Position numbers and translations under genes: made by a program
Notes under the pieces: model-generated
What the model saw: the letters and a program-made list of their open reading frames with translations, nothing else
Told to the model about the DNA's origin: nothing
Database searches by the model: none
Assembly: GCA_016649905.1 (NCBI GenBank)
Contig: JAENWU010000011.1
Span: 1 to 39,754, forward strand
Length of the DNA stretch: 39,754 nucleotides
Direction: 5' to 3'
From: Thermoleophilia bacterium
Lineage (GTDB): Bacteria; Actinomycetota; Thermoleophilia; Solirubrobacterales; 70-9
Part shown: positions 1 through 39,754 of the stretch, in pieces
Position numbering within the stretch: position 1 is the stretch's first letter
How the letters are laid out: each line of letters opens with the position of its first letter

Positions 1-338
1 CAGAGGAAGACGCTGCGCAGGTTGACGTCCTGGACCCGCTGCCAGGCCTCCAGCTCGGTGTCGAGCACGGAGCTGTCGTTGGTGGGGTTGATGCCGGCGT
101 TGTTCACCAGCACGTCGATCCGGCCCAGCTCGGCGCCGATCCGCTCGTAGGCCGCCGCGACCTGCGCCTCGTCGGAGACGTCGGCCTGGATCGTCGTCTC
201 GCCCTCGGCCGCCTCGATGTCGAGGTCGATCCCGACCACACGGGCGCCCTGCGCGGTGAAGAGCCGCGCCGACTCGGCGCCGATCCCGCTGGCGGTGCCG
301 GTGATCACGCAGACCTTGCCCTCGAGTCGTCCCGGCAT
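1..338 (-). CDS. SDR-family oxidoreductase, 3' end outside window
   Basis: This is a short-chain dehydrogenase/reductase that reads leftward off the window edge, so only about the first 112 residues are visible. The N-terminus has the Rossmann cofactor motif TGTASGIG at residues 13-20, an acidic residue after beta-2 (GIDLD) that suggests NAD preference, and the structural motif NNAGI near residue 83. The catalytic Tyr-x-x-x-Lys lies beyond the edge. The ATG at 336-338 is preceded by a strong AAAGGAG ribosome binding site, which is itself part of a large inverted repeat. It is the last visible gene of the leftward permease-ligase-amidotransferase-ALDH operon. An SDR in the same place is known beside mycobacterial glnA4. 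The substrate is unknown; oxidation of an alcohol or hydroxyacid intermediate is an inference. Confidence 0.88.
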   Translation of the reverse strand, partial: MPGRLEGKVCVITGTASGIGAESARLFTAQGARVVGIDLDIEAAEGETTIQADVSDEAQVAAAYERIGAELGRIDVLVNNAGINPTNDSSVLDTELEAWQRVQDVNLRSVFL

Positions 339-341
339 CTC

Positions 342-509
342 AGATGCTCCTTTCCGCGGCCAGGTGCGACTGGGGGCGCGCCCGGCCAAGCAGATCAAGG
401 ACGCAGGGTGAAGCCTTTGCCGAGTGGCAAAGGCAAACCCGAGGACGCAGAGATGCGCAGTGCGCCGGGCGCGTCATCCAGGTGTGCCTGGCCGTGGAAA
501 GGAGCATCT
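342..509 (-). promoter_or_regulatory. Intercistronic inverted repeat masking the SDR ribosome binding site
   Basis: The ALDH-SDR gap is bounded by arms at 342-364 and 487-509 that are complementary over 23 bp with one mismatch. Weaker complementarity continues inward to about 386 and 464. In the leftward transcript the second arm contains the SDR Shine-Dalgarno GGAAAGGAG and the first arm carries its exact complement, directly after the ALDH stop codon. Folding would therefore hide the SDR start from ribosomes. The loop holds a 9-bp GCCTTTGCC/GGCAAAGGC hairpin and the repeated core at 387-458. A control function is inferred; the pairing itself is visible in the sequence. Confidence 0.6.
387..458 (-). 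repeat. Structured intergenic repeat core, copy A
   Basis: This core is shared with 36541-36631. In leftward orientation the conserved blocks are GCGCATCTC, GTCCTCGG, GGTTTGC, a variable hairpin (here a perfect 9-bp stem with a 4-base loop at 412-433), CCTGCGTCC and CTGCTTG. The two copies differ in hairpin sequence but keep a hairpin in the same place. Both lie in short gaps between co-directional genes, just upstream of a start codon. This pattern fits a dispersed palindromic repeat family or a structured RNA. Confidence 0.55.
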
Positions 510-1874
510 CTAGCCCTCCGTCGCGTAGTAGACGTTCTTGACCTCGGTGTAGTGCTCGAGCGCGTCGGGGCCGAGCTCGCGGCCGACGCCCGACTGCTTG
601 AAGCCGCCGAACGGCGTCGAAACACGCACTGACGTGTTCGAGTTGATCGAGATCACGCCGGTGTCGAGCGCCCGGGCGACGCGCAGAGCGCGGGCGCCGT
701 CGCGGCTCCAGACCGAGCCGGAGAGGCCGTAGATCGTCGCGTTGGCGAGCCCGATCGCCTCCTCCTCGCCGTCGAAGGGGATCACGCAGGCGACCGGGCC
801 GAAGATCTCCTCCCGCGCCGCCCGCTCCTCGTTGCCGACCGGGGCGAGAACGGTCGGCGGGAACCAGTAGCCGGGACCGTCGGGGACGCTGCCGCGGATC
901 GCCACCGGCGCGTCGTCGGGGACATAAGAGGAGACAGCTTCGCGCTGGCCGGCGGAGATCAGCGGGCCCATCTGCGTTGCCTCGTCGAGCGGGTCGCCGA
1001 CCCGCAGCGCCTCGACGTGCGGCGCCATCGCGGCGAGGAAGTCGTCGAGGGCGGCGCGCTCGACCAGGATCCGCGAGCGCGCGCAGCAGTCCTGGCCGGC
1101 GTTGCCGAAGACAGCACCCGGCGCCGCGGCGGCGGCGGCCTCGATGTCGGCGTCGGCGAAGACGACGTTGGCCGACTTGCCGCCGAGCTCCAGGGTCACC
1201 CGCTTGATCGTCGCCGCGGCGCCGGCGGCGATCCCGCGGCCAACTTCGGTCGAGCCGGTGAAGGCGACCTTGGCGACGTCGGGGTGCTCGACCAGACGGG
1301 CGCCGCAGACGCTGCCGGGACCGGCGACGACGTTGAGGACGCCCTCCGGCAATCCCGCCTCGAGGGCGATCTTCTCCAGCTCGAGCGCGGTCAGCGGCGT
1401 CAGCTCGGCCGGCTTGAGGACGACACAGTTGCCGGCGGCGAGCGCCGGCGCGACCTTCCAGGAGGCGATCGTCAGCGGGAAGTTCCAGGGCACGATCAGG
1501 CCGACCACGCCGAGCGGCTCGCGGAAGGTCATATCGACGCCGCCGCCGACCGGAATCGTCTGGCCGAGCAGCCGCTCCGGGGCGCCGGCGTAGTAGCGGA
1601 AGGTCTCGACCACCATCCCGATCTCACCACGGGCGTCGCCGATCGGCTTGCCGGCGTTCCGCGCCTCCAGCACCGCCAGCGCCTCCGAGCGCTCCTCGAT
1701 CGCATCGGCGAGGCCGCGCAGTAGTGCCGCCCGGTCGGCGGGGTTGACCGCGCCCCAGGCCGGGAACGCCGCCTTCGCCCGCGCCACCGCCGCGTCGACC
1801 TCCTCCGCCCCGCCCCGCGGCAGCTCCGCCATCACCCGCTCGGTCGCCGGCTCGATCACCTCGATCGAGCTCAC
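510..1874 (-). CDS. NAD(P)-dependent aldehyde dehydrogenase (aminobutyraldehyde-type)
   Basis: A 454-residue ALDH superfamily enzyme that oxidises an aldehyde to an acid with NAD(P)+, presumably in the cytoplasm. The oxyanion Asn is in PWNFP (about 131), the cofactor Lys in KPAE (about 154), the general base Glu in LELGGKS (about 229) and the catalytic Cys in GQDCCA (about 263). The protein is slightly shorter than the usual 480-500. The GTG start overlaps the amidotransferase stop by four bases (GTGA), so the two are translationally coupled. In Puu-like pathways the equivalent enzyme (PuuC) oxidises gamma-glutamyl-aminobutyraldehyde. The neighbouring ligase, amidotransferase and permease support such a role, but the true substrate (polyamine-, ethanolamine- or other amine-derived aldehyde) cannot be read from sequence. 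Confidence 0.92.
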   Translation of the reverse strand: MSSIEVIEPATERVMAELPRGGAEEVDAAVARAKAAFPAWGAVNPADRAALLRGLADAIEERSEALAVLEARNAGKPIGDARGEIGMVVETFRYYAGAPERLLGQTIPVGGGVDMTFREPLGVVGLIVPWNFPLTIASWKVAPALAAGNCVVLKPAELTPLTALELEKIALEAGLPEGVLNVVAGPGSVCGARLVEHPDVAKVAFTGSTEVGRGIAAGAAATIKRVTLELGGKSANVVFADADIEAAAAAAPGAVFGNAGQDCCARSRILVERAALDDFLAAMAPHVEALRVGDPLDEATQMGPLISAGQREAVSSYVPDDAPVAIRGSVPDGPGYWFPPTVLAPVGNEERAAREEIFGPVACVIPFDGEEEAIGLANATIYGLSGSVWSRDGARALRVARALDTGVISINSNTSVRVSTPFGGFKQSGVGRELGPDALEHYTEVKNVYYATEG

Positions 1875-2641
1875 GCCACCTCACTCCCCCGCCGATGGGC
1901 CGATTTCGGGTCTATATCTCCCGAAATCGGCCCATCGGCCGCTTGGACCAGGGCGGCGATGAGGTTGCTGTCCGGATCCTCCTCGGGGTGCCAGACCACG
2001 CCGAGTGCGAAGCGCTTGCCGGGTAGCTCGATCGCCTCGACCAGGTCGTCTTCGACCGACCAGCCGCTGACCCGCAGACCCTCGCCGACTTGGTCGACCC
2101 CCTGGTGATGGTGCGACCAGACGACGAAGCCCTCGACCCCCGCCGCCGCGCAGGCGAGCGAGGCCGGCTGCAGCCGCACGTGGTGCTCGCCGAAGGTGCC
2201 GCCGAGGGTGCGGTGGACTTCGTTGCCGACCGATTCCGGCAGGTGCTGGTCGAGGGTGCCGCCGAGCGCCACGTTCAGCAGCTGCATGCCGCGGCAGATC
2301 CCCAGCACCGGCATGTCACGCTCCAGCGCCCGCTGCGCGAGGGAGATCTCGAAGCGGTCGCGCTCCGGCCAGGTCCCCCTCGTCTCGGGATGCGTCTCGG
2401 CCCCGTAGCTGGCGGGGTCGATGTCGGCGCCGCCGGCGAGGATCAGCGCGTCGACGTGATCGAGCAGCAGGTCGGGCTCCGCGGCCACCGCGTCGTCGGG
2501 CGGCAGCACCAGGCCGATTCCTCCGGCGCGCTGCACCGCTGTCACGTAGGTCCGCGGCGCCAGGGTCACCTCGTAGCCGTCCCAGACACCCCAGGAGACC
2601 CGCTCGATCGCCGCGCAGATACCGATGACGGGGGCACTCAT
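1871..2641 (-). CDS. Class I amidotransferase, gamma-glutamyl-GABA hydrolase family (PuuD-like)
   Basis: A 256-residue peptidase C26/GATase-1 protein, close to the usual length of PuuD (about 254). The nucleophile is Cys116 in LGICRGMQ, and the catalytic His218 and Glu220 are in VVWHPEED. LAGGADIDP (about 68-76) and SHHHQ (about 176-180) are family hallmarks. The expected reaction removes the gamma-glutamyl group from the oxidised amine product, releasing glutamate. It is cotranscribed with the GS-like ligase (16-base gap) and the ALDH (4-base overlap). The last 22 or so residues, after LIAALVQA, are odd: they are encoded by a perfect 20-bp inverted repeat and look like a tail added by insertion of that element. 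Confidence 0.92.
   Translation of the reverse strand: MSAPVIGICAAIERVSWGVWDGYEVTLAPRTYVTAVQRAGGIGLVLPPDDAVAAEPDLLLDHVDALILAGGADIDPASYGAETHPETRGTWPERDRFEISLAQRALERDMPVLGICRGMQLLNVALGGTLDQHLPESVGNEVHRTLGGTFGEHHVRLQPASLACAAAGVEGFVVWSHHHQGVDQVGEGLRVSGWSVEDDLVEAIELPGKRFALGVVWHPEEDPDSNLIAALVQAADGPISGDIDPKSAHRRGSEVA
1891..1939. repeat. Perfect 20-bp inverted repeat at amidotransferase 3' end
   Basis: Arms 1891-1910 and 1920-1939 are perfectly complementary over 20 bp with a 9-base spacer. The hairpin is read as amidotransferase codons 235-251 and ends 16 bases upstream of the ALDH GTG start, with the purine-rich ribosome binding site GGGGAGTGAGG just beyond it. It may tune coupling or mRNA stability between the two genes. 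Its outer and inner sequences resemble other hairpins in the window only loosely. Confidence 0.8.
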
Positions 2642-2657
2642 CGCTGCCGCCCCAGGG

Positions 2658-3986
2658 TCACAGTCGCTCGAAGCCCCGGTAGCGCTCCCAGTCGGTGACG
2701 GTCGCCTCGAAGGCGTCGATCTCGACGCCGGCCCGGTTCAGGTAGTGGTCGACGACCTCCTGGCCGAACGCCGCGGCGACCATCTCGCTGCTGGCGAAGG
2801 CATCACGGGCTTCGTAGATGTTGTGGGGGACGCGCGGCTTGTCGGATTTGTAGGCGTCGCCCTCGAAGACCGGCTCCAGCGGCAGCTCGTTCTCGATCCC
2901 GTGCAGCCCGGCGGCGATCAGCGCGCTCAGCACCAGGTAGGGGTTGACGTCGGCGCCGGGCAGCCGGTTCTCGATCCGCAGCCCCTCGCCGTGGCCGACC
3001 ACCCGCAGCGAGCAGGTGCGGTTGTCGCGACCCCAGGCGATCGCGGTCGGCGCGAAGGAGCCCGGCGCGAAGCGTTTGTAGGAGTTGACGTGCGGCGCGT
3101 AGAGCAGGGTCAACTCGCGCATGCAGGCGAGCTGCCCGGCGAGGTAGTGCTCGAAGCGCTTCTCGTCGGCGGCGAAGGCGTTGGCGCCGTCGGCGCCGGT
3201 CAGCGAGCAGTGGATGTGGCACGAGTTGCCCTCGCGCTCGTTGAACTTCGCCATGAAGGTGATCGCGTGCCCCTCCTGGGAGGCGATCTCCTTGGCGCCG
3301 TTCTTGTAGATCGCGTGCTCGTCGGCGCAGCCGAGCGCGTCGCGGTAGCGGAAGTTGATCTCGTGCTGGCCGAGGTTGCACTCGCCCTTGGAGTTCTCGA
3401 CCGTCATCCCCGCCGCCGCCATCTCGTTGCGGATGCGGCGGATCAGCGGCTCGACCCGGGCGGTTCCCAGCAGCGAGTAGTCGATGTTGTAGAGGTTGGC
3501 CGGCTCGAGCTCCTTGAACCCCTTCTTCCAGGCCTCCTCGTAGGTGTCGCGGAAGACGATGAACTCGAGCTCGGTGGCGGCGTTGGCGCCGAAGCCGCGC
3601 TCGGCCAGGCGAGCCAGCTGGCGGCGCAGGATCTGCCGCGGCGAAGCGAGGACCTCGCGGCCGTCGGACCACTGCAGGTCGGCCATCACCATCGCCGTCC
3701 CCGGCAGCCACGGCACCGGCCGCAGCGTCTCCAGGTCGGGGACCATCTCGAAGTCGCCGTAGCCGGTGTCCCAGGAGGACATCGCGTAGCCGCCGACGGT
3801 CTCCATGTCGACGTCGACCGCGAGCAGGTAGTTGCAGCCCTCGGCGCCGTGCTCGACGACCTCGTCGAGGAAGTGGGAGGCGGTCAGCCGCTTGCCCTGC
3901 AGCCGCCCCTCCATGTCGGCGATCGCGAGCAGGACGGTGTCCACCGTCCCCTCCGCGACTGCCTTCCTCAGCTCCTCGAGCGTCAC
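2658..3986 (-). CDS. Glutamine-synthetase-like gamma-glutamylamine ligase (GlnA3/GlnA4/PuuA type)
   Basis: A 442-residue GS-fold enzyme. It would use ATP to join glutamate to an amine such as putrescine or ethanolamine, not ammonia. Visible elements are the N-terminal beta-grasp region (1-105), metal-binding Glu residues in TELEFIVF (139, 141) and NLGQHEINF (209), FMAKF (244-248), HIHCSL (257-262) and the nucleotide/phosphate loop AWGRDNRT (about 317-324). Classical GlnA features such as the adenylylation-loop Tyr are not obvious. The GTG start gives MTLEELRK; the gene follows the permease by 19 bases. The ligase-amidotransferase-ALDH-SDR order matches, from memory, the Mycobacterium tuberculosis glnA4 region (Rv2860c-Rv2857c). 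Streptomyces homologues include polyamine (GlnA3) and ethanolamine (GlnA4) ligases. Confidence 0.9.
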   Translation of the reverse strand: MTLEELRKAVAEGTVDTVLLAIADMEGRLQGKRLTASHFLDEVVEHGAEGCNYLLAVDVDMETVGGYAMSSWDTGYGDFEMVPDLETLRPVPWLPGTAMVMADLQWSDGREVLASPRQILRRQLARLAERGFGANAATELEFIVFRDTYEEAWKKGFKELEPANLYNIDYSLLGTARVEPLIRRIRNEMAAAGMTVENSKGECNLGQHEINFRYRDALGCADEHAIYKNGAKEIASQEGHAITFMAKFNEREGNSCHIHCSLTGADGANAFAADEKRFEHYLAGQLACMRELTLLYAPHVNSYKRFAPGSFAPTAIAWGRDNRTCSLRVVGHGEGLRIENRLPGADVNPYLVLSALIAAGLHGIENELPLEPVFEGDAYKSDKPRVPHNIYEARDAFASSEMVAAAFGQEVVDHYLNRAGVEIDAFEATVTDWERYRGFERL

Positions 3987-4005
3987 GCCCTGAACGTTAC
4001 GCCGC

Positions 4006-5595
4006 TCACGGCGCGGCTGGGCCGACCGCGGGCGGCTCGCCGATCTCTTCGTCGAGTTCGATCTCGCGCGTCTGCCCAGTGAAATGCTTGCGCGCCGTCG
4101 TCATCCAGCCGATCCAGGCCAGCAGGATCACCACTCCCACGGTCAGGGGCGCGTAGTTGAACGACTGCCAGGTGAATTCGTCGTTCCAGGGGACCGCGAG
4201 CGGAGTGAACGGGAGGCAGAAGATGATCGTGATCAAGCCCACCCAGAAGGTCGCGAACAAGTTCATCCACTTGTACTTGCGGCCGTTGTTCCAGGGGCCG
4301 AGCTCGAAGTCGTTGCCTTTGCGCCAGCGCAGGAAGATCGGGATCACGTAGGCGATGTAGAGGCCGATGACGGTGATCGAGACAACCGCGAAGAAGGCGA
4401 ATGGCACGTTTTCCCCGTTCCCCTTCAGCGCCGGCAGGGTGATGATCAGTGCCGCCATCGCCATCGCCAGGACCGCGTAGATCGGCACCCGATCGGAATT
4501 GACGGTGGACAGTTTCGCGGACATCCGTTTCCCGAAGCCGCGGTCGCGGGAGAAGGCGTAACACATGCGCGAGGCGCTGGTCAGACAGGCGGCGCCGCAG
4601 AAGAGCTGGCCGATCACCGAGATGATCAGGACGAACTTCCCCCAGCCGGACCCCAGCGCTTCGACCAGCAGCGTCGGCGCGAACCCGAGCGCTTCGTTGG
4701 CCCCGTCGACGTTGGTGACGGCGAAGGTGATCGCCAGCAGCACGATCCAGCCGATCAGCGCCGAGTAGAAGATCGATCTCCACACCCCCTTTGCGGCAGC
4801 CGTCGACGCTCCGTGCGTCTCCTCCGAGATGTGCGCAGAGGCGTCGAAGCCGGTGATCGTGTACTGGGTCAGTAGGAACCCGAGCGGCAGCACGTAGAAC
4901 CAGTACATGCCGTCGCTGAAGCCGCTGTTGTTGATCCGGTGGCCGAAGACGAAGCTGAAGCTCTGGTGGGTGTCGGGGACGACGATCAGGACGATCACGA
5001 TCGCGGCGACGCCGATCACGTGCCACCAGACGGACACACTGTTGACCAGGGCGAGCAGGTGCGTTCGTTTTATGTTGACGCTCGTGTGCAGGATCAGGAT
5101 CAGCGCGAAGAGCAGGAAGACCTCTTGGAGGATGTGGACTTCGTCGCCGAAGTTGATCCCGAGGATGCTCACTTCATAGAGGCCGAGGACGACGTTGAGG
5201 AAGGTCGCGCAGGCGTAGTCGACCGAGGCGACCACCGCGACCAGGCCGATCAGGTTGAACCAGCCGGTGAACCAGGCCCAGATCGGCCCGCCGAGTTTTC
5301 CGGCCCACCAGTAGATGCCACCCGCGGTCGGGTAGGCGGAGACCAGCTCCGACATGCAGAAGCCGATGATCAGGATCGGGATCGAGATCAATGGCCAGCC
5401 GATCGAGATCGCGATCGGGCCGCCGTTGTTCCAGGCCTGCCCGTAGGTCGTGAAGCAGCCGGCGAGGATCGAGATGATCGTGAACGAGATCGCGAAGTTC
5501 GAGAAGCCGCTCCAGACTCGGTTCAGCGACTGTTTGTAACCGAGTTCGGCGAGGCGTTTCTCGTCACTTCCCGGGGACGCAGCGCTGCTCTCCAT
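4006..5595 (-). CDS. APC-superfamily amino acid/amine permease
   Basis: A 529-residue cytoplasmic membrane permease with about 12 hydrophobic segments. The first helix begins in the FSNFAISFTIISILAG region (about 32-47), a sequence typical of the amino acid/choline (GABA-permease-like) branch of the APC superfamily. Later segments are evenly spaced to residue 500, followed by a short acidic tail. It is the first gene of the leftward operon with the gamma-glutamyl ligase and so probably imports the amine that is metabolised there. The ATG at 5593-5595 lies below a 132-base divergent promoter region shared with the kinase-like gene. Substrate assignment rests on context only. Confidence 0.88.
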   Translation of the reverse strand: MESSAASPGSDEKRLAELGYKQSLNRVWSGFSNFAISFTIISILAGCFTTYGQAWNNGGPIAISIGWPLISIPILIIGFCMSELVSAYPTAGGIYWWAGKLGGPIWAWFTGWFNLIGLVAVVASVDYACATFLNVVLGLYEVSILGINFGDEVHILQEVFLLFALILILHTSVNIKRTHLLALVNSVSVWWHVIGVAAIVIVLIVVPDTHQSFSFVFGHRINNSGFSDGMYWFYVLPLGFLLTQYTITGFDASAHISEETHGASTAAAKGVWRSIFYSALIGWIVLLAITFAVTNVDGANEALGFAPTLLVEALGSGWGKFVLIISVIGQLFCGAACLTSASRMCYAFSRDRGFGKRMSAKLSTVNSDRVPIYAVLAMAMAALIITLPALKGNGENVPFAFFAVVSITVIGLYIAYVIPIFLRWRKGNDFELGPWNNGRKYKWMNLFATFWVGLITIIFCLPFTPLAVPWNDEFTWQSFNYAPLTVGVVILLAWIGWMTTARKHFTGQTREIELDEEIGEPPAVGPAAP

Positions 5596-5613
5596 ACAGC
5601 CTCTCTTCCTAAG

Positions 5614-5630
5614 TATCGAACGTTGCGATA
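5614..5630. promoter_or_regulatory. Candidate dyad operator in the divergent promoter region
   Basis: TATCG and CGATA flank AACGTTG, forming a near-perfect dyad about 20 bases upstream of the permease start, in the only divergent promoter region of the amine cluster. The FadR-type regulator encoded at 9034-9870 is the obvious candidate ligand. The link is by proximity only; no second copy was found. Confidence 0.3.
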
Positions 5631-5727
5631 AAAGGTGTGGTGAACCGACCTAAGGGTCCTGCGGGCGAGCCTAGTCCGGCCGTGAGACCCCGTCAATGCC
5701 GATCCGTAGAAATTTCTCCGCAAACAC

Positions 5728-6642
5728 TTGGCCCTGCTGTCAGAAACCATCGATCGGCTGACTCCCCGGCTGGGTGAGCTCGAAGGCGAGCCGGCGCCGC
5801 TCGACGGCGGCATCACCAACCGCAACTACCGAGCCCGCTTCGGCGGCGCCGACGTCGTCGTGCGAATGCCCGGCAAGGACACGGCGATGCTGGGGATCGA
5901 CCGCCAGGCGGAGGCCGAGGCGAACCGCTGCGCCGCCGCCGCCGGGGTGGCGCCGGAGGTGCTGGCGCTGCTCGACGACCCGCCCTGCCTCGTCACCCGC
6001 TTCGTCGAGGGCCGCGCGATGGAGGCGCCGCAGCTGCGCGAGCCGGCGCCACTGGCCGACGTCGCCGCGGCGCTGCGGACGATCCACGGCTGCCCGCCGA
6101 TCGCCGCCAGCTTCTCGCCCTTCCGCATCGTCGAGGACTACGCCGCCAAGGCCGCCATCCGCGGCGCCGAGGTCCCCGCCGCCTATGAGCGCTCGCGGCC
6201 GGCCGCGGCGCGGATCGAAACAGCGCTGCGTCATCGCCCCCACGAACCGGTGCTCTGCCACAACGACCTGCTCGCCGCCAACTTCCTGCGCTCGCCGGTG
6301 GGGATGCGGATCGTCGATTGGGAGTATGCGGGCATGGGGGACCGCTACTTCGACCTCGGCAACTTCACGGTCAACAACGAGCTCGGGGCGGGCGAAGAGG
6401 AGGCGCTGCTGGCCGTTTACCTGGGCGAGCCGGCGCGGCCGGGACAGCTGGCGACGCTGCGGCTGATGCGCTTTATGTCTGACTTCCGCGAGGCGATGTG
6501 GGGCGTGCTGCAGGGCACCCTCTCCGAGCTCGAGTTCGACTTCGGCACCTACGCCGAAAAGCACTTCGAGCGCCTCTACGCCGCCGAATCCGACCCCCAT
6601 TTCAAGCTGCTGCTGGAGGAGGCCGGCGGTGGCGCGGGCTGA
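5728..6642 (+). CDS. Choline/ethanolamine-kinase-like phosphotransferase (APH fold)
   Basis: A 304-residue protein kinase-like-fold phosphotransferase. GGITNRNYRA (about 27-36) is the glycine-rich loop; VVVRMPGKD includes the small-lobe strand; HNDLLAANF (178-186) is the Brenner catalytic motif; and VDWEYAG (196-202) is the metal-binding motif. These forms are typical of the choline/ethanolamine/thiamine kinase (LicA-like) branch, not of resistance enzymes. The start is TTG, with only a weak ribosome binding site. Its end overlaps the DAO-GcvT gene by 14 bases, so the two are coupled. Linkage to an amine-catabolic operon suggests phosphorylation of a small amino alcohol, but this is inference. 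Confidence 0.8.
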   Translation: MALLSETIDRLTPRLGELEGEPAPLDGGITNRNYRARFGGADVVVRMPGKDTAMLGIDRQAEAEANRCAAAAGVAPEVLALLDDPPCLVTRFVEGRAMEAPQLREPAPLADVAAALRTIHGCPPIAASFSPFRIVEDYAAKAAIRGAEVPAAYERSRPAAARIETALRHRPHEPVLCHNDLLAANFLRSPVGMRIVDWEYAGMGDRYFDLGNFTVNNELGAGEEEALLAVYLGEPARPGQLATLRLMRFMSDFREAMWGVLQGTLSELEFDFGTYAEKHFERLYAAESDPHFKLLLEEAGGGAG

Positions 6643-9160
6643 GCTCCCCGATTCGGCCCGCTGCGTGATCATCGGCGGCGGCGTCGGTGGCACCTCGCTC
6701 GCCTACCACCTGGCCAAGCTCGGCTGGGAGGACGTCGTCCTGCTCGAGCGCTCCCAGCTCACCTCCGGCTCGACCTTCCACTCGGCCGGCCTGGTCGGGC
6801 AGCTGCGCGGCAGCGTCTCGCTGACGAAGATGATGATGCACTCCGTCGACCTCTACCGGCGCCTCAAGGACGAGTCGGAGTTCGACCCCGGCTGGGTCGA
6901 GTGCGGCGGCATCCGCCTCGCCTCCAGCGAGGAGCGGATGGAGGAGCTGCGCCGCCAGGCCGGCTGGGCGAAGACCTTCGGGCTGCCGCTGGAGCTGATC
7001 TCCGCCGAGGAGGCGCAGGAGCGCTTCCCGCTGATGTCGACTGACGGCGTGCTCGGCGCCGCCCTGCTGCCGACCGACGGCTACATCGACCCGGCGCAGC
7101 TGACCTACGCGCTGGCCGACGGCGCCCGCCAGGGCGGCTGCCGGATCTTCACCTCGACCCGGGTCACCGGGATCGAGGTCCGCGACGGCCGCGTCCGCGG
7201 CGTCAGCACCGACAAGGGTGAGATCGCCGCCGAGGTCGTCGTCGACGCCGGCGGCATGTACGCGGCCGAGGTCGCACGGATGGCCGGCGTGCGGGTGCCG
7301 TTGGTGCCGATGTCCCACCAGTACCTGGTCACCCAACCGCTCGACGCCGTTGCCGAGGCGCGCGCCAAAGCGGGGCGATCGCCATTTCCCACCGATAGGG
7401 GGGGAAATGGCGATCACACTCGTGGGAGCCTGCCGACCCTGCGCGATCCGGACCTCCTGATCTACTACCGGGAGGACGGCGACGGGCTGGTGATGGGCGG
7501 CTACGAGCGGCGCAGCGAACCGGCCTTCCTCGCCGACGGCGCCGGTCGCGTCGAGCGGATCCCACAGGACTTCAACGGGCGGCTGCTGGAAGAGGACTGG
7601 GAGCGCTTCGAGGAGATCACCGAGAACTCCAAGCGCCGCGTCCCGGCGATGGAGGAAATAACCGTCACCAAGCTGATCAACGGGCCCGAGGCCTTCACCC
7701 CCGACAACGAGTTCTGCCTCGGCGAGAGCGAGGTCGGCGGCTTCTTCGTCTGCGCCGGCTTCTGCGCCCACGGCCTCGCCGGTGCCGGCGGCATCGGCAA
7801 AGTGATGGCGGAGTGGATCGCCGACGGCGAGCCCAGCCTCGACCTCTGGCACATGGACATCCGCCGCTTCGGCGCCCAGTACCGCTCGCCCGCCTACACC
7901 CTCGCCCGCACGGTCGAGAACTACGAGACCTACTACGACATCCACTACCCGAACGAGGAGCGCCAGGCGGGGCGGCCGCTGCGGGTCACCCCCATCAACG
8001 CCTGGCACCGCCAGCGCGGGGCCGCCTTCGGCGAGAAGTCCGGCTGGGAGCGGGTCAACTGGTATGAGCGCAATGCTCCCGCCGGCGACGAGGCGCTGCG
8101 CCCACGCGGCTGGGCCGGCGAGAACTGGTCGCCGGCGATCGGCGCCGAGCACCGCGCCACCCGCGAGGCGGTGGCGATCTTCGACGAGTCCTCCTTCGCC
8201 AAGCTGGAGATCTCCGGGCCGGGCGCGGCCTCCTACCTGGAAGGGCTCTGCGACAACCGCGTCGCCCGCGGCGTCGGCCAGATCACCTACACCCAGATGC
8301 TGAACCGGCGCGGCTGCATCGAGTGCGATTTCACCGTCGCCCGCCTCGGCGAGGAGCGCTTCGGGATCGTCACCGGCACCGCCTTCGGCAACCACGACCG
8401 CGAGTGGATGCGGCGCCTCCTCCCCGCCGGGGGCGGCGTCCACCTCGCCGACGTCACCTCGCAGTTCGCCTGCTTTGGGATCTGGGGACCGCGGGCGCGC
8501 GAGGTCCTGGCGCCGCTGACCCCGCAGGACCTCGGCAACGAGGCCTTCCCTTACATGACCCTGCGCGAGATCACCGTCGGCCACGTGCCGGTGCGGGCGC
8601 TGCGGGTGACCTACGTCGGCGAGCTCGGCTGGGAGCTCTACTGCCCGACCGAGTACGGGCTGGGGCTGTGGCGGGCGCTCTGGGAGGCCGGCGAGGAGCA
8701 CGGCATCGTCGCCGGCGGCTATCGGGCGATCGACAGCCTCCGCCTGGAGAAGGGCTACCGCGTCTGGGGCGCCGACATCACCCCCGACGAGACTCCCTAC
8801 GAGGGCGGCGTCGGCTTCTGCGTCAAGCTCGACAAGGAGAGCGGCTTCGTCGGCCGCGAGGCGCTGGTCGAAGCAAAGGAGCGGGGCCCGCGCACCAGAC
8901 TCTGCTGCATCGCCCTCGAGGACCCGCACTCGATCGCCCTCGGCAACGAGCCGGTGCGCGTCGACGGCGAGGTCCGCGGCCGCGTCACCACCGGCGGCTT
9001 CGGCTACACCGTCGGTAGCTCGATCGCCTACGCCTACCTGCCGCCCGACTTGGCGGCGGCGGGGACGACGGTAGAGGTGGAGATCTTCGGCCGCTGGGTC
9101 GGCGGCGAGGTCAGCCCCGAGCCGCTCTTCGATCCCAAGGGCGAGCGCATCCGCGCCTGA
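6629..9160 (+). CDS. FAD-dependent DAO-GcvT fusion oxidoreductase (dimethylglycine/sarcosine dehydrogenase-like)
   Basis: An 843-residue fusion. The N-terminal DAO domain begins with the FAD-binding GGGVGG (16-21). GSTFHSAGL places His51 where mammalian dimethylglycine and sarcosine dehydrogenases attach FAD covalently. A central FAO_M-like segment (about 375-430, with FCAHGLAGAGG) leads to a C-terminal GcvT/aminomethyltransferase domain (about 470-840) that in relatives binds tetrahydrofolate and captures formaldehyde. GTG start with GGAGGAGG seven bases upstream. The expected chemistry is oxidation of a secondary or N-methyl amine. In this cluster it may replace PuuB, the flavoprotein step of gamma-glutamyl-amine catabolism. 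Residues about 250-263 come from a palindromic insertion that interrupts the usual spacing before LPTLRDPD. Confidence 0.9.
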   Translation: MARAELPDSARCVIIGGGVGGTSLAYHLAKLGWEDVVLLERSQLTSGSTFHSAGLVGQLRGSVSLTKMMMHSVDLYRRLKDESEFDPGWVECGGIRLASSEERMEELRRQAGWAKTFGLPLELISAEEAQERFPLMSTDGVLGAALLPTDGYIDPAQLTYALADGARQGGCRIFTSTRVTGIEVRDGRVRGVSTDKGEIAAEVVVDAGGMYAAEVARMAGVRVPLVPMSHQYLVTQPLDAVAEARAKAGRSPFPTDRGGNGDHTRGSLPTLRDPDLLIYYREDGDGLVMGGYERRSEPAFLADGAGRVERIPQDFNGRLLEEDWERFEEITENSKRRVPAMEEITVTKLINGPEAFTPDNEFCLGESEVGGFFVCAGFCAHGLAGAGGIGKVMAEWIADGEPSLDLWHMDIRRFGAQYRSPAYTLARTVENYETYYDIHYPNEERQAGRPLRVTPINAWHRQRGAAFGEKSGWERVNWYERNAPAGDEALRPRGWAGENWSPAIGAEHRATREAVAIFDESSFAKLEISGPGAASYLEGLCDNRVARGVGQITYTQMLNRRGCIECDFTVARLGEERFGIVTGTAFGNHDREWMRRLLPAGGGVHLADVTSQFACFGIWGPRAREVLAPLTPQDLGNEAFPYMTLREITVGHVPVRALRVTYVGELGWELYCPTEYGLGLWRALWEAGEEHGIVAGGYRAIDSLRLEKGYRVWGADITPDETPYEGGVGFCVKLDKESGFVGREALVEAKERGPRTRLCCIALEDPHSIALGNEPVRVDGEVRGRVTTGGFGYTVGSSIAYAYLPPDLAAAGTTVEVEIFGRWVGGEVSPEPLFDPKGERIRA
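7377..7415. repeat. In-frame palindromic insertion inside the DAO-GcvT gene
   Basis: Arms 7377-7390 and 7402-7415 are perfectly complementary over 14 bp with an 11-base spacer. The segment is read in frame as a polar, glycine-rich stretch (about residues 250-263) at a place where relatives pass almost directly from the HQYLVT strand to LPTLRDPD. It looks like a small hairpin element tolerated in a surface loop. Confidence 0.7.
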
Positions 9161-9870
9161 GGGGGCAGCAGCCCCGCGAGGATGTGCTCGGTTCCCTCGA
9201 TGTGCTCGCGCATCACCTTCACCGCCCGCGAGGGGTCGCCCTTGCGCAGCGCCTTGACCAGGCGGCCGTGCTGCTCGTTGGAGCGGGCCAGGACCTCGGG
9301 CGGATGCGCGATCAACGCGATCAGGTCGGTCATCTGCCCCTGCACCTCGGTCATCCCCGCGAGCAGCCGCGGCGAGTGGGCGGCCTCGGCGATCGCGATA
9401 TGGAAGCGGATGTCGGTGCGCCGGTACTCCTCGAAGTCCTCGCCCTCCGCCGCCATCTTCTCGACCAGCTCCTCCAGCCGCGGCAGCTGCTCCTTGTCGA
9501 TCCGCTCGGCGGCCAGGAGCGCCGCGCCGCACTCGATCGCGACCCGGTAGTCGAGCACCGCCCAGGCCCGCTGGTCGAGTGGCTCGTCGTCGCGCTCGGC
9601 CAGCGGCGGCTGCTCGGAGACGAAGGTGCCGCCCCGGCGTCCCCGCAGCGAGACCAGGTGGCCGCTCTGGACCAGCGTCGTCAGCGCCTGGCGCAGGGTC
9701 GTGCGGGAGATCCGCAGCTCCCGCGCCAGCTCGCGCTCGGGCGGCAGCTGGCTGCCCGGCGCCAGCAGCCCGAGCCGGATCGCCGTCCCCAGCCGCTCGA
9801 CCGTCTCCTCGAAGGTGCTCGCGGGTCGTACCGGCAGGAACACGGCCTCGAGGGCGGGATCGCGCTGCAT
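9034..9870 (-). CDS. GntR-family regulator, FadR/FCD subfamily
   Basis: A 278-residue transcription factor. The winged helix spans about 20-85, with PPERELARELRISRTTLRQAL as the recognition region. The all-helical FCD ligand domain spans about 105-235, with the Asp/His metal-site pattern (TDIRFHIAIAEA, then later His residues in EQHGRL and REHIEG). The ATG at 9868-9870 was chosen because it directly precedes the GntR domain; a GTG four codons upstream is possible. It probably controls the amine cluster in response to a small carboxylate. The 3' end runs 127 bases antisense into the DAO-GcvT gene, and the final 40 or so residues are low-complexity and not part of FCD. Confidence 0.85.
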   Translation of the reverse strand: MQRDPALEAVFLPVRPASTFEETVERLGTAIRLGLLAPGSQLPPERELARELRISRTTLRQALTTLVQSGHLVSLRGRRGGTFVSEQPPLAERDDEPLDQRAWAVLDYRVAIECGAALLAAERIDKEQLPRLEELVEKMAAEGEDFEEYRRTDIRFHIAIAEAAHSPRLLAGMTEVQGQMTDLIALIAHPPEVLARSNEQHGRLVKALRKGDPSRAVKVMREHIEGTEHILAGLLPPQARMRSPLGSKSGSGLTSPPTQRPKISTSTVVPAAAKSGGR

Positions 9871-9925
9871 TCCAAACACGGTACCGATGGGGATCGGCTC
9901 GTGGGGACGGCGCCGGTCGCAATAG

Positions 9926-10132
9926 GATCGCCCGCGTGCCGGCCGCGAGCTGGTCGACGCGGGCGACCCGCCCAGGCTGACCAGCGCCGGGGCCGAGATC
10001 CGCAGACGGCTGTTGGCGGCCCGCCACCGTTGCCTCACCGCCCTGGTCGCCGACTGGGACTCGGAGGCGCCGGAGGTCGACACCCTGATCGATCGCCTCT
10101 GCGAGGAGCTCGGCGAGCCGGCGAGGTCATAG
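9926..10132 (+). pseudogene. C-terminal gene fragment (winged-helix-like tail)
   Basis: A 68-codon open frame without a credible start or ribosome binding site. It translates to a helical, charged segment containing RLTSAGAEIRRRLLAARHR and ALVADWDSEAPEVD and ends at TAG. The pattern resembles the last helix and wing of MarR-like domains, including those at the C-terminus of some actinobacterial EmrB/QacA-type transporters. The upstream part is absent, since a TAG lies at 9923-9925. It is most likely the remnant of a deleted gene between the GntR regulator and the toxin-antitoxin pair. Confidence 0.4.
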
Positions 10133-10144
10133 CGCGCTGAGCCG

Positions 10145-10450
10145 CTAGGACTCGACGTAGCGAGCGATCGCCTCGCGGGCGGCCTCGCTGATCGATTTCC
10201 CCTCGGCCGCTGCTCGCCGCTCGAGCGCCGTGTGAAGGTCCGAGGCCATGCGAAAACTCATCCGCGGGGAGGTGCCGTTGCCGCTCAGAGACGGGCGGCC
10301 GACGTAGACGCATCGCCAGTTGGCCAGGTCCGCGTAGCCACGCTCGGCCTCATCGGCGAGTTCATCGGCCAGCTCCTCCGAGATCGGCCCCTTTGGAATC
10401 TGAATGAGGTCCTCGTCCTTGACGGGACCCAGTTCCTCTTCTTTCGTCAT
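10145..10450 (-). CDS. Ribbon-helix-helix antitoxin-like protein
   Basis: A 101-residue protein. The C-terminal part (about 61-100) fits a ribbon-helix-helix: the strand PRMSFRMASDL, then helices ALERRAAAEGKS and SEAAREAIARYVE. The acidic N-terminal half (ELADELADEAERG) could bind a basic partner. Its ATG overlaps the stop of the upstream small gene by four bases (ATGA), the usual layout when a toxin gene precedes a BrnA-like antitoxin. RHH proteins of this type usually autoregulate their own promoter. The antitoxin role is inferred from fold and arrangement. Confidence 0.65.
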   Translation of the reverse strand: MTKEEELGPVKDEDLIQIPKGPISEELADELADEAERGYADLANWRCVYVGRPSLSGNGTSPRMSFRMASDLHTALERRAAAEGKSISEAAREAIARYVES

Positions 10451-10662
10451 CTCCTCACCCCCTCGTACAGATTTCGGTAGCGGTCACGCAGCGGCATCGC
10501 ATGGATGACCAAAGTACCGCCATCTCGCATTTCAACCGCGATGACCTCGAGTGCGATTCCGTTGGAGTCGGTGCCGATAATTTCGTCGGACAATAATATC
10601 AGGCGGGAGGTCGCGACCCACGCCCCCGATCGTCTTCGGCAGGCCGTGCCTGAACAAGACAC
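10447..10662 (-). CDS. Small toxin-like protein (BrnT/DUF4258-like), N-terminus degenerate
   Basis: A 71-residue protein overlapping the RHH gene by ATGA. The last 40 or so residues resemble the C-terminal beta strands of BrnT/DUF4258-type toxins: ALEVIAVEMRDGGTLVIHAM followed by PLRDRYRNLYEG. The first 25 residues are Cys/Arg/Ser-rich, have no toxin character and are encoded across a 7-bp hairpin (10642-10666). The gene is therefore probably truncated or frameshifted at its 5' end. If so, the toxin may be inactive and the antitoxin a relic. The GTG start is a formal choice. Confidence 0.5.
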   Translation of the reverse strand: MSCSGTACRRRSGAWVATSRLILLSDEIIGTDSNGIALEVIAVEMRDGGTLVIHAMPLRDRYRNLYEGVRR

Positions 10663-10683
10663 GGCCGTGCCGACTTCGCGCCG

Positions 10684-12176
10684 CTAACCCTTCGGCTTCG
10701 CGACCGCCTTGCACTTGTTGTCCTTGAGGTTGGGGTCCGCGACCGCGGAGCGGACCCGGGCGCGGGCACGCAGCTTGCCGGAGCTCGGTTTCGTCTTGAC
10801 GACGATCTTCAGCGTCTTCGCCTTGCCGCTGAATTTCGGGCCTTTGATTTTCTTCGCCAGCGCCGGCGCGGTGCCCTTGACGATCACGCCGGTGGCGGCG
10901 CTGGGTCCGCGGTTGGTCACCTTGATCGTGAACAGAAGCTTCTTGCCCGGCTTGAAGCGCTTCGGCTTCGGCTTCAGTTGCAGCTTCAGGTTGGCGCTCG
11001 CTTTGGCCGCGGGGGCAGCGAGCAACTCGTAGGCACCGATGTCGCAGGCGCTTCCCTGCGGTCGTGCGACGCCGCGCTGGTCGGTCGCCGGGCAGCCGGT
11101 GTTGGTGCCAGCGTCGATCGCCGGGCTGCCCGGCTGCAGCGCCATCGTGTTAGTCGGACCGCCGTTGTCGGCGAGGCCGCCGAGCAGCGGGTTGGTGTTC
11201 TGTTTGCTGGCGGGGTCGGTGAACATGCAGCTGGCGTCGCCGGAGATGTTGTTGGCCGAAGTGACCGTGACGACCGTGCCGCAGTCCGAGGCCGTCCCGC
11301 CGGCAAGGTTGCCGGCGACGATCGTGTTGGTGACCGTGAAGGCGGTGGCCACACCGGCGGTCGGGTTGTCGATCGTGAAGCCACCGCCGACTCCCCCGGA
11401 TGCGACCGAGTTGCCGGCGATGGTCGTGTTCAGGAGCACTGCTTTGCTCCCTGCGGTGTTGGCCGGATCAAGCCCGACGAGGACGCCGCCGCCCATGTTG
11501 AGGCCGGGATTTTCGACCCTGTTGCCCGTGATCGTCGAGTTGAGGATGGTCAGGTCGCCGAGCGCGTAGACGCCGCCGCCCATCCCCTCGAGCACGCCGC
11601 CGGTGACTTTGTTGCCGGAGATCGTGCTGTTGGCGATCGTCACCGCGGTCGCGTTGCCGCTCTCAGGTGGGGCCGCGATGCCGCCCCCGTTCAAGATCGC
11701 GCTGTTGCCAGCGACCGTGACCTGGCTGAGCGACAGTTTGTCGCTGTTGGAGATCAGGATCCCGCCCCCGTCACCTGCAAATTCGGCCACTTCCATCCCC
11801 GCCAGCCCACCGGCGATCGTCACTCCTTCGATCCCCACGTCGGACCCTTCGAGTTTCAACACCCGACCCCCGCCGAGCCCGTCGATCACCGTCGTCCGCG
11901 CCCCGGCGCCATGGATGGCGACGGTGCCACCGCCGTTGAGGATCAGTTCGTTGCCCGAGCTGAGGCCGTAGTTGCCCGCCGGCACCTCGATCCGGTCTTC
12001 TTCGTCCGCGGAGGAGGAGGCGGAGACGACCGCGTCCCGCAACGAGCAGACCGGTTCGGTCGTGCAGCGATCGTCGTATCGGCGGTCGTATTGACGTTGA
12101 AGGTCGCTCCCTGAGCCACAGCCGGCGCCAACAGCGCCACCACGACGGTTGCGATCAAGCCAGCGATCCTCTTCAT
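10684..12176 (-). pseudogene. Secreted right-handed beta-helix protein with a -1 frameshift
   Basis: An exported repeat protein of about 496 codons split by a frameshift. The ATG at 12174-12176 (AGGGGG nine bases upstream) begins a signal peptide, GLIATVVVALLAPAVAQG, followed by ATFNVNTTADT. The reading then must shift near 12071-12080 into the frame giving DDRCTTEPVCSLRDAV, the usual continuation in this family. A single missing base explains it. Downstream are beta-helix rungs with repeated TVAGNSA / STISGNKV / TITGN motifs (about 90-330), the terminal LADNGGPTNTMAL...GSPAIDAG and CDIGAYEL motifs of choice-of-anchor Q proteins, and a C-terminal Lys-rich DUF11/CARDB-like domain with VTNRGPS. 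It could be a real pseudogene, a phase-variable gene or an assembly error. Confidence 0.7.
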
Positions 12177-12312
12177 GCCAACGTTCCCCCTGCTCATCGA
12201 TTTTCGGTAAGCGGAGGTCTACCCTTGGCTCGGGGAGCCGACCGAAACCGAACACACCAGTACGCCACACCGGTAAGTCTGATTGGCTTAATACTGTTTG
12301 ATGTACCGAAAG

Positions 12313-12327
12313 AATCCTTGTAGGATT
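12313..12327 (+). promoter_or_regulatory. Hairpin covering the PucR-type gene ribosome binding site
   Basis: AATCCT and AGGATT form a perfect 6-bp stem with a 3-base loop. The AGGA of the second arm is the only Shine-Dalgarno-like sequence before the GTG at 12335 (about 9 bases away). The stem would reduce translation unless opened. Confidence 0.4.
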
Positions 12328-12334
12328 TGCGGAC

Positions 12335-13477
12335 GTGCCCGTTCCTCGCAGCGACCTCTCCGCCCGCCTGAAAGACCGACGTGCGGAGATCGAGCTGGCC
12401 CTGCTCAATCGTTGCTCCGCCGTTTCGGGACCAGGCGAAAACAAGGACCTCGAATATCAGCGTGGCTTCCGCCAGGCCATCTCGACCGCATTCGATTACA
12501 GCCTGCGGATATTCGATCGCGGAACCATCGAGCCGCCCACGATCCCAGCGCTCCTCCTAGTCCAGGCCCGTCTCGCCGCGAGATGCACGGTCGGCCTCGA
12601 CACAGTGCTCCGTCGCTACATAGCGGGATCAGCGTTGCTCGACGACTACATCCTCGAGGAGATTGAGCAAGGCCATCTCCAGCAGCTGCTGAAGGTCCGC
12701 TCGGCGGCCTTGGAGCACCTCCTCGCCGAGATCACGACTGAGTACGAGCACGAGCGAAGCAGCAGGGCTACTTCTCGGGAAGCCCAGATGACCGAACGGG
12801 TGCGGAAGCTGCTCCGCGGCGAGGCGGTGGACCCCGCACCACTCCAGTACGACCTCGACGCCCAGCACATCGGCATGATTGCTCAGGGGTCTACAGCGGG
12901 GGTCGCCGTGCGACGCCTCGCCGAGGCACTTGCCTGTCGAGTAATGATCGTCCGCTCGGGCGATGAGATCGTATGGGGCTGGATGGGCCGAAGAGCGACG
13001 GTGGACCGCGTACAGGTTACGAATGCACTCTCGTCGGTGTGGCCGGACGACGTTCCGCTTGCGCTAGGTGAGCCTGATCTCGGAATCGCAGGCTGGCGGA
13101 GAAGCCACCATCAAGCCCAAGCGGCATTCCCAGTCGCCTCAAAGGAACGTGACACCGTTGTCCACTACGGCGATGTTTGCCTGCTCGCCGCGGTCCTGCG
13201 CGATGATCTGCTCAGCAGCTCCCTGCGCGAACTCTATCTCGCACCCCTGGAGTGCGAGCGAGATGGCGGGGAGGCACTTCGAACCACGCTGCGCGCCTAC
13301 TTTGCCGCGAATAGGAATGGAGCCTCAACTGCCTTTGCCTTGGGGGTCAGCCGACAGACTGTCTCCAACCGCCTCCGGACGGTCGAAGAACGGTTGGGTC
13401 GTCCGCTTCCGACATGTGCGCCAGCGGTTGAAGCCGCCCTCGCGCTCGATGGAGCAGGGCCGGAAGCTACGCGTTGA
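12335..13477 (+). CDS. PucR/CdaR-family transcriptional regulator
   Basis: A 380-residue regulator. The C-terminal helix-turn-helix (about 320-370) has the PucR pattern: LRAYFAANRNGASTAFALGV, then SRQTVSNRLRTVEERLGRPL. The N-terminal region (about 20-150) is helical, as in actinobacterial members that combine a sensor-like N-terminal domain with a degenerate GGDEF-like middle domain (about 170-270). The GTG start has its ribosome binding site in a small hairpin. It is divergent from the frameshifted beta-helix gene and might regulate it. Its ligand is unknown. A decayed copy of its own C-terminus follows directly. Confidence 0.82.
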   Translation: MPVPRSDLSARLKDRRAEIELALLNRCSAVSGPGENKDLEYQRGFRQAISTAFDYSLRIFDRGTIEPPTIPALLLVQARLAARCTVGLDTVLRRYIAGSALLDDYILEEIEQGHLQQLLKVRSAALEHLLAEITTEYEHERSSRATSREAQMTERVRKLLRGEAVDPAPLQYDLDAQHIGMIAQGSTAGVAVRRLAEALACRVMIVRSGDEIVWGWMGRRATVDRVQVTNALSSVWPDDVPLALGEPDLGIAGWRRSHHQAQAAFPVASKERDTVVHYGDVCLLAAVLRDDLLSSSLRELYLAPLECERDGGEALRTTLRAYFAANRNGASTAFALGVSRQTVSNRLRTVEERLGRPLPTCAPAVEAALALDGAGPEATR

Positions 13478-13706
13478 CAAGTGCAAAGAAGGTCGACAGT
13501 ACCTTTGTCAGATAGCGCTTGCTAACTCTCCCCCCTGGTGGAAAGCTGTCGAACGCGTTGTCGTTTGTGACGGCGTTTCTCGCCAGGCAGTCGGCAATCG
13601 GCTTCGAGCAATCGAGGCGATCCTCGGCCGTCCGTTGCCCACCTGCGCAGCCTCCATGGAAGCCGCTTTACGACTGGATGCATTGCAGGCCGGTGGACCC
13701 ACTTGA
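13478..13706 (+). pseudogene. Remnant of a second PucR-type regulator (HTH tail only)
   Basis: After the intact regulator a second frame ending at TGA 13704-13706 encodes GVSRQAVGNRLRAIEAILGR followed by PLPTCAASMEAALRLDALQA. This aligns with the last 45 or so residues of the preceding gene (GVSRQTVSNRLRTVEERLGR, then PLPTCAPAVEAALALDGA). No start codon or upstream domain belongs to it. The DNA is clearly diverged, so it is an old tandem duplicate or a deleted paralogue. Confidence 0.7.
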
Positions 13707-14081
13707 CAATGTCACCACACCCAGCCGTTCCTCACCACATAGCACTAGAAGGCTCACCGGCGCATCGGCAGGCTGACCGGGGTCGCGTTTCGCGCGGTAA
13801 TACATCGGTGAGGGGATGAGCGCTAGGAGTGTTTGATGCGCCGGAAGTTACGACCGACCCGCCCGACTCGTTTCGCATTCTCGGCGTCGCACCCGACTGG
13901 CCCAGTACTGCTCACCTGAAAGTCGGAGGCGACTTTCGGTCGGCAACTATTCGAGACAACGCCTACACCGTCAGCGATCGACTACCGCTGACCCTCGTAG
14001 CTCTTCTAGGCAAGAACCGTCAGTGGCGCGCGGAGGCTCTTAACTAGTTGGCCTGTCTCGGAGAGACTCCAAAAACCCTTC
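13707..14081. other. 375-base stretch with no supported gene
   Basis: Composition is less GC-rich than the surrounding genes. A 72-codon frame from GTG 13829 lacks a convincing ribosome binding site and any family resemblance, so it is not called. No tRNA, repeat array or strong hairpin was seen. Confidence 0.5.
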
Positions 14082-14726
14082 CTAACCGCGAATGGTGGAC
14101 TCGCTCAACATAAAACGATCTGGCGGCTGACTTACGTGGTCTTTGTAAAAGAAGGCCCCAGCAACGACTTTGATTCGCGTCTCACGTCGATCGCCGATGG
14201 CGCGGATCTCGTCTACGCCTCGGGGCGCGATTCCCACGATCGTCCGCCTCGGACGGGTTGGGTCCGTGGGCGTACCGCTAATTAGCGTAATGGCGAGGCC
14301 ATGTGCAAGCGCCTTGGTCAAGTCCGCGCATATCGCCCCGACCACACCGCGGCGTTCCTGACTCAAAAGACAAAGGGCCTTCCTGCCGGGCACCGCCCAT
14401 ACTTGGAGGCCACCCTTCGCTGGCAGCTCGTGGGCCAGTGACCAATCAGTTCCATTGATCGGTCGACCGATCGTACGCTTAACGATCCGCGGCAGGCCAC
14501 TCGGAGGCCCGTCAAAGATCTCGAACTGACGCTGCGCTGGCGAAAGCACTCGAGTGAGCCTAGCTCCAAAGTGCTGCACTTCTCCTCCACCGTCTCTTGA
14601 GTCCGACCCCGGGTGGGGAGAGTGCCGGCCACAGCCAATCCCTACCCCCGAAAAGACCGTAGCGAGACCGAGTAGCAGACCGGCGTACCACCGCCAGCCT
14701 GCTACTCGTGATCCCGTAAGTGGCAT
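14082..14726 (-). CDS. Exported or membrane-anchored protein of unknown function
   Basis: A protein of about 214 residues that I do not recognise. From the ATG at 14724-14726 there is a hydrophobic segment, WYAGLLLGLATVFSGVGIGC, about 12 residues in. It ends in Cys and could be an imperfect lipobox or a plain signal anchor. The rest is soluble and rich in Arg/Pro/Gly, with a segment GRKALCLLSQERRGVVGAIC containing two Cys. A TTG eight codons upstream is an alternative start. It stands alone in an accessory region next to another small exported protein. Confidence 0.5.
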   Translation of the reverse strand: MPLTGSRVAGWRWYAGLLLGLATVFSGVGIGCGRHSPHPGSDSRDGGGEVQHFGARLTRVLSPAQRQFEIFDGPPSGLPRIVKRTIGRPINGTDWSLAHELPAKGGLQVWAVPGRKALCLLSQERRGVVGAICADLTKALAHGLAITLISGTPTDPTRPRRTIVGIAPRGVDEIRAIGDRRETRIKVVAGAFFYKDHVSQPPDRFMLSESTIRG

Positions 14727-14780
14727 GCTCGACTCGCCGGTATCCAACAAGTGAGCTACCGGCGCCTTACCCGGAGTGAC

Positions 14781-15188
14781 TCAGCAAGACAAGACGCACT
14801 GCTGCCCACCCGTGAAGGTTCCTGCGTTGCTGACATTGTTATTCCGAATAACCACCTTGCGATACGTCGTCAAATCGTTTGAGACGAATATCGTGGCTTC
14901 GGCGCCAGCAGCGGCGCAGTTCCAGGAGCTCAGGAGATTATTGCTGGTGTCCGCAATATCCACGCAACCTGCCCGGTTGACGGTCAGGACTTGGCCCCAG
15001 TTGAGTGATTTCAACGCAGGTCCCCAGCAACGATCGCCGCCCTGCCCATACGGATTTAGCTGCACGTTTTGACAGAACAAGGTCGCCGACGCCTTCGGGG
15101 CCGCAGCCAGCAGAAACGTAAAGCAAACAGTGGCGAGGAGCGCCACAAAGACGATTGGTGCCATGGAGCTTTTTGGTCGATTGGTCAT
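14781..15188 (-). CDS. Small secreted cysteine-containing protein, unknown function
   Basis: A protein of about 135 residues. The ATG at 15186-15188 follows a GGGGG ribosome binding site. A signal peptide (hydrophobic PIVFVALLATVCFTFLLAAA, then PKASA) precedes a mature domain of about 100 residues with six Cys (LFCQN, RCWGP, AGCVD, WNCAA, QQCVLSC), probably disulfide-paired. Repeated Asn-rich strands (RNNNVSN) suggest a compact beta fold. It lies 129 bases downstream of the MCE operon in the same direction but has room for its own promoter. No family recognised. Confidence 0.55.
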   Translation of the reverse strand: MTNRPKSSMAPIVFVALLATVCFTFLLAAAPKASATLFCQNVQLNPYGQGGDRCWGPALKSLNWGQVLTVNRAGCVDIADTSNNLLSSWNCAAAGAEATIFVSNDLTTYRKVVIRNNNVSNAGTFTGGQQCVLSC

Positions 15189-15317
15189 CTGACCCCCAGG
15201 TGTAGTGGACGGCATTGGTCGCTCCATCCTGACAAGGAAGACCGCATCGGCCAATAGCTATATGTCAGCTCGGACTGGCCGTGACTTGACAATCGTCAAC
15301 CGGCAACGACAACTGAC

Positions 15318-16916
15318 CTAGCGAGCTGCCTGTTCGAACGTCTGCCGGTAGAGCGTTGAGGCACCGGGCCCGTAGATTGATTTCTGAGGGCCCTGTTGGG
15401 TGCAAGCGGGCGCAGGCACGGTGGCGGTGCCTTCTTGGCCAGCGAAGGCAAATTCCTTTAGCCGTTTGAAGAAGTCTTCGGCTTCTTTGAGGTTGATCGA
15501 CGCAGGGGTCTCTCCGGCTGGGATTTCGCGGCCGGGAGGACGGTTGGAGCGTTCCTGGAAGGCAGGGTTGGTGGGAGTGGTCGGATCAAGGGTGCCAGCG
15601 GCTCCAGAGGTGCACTGGCGGACGTCGAAGCCCGGCAGGCCCTGAATCAGATTTTCGGCCCACTTGGGCGGGCTGTAGGCGCTGTTGCGATTGATCGTCA
15701 GTCGTTTGCTGCTTGAGGCGACCGTTTCGGGGTTGAGCGGACCGAGCACCCGCAAGAACTGAGGATGGATTCCGCCTTTGAGTTCTTCCGTCAGCTTCAC
15801 GTTGGACGAAGCGGCGATGTTGGCGAAGAAGGACGTGACCTCGTGCTTGTAGAGGTTGAGGCCCGTGAATAGAGGGTTGAGGTTGCGCAGGAACGGATCA
15901 AGAGCGCGCAAGAGCGGTGGGAAATCGTCGCGGAAGAGCTTGCGCCCAGCCGCGAAACCGGAGGGCGCCCGTTCGATCACCGGCCCGAGACCTTCGAAGA
16001 AGCCTTTCGCTTCCGGCGCCAGGTTGGCGAAGGCGACCAGGGTTGGCGACAGCTCTTCCGCGGCCGGCACCAGCTGGCGCATCAGCGGATCGGTGTTCTC
16101 GGCGAAGGTCTTGAGGCGGCTGACGGTCAGCCTCGACTCGTCGAGGAAGGTCGGGAAGGCGCGGAACAGCGCTTCGATGTCCTGGTCGCGACGCGCCGTG
16201 GTCTGGAAGACAGCATTGGAGCTCTGGATCAGGTCGGCGACCTCGCCGTTGCGGCCGCGCAGAGCGGTGAAGGTCTTGGCGCCGTTGCTGAAGAGCTGGC
16301 CGACCGCGAGCCGCTGGGTGTCGAGGGTGCGGAAGAGCCGGTCGAGTTCGGTGAAGGTCGGTTCGAACTGGCCGAGCGCATAGGAGAGGCTCTGGCCCTG
16401 GCCGTTGATCGCGACCGCGGCTTCCTGCATCCAGGCCTGGAAGGCGGCACGGGTTTGGGGATCGAAGGTGCGGAAGATCTCATCGAGCTGGACCGATTCG
16501 GCGATGTTGGCCTCAGGCAAGGTGTCGCCATCGGCCATCTCCGGCGCCTCGCTCGAGCCAGGCGTCAGTTCGATGTAGGTCTCACCGAGCAGGGTCTTGG
16601 TGCGGAGGATCGCCCGCGTCGACTCAGGCAGCGGCCCGTACTTGTCTTCGATGTCGACGGTGGCCAGCGCCTGCCTCCCGTTCGGGGCCAGGGCAATGCT
16701 CTGGACTTTGCCGACGTTGACGCCGGAGATGCGGACGTCCGACTGTTCGGCCAGCTGCGTCGCCTCGTTGAAGGGGATCTTCACCTCGTAAGGCTTTGCC
16801 TTGAACGGGGTCGGGCCGCCGAAGGTGACCCAGAGGAAGAGCAGGATCCCGAAGCAGGACAGCGCGAAGCCGGCGATGACCAGGAGCTGCGTGGTGCTGG
16901 GGGCGCGCTTGCTCAT
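15318..16916 (-). CDS. MCE-family protein, sixth gene of MCE operon
   Basis: A 532-residue MlaD/MCE protein. The N-terminal membrane helix spans about 9-31; the MCE domain (about 40-120) includes DVRISGVNVGKVQSI and GETYIELTPG; a long helical region (150-400) starts with VQLDEIFRTFDPQTRAAF. In related systems MCE subunits assemble into tubes that carry hydrophobic molecules across the envelope. Two C-terminal Cys (RQCTSG, PACTQQ) recur in all six paralogues. The ATG overlaps the previous stop by four bases. No terminator hairpin with a T-run is visible after the stop. Confidence 0.9.
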   Translation of the reverse strand: MSKRAPSTTQLLVIAGFALSCFGILLFLWVTFGGPTPFKAKPYEVKIPFNEATQLAEQSDVRISGVNVGKVQSIALAPNGRQALATVDIEDKYGPLPESTRAILRTKTLLGETYIELTPGSSEAPEMADGDTLPEANIAESVQLDEIFRTFDPQTRAAFQAWMQEAAVAINGQGQSLSYALGQFEPTFTELDRLFRTLDTQRLAVGQLFSNGAKTFTALRGRNGEVADLIQSSNAVFQTTARRDQDIEALFRAFPTFLDESRLTVSRLKTFAENTDPLMRQLVPAAEELSPTLVAFANLAPEAKGFFEGLGPVIERAPSGFAAGRKLFRDDFPPLLRALDPFLRNLNPLFTGLNLYKHEVTSFFANIAASSNVKLTEELKGGIHPQFLRVLGPLNPETVASSSKRLTINRNSAYSPPKWAENLIQGLPGFDVRQCTSGAAGTLDPTTPTNPAFQERSNRPPGREIPAGETPASINLKEAEDFFKRLKEFAFAGQEGTATVPAPACTQQGPQKSIYGPGASTLYRQTFEQAAR

Positions 16917-18319
16917 TTCGTTTTGTATTCGCAGTGGCCAGTTTCTGACTTACCAGGAGCGACGGGGATTTCGTCGGGAATCGGGATGCCAGCCGTTTGG
17001 AGGAGCGTTTTGATGAACGGGTGGGTCGGCGCAACCGTGCCGTAGGCAAAATCGGACCCGGTGCAGGTGATCAGGATCAGGCCGCGGAGCATCGGCCCAC
17101 CCGCGTCTTTCAAGTTGAAGGTCGCGTTGAAGTTGTGGTTGAGCCAGGGGAGATAGAAGAGGAAGCTTTCCTTCCCCTTCGGCTTGTAGGCGAGCTCGTT
17201 GAGGAAGCTGTTGAATCCACCGAGCCCGTTTCCGAAGTTTTGGACCGTCTTCTTCAGCGGCTGTGAGCCTTCGTTGGCGTGGGTGAGCACGGGCCGGATC
17301 TGGCGGGTGAAGGGCCGGATCTGGTCGCGGATCGGCGCGGTCGTTTCGGAGAAGAGCTTTTCGGTCGCCTTGAAGGCCGGCTGCAGCGCCTGCGCCTGCG
17401 GGATCAGGCTGGTCAGGGCCGGATAGGCGGCCTGCGAGAACTTGGTCGAGCTGGCGAGGCCGCTCTTCGCCGCGTCGAGCGTCGCCGGGAACTCGACCAG
17501 TGCTTCCTGGATCGACTGCTGCTGGTTGGCGAAGTTGCCGAGCGCCGCGTCGGAGGAGGTGACGAAGCGCTTGATCTCGGCGTCGTGGCGGCCGAGCTCG
17601 GTGGTCAGGGAACCGAAGTTGTGGATCACGTTCGCGAGCGCGACGTGGCGAGCAGCGACCGCTTTGTTCAGCTTGGCGACATAGTGGACGAAGGGCTGGA
17701 AGCGCCGGAAGGCGTTGCCGAGCTGTTTGCCGCGGCCACCGATCCCCTGGGCGCCGCCGGCGACCAGCAGCTGGATGTACTGACGGGTGTCGGCGTCGAG
17801 GGTGCCGAGGAAGGCGTCGAGGTTGGTATTCGGTTCGGTCTGGGCGAGGGTGAAGTGGGCGCCGTCTTCGATCGGCTCATCGCCGCTGCCGGGTTCGACC
17901 TCGACGATCATGTCGTTGAGGCCGGTTTTCGGCCGCAACAGGAAGCTCGCGTTGGGGTGGATCAGCTCCATGTATTTGGGCTGGATGTCCATCCCGACCA
18001 CGGCGTGGCCGTCTTCGAGATCGACCGAGGTGACCTTGCCGATTTCGATCCCGGCGACGTCGACCGACTGGCCCTGGCCCGGCGTCACCGCCTGAGCGGT
18101 CGCGAACTCGGCCGAGATGTGGTCGAATTCTTCGCCGACAACCGGCAGCCAGGCCGGCAGCGAAGCCTTTTGCTGGGTGAAGATCCCCAGCATCATCGCG
18201 ATGCCGGCGATTGCGAGGACGAAGATCGCGATCGTGTCTTTTCGGTGGCCTCGGGACTGGCGCGAGAGCCAGGCACGGAAGTGCCGCCAGCGGCTGACTT
18301 CGGCGGGTCTCTGGCTCAT
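16913..18319 (-). CDS. MCE-family protein, fifth gene of MCE operon
   Basis: A 468-residue MCE protein with a basic N-terminus, a membrane helix (about 29-47), an MCE domain (about 65-150: VDVAGIEIGKVTSV, then DMIVEVEPGSG) and a helical tail domain from TNLDAFLGTLDADTRQYI. It is longer before the domain than its neighbours, with an extra segment PAWLPVVGEEFDHISAEF after the helix. The C-terminal Cys pair is ITCTGS and GHCEYK. It is joined to both neighbours by ATGA overlaps, which implies balanced translation of all subunits of one complex. The substrate is unknown. Confidence 0.9.
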   Translation of the reverse strand: MSQRPAEVSRWRHFRAWLSRQSRGHRKDTIAIFVLAIAGIAMMLGIFTQQKASLPAWLPVVGEEFDHISAEFATAQAVTPGQGQSVDVAGIEIGKVTSVDLEDGHAVVGMDIQPKYMELIHPNASFLLRPKTGLNDMIVEVEPGSGDEPIEDGAHFTLAQTEPNTNLDAFLGTLDADTRQYIQLLVAGGAQGIGGRGKQLGNAFRRFQPFVHYVAKLNKAVAARHVALANVIHNFGSLTTELGRHDAEIKRFVTSSDAALGNFANQQQSIQEALVEFPATLDAAKSGLASSTKFSQAAYPALTSLIPQAQALQPAFKATEKLFSETTAPIRDQIRPFTRQIRPVLTHANEGSQPLKKTVQNFGNGLGGFNSFLNELAYKPKGKESFLFYLPWLNHNFNATFNLKDAGGPMLRGLILITCTGSDFAYGTVAPTHPFIKTLLQTAGIPIPDEIPVAPGKSETGHCEYKTK

Positions 18320-19839
18320 GGATTCACCCCCGCTAGCGACGGGCTGGCCGTGCCGATCTGGGCGAGCGGCGAGCCGTTGAGATCGGGGACTGGGTTGTTG
18401 TCGCAGCGGACGTCAGGCTTCAACGGCGGCATGCCGCCCACCTGCGGCTGGACGCCGATTGGGTCCGCGATGCTGCGCGAGTAGACGATCTGATCGCTGA
18501 CGGTGTCGAGGTTGCCCAGTGGGTTTGCCCCTCCCAGGAGGAGGTTGCCGCCACCAGCCTGCGCACGTACGTAAGGCCCGTTGCCGTCGTAGTTCTGGGC
18601 GGCACCGGCGAAGTTGGTGAGGGTGTAGAGGAACTCGCGATAGTTGGGCCCGCCGGTGCTGAACTGGTCGTTGATCGTCTGGTTCGCCGTCGGCACCAGG
18701 ACCTGCGTCGTGCACAGGCTGAGTCGGTTGAGCTGCGGCAGGGCCGACGAGAGACCGGCCTGAGCCGCGCCGGCAAGGCCCGGCGTCGATTCCTGCAGCA
18801 GCTTGGCGACGCCTCCGGCCTCCTTGCCGGAGAGCAACGGCCGGGTCTGCTCCAGCCACGGTTTCGAGGCGCTGATCAGCCCCGGCAGCTCGGCCACCGC
18901 CGGCGTCAGCACGATCGCGTAGGTGCGCAACGGTGGCAGGGTGCGGTTGAGTGCGACAAGCGAGGTATTGGCCACCTTCAGCGTCGGGGCAAGCAGGTTG
19001 ACCGTCGTCGAAAGGTTGGCCGACTGCGTCGCCAGAGCACCGGTGAAGACGTTGAAGTTGTCGATCAGGCCCTGCAGGTCGGAGCGGCGGCTAGCGAAGG
19101 ATCCGAAGGTGCGGCCGGCGCCAGCGACCAGGCGCGAGAGGTCACGCTGTTCGGTGCCGAGCAGCGCGTTGGTGACCTGGGCGCTGTAGCGGCCGGCGTC
19201 GGCGCCGTATTTGAAGGCGCCGTTGAGCGCTTCGGCGCCAGTCTTGCCTTTGACCTCCGGCAGCTGGGTCGCGTCTTCGGCGGCGTTCGGTTTGTGCGTG
19301 TAGGCCGTGCCGATCCCCTCGAGCAGGCGACTGAGGTCAGCGCGAACCGGGGATTGCAGCGCGGAGAGGACTTCGTCGAGCTGGACCGCGGTCGAGGTGC
19401 GGCTGACCGGAATCGTGCCGCCGCTGTCCATCTCCGGCGCGCTCGGGCTGCCGGGGTCGAGTTCGACGAAGAAGTTACCCTCGAGGAAGATCCGTGGGCG
19501 GATTGCGGCGAAAGCGTCGTCGTGGATCGGTCGGCCAGCGCCGTCGACGGTGAAGGTGACCTTGGTCGCGTCGCCGTCGCGCTCGGAGGAGATCACTTTG
19601 CCGACTTCGACACCGGCGATCCTGACCGGCGAGTTTTTGGCGATATTGGCCGAGTTGGCGAACGTCGCGTGGACCTCGTAGCCGTAACTGGTGAAGGGCA
19701 CGTGTTTGGTGAAGGCCAGGTACGGGCCGATCGTGAAGATGAGAATGAAGACGATCGCGATCGCGACGTTGCTGGGACGCCAGCTGAATCGACCCCTCCT
19801 CGCGCTCTGGCGCGTGTCGCGCTCGGGCATGCGGCTCAT
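18316..19839 (-). CDS. MCE-family protein, fourth gene of MCE operon
   Basis: A 507-residue MCE protein: N-terminal arginine-rich stretch, membrane helix VAIAIVFILIFTIGPYLAF (about 25-43), MCE domain (about 50-135: PVRIAGVEVGKV, GNFFVELDPGSP), and a helical domain from AVQLDEVLSALQSPVRADL to about 340. A C-terminal region contains the paired Cys (LSLCTTQ, VRCDNN). Start at ATG 19837-19839, overlapping the preceding stop. The PTFT-like core motifs of mycobacterial MceA-F are not obvious enough to assign a letter. Confidence 0.9.
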   Translation of the reverse strand: MSRMPERDTRQSARRGRFSWRPSNVAIAIVFILIFTIGPYLAFTKHVPFTSYGYEVHATFANSANIAKNSPVRIAGVEVGKVISSERDGDATKVTFTVDGAGRPIHDDAFAAIRPRIFLEGNFFVELDPGSPSAPEMDSGGTIPVSRTSTAVQLDEVLSALQSPVRADLSRLLEGIGTAYTHKPNAAEDATQLPEVKGKTGAEALNGAFKYGADAGRYSAQVTNALLGTEQRDLSRLVAGAGRTFGSFASRRSDLQGLIDNFNVFTGALATQSANLSTTVNLLAPTLKVANTSLVALNRTLPPLRTYAIVLTPAVAELPGLISASKPWLEQTRPLLSGKEAGGVAKLLQESTPGLAGAAQAGLSSALPQLNRLSLCTTQVLVPTANQTINDQFSTGGPNYREFLYTLTNFAGAAQNYDGNGPYVRAQAGGGNLLLGGANPLGNLDTVSDQIVYSRSIADPIGVQPQVGGMPPLKPDVRCDNNPVPDLNGSPLAQIGTASPSLAGVNP

Positions 19840-21266
19840 TTGGTCACCTGCCCGCGCGTCGTCGTACCGCGAAGCTTCGGAGCGTTCCCGATAACCGTCT
19901 TACCGACCACGTACTTCTCATTGCCGGCTTCGCACACGCCATCCTGCCCAGGTGCCCCCGTGCGCGGGAACGGGTTGAAGTGGAGATGGTTTTTCTTCGC
20001 CTGTTCGGGGTCCGCCGAACCGCCGTTCGCGGGTGCCGACGACGGGGTGGTCTCCGCATTGGGGCCGAGCGGAGGCTCGAAGCTGATGAAGTTGAGCCAC
20101 TTGCCCTGGCTGTTGCCCTGACTGTTCGTCCTGGCGAGGTTTTCGAAGAGGATGGTGACGTAGTTGCAGTTGGTCTGGGCCGGAACGATGTAACTCAGCG
20201 ACGGCTTGAGGATTCGGTTGGTGTCGATCAGCAGGTCGAGCCCGTTGAAGACCCCGGTCGCTTCCTGGAAATCGACCAGCGCTTCCGCCGTCGGCTGCAG
20301 CTGATTGTTGAGAACCGGCGAAGCGTTGAGGACGGGGACGCCGGCATGGAGCGCTTCGGCGATCACCGGCGACGTTTCACCGAGCGCTTTCGCTCCTGGC
20401 TGTAGGGCGGCGAAGAAGCGCTCGGAGCTCTTGAGGAACGGATTCAGCGCCGGCAGGTCCGCGTTGACGGTGTCGAGGGTCGGTGGGCTCTTCTCGATCG
20501 TTTCCTGGATGTAGGGGCGGGAGACGCGGGCGAAGGCGCCGAAGGTCTGGTCGAGGGCGACGAACATGCTGGCCTGCTGCTCGGCAACCGGGGCGACCGT
20601 GGCCGAGAGCGCCTCGAGCGCGCGCCAGAAGCCGGCGAAGTCGGTGCTGGGGGCGACGATCGTCCTCAGTACCGGCTGGCCGTTGACGACGAGGCGCCGC
20701 AGGGCGCCGATCGCTTCGTTCAGCTGCGGCCCGCGGCCGGCGAGGGCGTTGCCGAAGCCGGCGAGGTTTTGACGGATCGCCTGGCGGGTCGGCTTGTCGA
20801 ACATGTCGAAGAACTCGTCGATGTCGACCGGTTCGGGCGTGGCCGCCGCGACCGGGATCGTGTCGCCGGCCTCGAAGCCCTTCGAGGAATCGCCGGGGGT
20901 GACCTGCAGGAACTTGAGCCCCAGTGCGGACTTGGGCCGGATCGTGATCGTCGAGTCGACCGGCAGCGGTTCGGCGCTCTGGTCGAGGCTGAGGTCGAGT
21001 TCGGCGGCGACCTCGCCGTTCTCGAGCTGGACCGGGACGACCGACTTGACGATGCCGACGCGGACGCCGCCGATCCGGATCTCGTTGCCTTTGACCAGCG
21101 CGTCGGCGTTCGGCACCCGCGCCTTGAGGTTGTAGGTCGAGACGAACGGCAGCCCGTTGTTGGCGTTGTAGGCGAGGAAGACGGCGACGATCACGACCAG
21201 CACGGTCACCGCCCCGACCAGGATCGGGTTGCTCGCCAGCCCCTGAAGTCCGCCTTTGTTTCTCAT
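19836..21266 (-). CDS. MCE-family protein, third gene of MCE operon
   Basis: A 476-residue MCE protein with a membrane helix ILVGAVTVLVVIVAVFLAY (about 15-33), an MCE domain (about 42-130: EIRIGGVRVGIVKSV, LKFLQVTPGDSS), and a helical domain beginning PVDIDEFFDMFDKPTRQAI. The C-terminal tail carries TNCNYV and DGVCEA plus a low-complexity stretch. The ATG overlaps the upstream stop by four bases. A position in the inner or cytoplasmic membrane with the helical barrel outside is expected from the family. Confidence 0.9.
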   Translation of the reverse strand: MRNKGGLQGLASNPILVGAVTVLVVIVAVFLAYNANNGLPFVSTYNLKARVPNADALVKGNEIRIGGVRVGIVKSVVPVQLENGEVAAELDLSLDQSAEPLPVDSTITIRPKSALGLKFLQVTPGDSSKGFEAGDTIPVAAATPEPVDIDEFFDMFDKPTRQAIRQNLAGFGNALAGRGPQLNEAIGALRRLVVNGQPVLRTIVAPSTDFAGFWRALEALSATVAPVAEQQASMFVALDQTFGAFARVSRPYIQETIEKSPPTLDTVNADLPALNPFLKSSERFFAALQPGAKALGETSPVIAEALHAGVPVLNASPVLNNQLQPTAEALVDFQEATGVFNGLDLLIDTNRILKPSLSYIVPAQTNCNYVTILFENLARTNSQGNSQGKWLNFISFEPPLGPNAETTPSSAPANGGSADPEQAKKNHLHFNPFPRTGAPGQDGVCEAGNEKYVVGKTVIGNAPKLRGTTTRGQVTK

Positions 21267-22768
21267 GGCCCGAGGAGGTAGTCGAGGAGCGGTTCGGTGC
21301 CGGCGGTCTGCGAGGCGCTGCCGATATTCGGTTCGGCTTCGGTGGCGCCTGCCTGGCCGAGGCCGGTGGTGGGGCCACGGGCCTCGGGGGGCGACGAAGT
21401 GCCGCCCGTCTGTTCATCGAGCTGCTCTTGGAGGAGCCGGAACAGGCTCGCAGCGCTGAATTCGGCGGATTCGCCAGCGTTTTCGCCGTTGAAGTTCGAG
21501 TTACAACCGGACCCTCCCTCCCGATTGGCTTCGTATTCGACGCAGTTCGTCAGGGACACATAGGTGCGACCGAAATGGCCGTACTGATCGAAGCCGTTCG
21601 TCGCCAGCGACGTGTTGTAGATCAGTTCGACCAGCGAGTCCCAGCCGCCCGTCTTCCTGAGATTGGTCGTCAGGCCGGCAAGTTCAGCGGTCGGCTTCAC
21701 CCCCGACTTCGAGAGTTCGGTGGTCTTGCGAACGATCGGATCGGCCTCCCGGAAGCTCGGGCCCGACGCTTCACCCGCCGCCCCCAGGCTCTTCAGCGCC
21801 ACGGTCGTCGCCTGCGAGAACGGGGTCAGCGTGCGCGTCGCGTCGGTCAGCGCCGGACCGGCTTCGTCGAGGCTTTCGAAGACCGGGGTAGCCGCGTCGG
21901 AGAAGCCCTGCAGATTGGTCATCGTCGTGCGGAACTCGCGCAGGAAGGTGGGGAATTTCTGCAACGACTCTTCCAGTTGCGCGCCACGTTCAGAGCTGGC
22001 CTCCGCGGCGGCGCCGGCATTGGAGATGAAGCCGGCGACATGGCGGCGCTCGCGCGCCAGCGGGCCGAGGATCGCATCGGAGTCGCTGGCCAGCTGCGCC
22101 AGTTCGTCGCGCTGGTCGGAGAGGATCCCGAAGAGACGGTCGACGTCGCGCAGGACCGGGTTGGCGCGCTTGACCAGGACTTCGAGGTCGCCGCCGCGGC
22201 CGGCGAAGCCGGCGCCGAGTTCGTTGAAGATCAGCCGGAAGCGCTGCGCGTAGGGCAGCGTCTGGATGTCGTTGATCAGGTCGGGGTCGACGCTGGCGCC
22301 GCTGTTGCCCAGCGGCAGCAGATACTGGCCGGCGCCCGCTTCCCCGTCTTCGATCTTCTTCAGCGGCGGCGGTGGCGGCGAGCCCGGCGCCCGCGGCAGG
22401 GTCGGCCGGCAGTCGATGAACTTCTCGCCGATCAGCGACTGCGGCCGGATCTGGCAGGTCGCGTCCTGGCGGAAGTCCTGGAAGCCGGGGTCGGTGATTT
22501 CCATCTCGATGATCGCCTTGCCGGGGACCGAGACCGGCTCGCCGTCGCGGTAGGCGACGACGTCGCCGGGCATGGTCACGTCGACCGCCTTGATTTCGCC
22601 GACGTTGGCGCCAGCGACCCGCACCTGCTCGCCGTTGACCATGAAGGCGCCGTTGTCAAAGATCGCGCGGACGACGTAGCCGTTGTTCGAGCCGCCGCCG
22701 GAAACCAGCAGCACGACCACGACGACGGCCGCGACGAGCAGCAGCACGGGTATCAGTCGCCTAATCAT
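21263..22768 (-). CDS. MCE-family protein, second gene of MCE operon
   Basis: A 501-residue MCE protein from the ATG at 22766-22768; a longer upstream frame is antisense noise, and this ATG gives the ATGA overlap used at every junction. Membrane helix LIPVLLLVAAVVVVVLLVSG (about 5-24); MCE domain (about 33-135: QVRVAGANVGEIKAV), which is unusual in carrying its own Cys pair (ATCQIRPQ, IDCRPT) and a proline-rich insertion PPPPPLKK; helical domain about 160-390. The C-terminal tail has Cys in LTNCVEY and SGCNSN. The most divergent of the six. Confidence 0.88.
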   Translation of the reverse strand: MIRRLIPVLLLVAAVVVVVLLVSGGGSNNGYVVRAIFDNGAFMVNGEQVRVAGANVGEIKAVDVTMPGDVVAYRDGEPVSVPGKAIIEMEITDPGFQDFRQDATCQIRPQSLIGEKFIDCRPTLPRAPGSPPPPPLKKIEDGEAGAGQYLLPLGNSGASVDPDLINDIQTLPYAQRFRLIFNELGAGFAGRGGDLEVLVKRANPVLRDVDRLFGILSDQRDELAQLASDSDAILGPLARERRHVAGFISNAGAAAEASSERGAQLEESLQKFPTFLREFRTTMTNLQGFSDAATPVFESLDEAGPALTDATRTLTPFSQATTVALKSLGAAGEASGPSFREADPIVRKTTELSKSGVKPTAELAGLTTNLRKTGGWDSLVELIYNTSLATNGFDQYGHFGRTYVSLTNCVEYEANREGGSGCNSNFNGENAGESAEFSAASLFRLLQEQLDEQTGGTSSPPEARGPTTGLGQAGATEAEPNIGSASQTAGTEPLLDYLLGP

Positions 22769-24165
22769 GGTCCCGGGGGCACGTCGGTCGGGTCGCATTC
22801 CGAGGGGCTGACGGCGCTGCCGGCCTGCGGCGGGTTGACGTAGGGGCTGGAGCCGTCGGTCGCGTTCTGAGTCGCGCCACCTGGGCACGGTTTCGTAACC
22901 GGGGCTGACGGGCCGAAGACGTTGAACTGTTCACTCTTCGAGATCGGGTTCAACGCCGCGCCTTCGTATTCGAACAGATTCAGGCCGGATGGCGAGACTC
23001 GTACGTAGTGTCCGTTGGCGTCGTAGTAGCCCGCTGCCTGCCCCAGCTTTCCGACCGCACTGAACAGGTCGGTCGTGTACGAGCGGGCGAAGTTGAGGTT
23101 CGGCTGGAAGGCGGTGATCGCCGCTTCTGAATGCGGGAACGCACTCGAAGCGCGCGACTGCACGGTCGGCAGCGCCGCCAGCAGCTCGGCGGCGTCGTTG
23201 GCTGCCCCCGGCCGGCTGACCGTGAGCCGCAGGTTGCGCGTGAAGGGAATGAATTTCGACAGCACCGGCCGCAGTTCGGCAAGGAACGGGGCCAGGTTCT
23301 TGGTCGCCGGCTTCGCCGTTTCGACCAGCGGGTCGAGGTCGTCGAGCGCCGCCCGTAGGTTGACGAAGGTCGTGTTCGACTGCCGCATCACCGGCGGCAG
23401 GCGCTGCAGGGTCTGGTCGAAGGCGACGGTCTGTGAAGCGATCGCGTCAAAGGCGGTGTTGGCGTTGGAGATCGCGCTCGAGAGCTGTTCGCCGCGGTCG
23501 GCGACGGTCGTCGCCAGGTCAGCCGAGCTGACGATGAAGCGTTCGAGCAGGCGCTGATCGGCGTTGAGTTCGCCGACGAAGGCGCCGGTCCGGTTCAGCG
23601 CCGGGCCGAAGAACTTGTAGGACTCGTTGGCGTCTTCGCCGCGGCCCGAGTAGATCGAGGCGTTGCCCTTGATGAAGTCACTGAGGCCCTTGCGCACCGA
23701 GGGCGGGAAGGTGTTGAAGAACTGGTCGATGTCGATCGGCGTCGTGGTCGAGGCGAGCCCGAGCTCAGCGTCGTCATCGAGCGCCGGGTTGCTGTTCGGC
23801 CCCGGGCTGATCGAAACGTAGTGGTTGGCGACGCCGGAGAGCGAGGTGGCGCGGATCACCGCGGTCGTCCCCTCGTGCAACTCCTGGTCGACTTCGACGT
23901 GGACCGCGGCGAGGTTGTCGTCGGTCAGGTCGATGCTGTCGACCGAGCCGACCGGCGAGCCGCCGACGAGGACCTGGTTGTCGGGCACGAGCTGGCCCGC
24001 GTTCTGGAAAACGAGGGTGTACTTGTGGCCGCCACCGCCGCTGAAGAAGACGATCGCCAGCACGATCACCGCCGCTGCCAGGGCCACGATCACCGCAATT
24101 CGGGCGGGGGTCATCCCCCGGCTCGGAGCCGAGCTTTTCTCCTCGCCTAAGGAATTGGAAGCCAC
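22765..24165 (-). CDS. MCE-family protein, first gene of MCE operon
   Basis: A 466-residue MCE protein heading the six-gene operon. Membrane helix IAVIVALAAAVIVLAIVFF (about 23-41), MCE domain (about 47-130: QVLVGGSPVGSVDSI, NHYVSISPGPN), helical domain starting PIDIDQFFNTFPPSVRKGL, and a Pro/Ser-rich tail with KPCPGG and PSECDP. The GTG at 24163-24165 is formal; the ATG at codon 18 is an alternative with a nearby GGGGG. Unlike mycobacterial mce operons, no YrbE-type permease gene precedes it; instead a 191-base divergent region leads to a secreted-protein gene. Confidence 0.88.
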   Translation of the reverse strand: MASNSLGEEKSSAPSRGMTPARIAVIVALAAAVIVLAIVFFSGGGGHKYTLVFQNAGQLVPDNQVLVGGSPVGSVDSIDLTDDNLAAVHVEVDQELHEGTTAVIRATSLSGVANHYVSISPGPNSNPALDDDAELGLASTTTPIDIDQFFNTFPPSVRKGLSDFIKGNASIYSGRGEDANESYKFFGPALNRTGAFVGELNADQRLLERFIVSSADLATTVADRGEQLSSAISNANTAFDAIASQTVAFDQTLQRLPPVMRQSNTTFVNLRAALDDLDPLVETAKPATKNLAPFLAELRPVLSKFIPFTRNLRLTVSRPGAANDAAELLAALPTVQSRASSAFPHSEAAITAFQPNLNFARSYTTDLFSAVGKLGQAAGYYDANGHYVRVSPSGLNLFEYEGAALNPISKSEQFNVFGPSAPVTKPCPGGATQNATDGSSPYVNPPQAGSAVSPSECDPTDVPPGP

Positions 24166-24356
24166 GGGTCGTCGCTTGTCCGCTCTCCGGCCCTCCTTCC
24201 CGGCCGAGCGAACGCGCGAATCGTATCCGAGCGCCTCCCCGCCAAGTGGCGCCTGAGCTGGGACTTAACTGGAAATCAACGCGCTACTCTGATTGCGGGA
24301 AGCTGTTAAGGGGGATGGGAAGCGCCGCGCCAATCTCTAACTGAGGAGACAACTCA

Positions 24357-25136
24357 ATGCGCAAACGTCCAACTCTGATCGTTGGCACGGTAGTGGCAGC
24401 GGTCGCCGCGATTGCCGCTTCGGTCGCAGTAGCGGGAGCCCCCGTCACTGGCACCGACGGAAACTCGCAGTCGATCGACGTCAAGATCGCCCCAAAGAAG
24501 CTCTCGAAAACGACGCTGACCCCGGCGACGCTCGAAGTCACGACCAAAGTGTCGACCAGCAACCCCACCGGCGTCCCCAGCCCGGCCGTCCGCGTCACCG
24601 TCGACTTCGACAAGAACGCGAAGCTCTTCACCAAGGGGATACCGACCTGCACCGCCGCACAGCTGCAGAACACCTCGACCGAAGTCGCCGAACAGGCCTG
24701 TGGCAAAGCCAAAATCGGCAGCGGTCACGCAGCTGCGCTGCTTCCCGTCGGGACCAAAATCTTCCCGGTCGAACAGGTCGTCACGGCCTACAACGGCGCG
24801 CCACAGGGCGGCAAGTCGACCGTGCTCCTGCACACCTACGGCACCACCCCGATCCAGACGACCCTGATCCTCAACGGCGTCGTCTCGAACTACAACAAGG
24901 AAGGCTACGGCCCGCGCCTCGACGTCGAAGTGCCGCTGATCGCCGGCGGCGCCGGTGCGCTGCTCGAATTCAACGTCAAGATCGACAAAAAATTCAGCTA
25001 CAAAGGCGAGAAACGCAGCTTCATCAGCGCCAAATGCCCCAAAAACAAGAAGTTGAAGGCCCGCGGAGCGTTCACTTTCAAAGACGGCGAAACGATCACC
25101 GCCTACTCGAAGCAGTCCTGCCAGCAGAAGAAATAG
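24357..25136 (+). CDS. Secreted four-cysteine protein, paralogue 1 (MCE-linked family)
   Basis: A 259-residue exported protein of a family I do not recognise from the literature. Signal peptide: LIVGTVVAAVAAIAASVAVA (about 7-26). The mature protein is beta-strand-rich and basic. Four Cys sit in two fixed pairs: C-x16-C (PTCTAAQL to EQACGKAK) and C-x27-C (AKCPKNKK to KQSCQQKK). Other shared marks are FNG-like YNGAP, the GGAGALL segment and FTFKDGE. Good ribosome binding site AGGAG eight bases before the ATG. It is divergent from the MCE operon. Three paralogues lie at 29157-31449 beside an RND transporter. A role as an extracytoplasmic lipid-carrier or envelope partner is inference from context. 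Confidence 0.85.
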   Translation: MRKRPTLIVGTVVAAVAAIAASVAVAGAPVTGTDGNSQSIDVKIAPKKLSKTTLTPATLEVTTKVSTSNPTGVPSPAVRVTVDFDKNAKLFTKGIPTCTAAQLQNTSTEVAEQACGKAKIGSGHAAALLPVGTKIFPVEQVVTAYNGAPQGGKSTVLLHTYGTTPIQTTLILNGVVSNYNKEGYGPRLDVEVPLIAGGAGALLEFNVKIDKKFSYKGEKRSFISAKCPKNKKLKARGAFTFKDGETITAYSKQSCQQKK

Positions 25137-25153
25137 CCATTAGGCGCTTTCCA

Positions 25154-25190
25154 CGCGACAGCCGGCTGGGTCAATCGGCCGGCTGTCGCG
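25154..25190. terminator. Bidirectional hairpin between convergent genes
   Basis: Perfect 13-bp arms at 25154-25166 and 25178-25190 with an 11-base spacer, placed between the stops of the rightward secreted-protein gene and the leftward RelE-like toxin gene. No T-run follows on either strand, so it would be a non-canonical terminator or an mRNA-end stabiliser. Confidence 0.55.
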
Positions 25191-25198
25191 GTTGGCGC

Positions 25199-25462
25199 TC
25201 AACGAGGATCGCTGCGATAGACGATCGACCGGTGACGGATAGCGGCGACCCGCACAGTCTGTTCGCCGTCAGCCAACTGGTAGAGGATCCGGTACGCACC
25301 GACCCGTAACGAGAGTAGGCCGCGCAGTTTGCCGCGCAGTGGATGCCCGGCTCGTGGGTCACGCTCGAGCAAACCCAGTGCGTCCTCGATCGCATCAATC
25401 AACGGCCAGTCGAGCTCGAGCAGCTCGCGACGGGCACGCTTGGCGAGAACGAGTCGCGCCAA
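25199..25462 (-). CDS. RelE/ParE-family toxin
   Basis: An 87-residue protein of the RelE/ParE superfamily: N-terminal helices (KRARRELLELDW, IEDALGLLERDP), then the strands GLLSLRVGAYRILYQL and VRVAAIRHRSIVYR. The C-terminal HRSIVYR matches the RHR-x-x-Y end of RelE-type mRNA interferases. It starts at TTG 25460-25462, three bases after the antitoxin stop, the standard antitoxin-first layout. Length is normal, so the module may be intact. Target cleavage (ribosome-dependent mRNA) is family knowledge. Confidence 0.85.
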   Translation of the reverse strand: MARLVLAKRARRELLELDWPLIDAIEDALGLLERDPRAGHPLRGKLRGLLSLRVGAYRILYQLADGEQTVRVAAIRHRSIVYRSDPR

Positions 25463-25465
25463 CGA

Positions 25466-25753
25466 CTAGCTGGCAGTCGCTCGGCGCTCCGCCAGCTCGC
25501 TACGGAGCTCGGCGAGAGTGACGGCCTCGCCCCGCTCCAGCTCGGCGAGACCCTCCTCCAGCGCGGCGAGTGCATCGGGGTCGGAAAGAACCTCGGCGGT
25601 CTCCTCCAGTGCCTCGTACTCGTCGATCGGAACCAGAGCTGCGGCTGGAGTGCCGTTGCGAGTCACCAAAACGTGGTCGCGGCGGTCACTGACGTCATCG
25701 AGGAGGCTGCTGAGGTTGCTCCGCAGCTCGCGCACAGGGACAATCTTTGCCAT
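25466..25753 (-). CDS. Phd/YefM-family antitoxin
   Basis: A 95-residue antitoxin. The N-terminal DNA-binding part is typical: MAKIVPVRELRSNLSSLLDD, then HVLVTRNGTPAAALVPIDEYEAL. The acidic C-terminal half (ALEEGLAELERGE, then LAELRSELAERR) would wrap the toxin. The ATG at 25751-25753 was chosen over a further upstream start because it begins the conserved domain and leaves the operator dyad outside the gene. Expected to repress its own promoter, more tightly with toxin bound. Confidence 0.87.
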   Translation of the reverse strand: MAKIVPVRELRSNLSSLLDDVSDRRDHVLVTRNGTPAAALVPIDEYEALEETAEVLSDPDALAALEEGLAELERGEAVTLAELRSELAERRATAS

Positions 25754-25760
25754 GGAAGAA

Positions 25761-25780
25761 GTGTACATCACTGCGTACAC
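25761..25780. promoter_or_regulatory. Phd/YefM-type operator dyad
   Basis: GTGTAC (25761-25766) and GTACAC (25775-25780) are perfect inverted hexamers. Their GTAC cores are centred 12 bp apart, the spacing reported for paired TGTACA sites bound by YefM. The dyad lies 7 bases upstream of the antitoxin start, in the 40-base gap after the RND transporter gene. Confidence 0.6.
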
Positions 25781-25793
25781 AATGGGCCGAACA

Positions 25794-28700
25794 TCAGACG
25801 TTGAACCTGGGGAGCACCCGCGCCAATGGGCGCGGGAGCCACCAGACCCGGTCGCCGATCAGCAGCATCAGCGCCGGCAGCAGGACGATTCGCACCACGG
25901 TGGCGTCGAGGATCACCGCGACGGTCAGGCCGACTCCGAGTTGGCTGACCGTCGCGATCGGCGCGCCGGCGAAGACGATGAAGACGGCGAGCATGATCGC
26001 GGCGGCGCCGGTGATCACCCGGGCGGTCTTTTCGAGGCCGAACTCGATCGCGGCGGCGTTGTCGCCGTGGCGGTCGTAGTGCTCGCGCATGCGGCTGAGC
26101 AGGAAGACCGCATAGTCGATCGATAAGCCGAAGACGACGCCGAAAATCATCACCGCTCCGACCGCGTCGACGTAGTTGTGGCCGCCCAGGGGCAGGTCTT
26201 CGGGCACCTCGAAGAGCAGGGTGAGGACGCCGAAGGCGACGGCCACCGTCGCCAGGTTGAGGCCGACCGCGATCGCCGCCAGCGGGATCGCCCGCAGGAC
26301 CAGGACGAGGACCAGGAAGGTGACCAGGGTGATCGCCGCGACCACCAGCGGGATCCGCGCCTGGGTGACGTGGCTGTAGTCGTTCAGCTGGGCGGCACCG
26401 CCGGCGACCCCGGTCTGCAGGCCGGCATCGTCCGCCAGCCTCGCCGCTTCTTCGTCGAGGCGCTTGTTGAGCGCGATCGAGCCGGGGGTGTTGAAGCTGT
26501 AGTCGGAGACGACCAGCATCGAAGCGGCCTGGCCGCCGCGGCGGAGGTCGATCGCGCTGGCCGCCGCCTCGCGCGCACGCGGCGGCGACCCGTCCAGCGC
26601 CGAGAGCACGAAGTAGCCGGAGTTGAAGAGGTTCGGCGAGGCCGCGGCGACGCGGCGCGCCTGGTGGCGGATCCGCGCCCTGCCCTCGATCACCCGGACG
26701 CTGGCTTCGTCGAGCCCCGATTCCAGCGGCGCCGCTTCCTCGAACCCTTCGGCGAGGCCGGCTCCCAGCGCCTCGGCGCCGCCGCCGAGCTGGTCGATGC
26801 CACCGACCAGCGCCGTGGCGCCACCGCTGAGCCGGTCAAGCCCGTCGCCGAGGGTCTTGGCGGCGCCGGCGAGGCGTTCGGAGCCATCGGCGAGGCGGGT
26901 CCCCGCCGCTTTGATCTTGTAAAGGCCGTCGGTAAGCTGCGCCGCGCCGTTCGCCAGCTTCCTCAGGTTCACGATCGAGCCCTGCAGCCAATCGGTGACC
27001 CGCTTGGCGTCGTCCAGATCTTCGGCCAGCCGAGCTTGGAGACTGGTCAGTTCGGTCGGGAGTCCTACGTATTCGGGAGCGTAGGGTGCTCCGGTGACCG
27101 GATTGGTACCGCTCACAGCGGCGAGGGCGGCGCGGACGGCTTCCAGCGTCGCCAGATAGTTGGGGTCGCTCTGACCGCTGGTCATTCCTTCCAACGACGC
27201 CAACGCGGCTTTCAGCTGTTGTTCGGCCGAACTTGCCGGCCCCAGCAACCGCGGAACGGTGATTTCACCCAAGCTCTCGAGGGAATGTTCAACCTCAAAG
27301 GCGTGATTGAGTCCGTTGTGCCGCAGGTTCGGCCCGCCGACCCCTTGGATCCCGAACTTGAGGTTGAGCGCCCCCAGCGCGGCTTCTTCCTGCGCTTCGG
27401 CCAGTTTCCGCGAGCCGTCGGCGAAGCGGTCGAGGGCGCCGACCGCGCGCTGGCTGCCGGCGGTGGCGCGGCCGAGGCCGACCGCGATCAGCTGCGCCCC
27501 CTCGCCGGCGCGATCGGAGCCGAGTGCCAGCAGCCCGGCCCCGTCGCTGGCTTCGGCGATCCCTTCCCGCAGCTGGCCGACGCCGCCGGCCGCGGTCCGC
27601 AGGCTGTGGCCGAGCCGGCCGAGCTGTTTGACCGGGCCGATGTTGCCACCCGATGAGAGCACGGCGTTGCCGAGTTTCTGCAACGGCTTGACCCGTTCGG
27701 CGACTTCGCCGGGGCCGATCACGGCCTGCACGCCCGGCAGCTTGGCCAGTTCGCTCTGGAAGCGATCGAGCGCGGCGAGGCTCTTGGCGTCGGTGATCGG
27801 GCCGTCTTCGTTGACGGCGACGATCTGGAACGGCGCGTCCCAGCCGGGCCCGAACGAGTCGTCGATCAGTTCGGCGTCCTGGCGGGCGGGGGCGTCCTCG
27901 GAGAGCTGCTCGGGGCTCGGCGGGCCGGTCTTGAGGGCGATCGCGGGGGCGGCGAGGAGCAGCAGGACGGCGCCGATCACGACGGCCACCGGTGCCGGGC
28001 GCTTCAGCGCCGCGTTGACCGTGCGCATCAGCCGCGAGCTGCTCTCGCTCGGCGCCGCGCCAACCCGCCAGCGGTCGACGTTGGGCCCGATCAGGGTCAG
28101 CAGCGCCGGGCCGACGATCGTCGCCACGGCGACGCTCAGCAGCACCACCATCATCACCGTCCCCGCCAGCGAGGCCAGCAGCGAGCCGGGCAGGATGAAC
28201 AGCGAGACCAGCATCGAGAGCAGCAGCGTGCTGCCGGCGAAGACCACCGTGCGGCCGGCGCTGCGGCGGGTCGTCGCGGCGGCGTCGGCGGGCGTCGCGC
28301 CGGCGGCCAACTCCTCGCGGAAACGGGAGACCATCAGCAGCGCGTAGTCGACCCCCAGCGCTAACCCCATCATCGTGCAGACGGTTAGCGCGAAGGCGTC
28401 GATGTCGAACCAGCCGGTGAAGAAGTAGAGGATCCCGCGCGAGGCGACGACCGTGATCGCGCCGAAGGCGAGCGGGATCGCGGCGGCGATTGGCGAGCGG
28501 AAGACCAGCAGCAGGACGATCAGCAGGAACGGCAACGCGATCAGCTCGCCGCGCTCACTGGCGGCGATCGACTCGTCCTGGATCGCCCGCGAGAGGCTGG
28601 CGTATCCCGTCTGGGTCGCCGTCACCGGCGGTCTGATCTGCCGCTCGAGGACATCGTTCAGCCGCGGCACGGTGTCGTTGACCGCGGTCCTGGTGTCGAC

Positions 28701-29114
28701 GTGGAAGTCGGCGAGGATCAGCGCCCGGTCGGGCCGCGGGCGCAGCCGCTGCACCGCGCCGCGGTCCCAGGGCGAGAGCGTCCGCACCCGCGGGTCCAGT
28801 CGCAGCGCCCGGACCAGCCGTGGGCCCTGGCGGTCGATCGCCGCTGCCGGCCCCTCGATCAGGATCGCGAACGGGGCGGTGGCGCCGAAGTGATCGCGCA
28901 ACATCGCGTTGGCGCGCGAGGACGGCGTGCCGGGAACATCGAGCGTGGTCGGGTCCAGTCTGTCCTCGACGTTGGTGCCGATCACCCCGAGGGTGACGAG
29001 CAGAAGCGCCGCGACGGCCAAGACCGTGCGGGGATGTCGCAACATTGGCGACCGGCGTCGGGTCGGCTCCGAGCTCGCGGAGCCCGACCGTACCCTGCTC
29101 CTCCTGCTTCCCAC
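25794..29114 (-). CDS. MmpL-type RND transporter with a very long extracytoplasmic loop
   Basis: A membrane protein of about 1106 residues with the RND/MMPL architecture. TM1 is at about 25-47, the first outside loop at 48-190, and TM2-6 at about 190-345 with GLALGVDYALLMVSRFREEL (proton-relay helix). TM7 is at about 375-393, a loop of about 525 residues follows, and TM8-12 are at about 920-1090 with GVVFGLSIDYAVFLLSRMRE. The second loop is rich in Ala/Gly/Leu heptad-like repeats (GLDRLSGGATALVGGIDQLG), as in MmpL and YhgE-like proteins. Family members export lipids or envelope precursors using the proton gradient. The GTG start is uncertain; the ATG at codon 24 is an alternative. Divergent by 42 bases from three secreted paralogues. 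Confidence 0.92.
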   Translation of the reverse strand: MGSRRSRVRSGSASSEPTRRRSPMLRHPRTVLAVAALLLVTLGVIGTNVEDRLDPTTLDVPGTPSSRANAMLRDHFGATAPFAILIEGPAAAIDRQGPRLVRALRLDPRVRTLSPWDRGAVQRLRPRPDRALILADFHVDTRTAVNDTVPRLNDVLERQIRPPVTATQTGYASLSRAIQDESIAASERGELIALPFLLIVLLLVFRSPIAAAIPLAFGAITVVASRGILYFFTGWFDIDAFALTVCTMMGLALGVDYALLMVSRFREELAAGATPADAAATTRRSAGRTVVFAGSTLLLSMLVSLFILPGSLLASLAGTVMMVVLLSVAVATIVGPALLTLIGPNVDRWRVGAAPSESSSRLMRTVNAALKRPAPVAVVIGAVLLLLAAPAIALKTGPPSPEQLSEDAPARQDAELIDDSFGPGWDAPFQIVAVNEDGPITDAKSLAALDRFQSELAKLPGVQAVIGPGEVAERVKPLQKLGNAVLSSGGNIGPVKQLGRLGHSLRTAAGGVGQLREGIAEASDGAGLLALGSDRAGEGAQLIAVGLGRATAGSQRAVGALDRFADGSRKLAEAQEEAALGALNLKFGIQGVGGPNLRHNGLNHAFEVEHSLESLGEITVPRLLGPASSAEQQLKAALASLEGMTSGQSDPNYLATLEAVRAALAAVSGTNPVTGAPYAPEYVGLPTELTSLQARLAEDLDDAKRVTDWLQGSIVNLRKLANGAAQLTDGLYKIKAAGTRLADGSERLAGAAKTLGDGLDRLSGGATALVGGIDQLGGGAEALGAGLAEGFEEAAPLESGLDEASVRVIEGRARIRHQARRVAAASPNLFNSGYFVLSALDGSPPRAREAAASAIDLRRGGQAASMLVVSDYSFNTPGSIALNKRLDEEAARLADDAGLQTGVAGGAAQLNDYSHVTQARIPLVVAAITLVTFLVLVLVLRAIPLAAIAVGLNLATVAVAFGVLTLLFEVPEDLPLGGHNYVDAVGAVMIFGVVFGLSIDYAVFLLSRMREHYDRHGDNAAAIEFGLEKTARVITGAAAIMLAVFIVFAGAPIATVSQLGVGLTVAVILDATVVRIVLLPALMLLIGDRVWWLPRPLARVLPRFNV

Positions 29115-29156
29115 CCGTGGTAGTTTGGCGGTCAGGGGAACGGGAGGAGCGAACGA

Positions 29157-29921
29157 ATGCGGAAGAGTCTGTTAAGGACGTTCGCGATCGGGGCAGTGTT
29201 CTTGCTCGTTGGTGCCAGCTCGGCACTGGCGCTGCGGCTGCAGATCGCAAATATTGTCATCGTCACCGACGGCGGCTTTACGCCGACGACGCTGCCCAAG
29301 CACGAGTTCGCGCCGATCAAGCTGCACGGCTACGGGAAAATCTCGACGGCCGACGGTGGCCTGCCGCCGATCCTCAAACAGATCATCCTCTGGTTCGACA
29401 AGCACGGCGAAGTCGAGACCCGCGGGCTGCCGATCTGCACGCCGGCGAAACTGGCCGCGACGACGACGGAGGTGGCACGCAAGCTCTGTCCGGGCGCGAT
29501 CGTCGGCACCGGCTTCGGCAAAGCCGTCGTCAACTTCCCCGAACAGCCGCCGATCCCCGCCTCCTCGCCGATCACGATCTTCAACGGGGCCGAGAAGAAC
29601 GGCAACCCGACCGTGCTCGCCCACGCTCACCTGACCGTGCCGGCGCCGACGACCTTCGTCGTCCCGATCGAGATCCAGCGCGTGAACAACGGTCGCTACG
29701 GTTTCAAGACCGTGGCTGAAATTCCCAAGATCGCCGGCGGCGCCGGCACGCCGATTTACGGCCGGCTGAAGATCGGGCGCGAATGGAACTACAAAGGGCA
29801 GAGGCTCAGCTACGTCAACGCCAGCTGCCCTGACGGCCGCCTCCAGGCCAAAGGCGAATTCACGTTCAAAGACGGCACGGCGCTGAACGGGACCTTCCTC
29901 AAGCCCTGCACGGGCAAATGA
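29157..29921 (+). CDS. Secreted four-cysteine protein, paralogue 2 (RND-linked)
   Basis: A 254-residue exported protein. Signal peptide: FAIGAVFLLVGASSALA (about 9-25). It keeps the family signature: RGLPICTPAKL to RKLCPGAIVGTG (C-x16-C), SPITIFNG, VPIEIQRV, GGAGTPIYG, and ASCPDGRL to LKPC (C-x26-C). Strong ribosome binding site GGGAGGAG before the ATG. First of three genes in a tight rightward operon divergent from the RND transporter. The mature domain of about 228 residues appears to be one beta-rich module with two probable disulfides. Function unknown. Confidence 0.87.
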   Translation: MRKSLLRTFAIGAVFLLVGASSALALRLQIANIVIVTDGGFTPTTLPKHEFAPIKLHGYGKISTADGGLPPILKQIILWFDKHGEVETRGLPICTPAKLAATTTEVARKLCPGAIVGTGFGKAVVNFPEQPPIPASSPITIFNGAEKNGNPTVLAHAHLTVPAPTTFVVPIEIQRVNNGRYGFKTVAEIPKIAGGAGTPIYGRLKIGREWNYKGQRLSYVNASCPDGRLQAKGEFTFKDGTALNGTFLKPCTGK

Positions 29922-30688
29922 GCGGCCGGCGGTTGCGCTGGACCGCCTCGATCGTCCTCGGTCTCAGCCTGCTGGGCGGCGCCAGCGCCTACGCGCTGAC
30001 GGCTGAAATCGGCAACACCGTGGTCAGCTCGACGGCGACGATGCTGCCGCGCGAGCTGCCGGCCCGGGGCGGCGCCCCGATCTCGCTCAGCAGCATCACC
30101 AGGGTCAAGACCAAGGACAACTCGCCGCCCGGGGTCCTCGGCAGCATCGACCTGATGATCGACAAGCACGGCTACCTCGAAACGAAGGGGGTGCCGGTGT
30201 GCACCGCCGCCAAGCTCGAACGGACGACGCCGGCCCAGGCGCGCAAACGCTGCGCCGGGGCTCTGGTCGGCACGGGGACCGCCAAGGCCGAGATCAACCT
30301 GCCGGGCCAGCCACGCATGCAGATGACCTCGCCAATCTCCTTCTTCAACGGGCCGCAGCTGAAGGGCCAACCGAGCCTGATCGCCCACGCCTATGAGACC
30401 GTGCCGGCGAAGAAGACGCTGCTGGTCCCGATCGCGATCGAAAAGGTGAACAAGGGGCGCTACGGCTACCAGGTCCAGGTCGAGATTCCGGAGATCGCCG
30501 GCGGTTACGGCGCGCCCACCCTGGCCGAAGCGACGGTGGGCAGGACCTTCGACCGGGGCGGCAAGAAGGTCGGCTACCTCAACGCCTATTGCGCCGGCGG
30601 CAGGCTGCAGGTGCAGGGCGACATCAACTTCACCAACGGCGACTTCTTCCCCGCGACGCTCACCTCGCCGTGCCACGTGCCCGGCTGA
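29918..30688 (+). CDS. Secreted four-cysteine protein, paralogue 3 (RND-linked)
   Basis: A 256-residue exported protein overlapping the previous stop by ATGA. Signal peptide: ASIVLGLSLLGGASAYA (about 10-26). Signature residues: KGVPVCTAAKL to RKRCAGALVGTG (C-x16-C), SPISFFNGPQ, VPIAIEKVNKGRYGYQVQVE, IAGGYGAP, and AYCAGGRL to LTSPC (C-x26-C). It is closest in pattern to paralogue 2, which suggests tandem duplication. Coupled translation with its neighbours implies that the three products are needed together. Confidence 0.87.
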   Translation: MSGRRLRWTASIVLGLSLLGGASAYALTAEIGNTVVSSTATMLPRELPARGGAPISLSSITRVKTKDNSPPGVLGSIDLMIDKHGYLETKGVPVCTAAKLERTTPAQARKRCAGALVGTGTAKAEINLPGQPRMQMTSPISFFNGPQLKGQPSLIAHAYETVPAKKTLLVPIAIEKVNKGRYGYQVQVEIPEIAGGYGAPTLAEATVGRTFDRGGKKVGYLNAYCAGGRLQVQGDINFTNGDFFPATLTSPCHVPG

Positions 30689-31449
30689 GACGCGCCGCGC
30701 TGCTGGCCTGCGCCTTGGCGGCACTCGTGGTGGCGGCCGCGGCGAGCGGCCAGGGTGCGCTGGTCGAAGTCAACAACCTGATCCTGCGGGCCGATGGCAG
30801 CTTCCAGCCACGCCAGCTGCAGCGCAACCGCTTCACGCCGATCGAGTTCCAGGGGCACGCTGCGATCGCCTCCAAAGATGGCAGCCGGCCGGTCGCGCTG
30901 CGCCAGGCGATCGTCAACTTCGACCACGACGGCCGGCTCAGCGTGCGCGGGCTGCCGACCTGCCCGCCCGAGCGGATCGCCAATGCCAGTACCGAAGAAG
31001 CACGCAAGCTCTGCGCCGGAGCGATCGTCGGCAGTGGCCGGATCGAGGCGGTGATCTCGCTCTCCAGTGGACTGGTCGAGGCCAGCTCACCGTTGACGAT
31101 CTTCAACGGGCCGCCGCTGAACGGCCGCCTGACCGCCGTTCTCCACGCCCGCACCACCGTGCCCGGCACCCAGACCTTCGCGATCCTGGTTCCGATCGAA
31201 CGGCTCCGCGGCGAATACCGCTACCGGGCCACCCTGGACCTGCCGCTGATCGCCGCCGGGCTCGGTTCGCTCACCTTCGTCGAAGTCGAGCTCGGCCGGG
31301 ACTACCGCTTCGAAGGCAAGTCCCGCAGCTACGTCTCTGCCCGCTGTGGCGACAGCATCCTGCGCACCCGCGGCCGTTTCACCTTCGCAGACGGCACCGT
31401 GATCGAAGGCTCCGTCGAAAAGTTCTGCCGGGCGCTGCCGCCGCGCTGA
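30670..31449 (+). CDS. Secreted four-cysteine protein, paralogue 4 (RND-linked)
   Basis: A 259-residue exported protein. The GTG at 30670-30672 was chosen because it begins a clean signal peptide (RRAALLACALAALVVAAAAS) and overlaps the previous gene by 19 bases; the longer frame upstream is antisense-like noise. Signature: RGLPTCPPERI to RKLCAGAIVGSG (C-x16-C), SPLTIFNGPPLNG, VPIERLRGEYRYR, IAAGLGSL, and ARCGDSIL to EKFC (C-x26-C). Ends 22 bases before tRNA-Lys with no terminator between. Confidence 0.85.
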   Translation: MPRARLRRAALLACALAALVVAAAASGQGALVEVNNLILRADGSFQPRQLQRNRFTPIEFQGHAAIASKDGSRPVALRQAIVNFDHDGRLSVRGLPTCPPERIANASTEEARKLCAGAIVGSGRIEAVISLSSGLVEASSPLTIFNGPPLNGRLTAVLHARTTVPGTQTFAILVPIERLRGEYRYRATLDLPLIAAGLGSLTFVEVELGRDYRFEGKSRSYVSARCGDSILRTRGRFTFADGTVIEGSVEKFCRALPPR

Positions 31450-31455
31450 GATTCC

Positions 31456-31461
31456 TATACT
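31456..31461 (+). promoter_or_regulatory. -10 element of tRNA-Lys
   Basis: TATACT lies 11 bases before the mature tRNA end, the right distance for a vegetative -10 box. The -35 region falls in the end of the previous gene and is poor, so read-through from the secreted-protein operon may also contribute. Confidence 0.5.
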
Positions 31462-31471
31462 TGCGCGTCGC

Positions 31472-31545
31472 GGGCCGCTAGCTCAACTGGTTAGAGCAGG
31501 AGCCTCTTAAGCTCAAGGTTGAAGGTTCGAGTCCTTCGCGGCCCA
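31472..31545 (+). tRNA. tRNA-Lys (anticodon CUU)
   Basis: A full cloverleaf of 74 bases. The acceptor stem GGGCCGC pairs with GCGGCCC, followed by discriminator A. The D stem is GCTC/GAGC, the anticodon loop CTCTTAA gives CUU (lysine codon AAG), and the T stem GAAGG/CCTTC closes TTCGAGT. One mismatch at the base of the anticodon stem. CCA is not encoded. It is convergent with the next gene. No integrase is nearby, so there is no sign of use as an attachment site. Confidence 0.93.
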
Positions 31546-31559
31546 CTCGCAACGGCGGG

Positions 31560-32387
31560 CTATTCCCCGAGGGAGGCGCCGCCCACGCCGAACGGGTTTC
31601 CGAGCGGCTGACCGCTCTGGCCGCCACCCTGACCTTCCTGAGTGGCTTTCTGCAGGGCTTTTTCTTCTTCGACCTGTTTCTCGAAGCCTTCGGCCCGTTT
31701 GCGATATTCCTCGAGCTGTTTGTCGAGCTGTTCGCGCTGGAATTTCGAGCTGGCGAATTTTTTCGCTTCCTCGTTGGCTTTCTCTGCCCCGGCGTAGTCG
31801 AAGGTGAAGACCTTGTAGATCGCGAGGGTGCCCAGCGAGTTGATGCTCGGGCGCTCGTCGGCGAGGATCTGCTGCGCTTCCGCAGCCGCTTTGACGTTGG
31901 CCTCGGCTTCGGCGCTGCTGCGCGAGGTTTCGGCGAGCGAGAAGAGCGTCCTCGCCATCAACGTGGCCGCGCCGACGGTCGGTTCGTCGGTTGCTTCCAG
32001 GTATTCGCTCCAGACCGAGCTGGCCTGCTCGTACTGCTGCCGCGATTCGAGGGTGAGGACGACTTCGCCCGTTTCGGGATTGCTTTCGGCGGAGCTGTTG
32101 CCGGCGTTGACGTGAGCCTTCGTCAGGCTGAGCAGAAGGTCGGGGTTGTTCGGGTCTTTCACCAGTTTGGCTTCGATCCGTTCCGTCTGCTCTTCGAACT
32201 GCTCGCGGGCTTCGCTGGCGCTGTCCTGGGCGCCGAAGATGTCACCGAAGGGGAGCGGGCCGGCCACGAGCAGCAGACTCAGACCCATCAGGAGGGCCAG
32301 AATCCCGTAAACGACTTTGACGACGTTCTTGCGCTTCCCCCGGATGTCAAAGAGCATCCGGTGCTCGTCTTTCCCCCCCTTTGCCAT
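31560..32387 (-). CDS. Membrane-anchored TPR-like helical protein, unknown function
   Basis: A 275-residue protein. A basic cytoplasmic N-terminus (1-23) is followed by one membrane helix (VVYGILALLMGLSLLLVAG, about 25-43). An extracytoplasmic helical region has TPR-like stretches (DPNNPDLLLSLTKAHVNAGN at about 78, then QQYEQASSVWSEYLEATDEP), a coiled-coil (QLDKQLEEYRKRAEGFEKQV at about 220) and a Gly/Gln-rich tail. It lies immediately downstream of tatC (17 bases), so it is probably cotranscribed with the Tat genes. It may act as an export or assembly factor, but no function is established. Confidence 0.75.
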   Translation of the reverse strand: MAKGGKDEHRMLFDIRGKRKNVVKVVYGILALLMGLSLLLVAGPLPFGDIFGAQDSASEAREQFEEQTERIEAKLVKDPNNPDLLLSLTKAHVNAGNSSAESNPETGEVVLTLESRQQYEQASSVWSEYLEATDEPTVGAATLMARTLFSLAETSRSSAEAEANVKAAAEAQQILADERPSINSLGTLAIYKVFTFDYAGAEKANEEAKKFASSKFQREQLDKQLEEYRKRAEGFEKQVEEEKALQKATQEGQGGGQSGQPLGNPFGVGGASLGE

Positions 32388-32404
32388 CGGCTCCCTATCG
32401 CTCG

Positions 32405-33169
32405 CTAGGTGGAGGGCTCAGCCACCCCACCAGTTGCTCGTTTTCGGTCGAATACCTTTGCGAGCAAGATACTCAACTCAAAGAGAACAAGCAGGGGGAC
32501 CAGCTCGATCAGCATCGAGATCGGGTCGACTCCCGGCAGCGCGGCGGCGAGGACCGCCAGCGCCAGGTAGGCGTAGCGGCGGTTCTTGGTGATCTGCTCG
32601 ACCTTGACGATCCCCAGCGTGGTCACCGCCAGGATCGCCAGCGGCATCTGGAAGACGAGGCCGCCGGCGAGCATCGTCATCGCGAAGAAGCTGTAGTAGT
32701 CCTTGGCTCGGACCTGGATGTTGAACTGGGCGTCGTTGAAGTTGAGGAGGAAGTTGACCGCGGCCGGCATCACCACGAAATAAGAGAAGGCGATCCCGGC
32801 CAGAAAGAGGACCGGGAACAGCAGCAGGATCGGCAGCACGGTCTTGCGCTCGGAGTCGCTGAACGCCGGCAGCACGTAGGCGTAAAGCTGGTAGAGCAGC
32901 ACCGGCATCGCCAGGATCACGGCGCCGTAGGCGGCGACAGTGATCGTCGTCGTGAACGGCTCGGTCACCCCGAAGGTGATCAGCTTCTTGTGGTCGCCCG
33001 GCAGCGGGCCGCCGGCGATTTCGAGCAGCAGGTTGTTCTGCCAGAAGCAGAGCGCCAGGGCGACACCGAAGACGACGGCGCAAAGGACGATGCGGCTGCG
33101 CAGCTCGTCGAGGTGCTCGACCAGACTGAGCTGGTCCTCGTGGGAGATCGCCCTTACGCGGCGGGCCAT
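32405..33169 (-). CDS. tatC: Twin-arginine translocase subunit TatC
   Basis: A 254-residue TatC with six membrane segments. The signal-peptide-binding N-terminus is SLVEHLDELRSRI (about 13-25). The following helices include VVFGVALALCFWQNNLLLEI, AVILAMPVLLYQLYAYVLPAF and LPILLLFPVLFLAGIAFSYF. It recognises RR signal peptides and works with TatA in the cytoplasmic membrane. The ATG at 33167-33169 has GAGGCCGAGG before it; upstream in-frame sequence overlaps tatA and is not TatC-like. It lies ten bases after tatA. A likely client in this window is the Rieske protein. Confidence 0.94.
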   Translation of the reverse strand: MARRVRAISHEDQLSLVEHLDELRSRIVLCAVVFGVALALCFWQNNLLLEIAGGPLPGDHKKLITFGVTEPFTTTITVAAYGAVILAMPVLLYQLYAYVLPAFSDSERKTVLPILLLFPVLFLAGIAFSYFVVMPAAVNFLLNFNDAQFNIQVRAKDYYSFFAMTMLAGGLVFQMPLAILAVTTLGIVKVEQITKNRRYAYLALAVLAAALPGVDPISMLIELVPLLVLFELSILLAKVFDRKRATGGVAEPST

Positions 33170-33179
33170 CGCCTCGGCC

Positions 33180-33452
33180 TCAGCCGCGTTTGTCGGGGGT
33201 GACCTCGGACTCGGCGGGCTCGACGGGAGTGGTCGTCGCCGAGGCGCTGAGCGCTTTGACGTCGTCGTCGGGGTCGTCCTCGTCGTCGTCATCGTCGCGC
33301 TTGTCGCCGGTGATCGTCTCTTTGAACTCGCGGATGCCCCGGCCGAGGCTGCTGCCGAGCTCCGGCAGGCGTTTCGGGCCGAAGACAATCAAGGCGATGA
33401 TGAGGACGATGATGATCTCGAGGGGGCCGATATTTCCGGGCATTTGACCCAT
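33180..33452 (-). CDS. tatA: Sec-independent translocase TatA
   Basis: A 90-residue TatA/E-type protein: IGPLEIIIVLIIALIVFGPK (membrane helix and hinge FGPKRLPELG), then the amphipathic helix SSLGRGIREFKETITGDK and an acidic tail (DDDDDEDDPDDD). It forms the variable pore of the Tat system. The start may be this ATG or the one three codons later. First gene of the leftward tatA-tatC-helical-protein group; the 131-base divergent gap to the zinc-ribbon gene should hold both promoters. Confidence 0.93.
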   Translation of the reverse strand: MGQMPGNIGPLEIIIVLIIALIVFGPKRLPELGSSLGRGIREFKETITGDKRDDDDDEDDPDDDVKALSASATTTPVEPAESEVTPDKRG

Positions 33453-33583
33453 GGTAACGGGGCGCAGGGGCGGCCGGATCAGCCTCGGACCAGCTTTTAG
33501 ATACTCGTTAGTGGGGTTTTGTGGGGCTCGCGTCGAAAGATTACGGATCAAGTCCGCCTTAAAGGTGTTCGATAAGTAGGGAC

Positions 33584-33916
33584 ATGAGAGAGCCAGCCAG
33601 CGACAAGACCAAGCAGCGCAAGGACCTGCACATCTGCCCCGAGTGCCGCTCGGACCTGGTCCAACCGACCTTCTGGGAGCAGGCTGGCGACCGCACCCAC
33701 TGGCGGGTCTGGCGGCGCTGCCCGGAGTGCGAGTGGTTCTGCCAGGGCGTTCACGGCGAGGACGCGATCGACGCCTTCGACGAGCAGCTCGACCTCGGCG
33801 CCCACGAACTGGCCGATGAGCTGCGAGCGCTCGAGCACGCCAACATGTCCGACATGGCCGACGCTTTCGCCGCCGCCCTCGCCGCCGATCTAATCGGCGC
33901 CGACGATTTCACGTAA
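33584..33916 (+). CDS. Small zinc-ribbon protein
   Basis: A 110-residue protein. CPEC at 18-21 and CPEC at 46-49, with a further Cys53, form a probable zinc ribbon. The acidic C-terminal helices (DAFDEQLDLGAHELADELRA) resemble a partner-binding tail. The ATG at 33584 follows TAGGG. Divergent from tatA and followed by a hairpin that begins at its stop codon. No specific family recognised; it may be a regulatory or nucleic-acid-associated protein. Confidence 0.72.
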   Translation: MREPASDKTKQRKDLHICPECRSDLVQPTFWEQAGDRTHWRVWRRCPECEWFCQGVHGEDAIDAFDEQLDLGAHELADELRALEHANMSDMADAFAAALAADLIGADDFT

Positions 33917-33952
33917 CCGAAGTTGTCCCCCCTGGGAGGGGGAAAGTTCGGT
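33916..33952. terminator. Two-part hairpin after the zinc-ribbon gene
   Basis: ACCGAA (33916-33921) pairs with TTCGGT (33947-33952), and TCCCCC (33926-33931) with GGGGGA (33938-33943), separated by a small internal loop. It starts at the TAA stop and could end the transcript before the SDR gene. There is no T-run. Confidence 0.5.
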
Positions 33953-33990
33953 CACGCATGCCGGCGAACGTGGGTGGGTAGCGTTGGGGT

Positions 33991-34752
33991 ATGAGCAAGC
34001 TCGACGGCACGGTGGCGCTGGTGACTGGCGCCACCAGCGGTATCGGGGCGGCAACCGCGCGGACGCTGGCCGACCATGGCGCGAGCGTGGCGATCCTTGG
34101 ACGCCGGGCTGAGCGGCTCGACGACCTTGCTGGTGAGCTCGAGTCCAACGGCGCCAGGGCGCTGACGATCGAGGCCGACGTAACCGACCGCGAGCAGGCC
34201 GAGGCCGCCGTTGCGCGGACGGTCGCCGCGCTCGGCCGGCTCGACATCCTCGTCAACAACGCCGGCGTGATGTTGCTGGGGCCGGCCGTCGACGCCCCGG
34301 TCGAGGAATGGCAGCAGATGGTCGAGGTCAACGTGCTCGGCCTCCTCTACACCGCCCGAGCGGCGATCCCGCATCTGCTCGACGCCGCCGCCGGGGATCC
34401 CCGGCAGGTCGCCGACATGGTCAACATCTCCTCCGTCGCCGGCCGCGTCGCCCGCTCGGGGAGCGGCGTCTACAACGCCACCAAGTTCGCTGTCGGCGCC
34501 TTCAGCGAGTCGCTGCGCCAGGAGCTGACCGAGCGCCAGGTGCGGATCTCGCTGGTCGAGCCCGGCGCCGTCGCAACCGAGCTGACCGACCACCTCCGCG
34601 ACGGAGTCCGCGACGAGGTCAAGGGCCGCTTCGCCGACATCGACATCCTCGAGGCGGAGGACATCGCCGACGCGATCGCCTACATCGTCACCCGGCCCCG
34701 CCACGTCGCCATCAACGAGATCCTGGTGCGGCCGACCCAGCAGCAGGGTTAG
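33991..34752 (+). CDS. SDR-family oxidoreductase
   Basis: A 253-residue classical short-chain dehydrogenase/reductase. The cofactor loop is TGATSGIG (12-19); LGRRAER after beta-2 suggests NADP(H). NNAGV is at 89-93, and the catalytic set Ser148, Tyr161, Lys165 lies in NISSVAGRV and YNATK. The pattern resembles YdfG/serine-3-dehydrogenase-like enzymes, but the substrate is unknown. ATG with GGGG upstream. Stands alone, convergent with the polyprenyl synthase. Confidence 0.9.
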   Translation: MSKLDGTVALVTGATSGIGAATARTLADHGASVAILGRRAERLDDLAGELESNGARALTIEADVTDREQAEAAVARTVAALGRLDILVNNAGVMLLGPAVDAPVEEWQQMVEVNVLGLLYTARAAIPHLLDAAAGDPRQVADMVNISSVAGRVARSGSGVYNATKFAVGAFSESLRQELTERQVRISLVEPGAVATELTDHLRDGVRDEVKGRFADIDILEAEDIADAIAYIVTRPRHVAINEILVRPTQQQG

Positions 34753-34800
34753 ACCGGAAGCAGCTATCTCTCAAGGTAGGCGTCTTCCGAGAGCGGAGGT

Positions 34801-34825
34801 GGTGCTCGGCCGAAGGACGAGTGCC
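34801..34825. terminator. Hairpin between convergent SDR and prenyl synthase genes
   Basis: GGTGCTCG and CGAGTGCC can form an 8-bp stem (two G-U pairs) with a 9-base loop in the rightward transcript. It sits in the 83-base convergent gap. Weak evidence; no T-run. Confidence 0.3.
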
Positions 34826-34835
34826 CCTGCTCCAC

Positions 34836-35801
34836 TCAGCTGTAGCGCTGGACGACCCCGTCAGCCACCAGCCCCAGCAGCTGCCGCTGCTCCGGCTCAA
34901 AGTCAGCGGCTTCCAACTCGCGCTTGCCGGCGGCGACCATCTCCAGGGCCCGGCTCCTGACCCGCTCGAGGGCGCCGGTGGCGGCGATCCGTTCGCAGAG
35001 CGCCTCCGCAGCGGCGGCGTCGAGGCCGTGGAGGTCGACCTCGCGGATGCCGGGGTCGCTGGCGGCGGCCTCGATCAGCGGCAGGGTGACGGTGCCGTCG
35101 AGGAGGTCGGTGCCGCTGGCCTTGCCGGTCCGCTCCGGCGGGCCGGTGACGTCGAGGACGTCGTCGAGCAGCTGGAAGGCGAGGCCGACTTCGGCGCCGA
35201 AGGTGCGCAGGTGTGGATCGTCGCGGCCGAGCAGGCAGGCGCACTCGAACAGCCGCGCCGTCTTCAGCCGGCAGCGCTGCAGGTAGCGCGCCTCGCCGAT
35301 CTCGAGGTCGAAGGCGTCGTGGCGCTGGGCGAGCTCGCCGCGGGCGAGCGCGACCGCGGCGTCGGCCAGCAGCGCCACCGAGCGGCTGTCGCCGCCCGCG
35401 GCGAGCAACCCGAAGGCGCGCGAGAACAGCAGGTCACCGGCGGCTTCGGCGCGGGCACGGCCGGAGGTGGCCGCGACGGTTGGGTGGCCGCGGCGCAGCG
35501 GCGCCTCGTCGAGGACGTCGTCGTGGACCAACGTCGCCATGTGGATCAGCTCGATCGCGGTGGCGGCCCGGATCGCCGCCTCGCCGCCCGCCTCGCCGGC
35601 GCAGAGCAGGACCAGCATCGGCCGCAGCCGCTTGCCGCCCGCCGCCAGGGTCGCGGCGGCATCCTCGCCCAGGACCGCGCCGTGCTCGGCGATCGCGCCG
35701 CGCAGGCCGTCCTCAACTTCACCCAGGCGCGCCGGCAACCAGCGGCTGGAGGCGTCGAGCACCGCCGTCACTGGCGGCGGCACGGCCGAGCGCCGGGTCA
35801 T
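34836..35801 (-). CDS. Polyprenyl diphosphate synthase (menaquinone side chain)
   Basis: A 321-residue trans-isoprenyl diphosphate synthase. GGKRLRP (55-61) binds diphosphate. The first aspartate-rich motif is DDVLD (94-98) and the second DDVLD (213-217), in LAFQLLDDVLDVTG. It would extend an allylic diphosphate with isopentenyl diphosphate to make the quinone tail. Its start is one base after the menG stop, so the pair are coupled, which supports a menaquinone role over carotenoids. Chain length cannot be set reliably from sequence. Confidence 0.88.
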   Translation of the reverse strand: MTRRSAVPPPVTAVLDASSRWLPARLGEVEDGLRGAIAEHGAVLGEDAAATLAAGGKRLRPMLVLLCAGEAGGEAAIRAATAIELIHMATLVHDDVLDEAPLRRGHPTVAATSGRARAEAAGDLLFSRAFGLLAAGGDSRSVALLADAAVALARGELAQRHDAFDLEIGEARYLQRCRLKTARLFECACLLGRDDPHLRTFGAEVGLAFQLLDDVLDVTGPPERTGKASGTDLLDGTVTLPLIEAAASDPGIREVDLHGLDAAAAEALCERIAATGALERVRSRALEMVAAGKRELEAADFEPEQRQLLGLVADGVVQRYS

Positions 35802-35802
35802 C

Positions 35803-36528
35803 TCAGGCGCGGGCGCCGCTGTGGATCGCGATGATCCCGCCCGCCAGCACCGTGTACCGGATCTGCTCGAACCCGGCCCGGCCCATCTTCTCGGCGAGGC
35901 CGCGCGGCGAGGGGAAGCTGCGGACCGACTCGGGCAGGTAGGAGTAGGCCTCGGAATCGCCGGAGAAGGCCCCCAGCAGGGGCACGATCCGATCGAACCA
36001 GAGCGAGTAGAAGAGCGAGAGCGGCGGCCGGGTCGGCTGGGTGATCTCGAGGATCACGGCGCGGCCGCCGGGTTTCAGCACCCGCGCCATCTCCCGCAGG
36101 CCGCGGTCGAGATCGGCAAGGTTGCGGACGCCGAAGCCGACGGTGACGGCGTCGAAGCGCTCGCCGTCGTAGGGCAGCTCCAGCGCGTCGGCCCACTCGA
36201 AGCGGACCCCGGAGGCGCCCCGCGCGTCCGCCTTCTCGCGGGCGAGGTCGAGCATCGGCTCGGAGAAGTCGCAGCCGACCACGTTGCCGCCCGGCGCCGC
36301 CCGGCCGGCCAGCTCGAGCGCGAGGTCGCCGGTACCGCAGCAGATGTCCAGCGCCGAGTCCCCCGGGCCCAGTCCAGCCCGCTGCGCGGCCCGCTCGCGC
36401 CAGCGATGGTGCAGCCCCGCCGTCATCACCGAGTTGAGCGCGTCGTAGCGCCCCGCGACCTGGTCGAACATGCGGTTGACCTGGTCCGCGAAGTCGGGGG
36501 ACTGGCGGTTGTCGTTAATCGTGTCCAT
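35803..36528 (-). CDS. menG: Demethylmenaquinone methyltransferase (MenG/UbiE)
   Basis: A 241-residue SAM-dependent C-methyltransferase. The UbiE signature FDQVAGRYDALN is at 21-32, the SAM-binding DICCGTGDL at 61-69, and the second family motif in GFGVRNLADLDRGLREM with RVLKPGG. Catalyses the last methylation of menaquinone. It lies downstream of the QcrABC genes that oxidise the product quinol, separated by a 107-base structured gap, and is followed directly by the prenyl synthase. The ATG has a poor ribosome binding site. Confidence 0.92.
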   Translation of the reverse strand: MDTINDNRQSPDFADQVNRMFDQVAGRYDALNSVMTAGLHHRWRERAAQRAGLGPGDSALDICCGTGDLALELAGRAAPGGNVVGCDFSEPMLDLAREKADARGASGVRFEWADALELPYDGERFDAVTVGFGVRNLADLDRGLREMARVLKPGGRAVILEITQPTRPPLSLFYSLWFDRIVPLLGAFSGDSEAYSYLPESVRSFPSPRGLAEKMGRAGFEQIRYTVLAGGIIAIHSGARA

Positions 36529-36540
36529 CGGTCGGCTGAG

Positions 36541-36631
36541 TCAAGCAGGTCGGGGGACGCAGGTTGAGCGGTGCCGCGAGCGTAGCGGAGCTACGTGAGC
36601 AAACCGCGATGCCGAGGACTCCGAGATGCGC
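36541..36631 (-). repeat. Structured intergenic repeat core, copy B
   Basis: Same ordered blocks as 387-458, with the same orientation relative to the downstream gene: GCGCATCTC, GTCCTCGG, GGTTTGC, hairpin, CCTGCGTCC, CTGCTTG. Here the hairpin is longer (about 36566-36606), with GCGGT...GTAGC arms. It lies between the qcrC stop and the menG start and may be a read-through or stability control point. Confidence 0.55.
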
Positions 36632-36635
36632 CGGC

Positions 36636-37337
36636 TCAGTCGAGCGAGGAGAGGAAATCAGAGAGCTCGTCGAGCTTTTTCTGAGGCAGGTCGCGGAAGG
36701 ACGGCATGATCCCTGGGCCGATTTCGACCGAGCGGATGATCGCCGCCCGCGGCACTCGCGAGGCGATGTGGGTCAGGTCAGGTCCGGGACCGTGGTTGCC
36801 GTTCTCACCGATCTTGTGGCAGGCGAGGCAGCCGGCGCCGGCGACGACCTCTTTACCGGCCTCGTACTGCGGCGCCACTTCCATGTCGATCTCGGTCGGC
36901 GAGCCGCTGGTGGCGCCGAGGAAAGTCAGGTAGCCCATCGCGATGATCGTGAAGATCCCGGCGGTGGTGGCGATCGGGCGGCGCTCGGGGCGGCGCTCGG
37001 CGCCGCGGTCATAGAACGGCAGCAACAGCAGCAGGACCATGCAGATGGTCGGGATCCCGATCGTCGCGATCGGGACCAGCTCCGGCGGTTTGATCACGCG
37101 CAGGACCTCGAAGAGGAAGAAGAAGTACCACTCGGGCCGCGGCACGTAGGTGGTCGAGGTCGGGTCCGCCTTCGGGCCCTGCTCGGCACCGAGGATCACC
37201 GACATCGCGATGATCACGACGACGACGATCAGCGCCATCGCCGAGTCCTTCAGCACCGCGTAGGGGAAGAACGGCTTCCCTTTCTTCTTTAGAAGCTCGT
37301 ACTCCTCGAGGTACGCCTGCTTGTCCTGCGGCTTCAC
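36636..37337 (-). CDS. qcrC: Menaquinol:cytochrome c reductase, subunit IV-cytochrome c fusion (QcrC)
   Basis: A 233-residue fusion protein. The N-terminal part is the C-terminal half of cytochrome b, with PRPEWYFFFLFEVLR (the PEWY quinol-site motif at about 68-71) and three membrane helices. The C-terminal part is a single-heme cytochrome c: GCLACH (C170, C173, H174) with Met211 in GPGIMPSF as likely axial ligand. This split and fusion is that of Bacillus QcrC. The GTG overlaps the qcrB stop (GTGA); the long upstream frame is not conserved in character. Sends electrons from the b hemes and Rieske centre to oxidases. Confidence 0.9.
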   Translation of the reverse strand: MKPQDKQAYLEEYELLKKKGKPFFPYAVLKDSAMALIVVVVIIAMSVILGAEQGPKADPTSTTYVPRPEWYFFFLFEVLRVIKPPELVPIATIGIPTICMVLLLLLPFYDRGAERRPERRPIATTAGIFTIIAMGYLTFLGATSGSPTEIDMEVAPQYEAGKEVVAGAGCLACHKIGENGNHGPGPDLTHIASRVPRAAIIRSVEIGPGIMPSFRDLPQKKLDELSDFLSSLD

Positions 37338-38260
37338 GTCGCCGACGCTCCGTTGCTGGGCCCGGCGCCGTTGCCCTCGACCCCGGCGTCGAGCTCGGCG
37401 ACCGGGGTGGCGACCTTCGGCTTCTCGGCCCGCACCCACGGCGGCGCCGTGGTGCCGAGCTTGACCACGAGGTACATGTGGGCGCCGATCAGGGCGATGA
37501 TCGCCCCCGGCACCAGCAGCATGTGGATCGCGTAGAAGCGCGAGAGCGTGGTGGCGCCCAGCTCAGGGCCGGCGCGCAGGAAGTCGCTCAGGTAGGGACC
37601 GACGATCGGACCGGTGCCGTTGATGTTGATGCCGACGATCGAGGCCCAGAAGGAGCGCTGGTCGAAGGGCAGCAGGTAGCCGGTGAAGGCCATCGTCATC
37701 GTCAGGATCAGCAGCACCACGCCGATCACCCAGTTGAGCTCACGCGGGTACTTGTAGGCGCCGAAGAAGAAGGTCCGGCCCATGTGGAGGAAGATCAGGA
37801 TCACCATCACGCTCGATCCCCATTTGTGCATCCCGTGGACGAGGGCGCCGAGCGGGACCTCGTTGTTGATGTGGGAGATCGAGGCGTAGGCCTGGGTCGC
37901 CGAGGGCGTGTAGAACATCGCCAGGAAGACGCCGGTGACCGCCTGGACGATGAAGGCGAAGAGCGTCGCCGAGCCCAGCGTGTAGAACCAGTTGGTGCCT
38001 TTCGGGACCTTGCGGTAGAGCATCCCGGTGAGGAAGCCGGTGGCGCCGGTGCGCTGGTCGACCCAGGCGAGGACGTCGGCGGGGGCGTCTTTGGCTTTGT
38101 CGCCGAGCCGCTGGACGTCGGTCTGCCGCTCCGGCGGCGCGGTCTTGAGGTCGGCCGGCGCCTGGCCCTTGGGCAGGCCGCCGCGGCCCGGCTTGGCGGG
38201 TTTGCGCAGCGGCGCAGGGACGACGGAGTCCGGGATTTTGGGCAGGCGGAGTTTTGGCAT
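37334..38260 (-). CDS. qcrB: Cytochrome b subunit of menaquinol:cytochrome c reductase (QcrB)
   Basis: A 308-residue b6-type cytochrome b. Heme ligands His145 and His159 lie in MHKWGSSVMVILIFLHM, and His246 and His261 in IHMLLVPGAIIALIGAHM. The second pair is separated by 14 residues, as in b6 and Bacillus proteins, not 13 as in mitochondrial cytochrome b. An extra Pro/Lys-rich N-terminal segment of about 80 residues precedes the first helix. Its ATG shares one base with the qcrA stop. It works with the Rieske protein and QcrC in the cytoplasmic membrane. Confidence 0.92.
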   Translation of the reverse strand: MPKLRLPKIPDSVVPAPLRKPAKPGRGGLPKGQAPADLKTAPPERQTDVQRLGDKAKDAPADVLAWVDQRTGATGFLTGMLYRKVPKGTNWFYTLGSATLFAFIVQAVTGVFLAMFYTPSATQAYASISHINNEVPLGALVHGMHKWGSSVMVILIFLHMGRTFFFGAYKYPRELNWVIGVVLLILTMTMAFTGYLLPFDQRSFWASIVGININGTGPIVGPYLSDFLRAGPELGATTLSRFYAIHMLLVPGAIIALIGAHMYLVVKLGTTAPPWVRAEKPKVATPVAELDAGVEGNGAGPSNGASAT

Positions 38261-38937
38261 CAGGGCGGTGGGAAGGTAGACGGCCGCGGCGGGTAGAGGT
38301 ATTCCCAGATCCCGCCGGTGAACTCGCCGGGATCGCGGGCGCGGACCGGCTCCATCTGCGAGGTGACGCTGTAGCGCGGGCCGACCTCGACCTGGCCGTT
38401 GCGGACGCGGGTCTGGAACTGGTCGAGCGGGCGCACCGGCGGGCCGCCGATCCGCTTGCCCTGGAAGTCGTAGACGCCACCGTGGCAGGGGCAGATGAAG
38501 TTGCCGGCGGCCTCGACGAAGCGAACCGGGCAGCCGAGGTGGGCGCAGCGGTTGGAGACGGCGACGAACTTGCCGGCTTCTTCCTCCAGGTCCTCCGAGC
38601 TCATCCGCACGTAGGCGGTGGTCTTGCCGGCGTCGCCGACCCCCTCGGTCTCGGTGAAGACGACCTGGCGGTAGGTGTCTTCGACGAAATCGCTGGTCGG
38701 TCCGACCCCCTCCCAGCGCTCCTTGCCACGGTGGAAGATCGGGGCGACGGCGAAGCCGACGGCGGGCAGGATGATCGCGGCGCCGGCGAGGCCACCGAGG
38801 CCCTGGGCGGCGATCGTGAAAGCGCGCCGGCGAGTCATCGACTCGCCCTCAAAGTAGCCGGGAGGGTCGGGCTTCACCCGCTGCTGCTGGGGGGCCTCAT
38901 CGGCCCCGTTCATCTTGTCCGCGCTATCTGGTGCCAC
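38260..38937 (-). CDS. qcrA: Rieske iron-sulfur protein (QcrA), Tat-type signal
   Basis: A 225-residue Rieske protein. The signal anchor TRRRAFTIAAQGLGG (about 35-49), followed by a hydrophobic helix, is a likely Tat signal, fitting the tatA-tatC genes about 5 kb away. The [2Fe-2S] boxes are CAHLGC (C131, H133, C136) and CPCHGG (C149, C151, H152), with the C136-C151 disulfide expected. GTG start; the ATG nine codons in is equally possible. First of the qcrA-qcrB-qcrC order known from Bacillus. Confidence 0.92.
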   Translation of the reverse strand: MAPDSADKMNGADEAPQQQRVKPDPPGYFEGESMTRRRAFTIAAQGLGGLAGAAIILPAVGFAVAPIFHRGKERWEGVGPTSDFVEDTYRQVVFTETEGVGDAGKTTAYVRMSSEDLEEEAGKFVAVSNRCAHLGCPVRFVEAAGNFICPCHGGVYDFQGKRIGGPPVRPLDQFQTRVRNGQVEVGPRYSVTSQMEPVRARDPGEFTGGIWEYLYPPRPSTFPPP

Positions 38938-38988
38938 AGTCGATTCGGGTTCGGCTGGGGAGTCTATTGCGTTGGCGGAACGGCCGTG

Positions 38989-39414
38989 TCACCGGCCACC
39001 GATCTCCCGGGCGGCGTCCTGCCAGAGCTGCGGGACGCCCTCGGCGTGACCTTCGGCATGGAGCTGGGCGCAGCGGCTAATTAGGTCCGAGAGGACGGCC
39101 ACCGCGGCGGTGTCGCCGAGGCTGGCGAGGCGGCCGAGGCCGAGCGCGTAGAGGTAGTCGCCGGCGAGCAGGGCGAGGTCGGGGTCGTGGCCGGCGAGCA
39201 GGCGCGGCTCGCCGTAATGGAGCAGGTAGCCCTCGCGCACGGCCTCGACGACGAGCGCGTACTCACCGGGTGCGCTCGCGGCACGCGGGCCTCGAGCGGC
39301 TAGCGCGCCCAGTTTCGGCGCCGCGGCCGGGTCGACGACATGGGGGGAGATCGGCGTGTCCTCCTCGCGCAGCTGCGCGGCCAGTGCCCGCAGCGCATCC
39401 TCGGGGTTTTTCAA
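38989..39414 (-). CDS. Helical protein of unknown function between hemL and qcrA
   Basis: A 141-residue, Ala/Leu-rich, mostly helical protein. The central part, LLAGDYLYALGLGRLASLGD, then AAVAVLSDLISRCAQLHAEG, faintly recalls the all-helical small subunit of two-component prenyl synthases, but without enough similarity for a call. TTG start overlapping the hemL stop (TTGA), so translation is coupled to heme synthesis. Its position ahead of the Qcr genes suggests a role in heme or quinone supply or complex assembly; this is inference. Confidence 0.65.
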   Translation of the reverse strand: MKNPEDALRALAAQLREEDTPISPHVVDPAAAPKLGALAARGPRAASAPGEYALVVEAVREGYLLHYGEPRLLAGHDPDLALLAGDYLYALGLGRLASLGDTAAVAVLSDLISRCAQLHAEGHAEGVPQLWQDAAREIGGR

Positions 39415-39754
39415 GAGAGCGCCTCCTGGAGGGCCTCGGCGGCGGCTTCGAGGGTGCGGTCGACGGTGGCCTCGTCGTGGGCGAGCGAGACGAACCAGGC
39501 CTCGAACTGCGACGGCGGCGGGTAGACGCCGCGGTCGAGCAGCGCCCGGCAGAAGGCGGCGTGGGCCTCGGTGTCGCAGGCGCTGGCGATCGCGAAGTCG
39601 ACCACCGGCTCGAGGCTGAAGAACAGCGTCGTCAGGCCCGGCGCGGCGGCGACCTGCAGCGGCCGGTCGGCGGCCAGCGCCGCGAAGCCGGTGGCGAGGC
39701 GGTCGGTGAGCTGGCCGAGGCGCGCGTAGGCGTCGGCGTCGAGCTGGGCCAGGG
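39411..39754 (-). CDS. hemL: Glutamate-1-semialdehyde 2,1-aminomutase, C-terminal part
   Basis: The last 114 or so residues of a class III aminotransferase; the start lies beyond the window edge. The C-terminal domain reads LTTLFFSLEPVVDFAIASAC, then CRALLDRGVYPPPSQFEAWF and VSLAHDEATVDRTLEA. The GVYPPPSQFEA...S.AH block is the usual HemL ending. It makes 5-aminolevulinate for tetrapyrroles. Leftward and coupled to the next gene, so heme synthesis is grouped with cytochrome bc and menaquinone genes. Confidence 0.88.
   Translation of the reverse strand, partial: LAQLDADAYARLGQLTDRLATGFAALAADRPLQVAAAPGLTTLFFSLEPVVDFAIASACDTEAHAAFCRALLDRGVYPPPSQFEAWFVSLAHDEATVDRTLEAAAEALQEALS

What the first reader, a model, noticed from the sequence alone, without database searches (positions are those of the whole stretch)
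15318..31449. MCE operon and MmpL pump, each divergent from members of one secreted protein family
Seen: a six-gene MCE operon runs left from a divergent region that runs right into a secreted four-cysteine protein. Some 5 kb away an MmpL-type RND gene runs left from a 42-base gap that runs right into three tandem paralogues of that same protein. Known: MCE proteins and MmpL proteins both move lipids or other hydrophobic molecules. Inference: the secreted family supplies periplasm/cell-wall carriers or adaptors for a combined uptake and export system for an envelope lipid. I know of no described system with this makeup.
Basis: partly seen in the sequence, partly recalled or inferred. Interest (0 to 1): 0.82.

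Follow-up and report, generated by a model that had tools for sequence, protein, structure and literature searches.

The report
Soil-bacterium lipid transporter joined to pump
In a poorly studied order of soil actinobacteria, genes for a tube-like lipid transporter (MCE) are regularly encoded together with an MmpL-type pump and, in one family, with a new secreted protein that has four fixed cysteines, which suggests a combined lipid-handling machine in bacteria thought to lack an outer membrane.

Summary
Six tandem MCE genes are divergent from a secreted four-cysteine protein (4C-A). An MmpL gene is divergent, across 42 bp, from three tandem 4C paralogues. The layout recurs in 11 of 11 genus loci where MCE genes could be read, with an invariant 10-bp block in the MmpL/4C-B gap in 11 of 11 sequences.

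The link reaches further. This MCE operon lacks its permease genes. Across the order, the operon YrbE-YrbE-ATPase carries a different MmpL subfamily downstream in 43 of 44 assessable genomes. That MmpL was not found at 16 YrbE loci of the same order without an ATPase gene directly downstream, nor at 12 loci elsewhere in the phylum. In outgroup families the six MCE genes sit in that same operon. In the window's family they have moved away, and 4C genes follow MCE6 in 14 of 15 loci with at least 1 kb of room.

4C has no Pfam or NCBIfam match over a cut-off and a confidently predicted beta fold without a clear solved relative. Most extra paralogues in the genus look scattered.

Best reading: a composite MCE-MmpL lipid transporter with a new wall-side accessory family. 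Substrate, direction and 4C function are inferred. My searches found no description in print.

The parts
22765..24165 (-). MCE1 (466 aa)
   Evidence: PF02470 and Mce4_CUP1 over cut-off
21263..22888 (-). MCE2 (541 aa as listed from the first GTG; the true start is probably further in, as the listed frame overlaps MCE1 by 124 bp)
   Evidence: PF02470 match in the genome search; TIGR00996 E 3e-16, below cut-off
19836..21266 (-). MCE3 (476 aa)
   Evidence: PF02470; TIGR00996 E 3e-26, below cut-off
18316..19839 (-). MCE4 (507 aa)
   Evidence: PF02470; TIGR00996 E 3e-28, below cut-off
16913..18319 (-). MCE5 (468 aa)
   Evidence: PF02470; TIGR00996 E 2e-22, below cut-off
15318..16916 (-). MCE6 (532 aa)
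   Evidence: PF02470, the best match of the genome
24166..24356 (.). Divergent control region MCE1 / 4C-A, 191 bp
   Evidence: Gap of 183-197 bp with conserved blocks in 10 of 10 relatives
24357..25136 (+). 4C-A, secreted four-cysteine protein (259 aa)
   Evidence: Paralogue of 4C-B to D; no Pfam or NCBIfam match over a cut-off
25794..29114 (-). MmpL-type RND transporter (1106 aa), window type
   Evidence: PF03176 E 5e-64; xxxLxxG repeat model just over its cut-off
29115..29156 (.). 42-bp divergent control region MmpL / 4C-B, with TGGTAGTTTG at 29118-29127
   Evidence: Gap 42-47 bp by script in 10 of 11 and block invariant in 11 of 11 sequences; only match in the window within one mismatch
29157..29921 (+). 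4C-B (254 aa)
   Evidence: structure model mean pLDDT 92.5
29918..30688 (+). 4C-C (256 aa)
30685..31449 (+). 4C-D (254 aa, TTG start assumed)

Best explanation
The window holds the MCE half of a composite envelope lipid transporter of the order Solirubrobacterales, plus a genus-level MmpL/4C module. The other half lies on contig C129 of the same genome: YrbEa-YrbEb-ATPase-MmpL-thioredoxin-like. Shown by gene order: YrbE, ATPase, MCE and MmpL are encoded together across the order, and 4C is the gene that usually follows MCE6 in the window's family. Inferred: the six MCE proteins form a hydrophobic tube on the YrbE-ATPase transporter, as in mycobacterial Mce1; MmpL, driven by the ion gradient, acts on the same lipid pool at the outer face of the membrane and loads or unloads the tube, so that an ABC engine and an RND engine together set the flow of a hydrophobic compound through the cell wall; the secreted beta protein 4C, probably braced by disulphides, sits at the wall-side end as cap, anchor or hand-over partner. 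In this genus its copies multiplied and came under divergent control regions shared with MCE1 and with a second MmpL.
For: MmpL downstream of the YrbE-YrbE-ATPase(-MCE1-6) operon in 43 of 44 assessable genomes of the order, 41 of them within 650 bp; not found at 16 YrbE loci of the order without an ATPase gene directly downstream and at 12 loci of other phylum members. Full order YrbE-YrbE-ATPase-MCE1-6-MmpL, usually with the thioredoxin-like gene, in f2, f3 and f4. 4C behind MCE6 on the same strand in 14 of 15 f1 loci outside g1/g9 with at least 1 kb of room, and behind single MCE genes in two f2 genomes (positions). Genus locus conserved in 11 of 11, divergent gaps conserved. MmpL and MCE1 on one strand about 60 bp apart in G026. 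Four cysteines invariant in 22 of 22 diverse members. CARDB Ig-like domain fused to 4C homologues in g11.
Against: G058 has YrbE-ATPase-MCE without MmpL. A second MCE locus in G014 and the MCE locus of G016 have no 4C behind MCE6. In f2-f4, 15 examined MCE loci have no 4C, so 4C is not needed for the MCE-MmpL core. Most extra 4C paralogues in the genus are away from MCE and MmpL. No substrate, complex, localisation or transcript data; the 4C fold has no clear relative. Operons are inferred from strand and spacing in draft genomes.
Confidence: 0.6

Rival explanations
1. 4C proteins are soluble lipid carriers that work like LppX/LprG or LolA: they pick up lipid released by MmpL and deliver it to, or take it from, the MCE tube.
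For: Secreted beta proteins encoded beside a lipid exporter and a lipid tube; several paralogues could serve several lipids.
Confidence: 0.2
2. Window-type MmpL and 4C-B to D form a separate export or wall-assembly module that merely stays next to MCE in the genus.
For: MmpL and 4C-B share a 42-bp control region. The MmpL/4C pairing recurs without MCE on C72 of this genome, and a second pair lies on C91 of G019. Genus 4C copies are mostly unlinked to MCE.
Against: 4C follows MCE6 in the other genera of the family. MmpL lies on the MCE strand about 60 bp from MCE1 in G026 and convergent beside MCE6 in G016. The operon-type MmpL shows an MCE-MmpL tie independently.
Confidence: 0.25
3. 4C proteins are cell-wall structural or adhesin-like proteins whose genes are co-regulated with envelope transporters, without a part in transport.
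For: Beta-sandwich-like fold neighbours, adhesins and integrin domains among them; CARDB fusions in g11; scattered paralogues.
Against: Position directly behind MCE6 across ten f1 genera argues for a tie to MCE. Fold neighbours are weak.
Confidence: 0.2
4. Chance proximity of unrelated genes.
For: The genome has about ten MmpL genes (21 domain matches) and nine 4C genes.
Against: Conservation in 11 of 11 genus loci and order-wide MCE-permease/MmpL linkage with internal controls.
Confidence: 0.01

Closest known systems
Mycobacterial Mce1/Mce4 transporters (YrbEAB, MceA-F, MceG)
   Same: Two YrbE genes, six different MCE genes and an ATPase; MCE genes tandem with short overlaps
   Different: MmpL, and usually a thioredoxin-like gene, in the operon; ATPase encoded with YrbE; MCE genes split off in the window's family; a different accessory family (4C) behind MCE6
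Mas/Mam proteins encoded behind mycobacterial mce operons (PMC1810536, passages)
   Same: Extracytoplasmic accessory proteins encoded behind the last MCE gene, often in more than one copy
   Different: No detectable relation to small proteins behind MCE6 of other phylum members (hhalign probability 0.2%); four invariant cysteines
MmpL transporters of mycobacteria (MmpL3, MmpL4/5)
   Same: PF03176; best NCBIfam match is MmpL3, far below its cut-off
   Different: Genetically tied to an MCE transporter; no MmpS gene was recognised beside it in the window
LppX/LprG and LolA lipid carriers (recalled)
   Same: Secreted beta proteins that work beside lipid exporters (recalled)
   Different: No Pfam match; fold relation not shown

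Membership tests
Actinobacterial MCE (mce-type) ABC transporter | Six tandem genes with an MlaD/MCE domain | tested here: met
   6 of 6 over the PF02470 cut-off
Actinobacterial MCE (mce-type) ABC transporter | Two YrbE permease genes at the head of the operon | tested here: not met
   None beside the MCE genes; two pairs on other contigs. In other families of the order the pair does head the operon. So this is a split variant
Actinobacterial MCE (mce-type) ABC transporter | Cognate ATPase in the genome | tested here: met
   ABC_tran protein directly behind YrbE on C129
Actinobacterial MCE (mce-type) ABC transporter | Hetero-hexameric tube and lipid transport | not testable with these tools
   No complex prediction or assay
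MmpL (HAE3-type RND) transporters | MMPL domain, two copies per protein | tested here: met
   PF03176 E 5e-64, two stretches
MmpL4/5-like pumps with coiled-coil tube | Long coiled-coil hairpin in a periplasmic loop | tested here: inconclusive
   Two long helices (534-642, 685-776) only in a model of mean pLDDT 48; xxxLxxG repeat just over its cut-off
Mas/Mam proteins | Encoded directly behind the last MCE gene on the same strand | tested here: met
   14 of 15 f1 loci outside g1/g9; in the window itself 4C-A is instead divergent from MCE1
Mas/Mam proteins | Sequence relation to the Mas domain | tested here: inconclusive
   hhalign probability 0.2%, but the comparison set was picked by position only and is not certified as Mas
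LppX/LprG or LolA carriers | Sequence match to the family | tested here: not met
   No such match in Pfam at E up to 1 for the four 4C proteins
LppX/LprG or LolA carriers | Half-open beta-barrel fold with a lipid cavity | tested here: inconclusive

The most novel reading that the evidence does not exclude
A two-engine trans-wall lipid exchanger: in Solirubrobacterales one MCE tube is served both by an ATP-driven YrbE-ATPase permease and by a gradient-driven MmpL pump encoded in the same operon. In the window's family the tube is crowned by a secreted, disulphide-braced protein family (4C), and in the window's genus a second MmpL and a set of 4C paralogues give the tube interchangeable ends or substrates.
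Probability: 0.35. Interest if true: 0.85.

Novelty: new variant of a known kind. Interest (0 to 1): 0.72.

Why it matters
MCE homologues in monoderm actinobacteria, Solirubrobacterales among them, are noted in print as of unknown function (PMC10665443, passage seen). A conserved operon that places an RND lipid pump with the MCE ABC transporter gives a concrete handle on that question: it suggests that MCE tubes work in a wall without an outer membrane and that ABC and RND lipid transport can be parts of one machine. The 4C family is a new marker, found here only within the order, and a candidate for a wall-side partner of MCE tubes. If a cultured member of the order carries the operon, gene removals and lipid profiling can test this.

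Tried and rejected
Chance: rejected by recurrence in the genus and by the order-wide linkage with internal controls.

4C as a member of a described family: no Pfam or NCBIfam match over a cut-off; PDB sequences best E 0.14; no Foldseek match at E up to 0.001 in PDB or viral models. Lipid-carrier folds (LppX, LolA) do not appear in the rows shown, which proves nothing.

MmpL structure: model of mean pLDDT 48, not used for a fold search.

Disulphide chemistry between the operon's thioredoxin-like protein and the cysteines of 4C: in 7 of 7 aligned thioredoxin-like sequences only one cysteine remains at the usual CXXC place, so an ordinary disulphide reductase is unlikely. Its family match is itself below cut-offs (AhpC-TSA; ResA).

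A gene of about 800 aa before MCE1 in some relatives: listed by my first gene caller, but Pfam found nothing in five such frames; probably spurious frames in GC-rich DNA. From then on the caller scored codon usage.

Rows left out before counts., ATPase-bearing loci with under 500 bp beyond the core: L137, L222, L207, L212, L213 (L205 is the same locus as L210). G003, G017, G027 and G055 gave no assessable ATPase-bearing locus; L208 (G048) has ATPase-MCE-MmpL-thioredoxin-like but no YrbE in the piece fetched and is not counted. Loci without an ATPase directly downstream and with under 500 bp: L134, L145, L211, L217, L218, L219, L223, L228 (L206 is the same locus as L229). The 16 controls include L186 and L215, which have an ATPase gene upstream of YrbE. 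L175 among the other phylum members was left out (340 bp). In two of the 43 positives MmpL is 1.6 kb (G056) and 4.0 kb (G012) away; distances are between profile matches, not gene ends.
most loci were fetched because searches already showed 4C near MCE; three (G021, G028, G034) had no 4C hit and still gave one. The one negative of 15 is a second MCE locus of G014. With a 700-bp limit the count is 14 of 18 loci (L154, L129 of G016, L234 of G029 and L236 of G030 lacking; for G029 and G030 4C lies near the start of another contig, which fits a contig break but does not prove it). L125, L232, L233 and L235 had too little room (L233 does show a 4C match at its edge).
Alignment A4 used 41 of the 48 4C stretches plus the four of the window; seven from L106, L107 and L108 (partial, broken or simply unused) were dropped.
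Full report
WHAT IS THERE. The window is contig C33 of a 2.9-Mb draft genome. Six MCE genes run from 24165 to 15318 on the minus strand and are the only MlaD-domain matches in the genome as held (6 of 6 over the cut-off). Divergent from MCE1 is 4C-A (24357-25136). Then come a Phd/YefM-type antitoxin gene (25466-25780) and an MmpL gene (29114 to 25794). Across a 42-bp gap follow 4C-B, 4C-C and 4C-D, which overlap by 4 bp each. The four 4C proteins are paralogues with invariant cysteines.

OWNER. A scan of genome contigs returned 14 named loci with titles such as Solirubrobacterales bacterium 70-9 and other Solirubrobacterales, Actinomycetota or Actinobacteria MAGs. The NCBI lineage of 70-9 is Actinomycetota, Thermoleophilia, Solirubrobacterales. 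That these contigs are the same records as the unnamed genus genomes is my inference from equal contig lengths. Below, f1-f4 and g1-g28 are the tool's labels; the window is in g1 of f1.

THE LOCUS IN THE GENUS. In 11 of 11 g1 loci with readable MCE genes, 4C-A is divergent from MCE1 at a short distance and MmpL lies beyond it. The twelfth genome (G008) has a 4.3-kb fragment with matches in the order 4C, MmpL, 4C. The MCE1/4C-A gap is 183-197 bp with conserved blocks in 10 of 10 relatives. The MmpL/4C-B gap is 42-47 bp by script in 10 of 11 sequences; for the eleventh the script took a wrong start and the alignment shows the same one. An identical TGGTAGTTTG sits there in 11 of 11, and the block has no other match within one mismatch in the window. 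In G026 (g9) MmpL and MCE1 lie on one strand about 60 bp apart. Shared control of these gene pairs is likely but is an inference.

THE PERMEASE HAS ITS OWN MMPL. Two YrbE pairs lie on contigs C129 and C142. On C129 the order is YrbEa-YrbEb-ATPase-MmpL (815 aa)-thioredoxin-like. This MmpL is of another subfamily than the window's: with each as query, neither hit the other's group at E 1e-5, and they fall in separate clades of a FastTree tree.

ORDER-WIDE TEST. YrbE loci of the 61-genome set (54 of 61 with YrbE) were scanned with profiles built from the window, C129 and relatives. Of 44 genomes with an ATPase gene directly behind YrbE and at least 500 bp of contig beyond the core, 43 have MmpL downstream on the same strand, 41 within 650 bp: f1 28 of 28, f2 6 of 7, f3 6 of 6, f4 3 of 3; the exception is G058. 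YrbE loci of the order without an ATPase gene directly downstream: 0 of 16. Loci of seven other phylum members: 0 of 12 (all). In f4 (G039, G042, G045), f3 (G038, G041, G047, G053) and f2 (G043, G046, G049, G054) the order is YrbE-YrbE-ATPase-MCE1-6-MmpL, usually with the thioredoxin-like gene behind. In the 28 f1 genomes and in G040, G044, G056 and G057 no MCE gene lies between, and MmpL follows the ATPase. The simplest history is one ancestral operon, split later (inference).

WHERE 4C COMES FROM. In f1 genera other than g1 and g9, one to four 4C genes follow MCE6 on the same strand in 14 of 15 loci with at least 1 kb of room; the fifteenth is a second MCE locus of G014 (choice of loci and lower limits under Tried and rejected). 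In f2, 4C lies behind a single MCE gene in G043 and, by position, in G040. The 15 other MCE loci examined in f2-f4 have none. A profile of 22 diverse members keeps four cysteines and one proline invariant. It finds the family in 17 of 119 class genomes and 4 of 149 phylum genomes, in each case only within the order. So 4C was probably an MCE-operon gene before it spread. In g1 it is expanded: 5 to 22 matches per genome, 121 in 12 genomes, about 46 at the core locus. By hand from the cut lists, at least 5 of the other 75 lie within about 6 kb of an MCE or MmpL gene. This speaks against a strict MCE/MmpL role for all paralogues. An MmpL/4C pair without MCE lies on C72 of the window's genome, and a second pair on C91 of G019.

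MOST LIKELY WORKING. Mycobacterial Mce1 is a tube of six MCE proteins on YrbE1AB and MceG with a hydrophobic tunnel (PMC9882608, passages). MmpL5 was reported as a trimer with a coiled-coil tube (PMC12501195, start of abstract). Gene order here says that in Solirubrobacterales the two kinds of machine are encoded as one. That they share a substrate, which way it moves, and that 4C sits at the outer end are inferences. Opposite directions would make a lipid-exchange or recycling cycle; equal directions a two-stage importer or exporter. The data do not decide.

LITERATURE. Casali and Riley describe mas genes behind mce operons and no Mce homologues in Rubrobacter xylanophilus; 'mmpL' does not occur in its main text (PMC1810536, passages). 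A neighbourhood study treated Proteobacteria in the passages seen (PMC5561183). In M. smegmatis the pulled-down Mce1 complex held no Mam proteins (PMC10517005, passages). The Veillonella paper notes MlaDE homologues of unknown function in monoderm Actinobacteria, mainly Solirubrobacterales and two other orders (PMC10665443, passage). Searches combining MCE with MmpL, Solirubrobacterales, Thermoleophilia, operon or RND terms listed no paper whose title or abstract start describes an MCE-MmpL operon; I opened only the papers named here. The library lacks most subscription papers and bioRxiv holdings.

LIMITS. Draft genomes; gene starts by rule; operons inferred from strand and spacing; profiles made from the system itself; no experiment.

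Noticed in passing
25466-25780 (-): Phd/YefM-type antitoxin gene (PF02604 over cut-off) between 4C-A and MmpL; no toxin gene was recognised beside it.
   Followed up: no
L050 (contig C142 of the same genome), 522-3449: A second YrbE pair without an ATPase gene directly behind, divergent from a PucR-like regulator. The genome holds two permease pairs but one set of six MCE genes.
   Followed up: partly
12335-13477 (+): PucR-type regulator (PF13556 over cut-off) beyond the end of the MCE operon; PucR-like genes also lie behind MCE6 in L056 and L066.
   Followed up: no
L049:5138-5791 (-) and relatives: Membrane-anchored thioredoxin-like protein behind the operon MmpL in most loci; in 7 of 7 aligned sequences only one cysteine is left at the usual CXXC place.
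   Followed up: partly
L049:4503-5138 (-): Gene with a B3/4 domain (PF03483 over cut-off) directly behind the thioredoxin-like gene; genes of about 215-225 aa stand in the same place in several relatives.
   Followed up: no
L051:11165-14066 (-) and L065:11171-15749 (+): Window-type MmpL paralogue, a small secreted protein (u185, no Pfam match) and a 4C paralogue in a row.
   Followed up: partly
L052:7561-10029: A 4C paralogue divergent, within about 50 bp, from a serine/threonine protein kinase gene.
   Followed up: no
L127, L128, L230: 4C homologues with a C-terminal CARDB Ig-like domain behind MCE6 in genus g11.
   Followed up: partly
L066:18-814 (-), also L108: 4C-B lies in two overlapping frames in G002, a broken gene or an assembly error.
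   Followed up: no
31560-33551 (-): TPR protein and TatC/TatA-like genes stand next to 4C-D here and in several genus relatives; probably a housekeeping neighbour.
   Followed up: no
G040 and G058 (family f2): 74 and 44 MlaD-domain matches and 20 and 15 MlaE matches, far more than the 6 MlaD matches typical of the window's genus.
   Followed up: no
L230:6117-8000 (+), L231:4250-6001 (+): A third kind of MmpL (30-34% identity to the window's over part of its length) downstream of MCE6 and 4C on the same strand in g11.
   Followed up: partly
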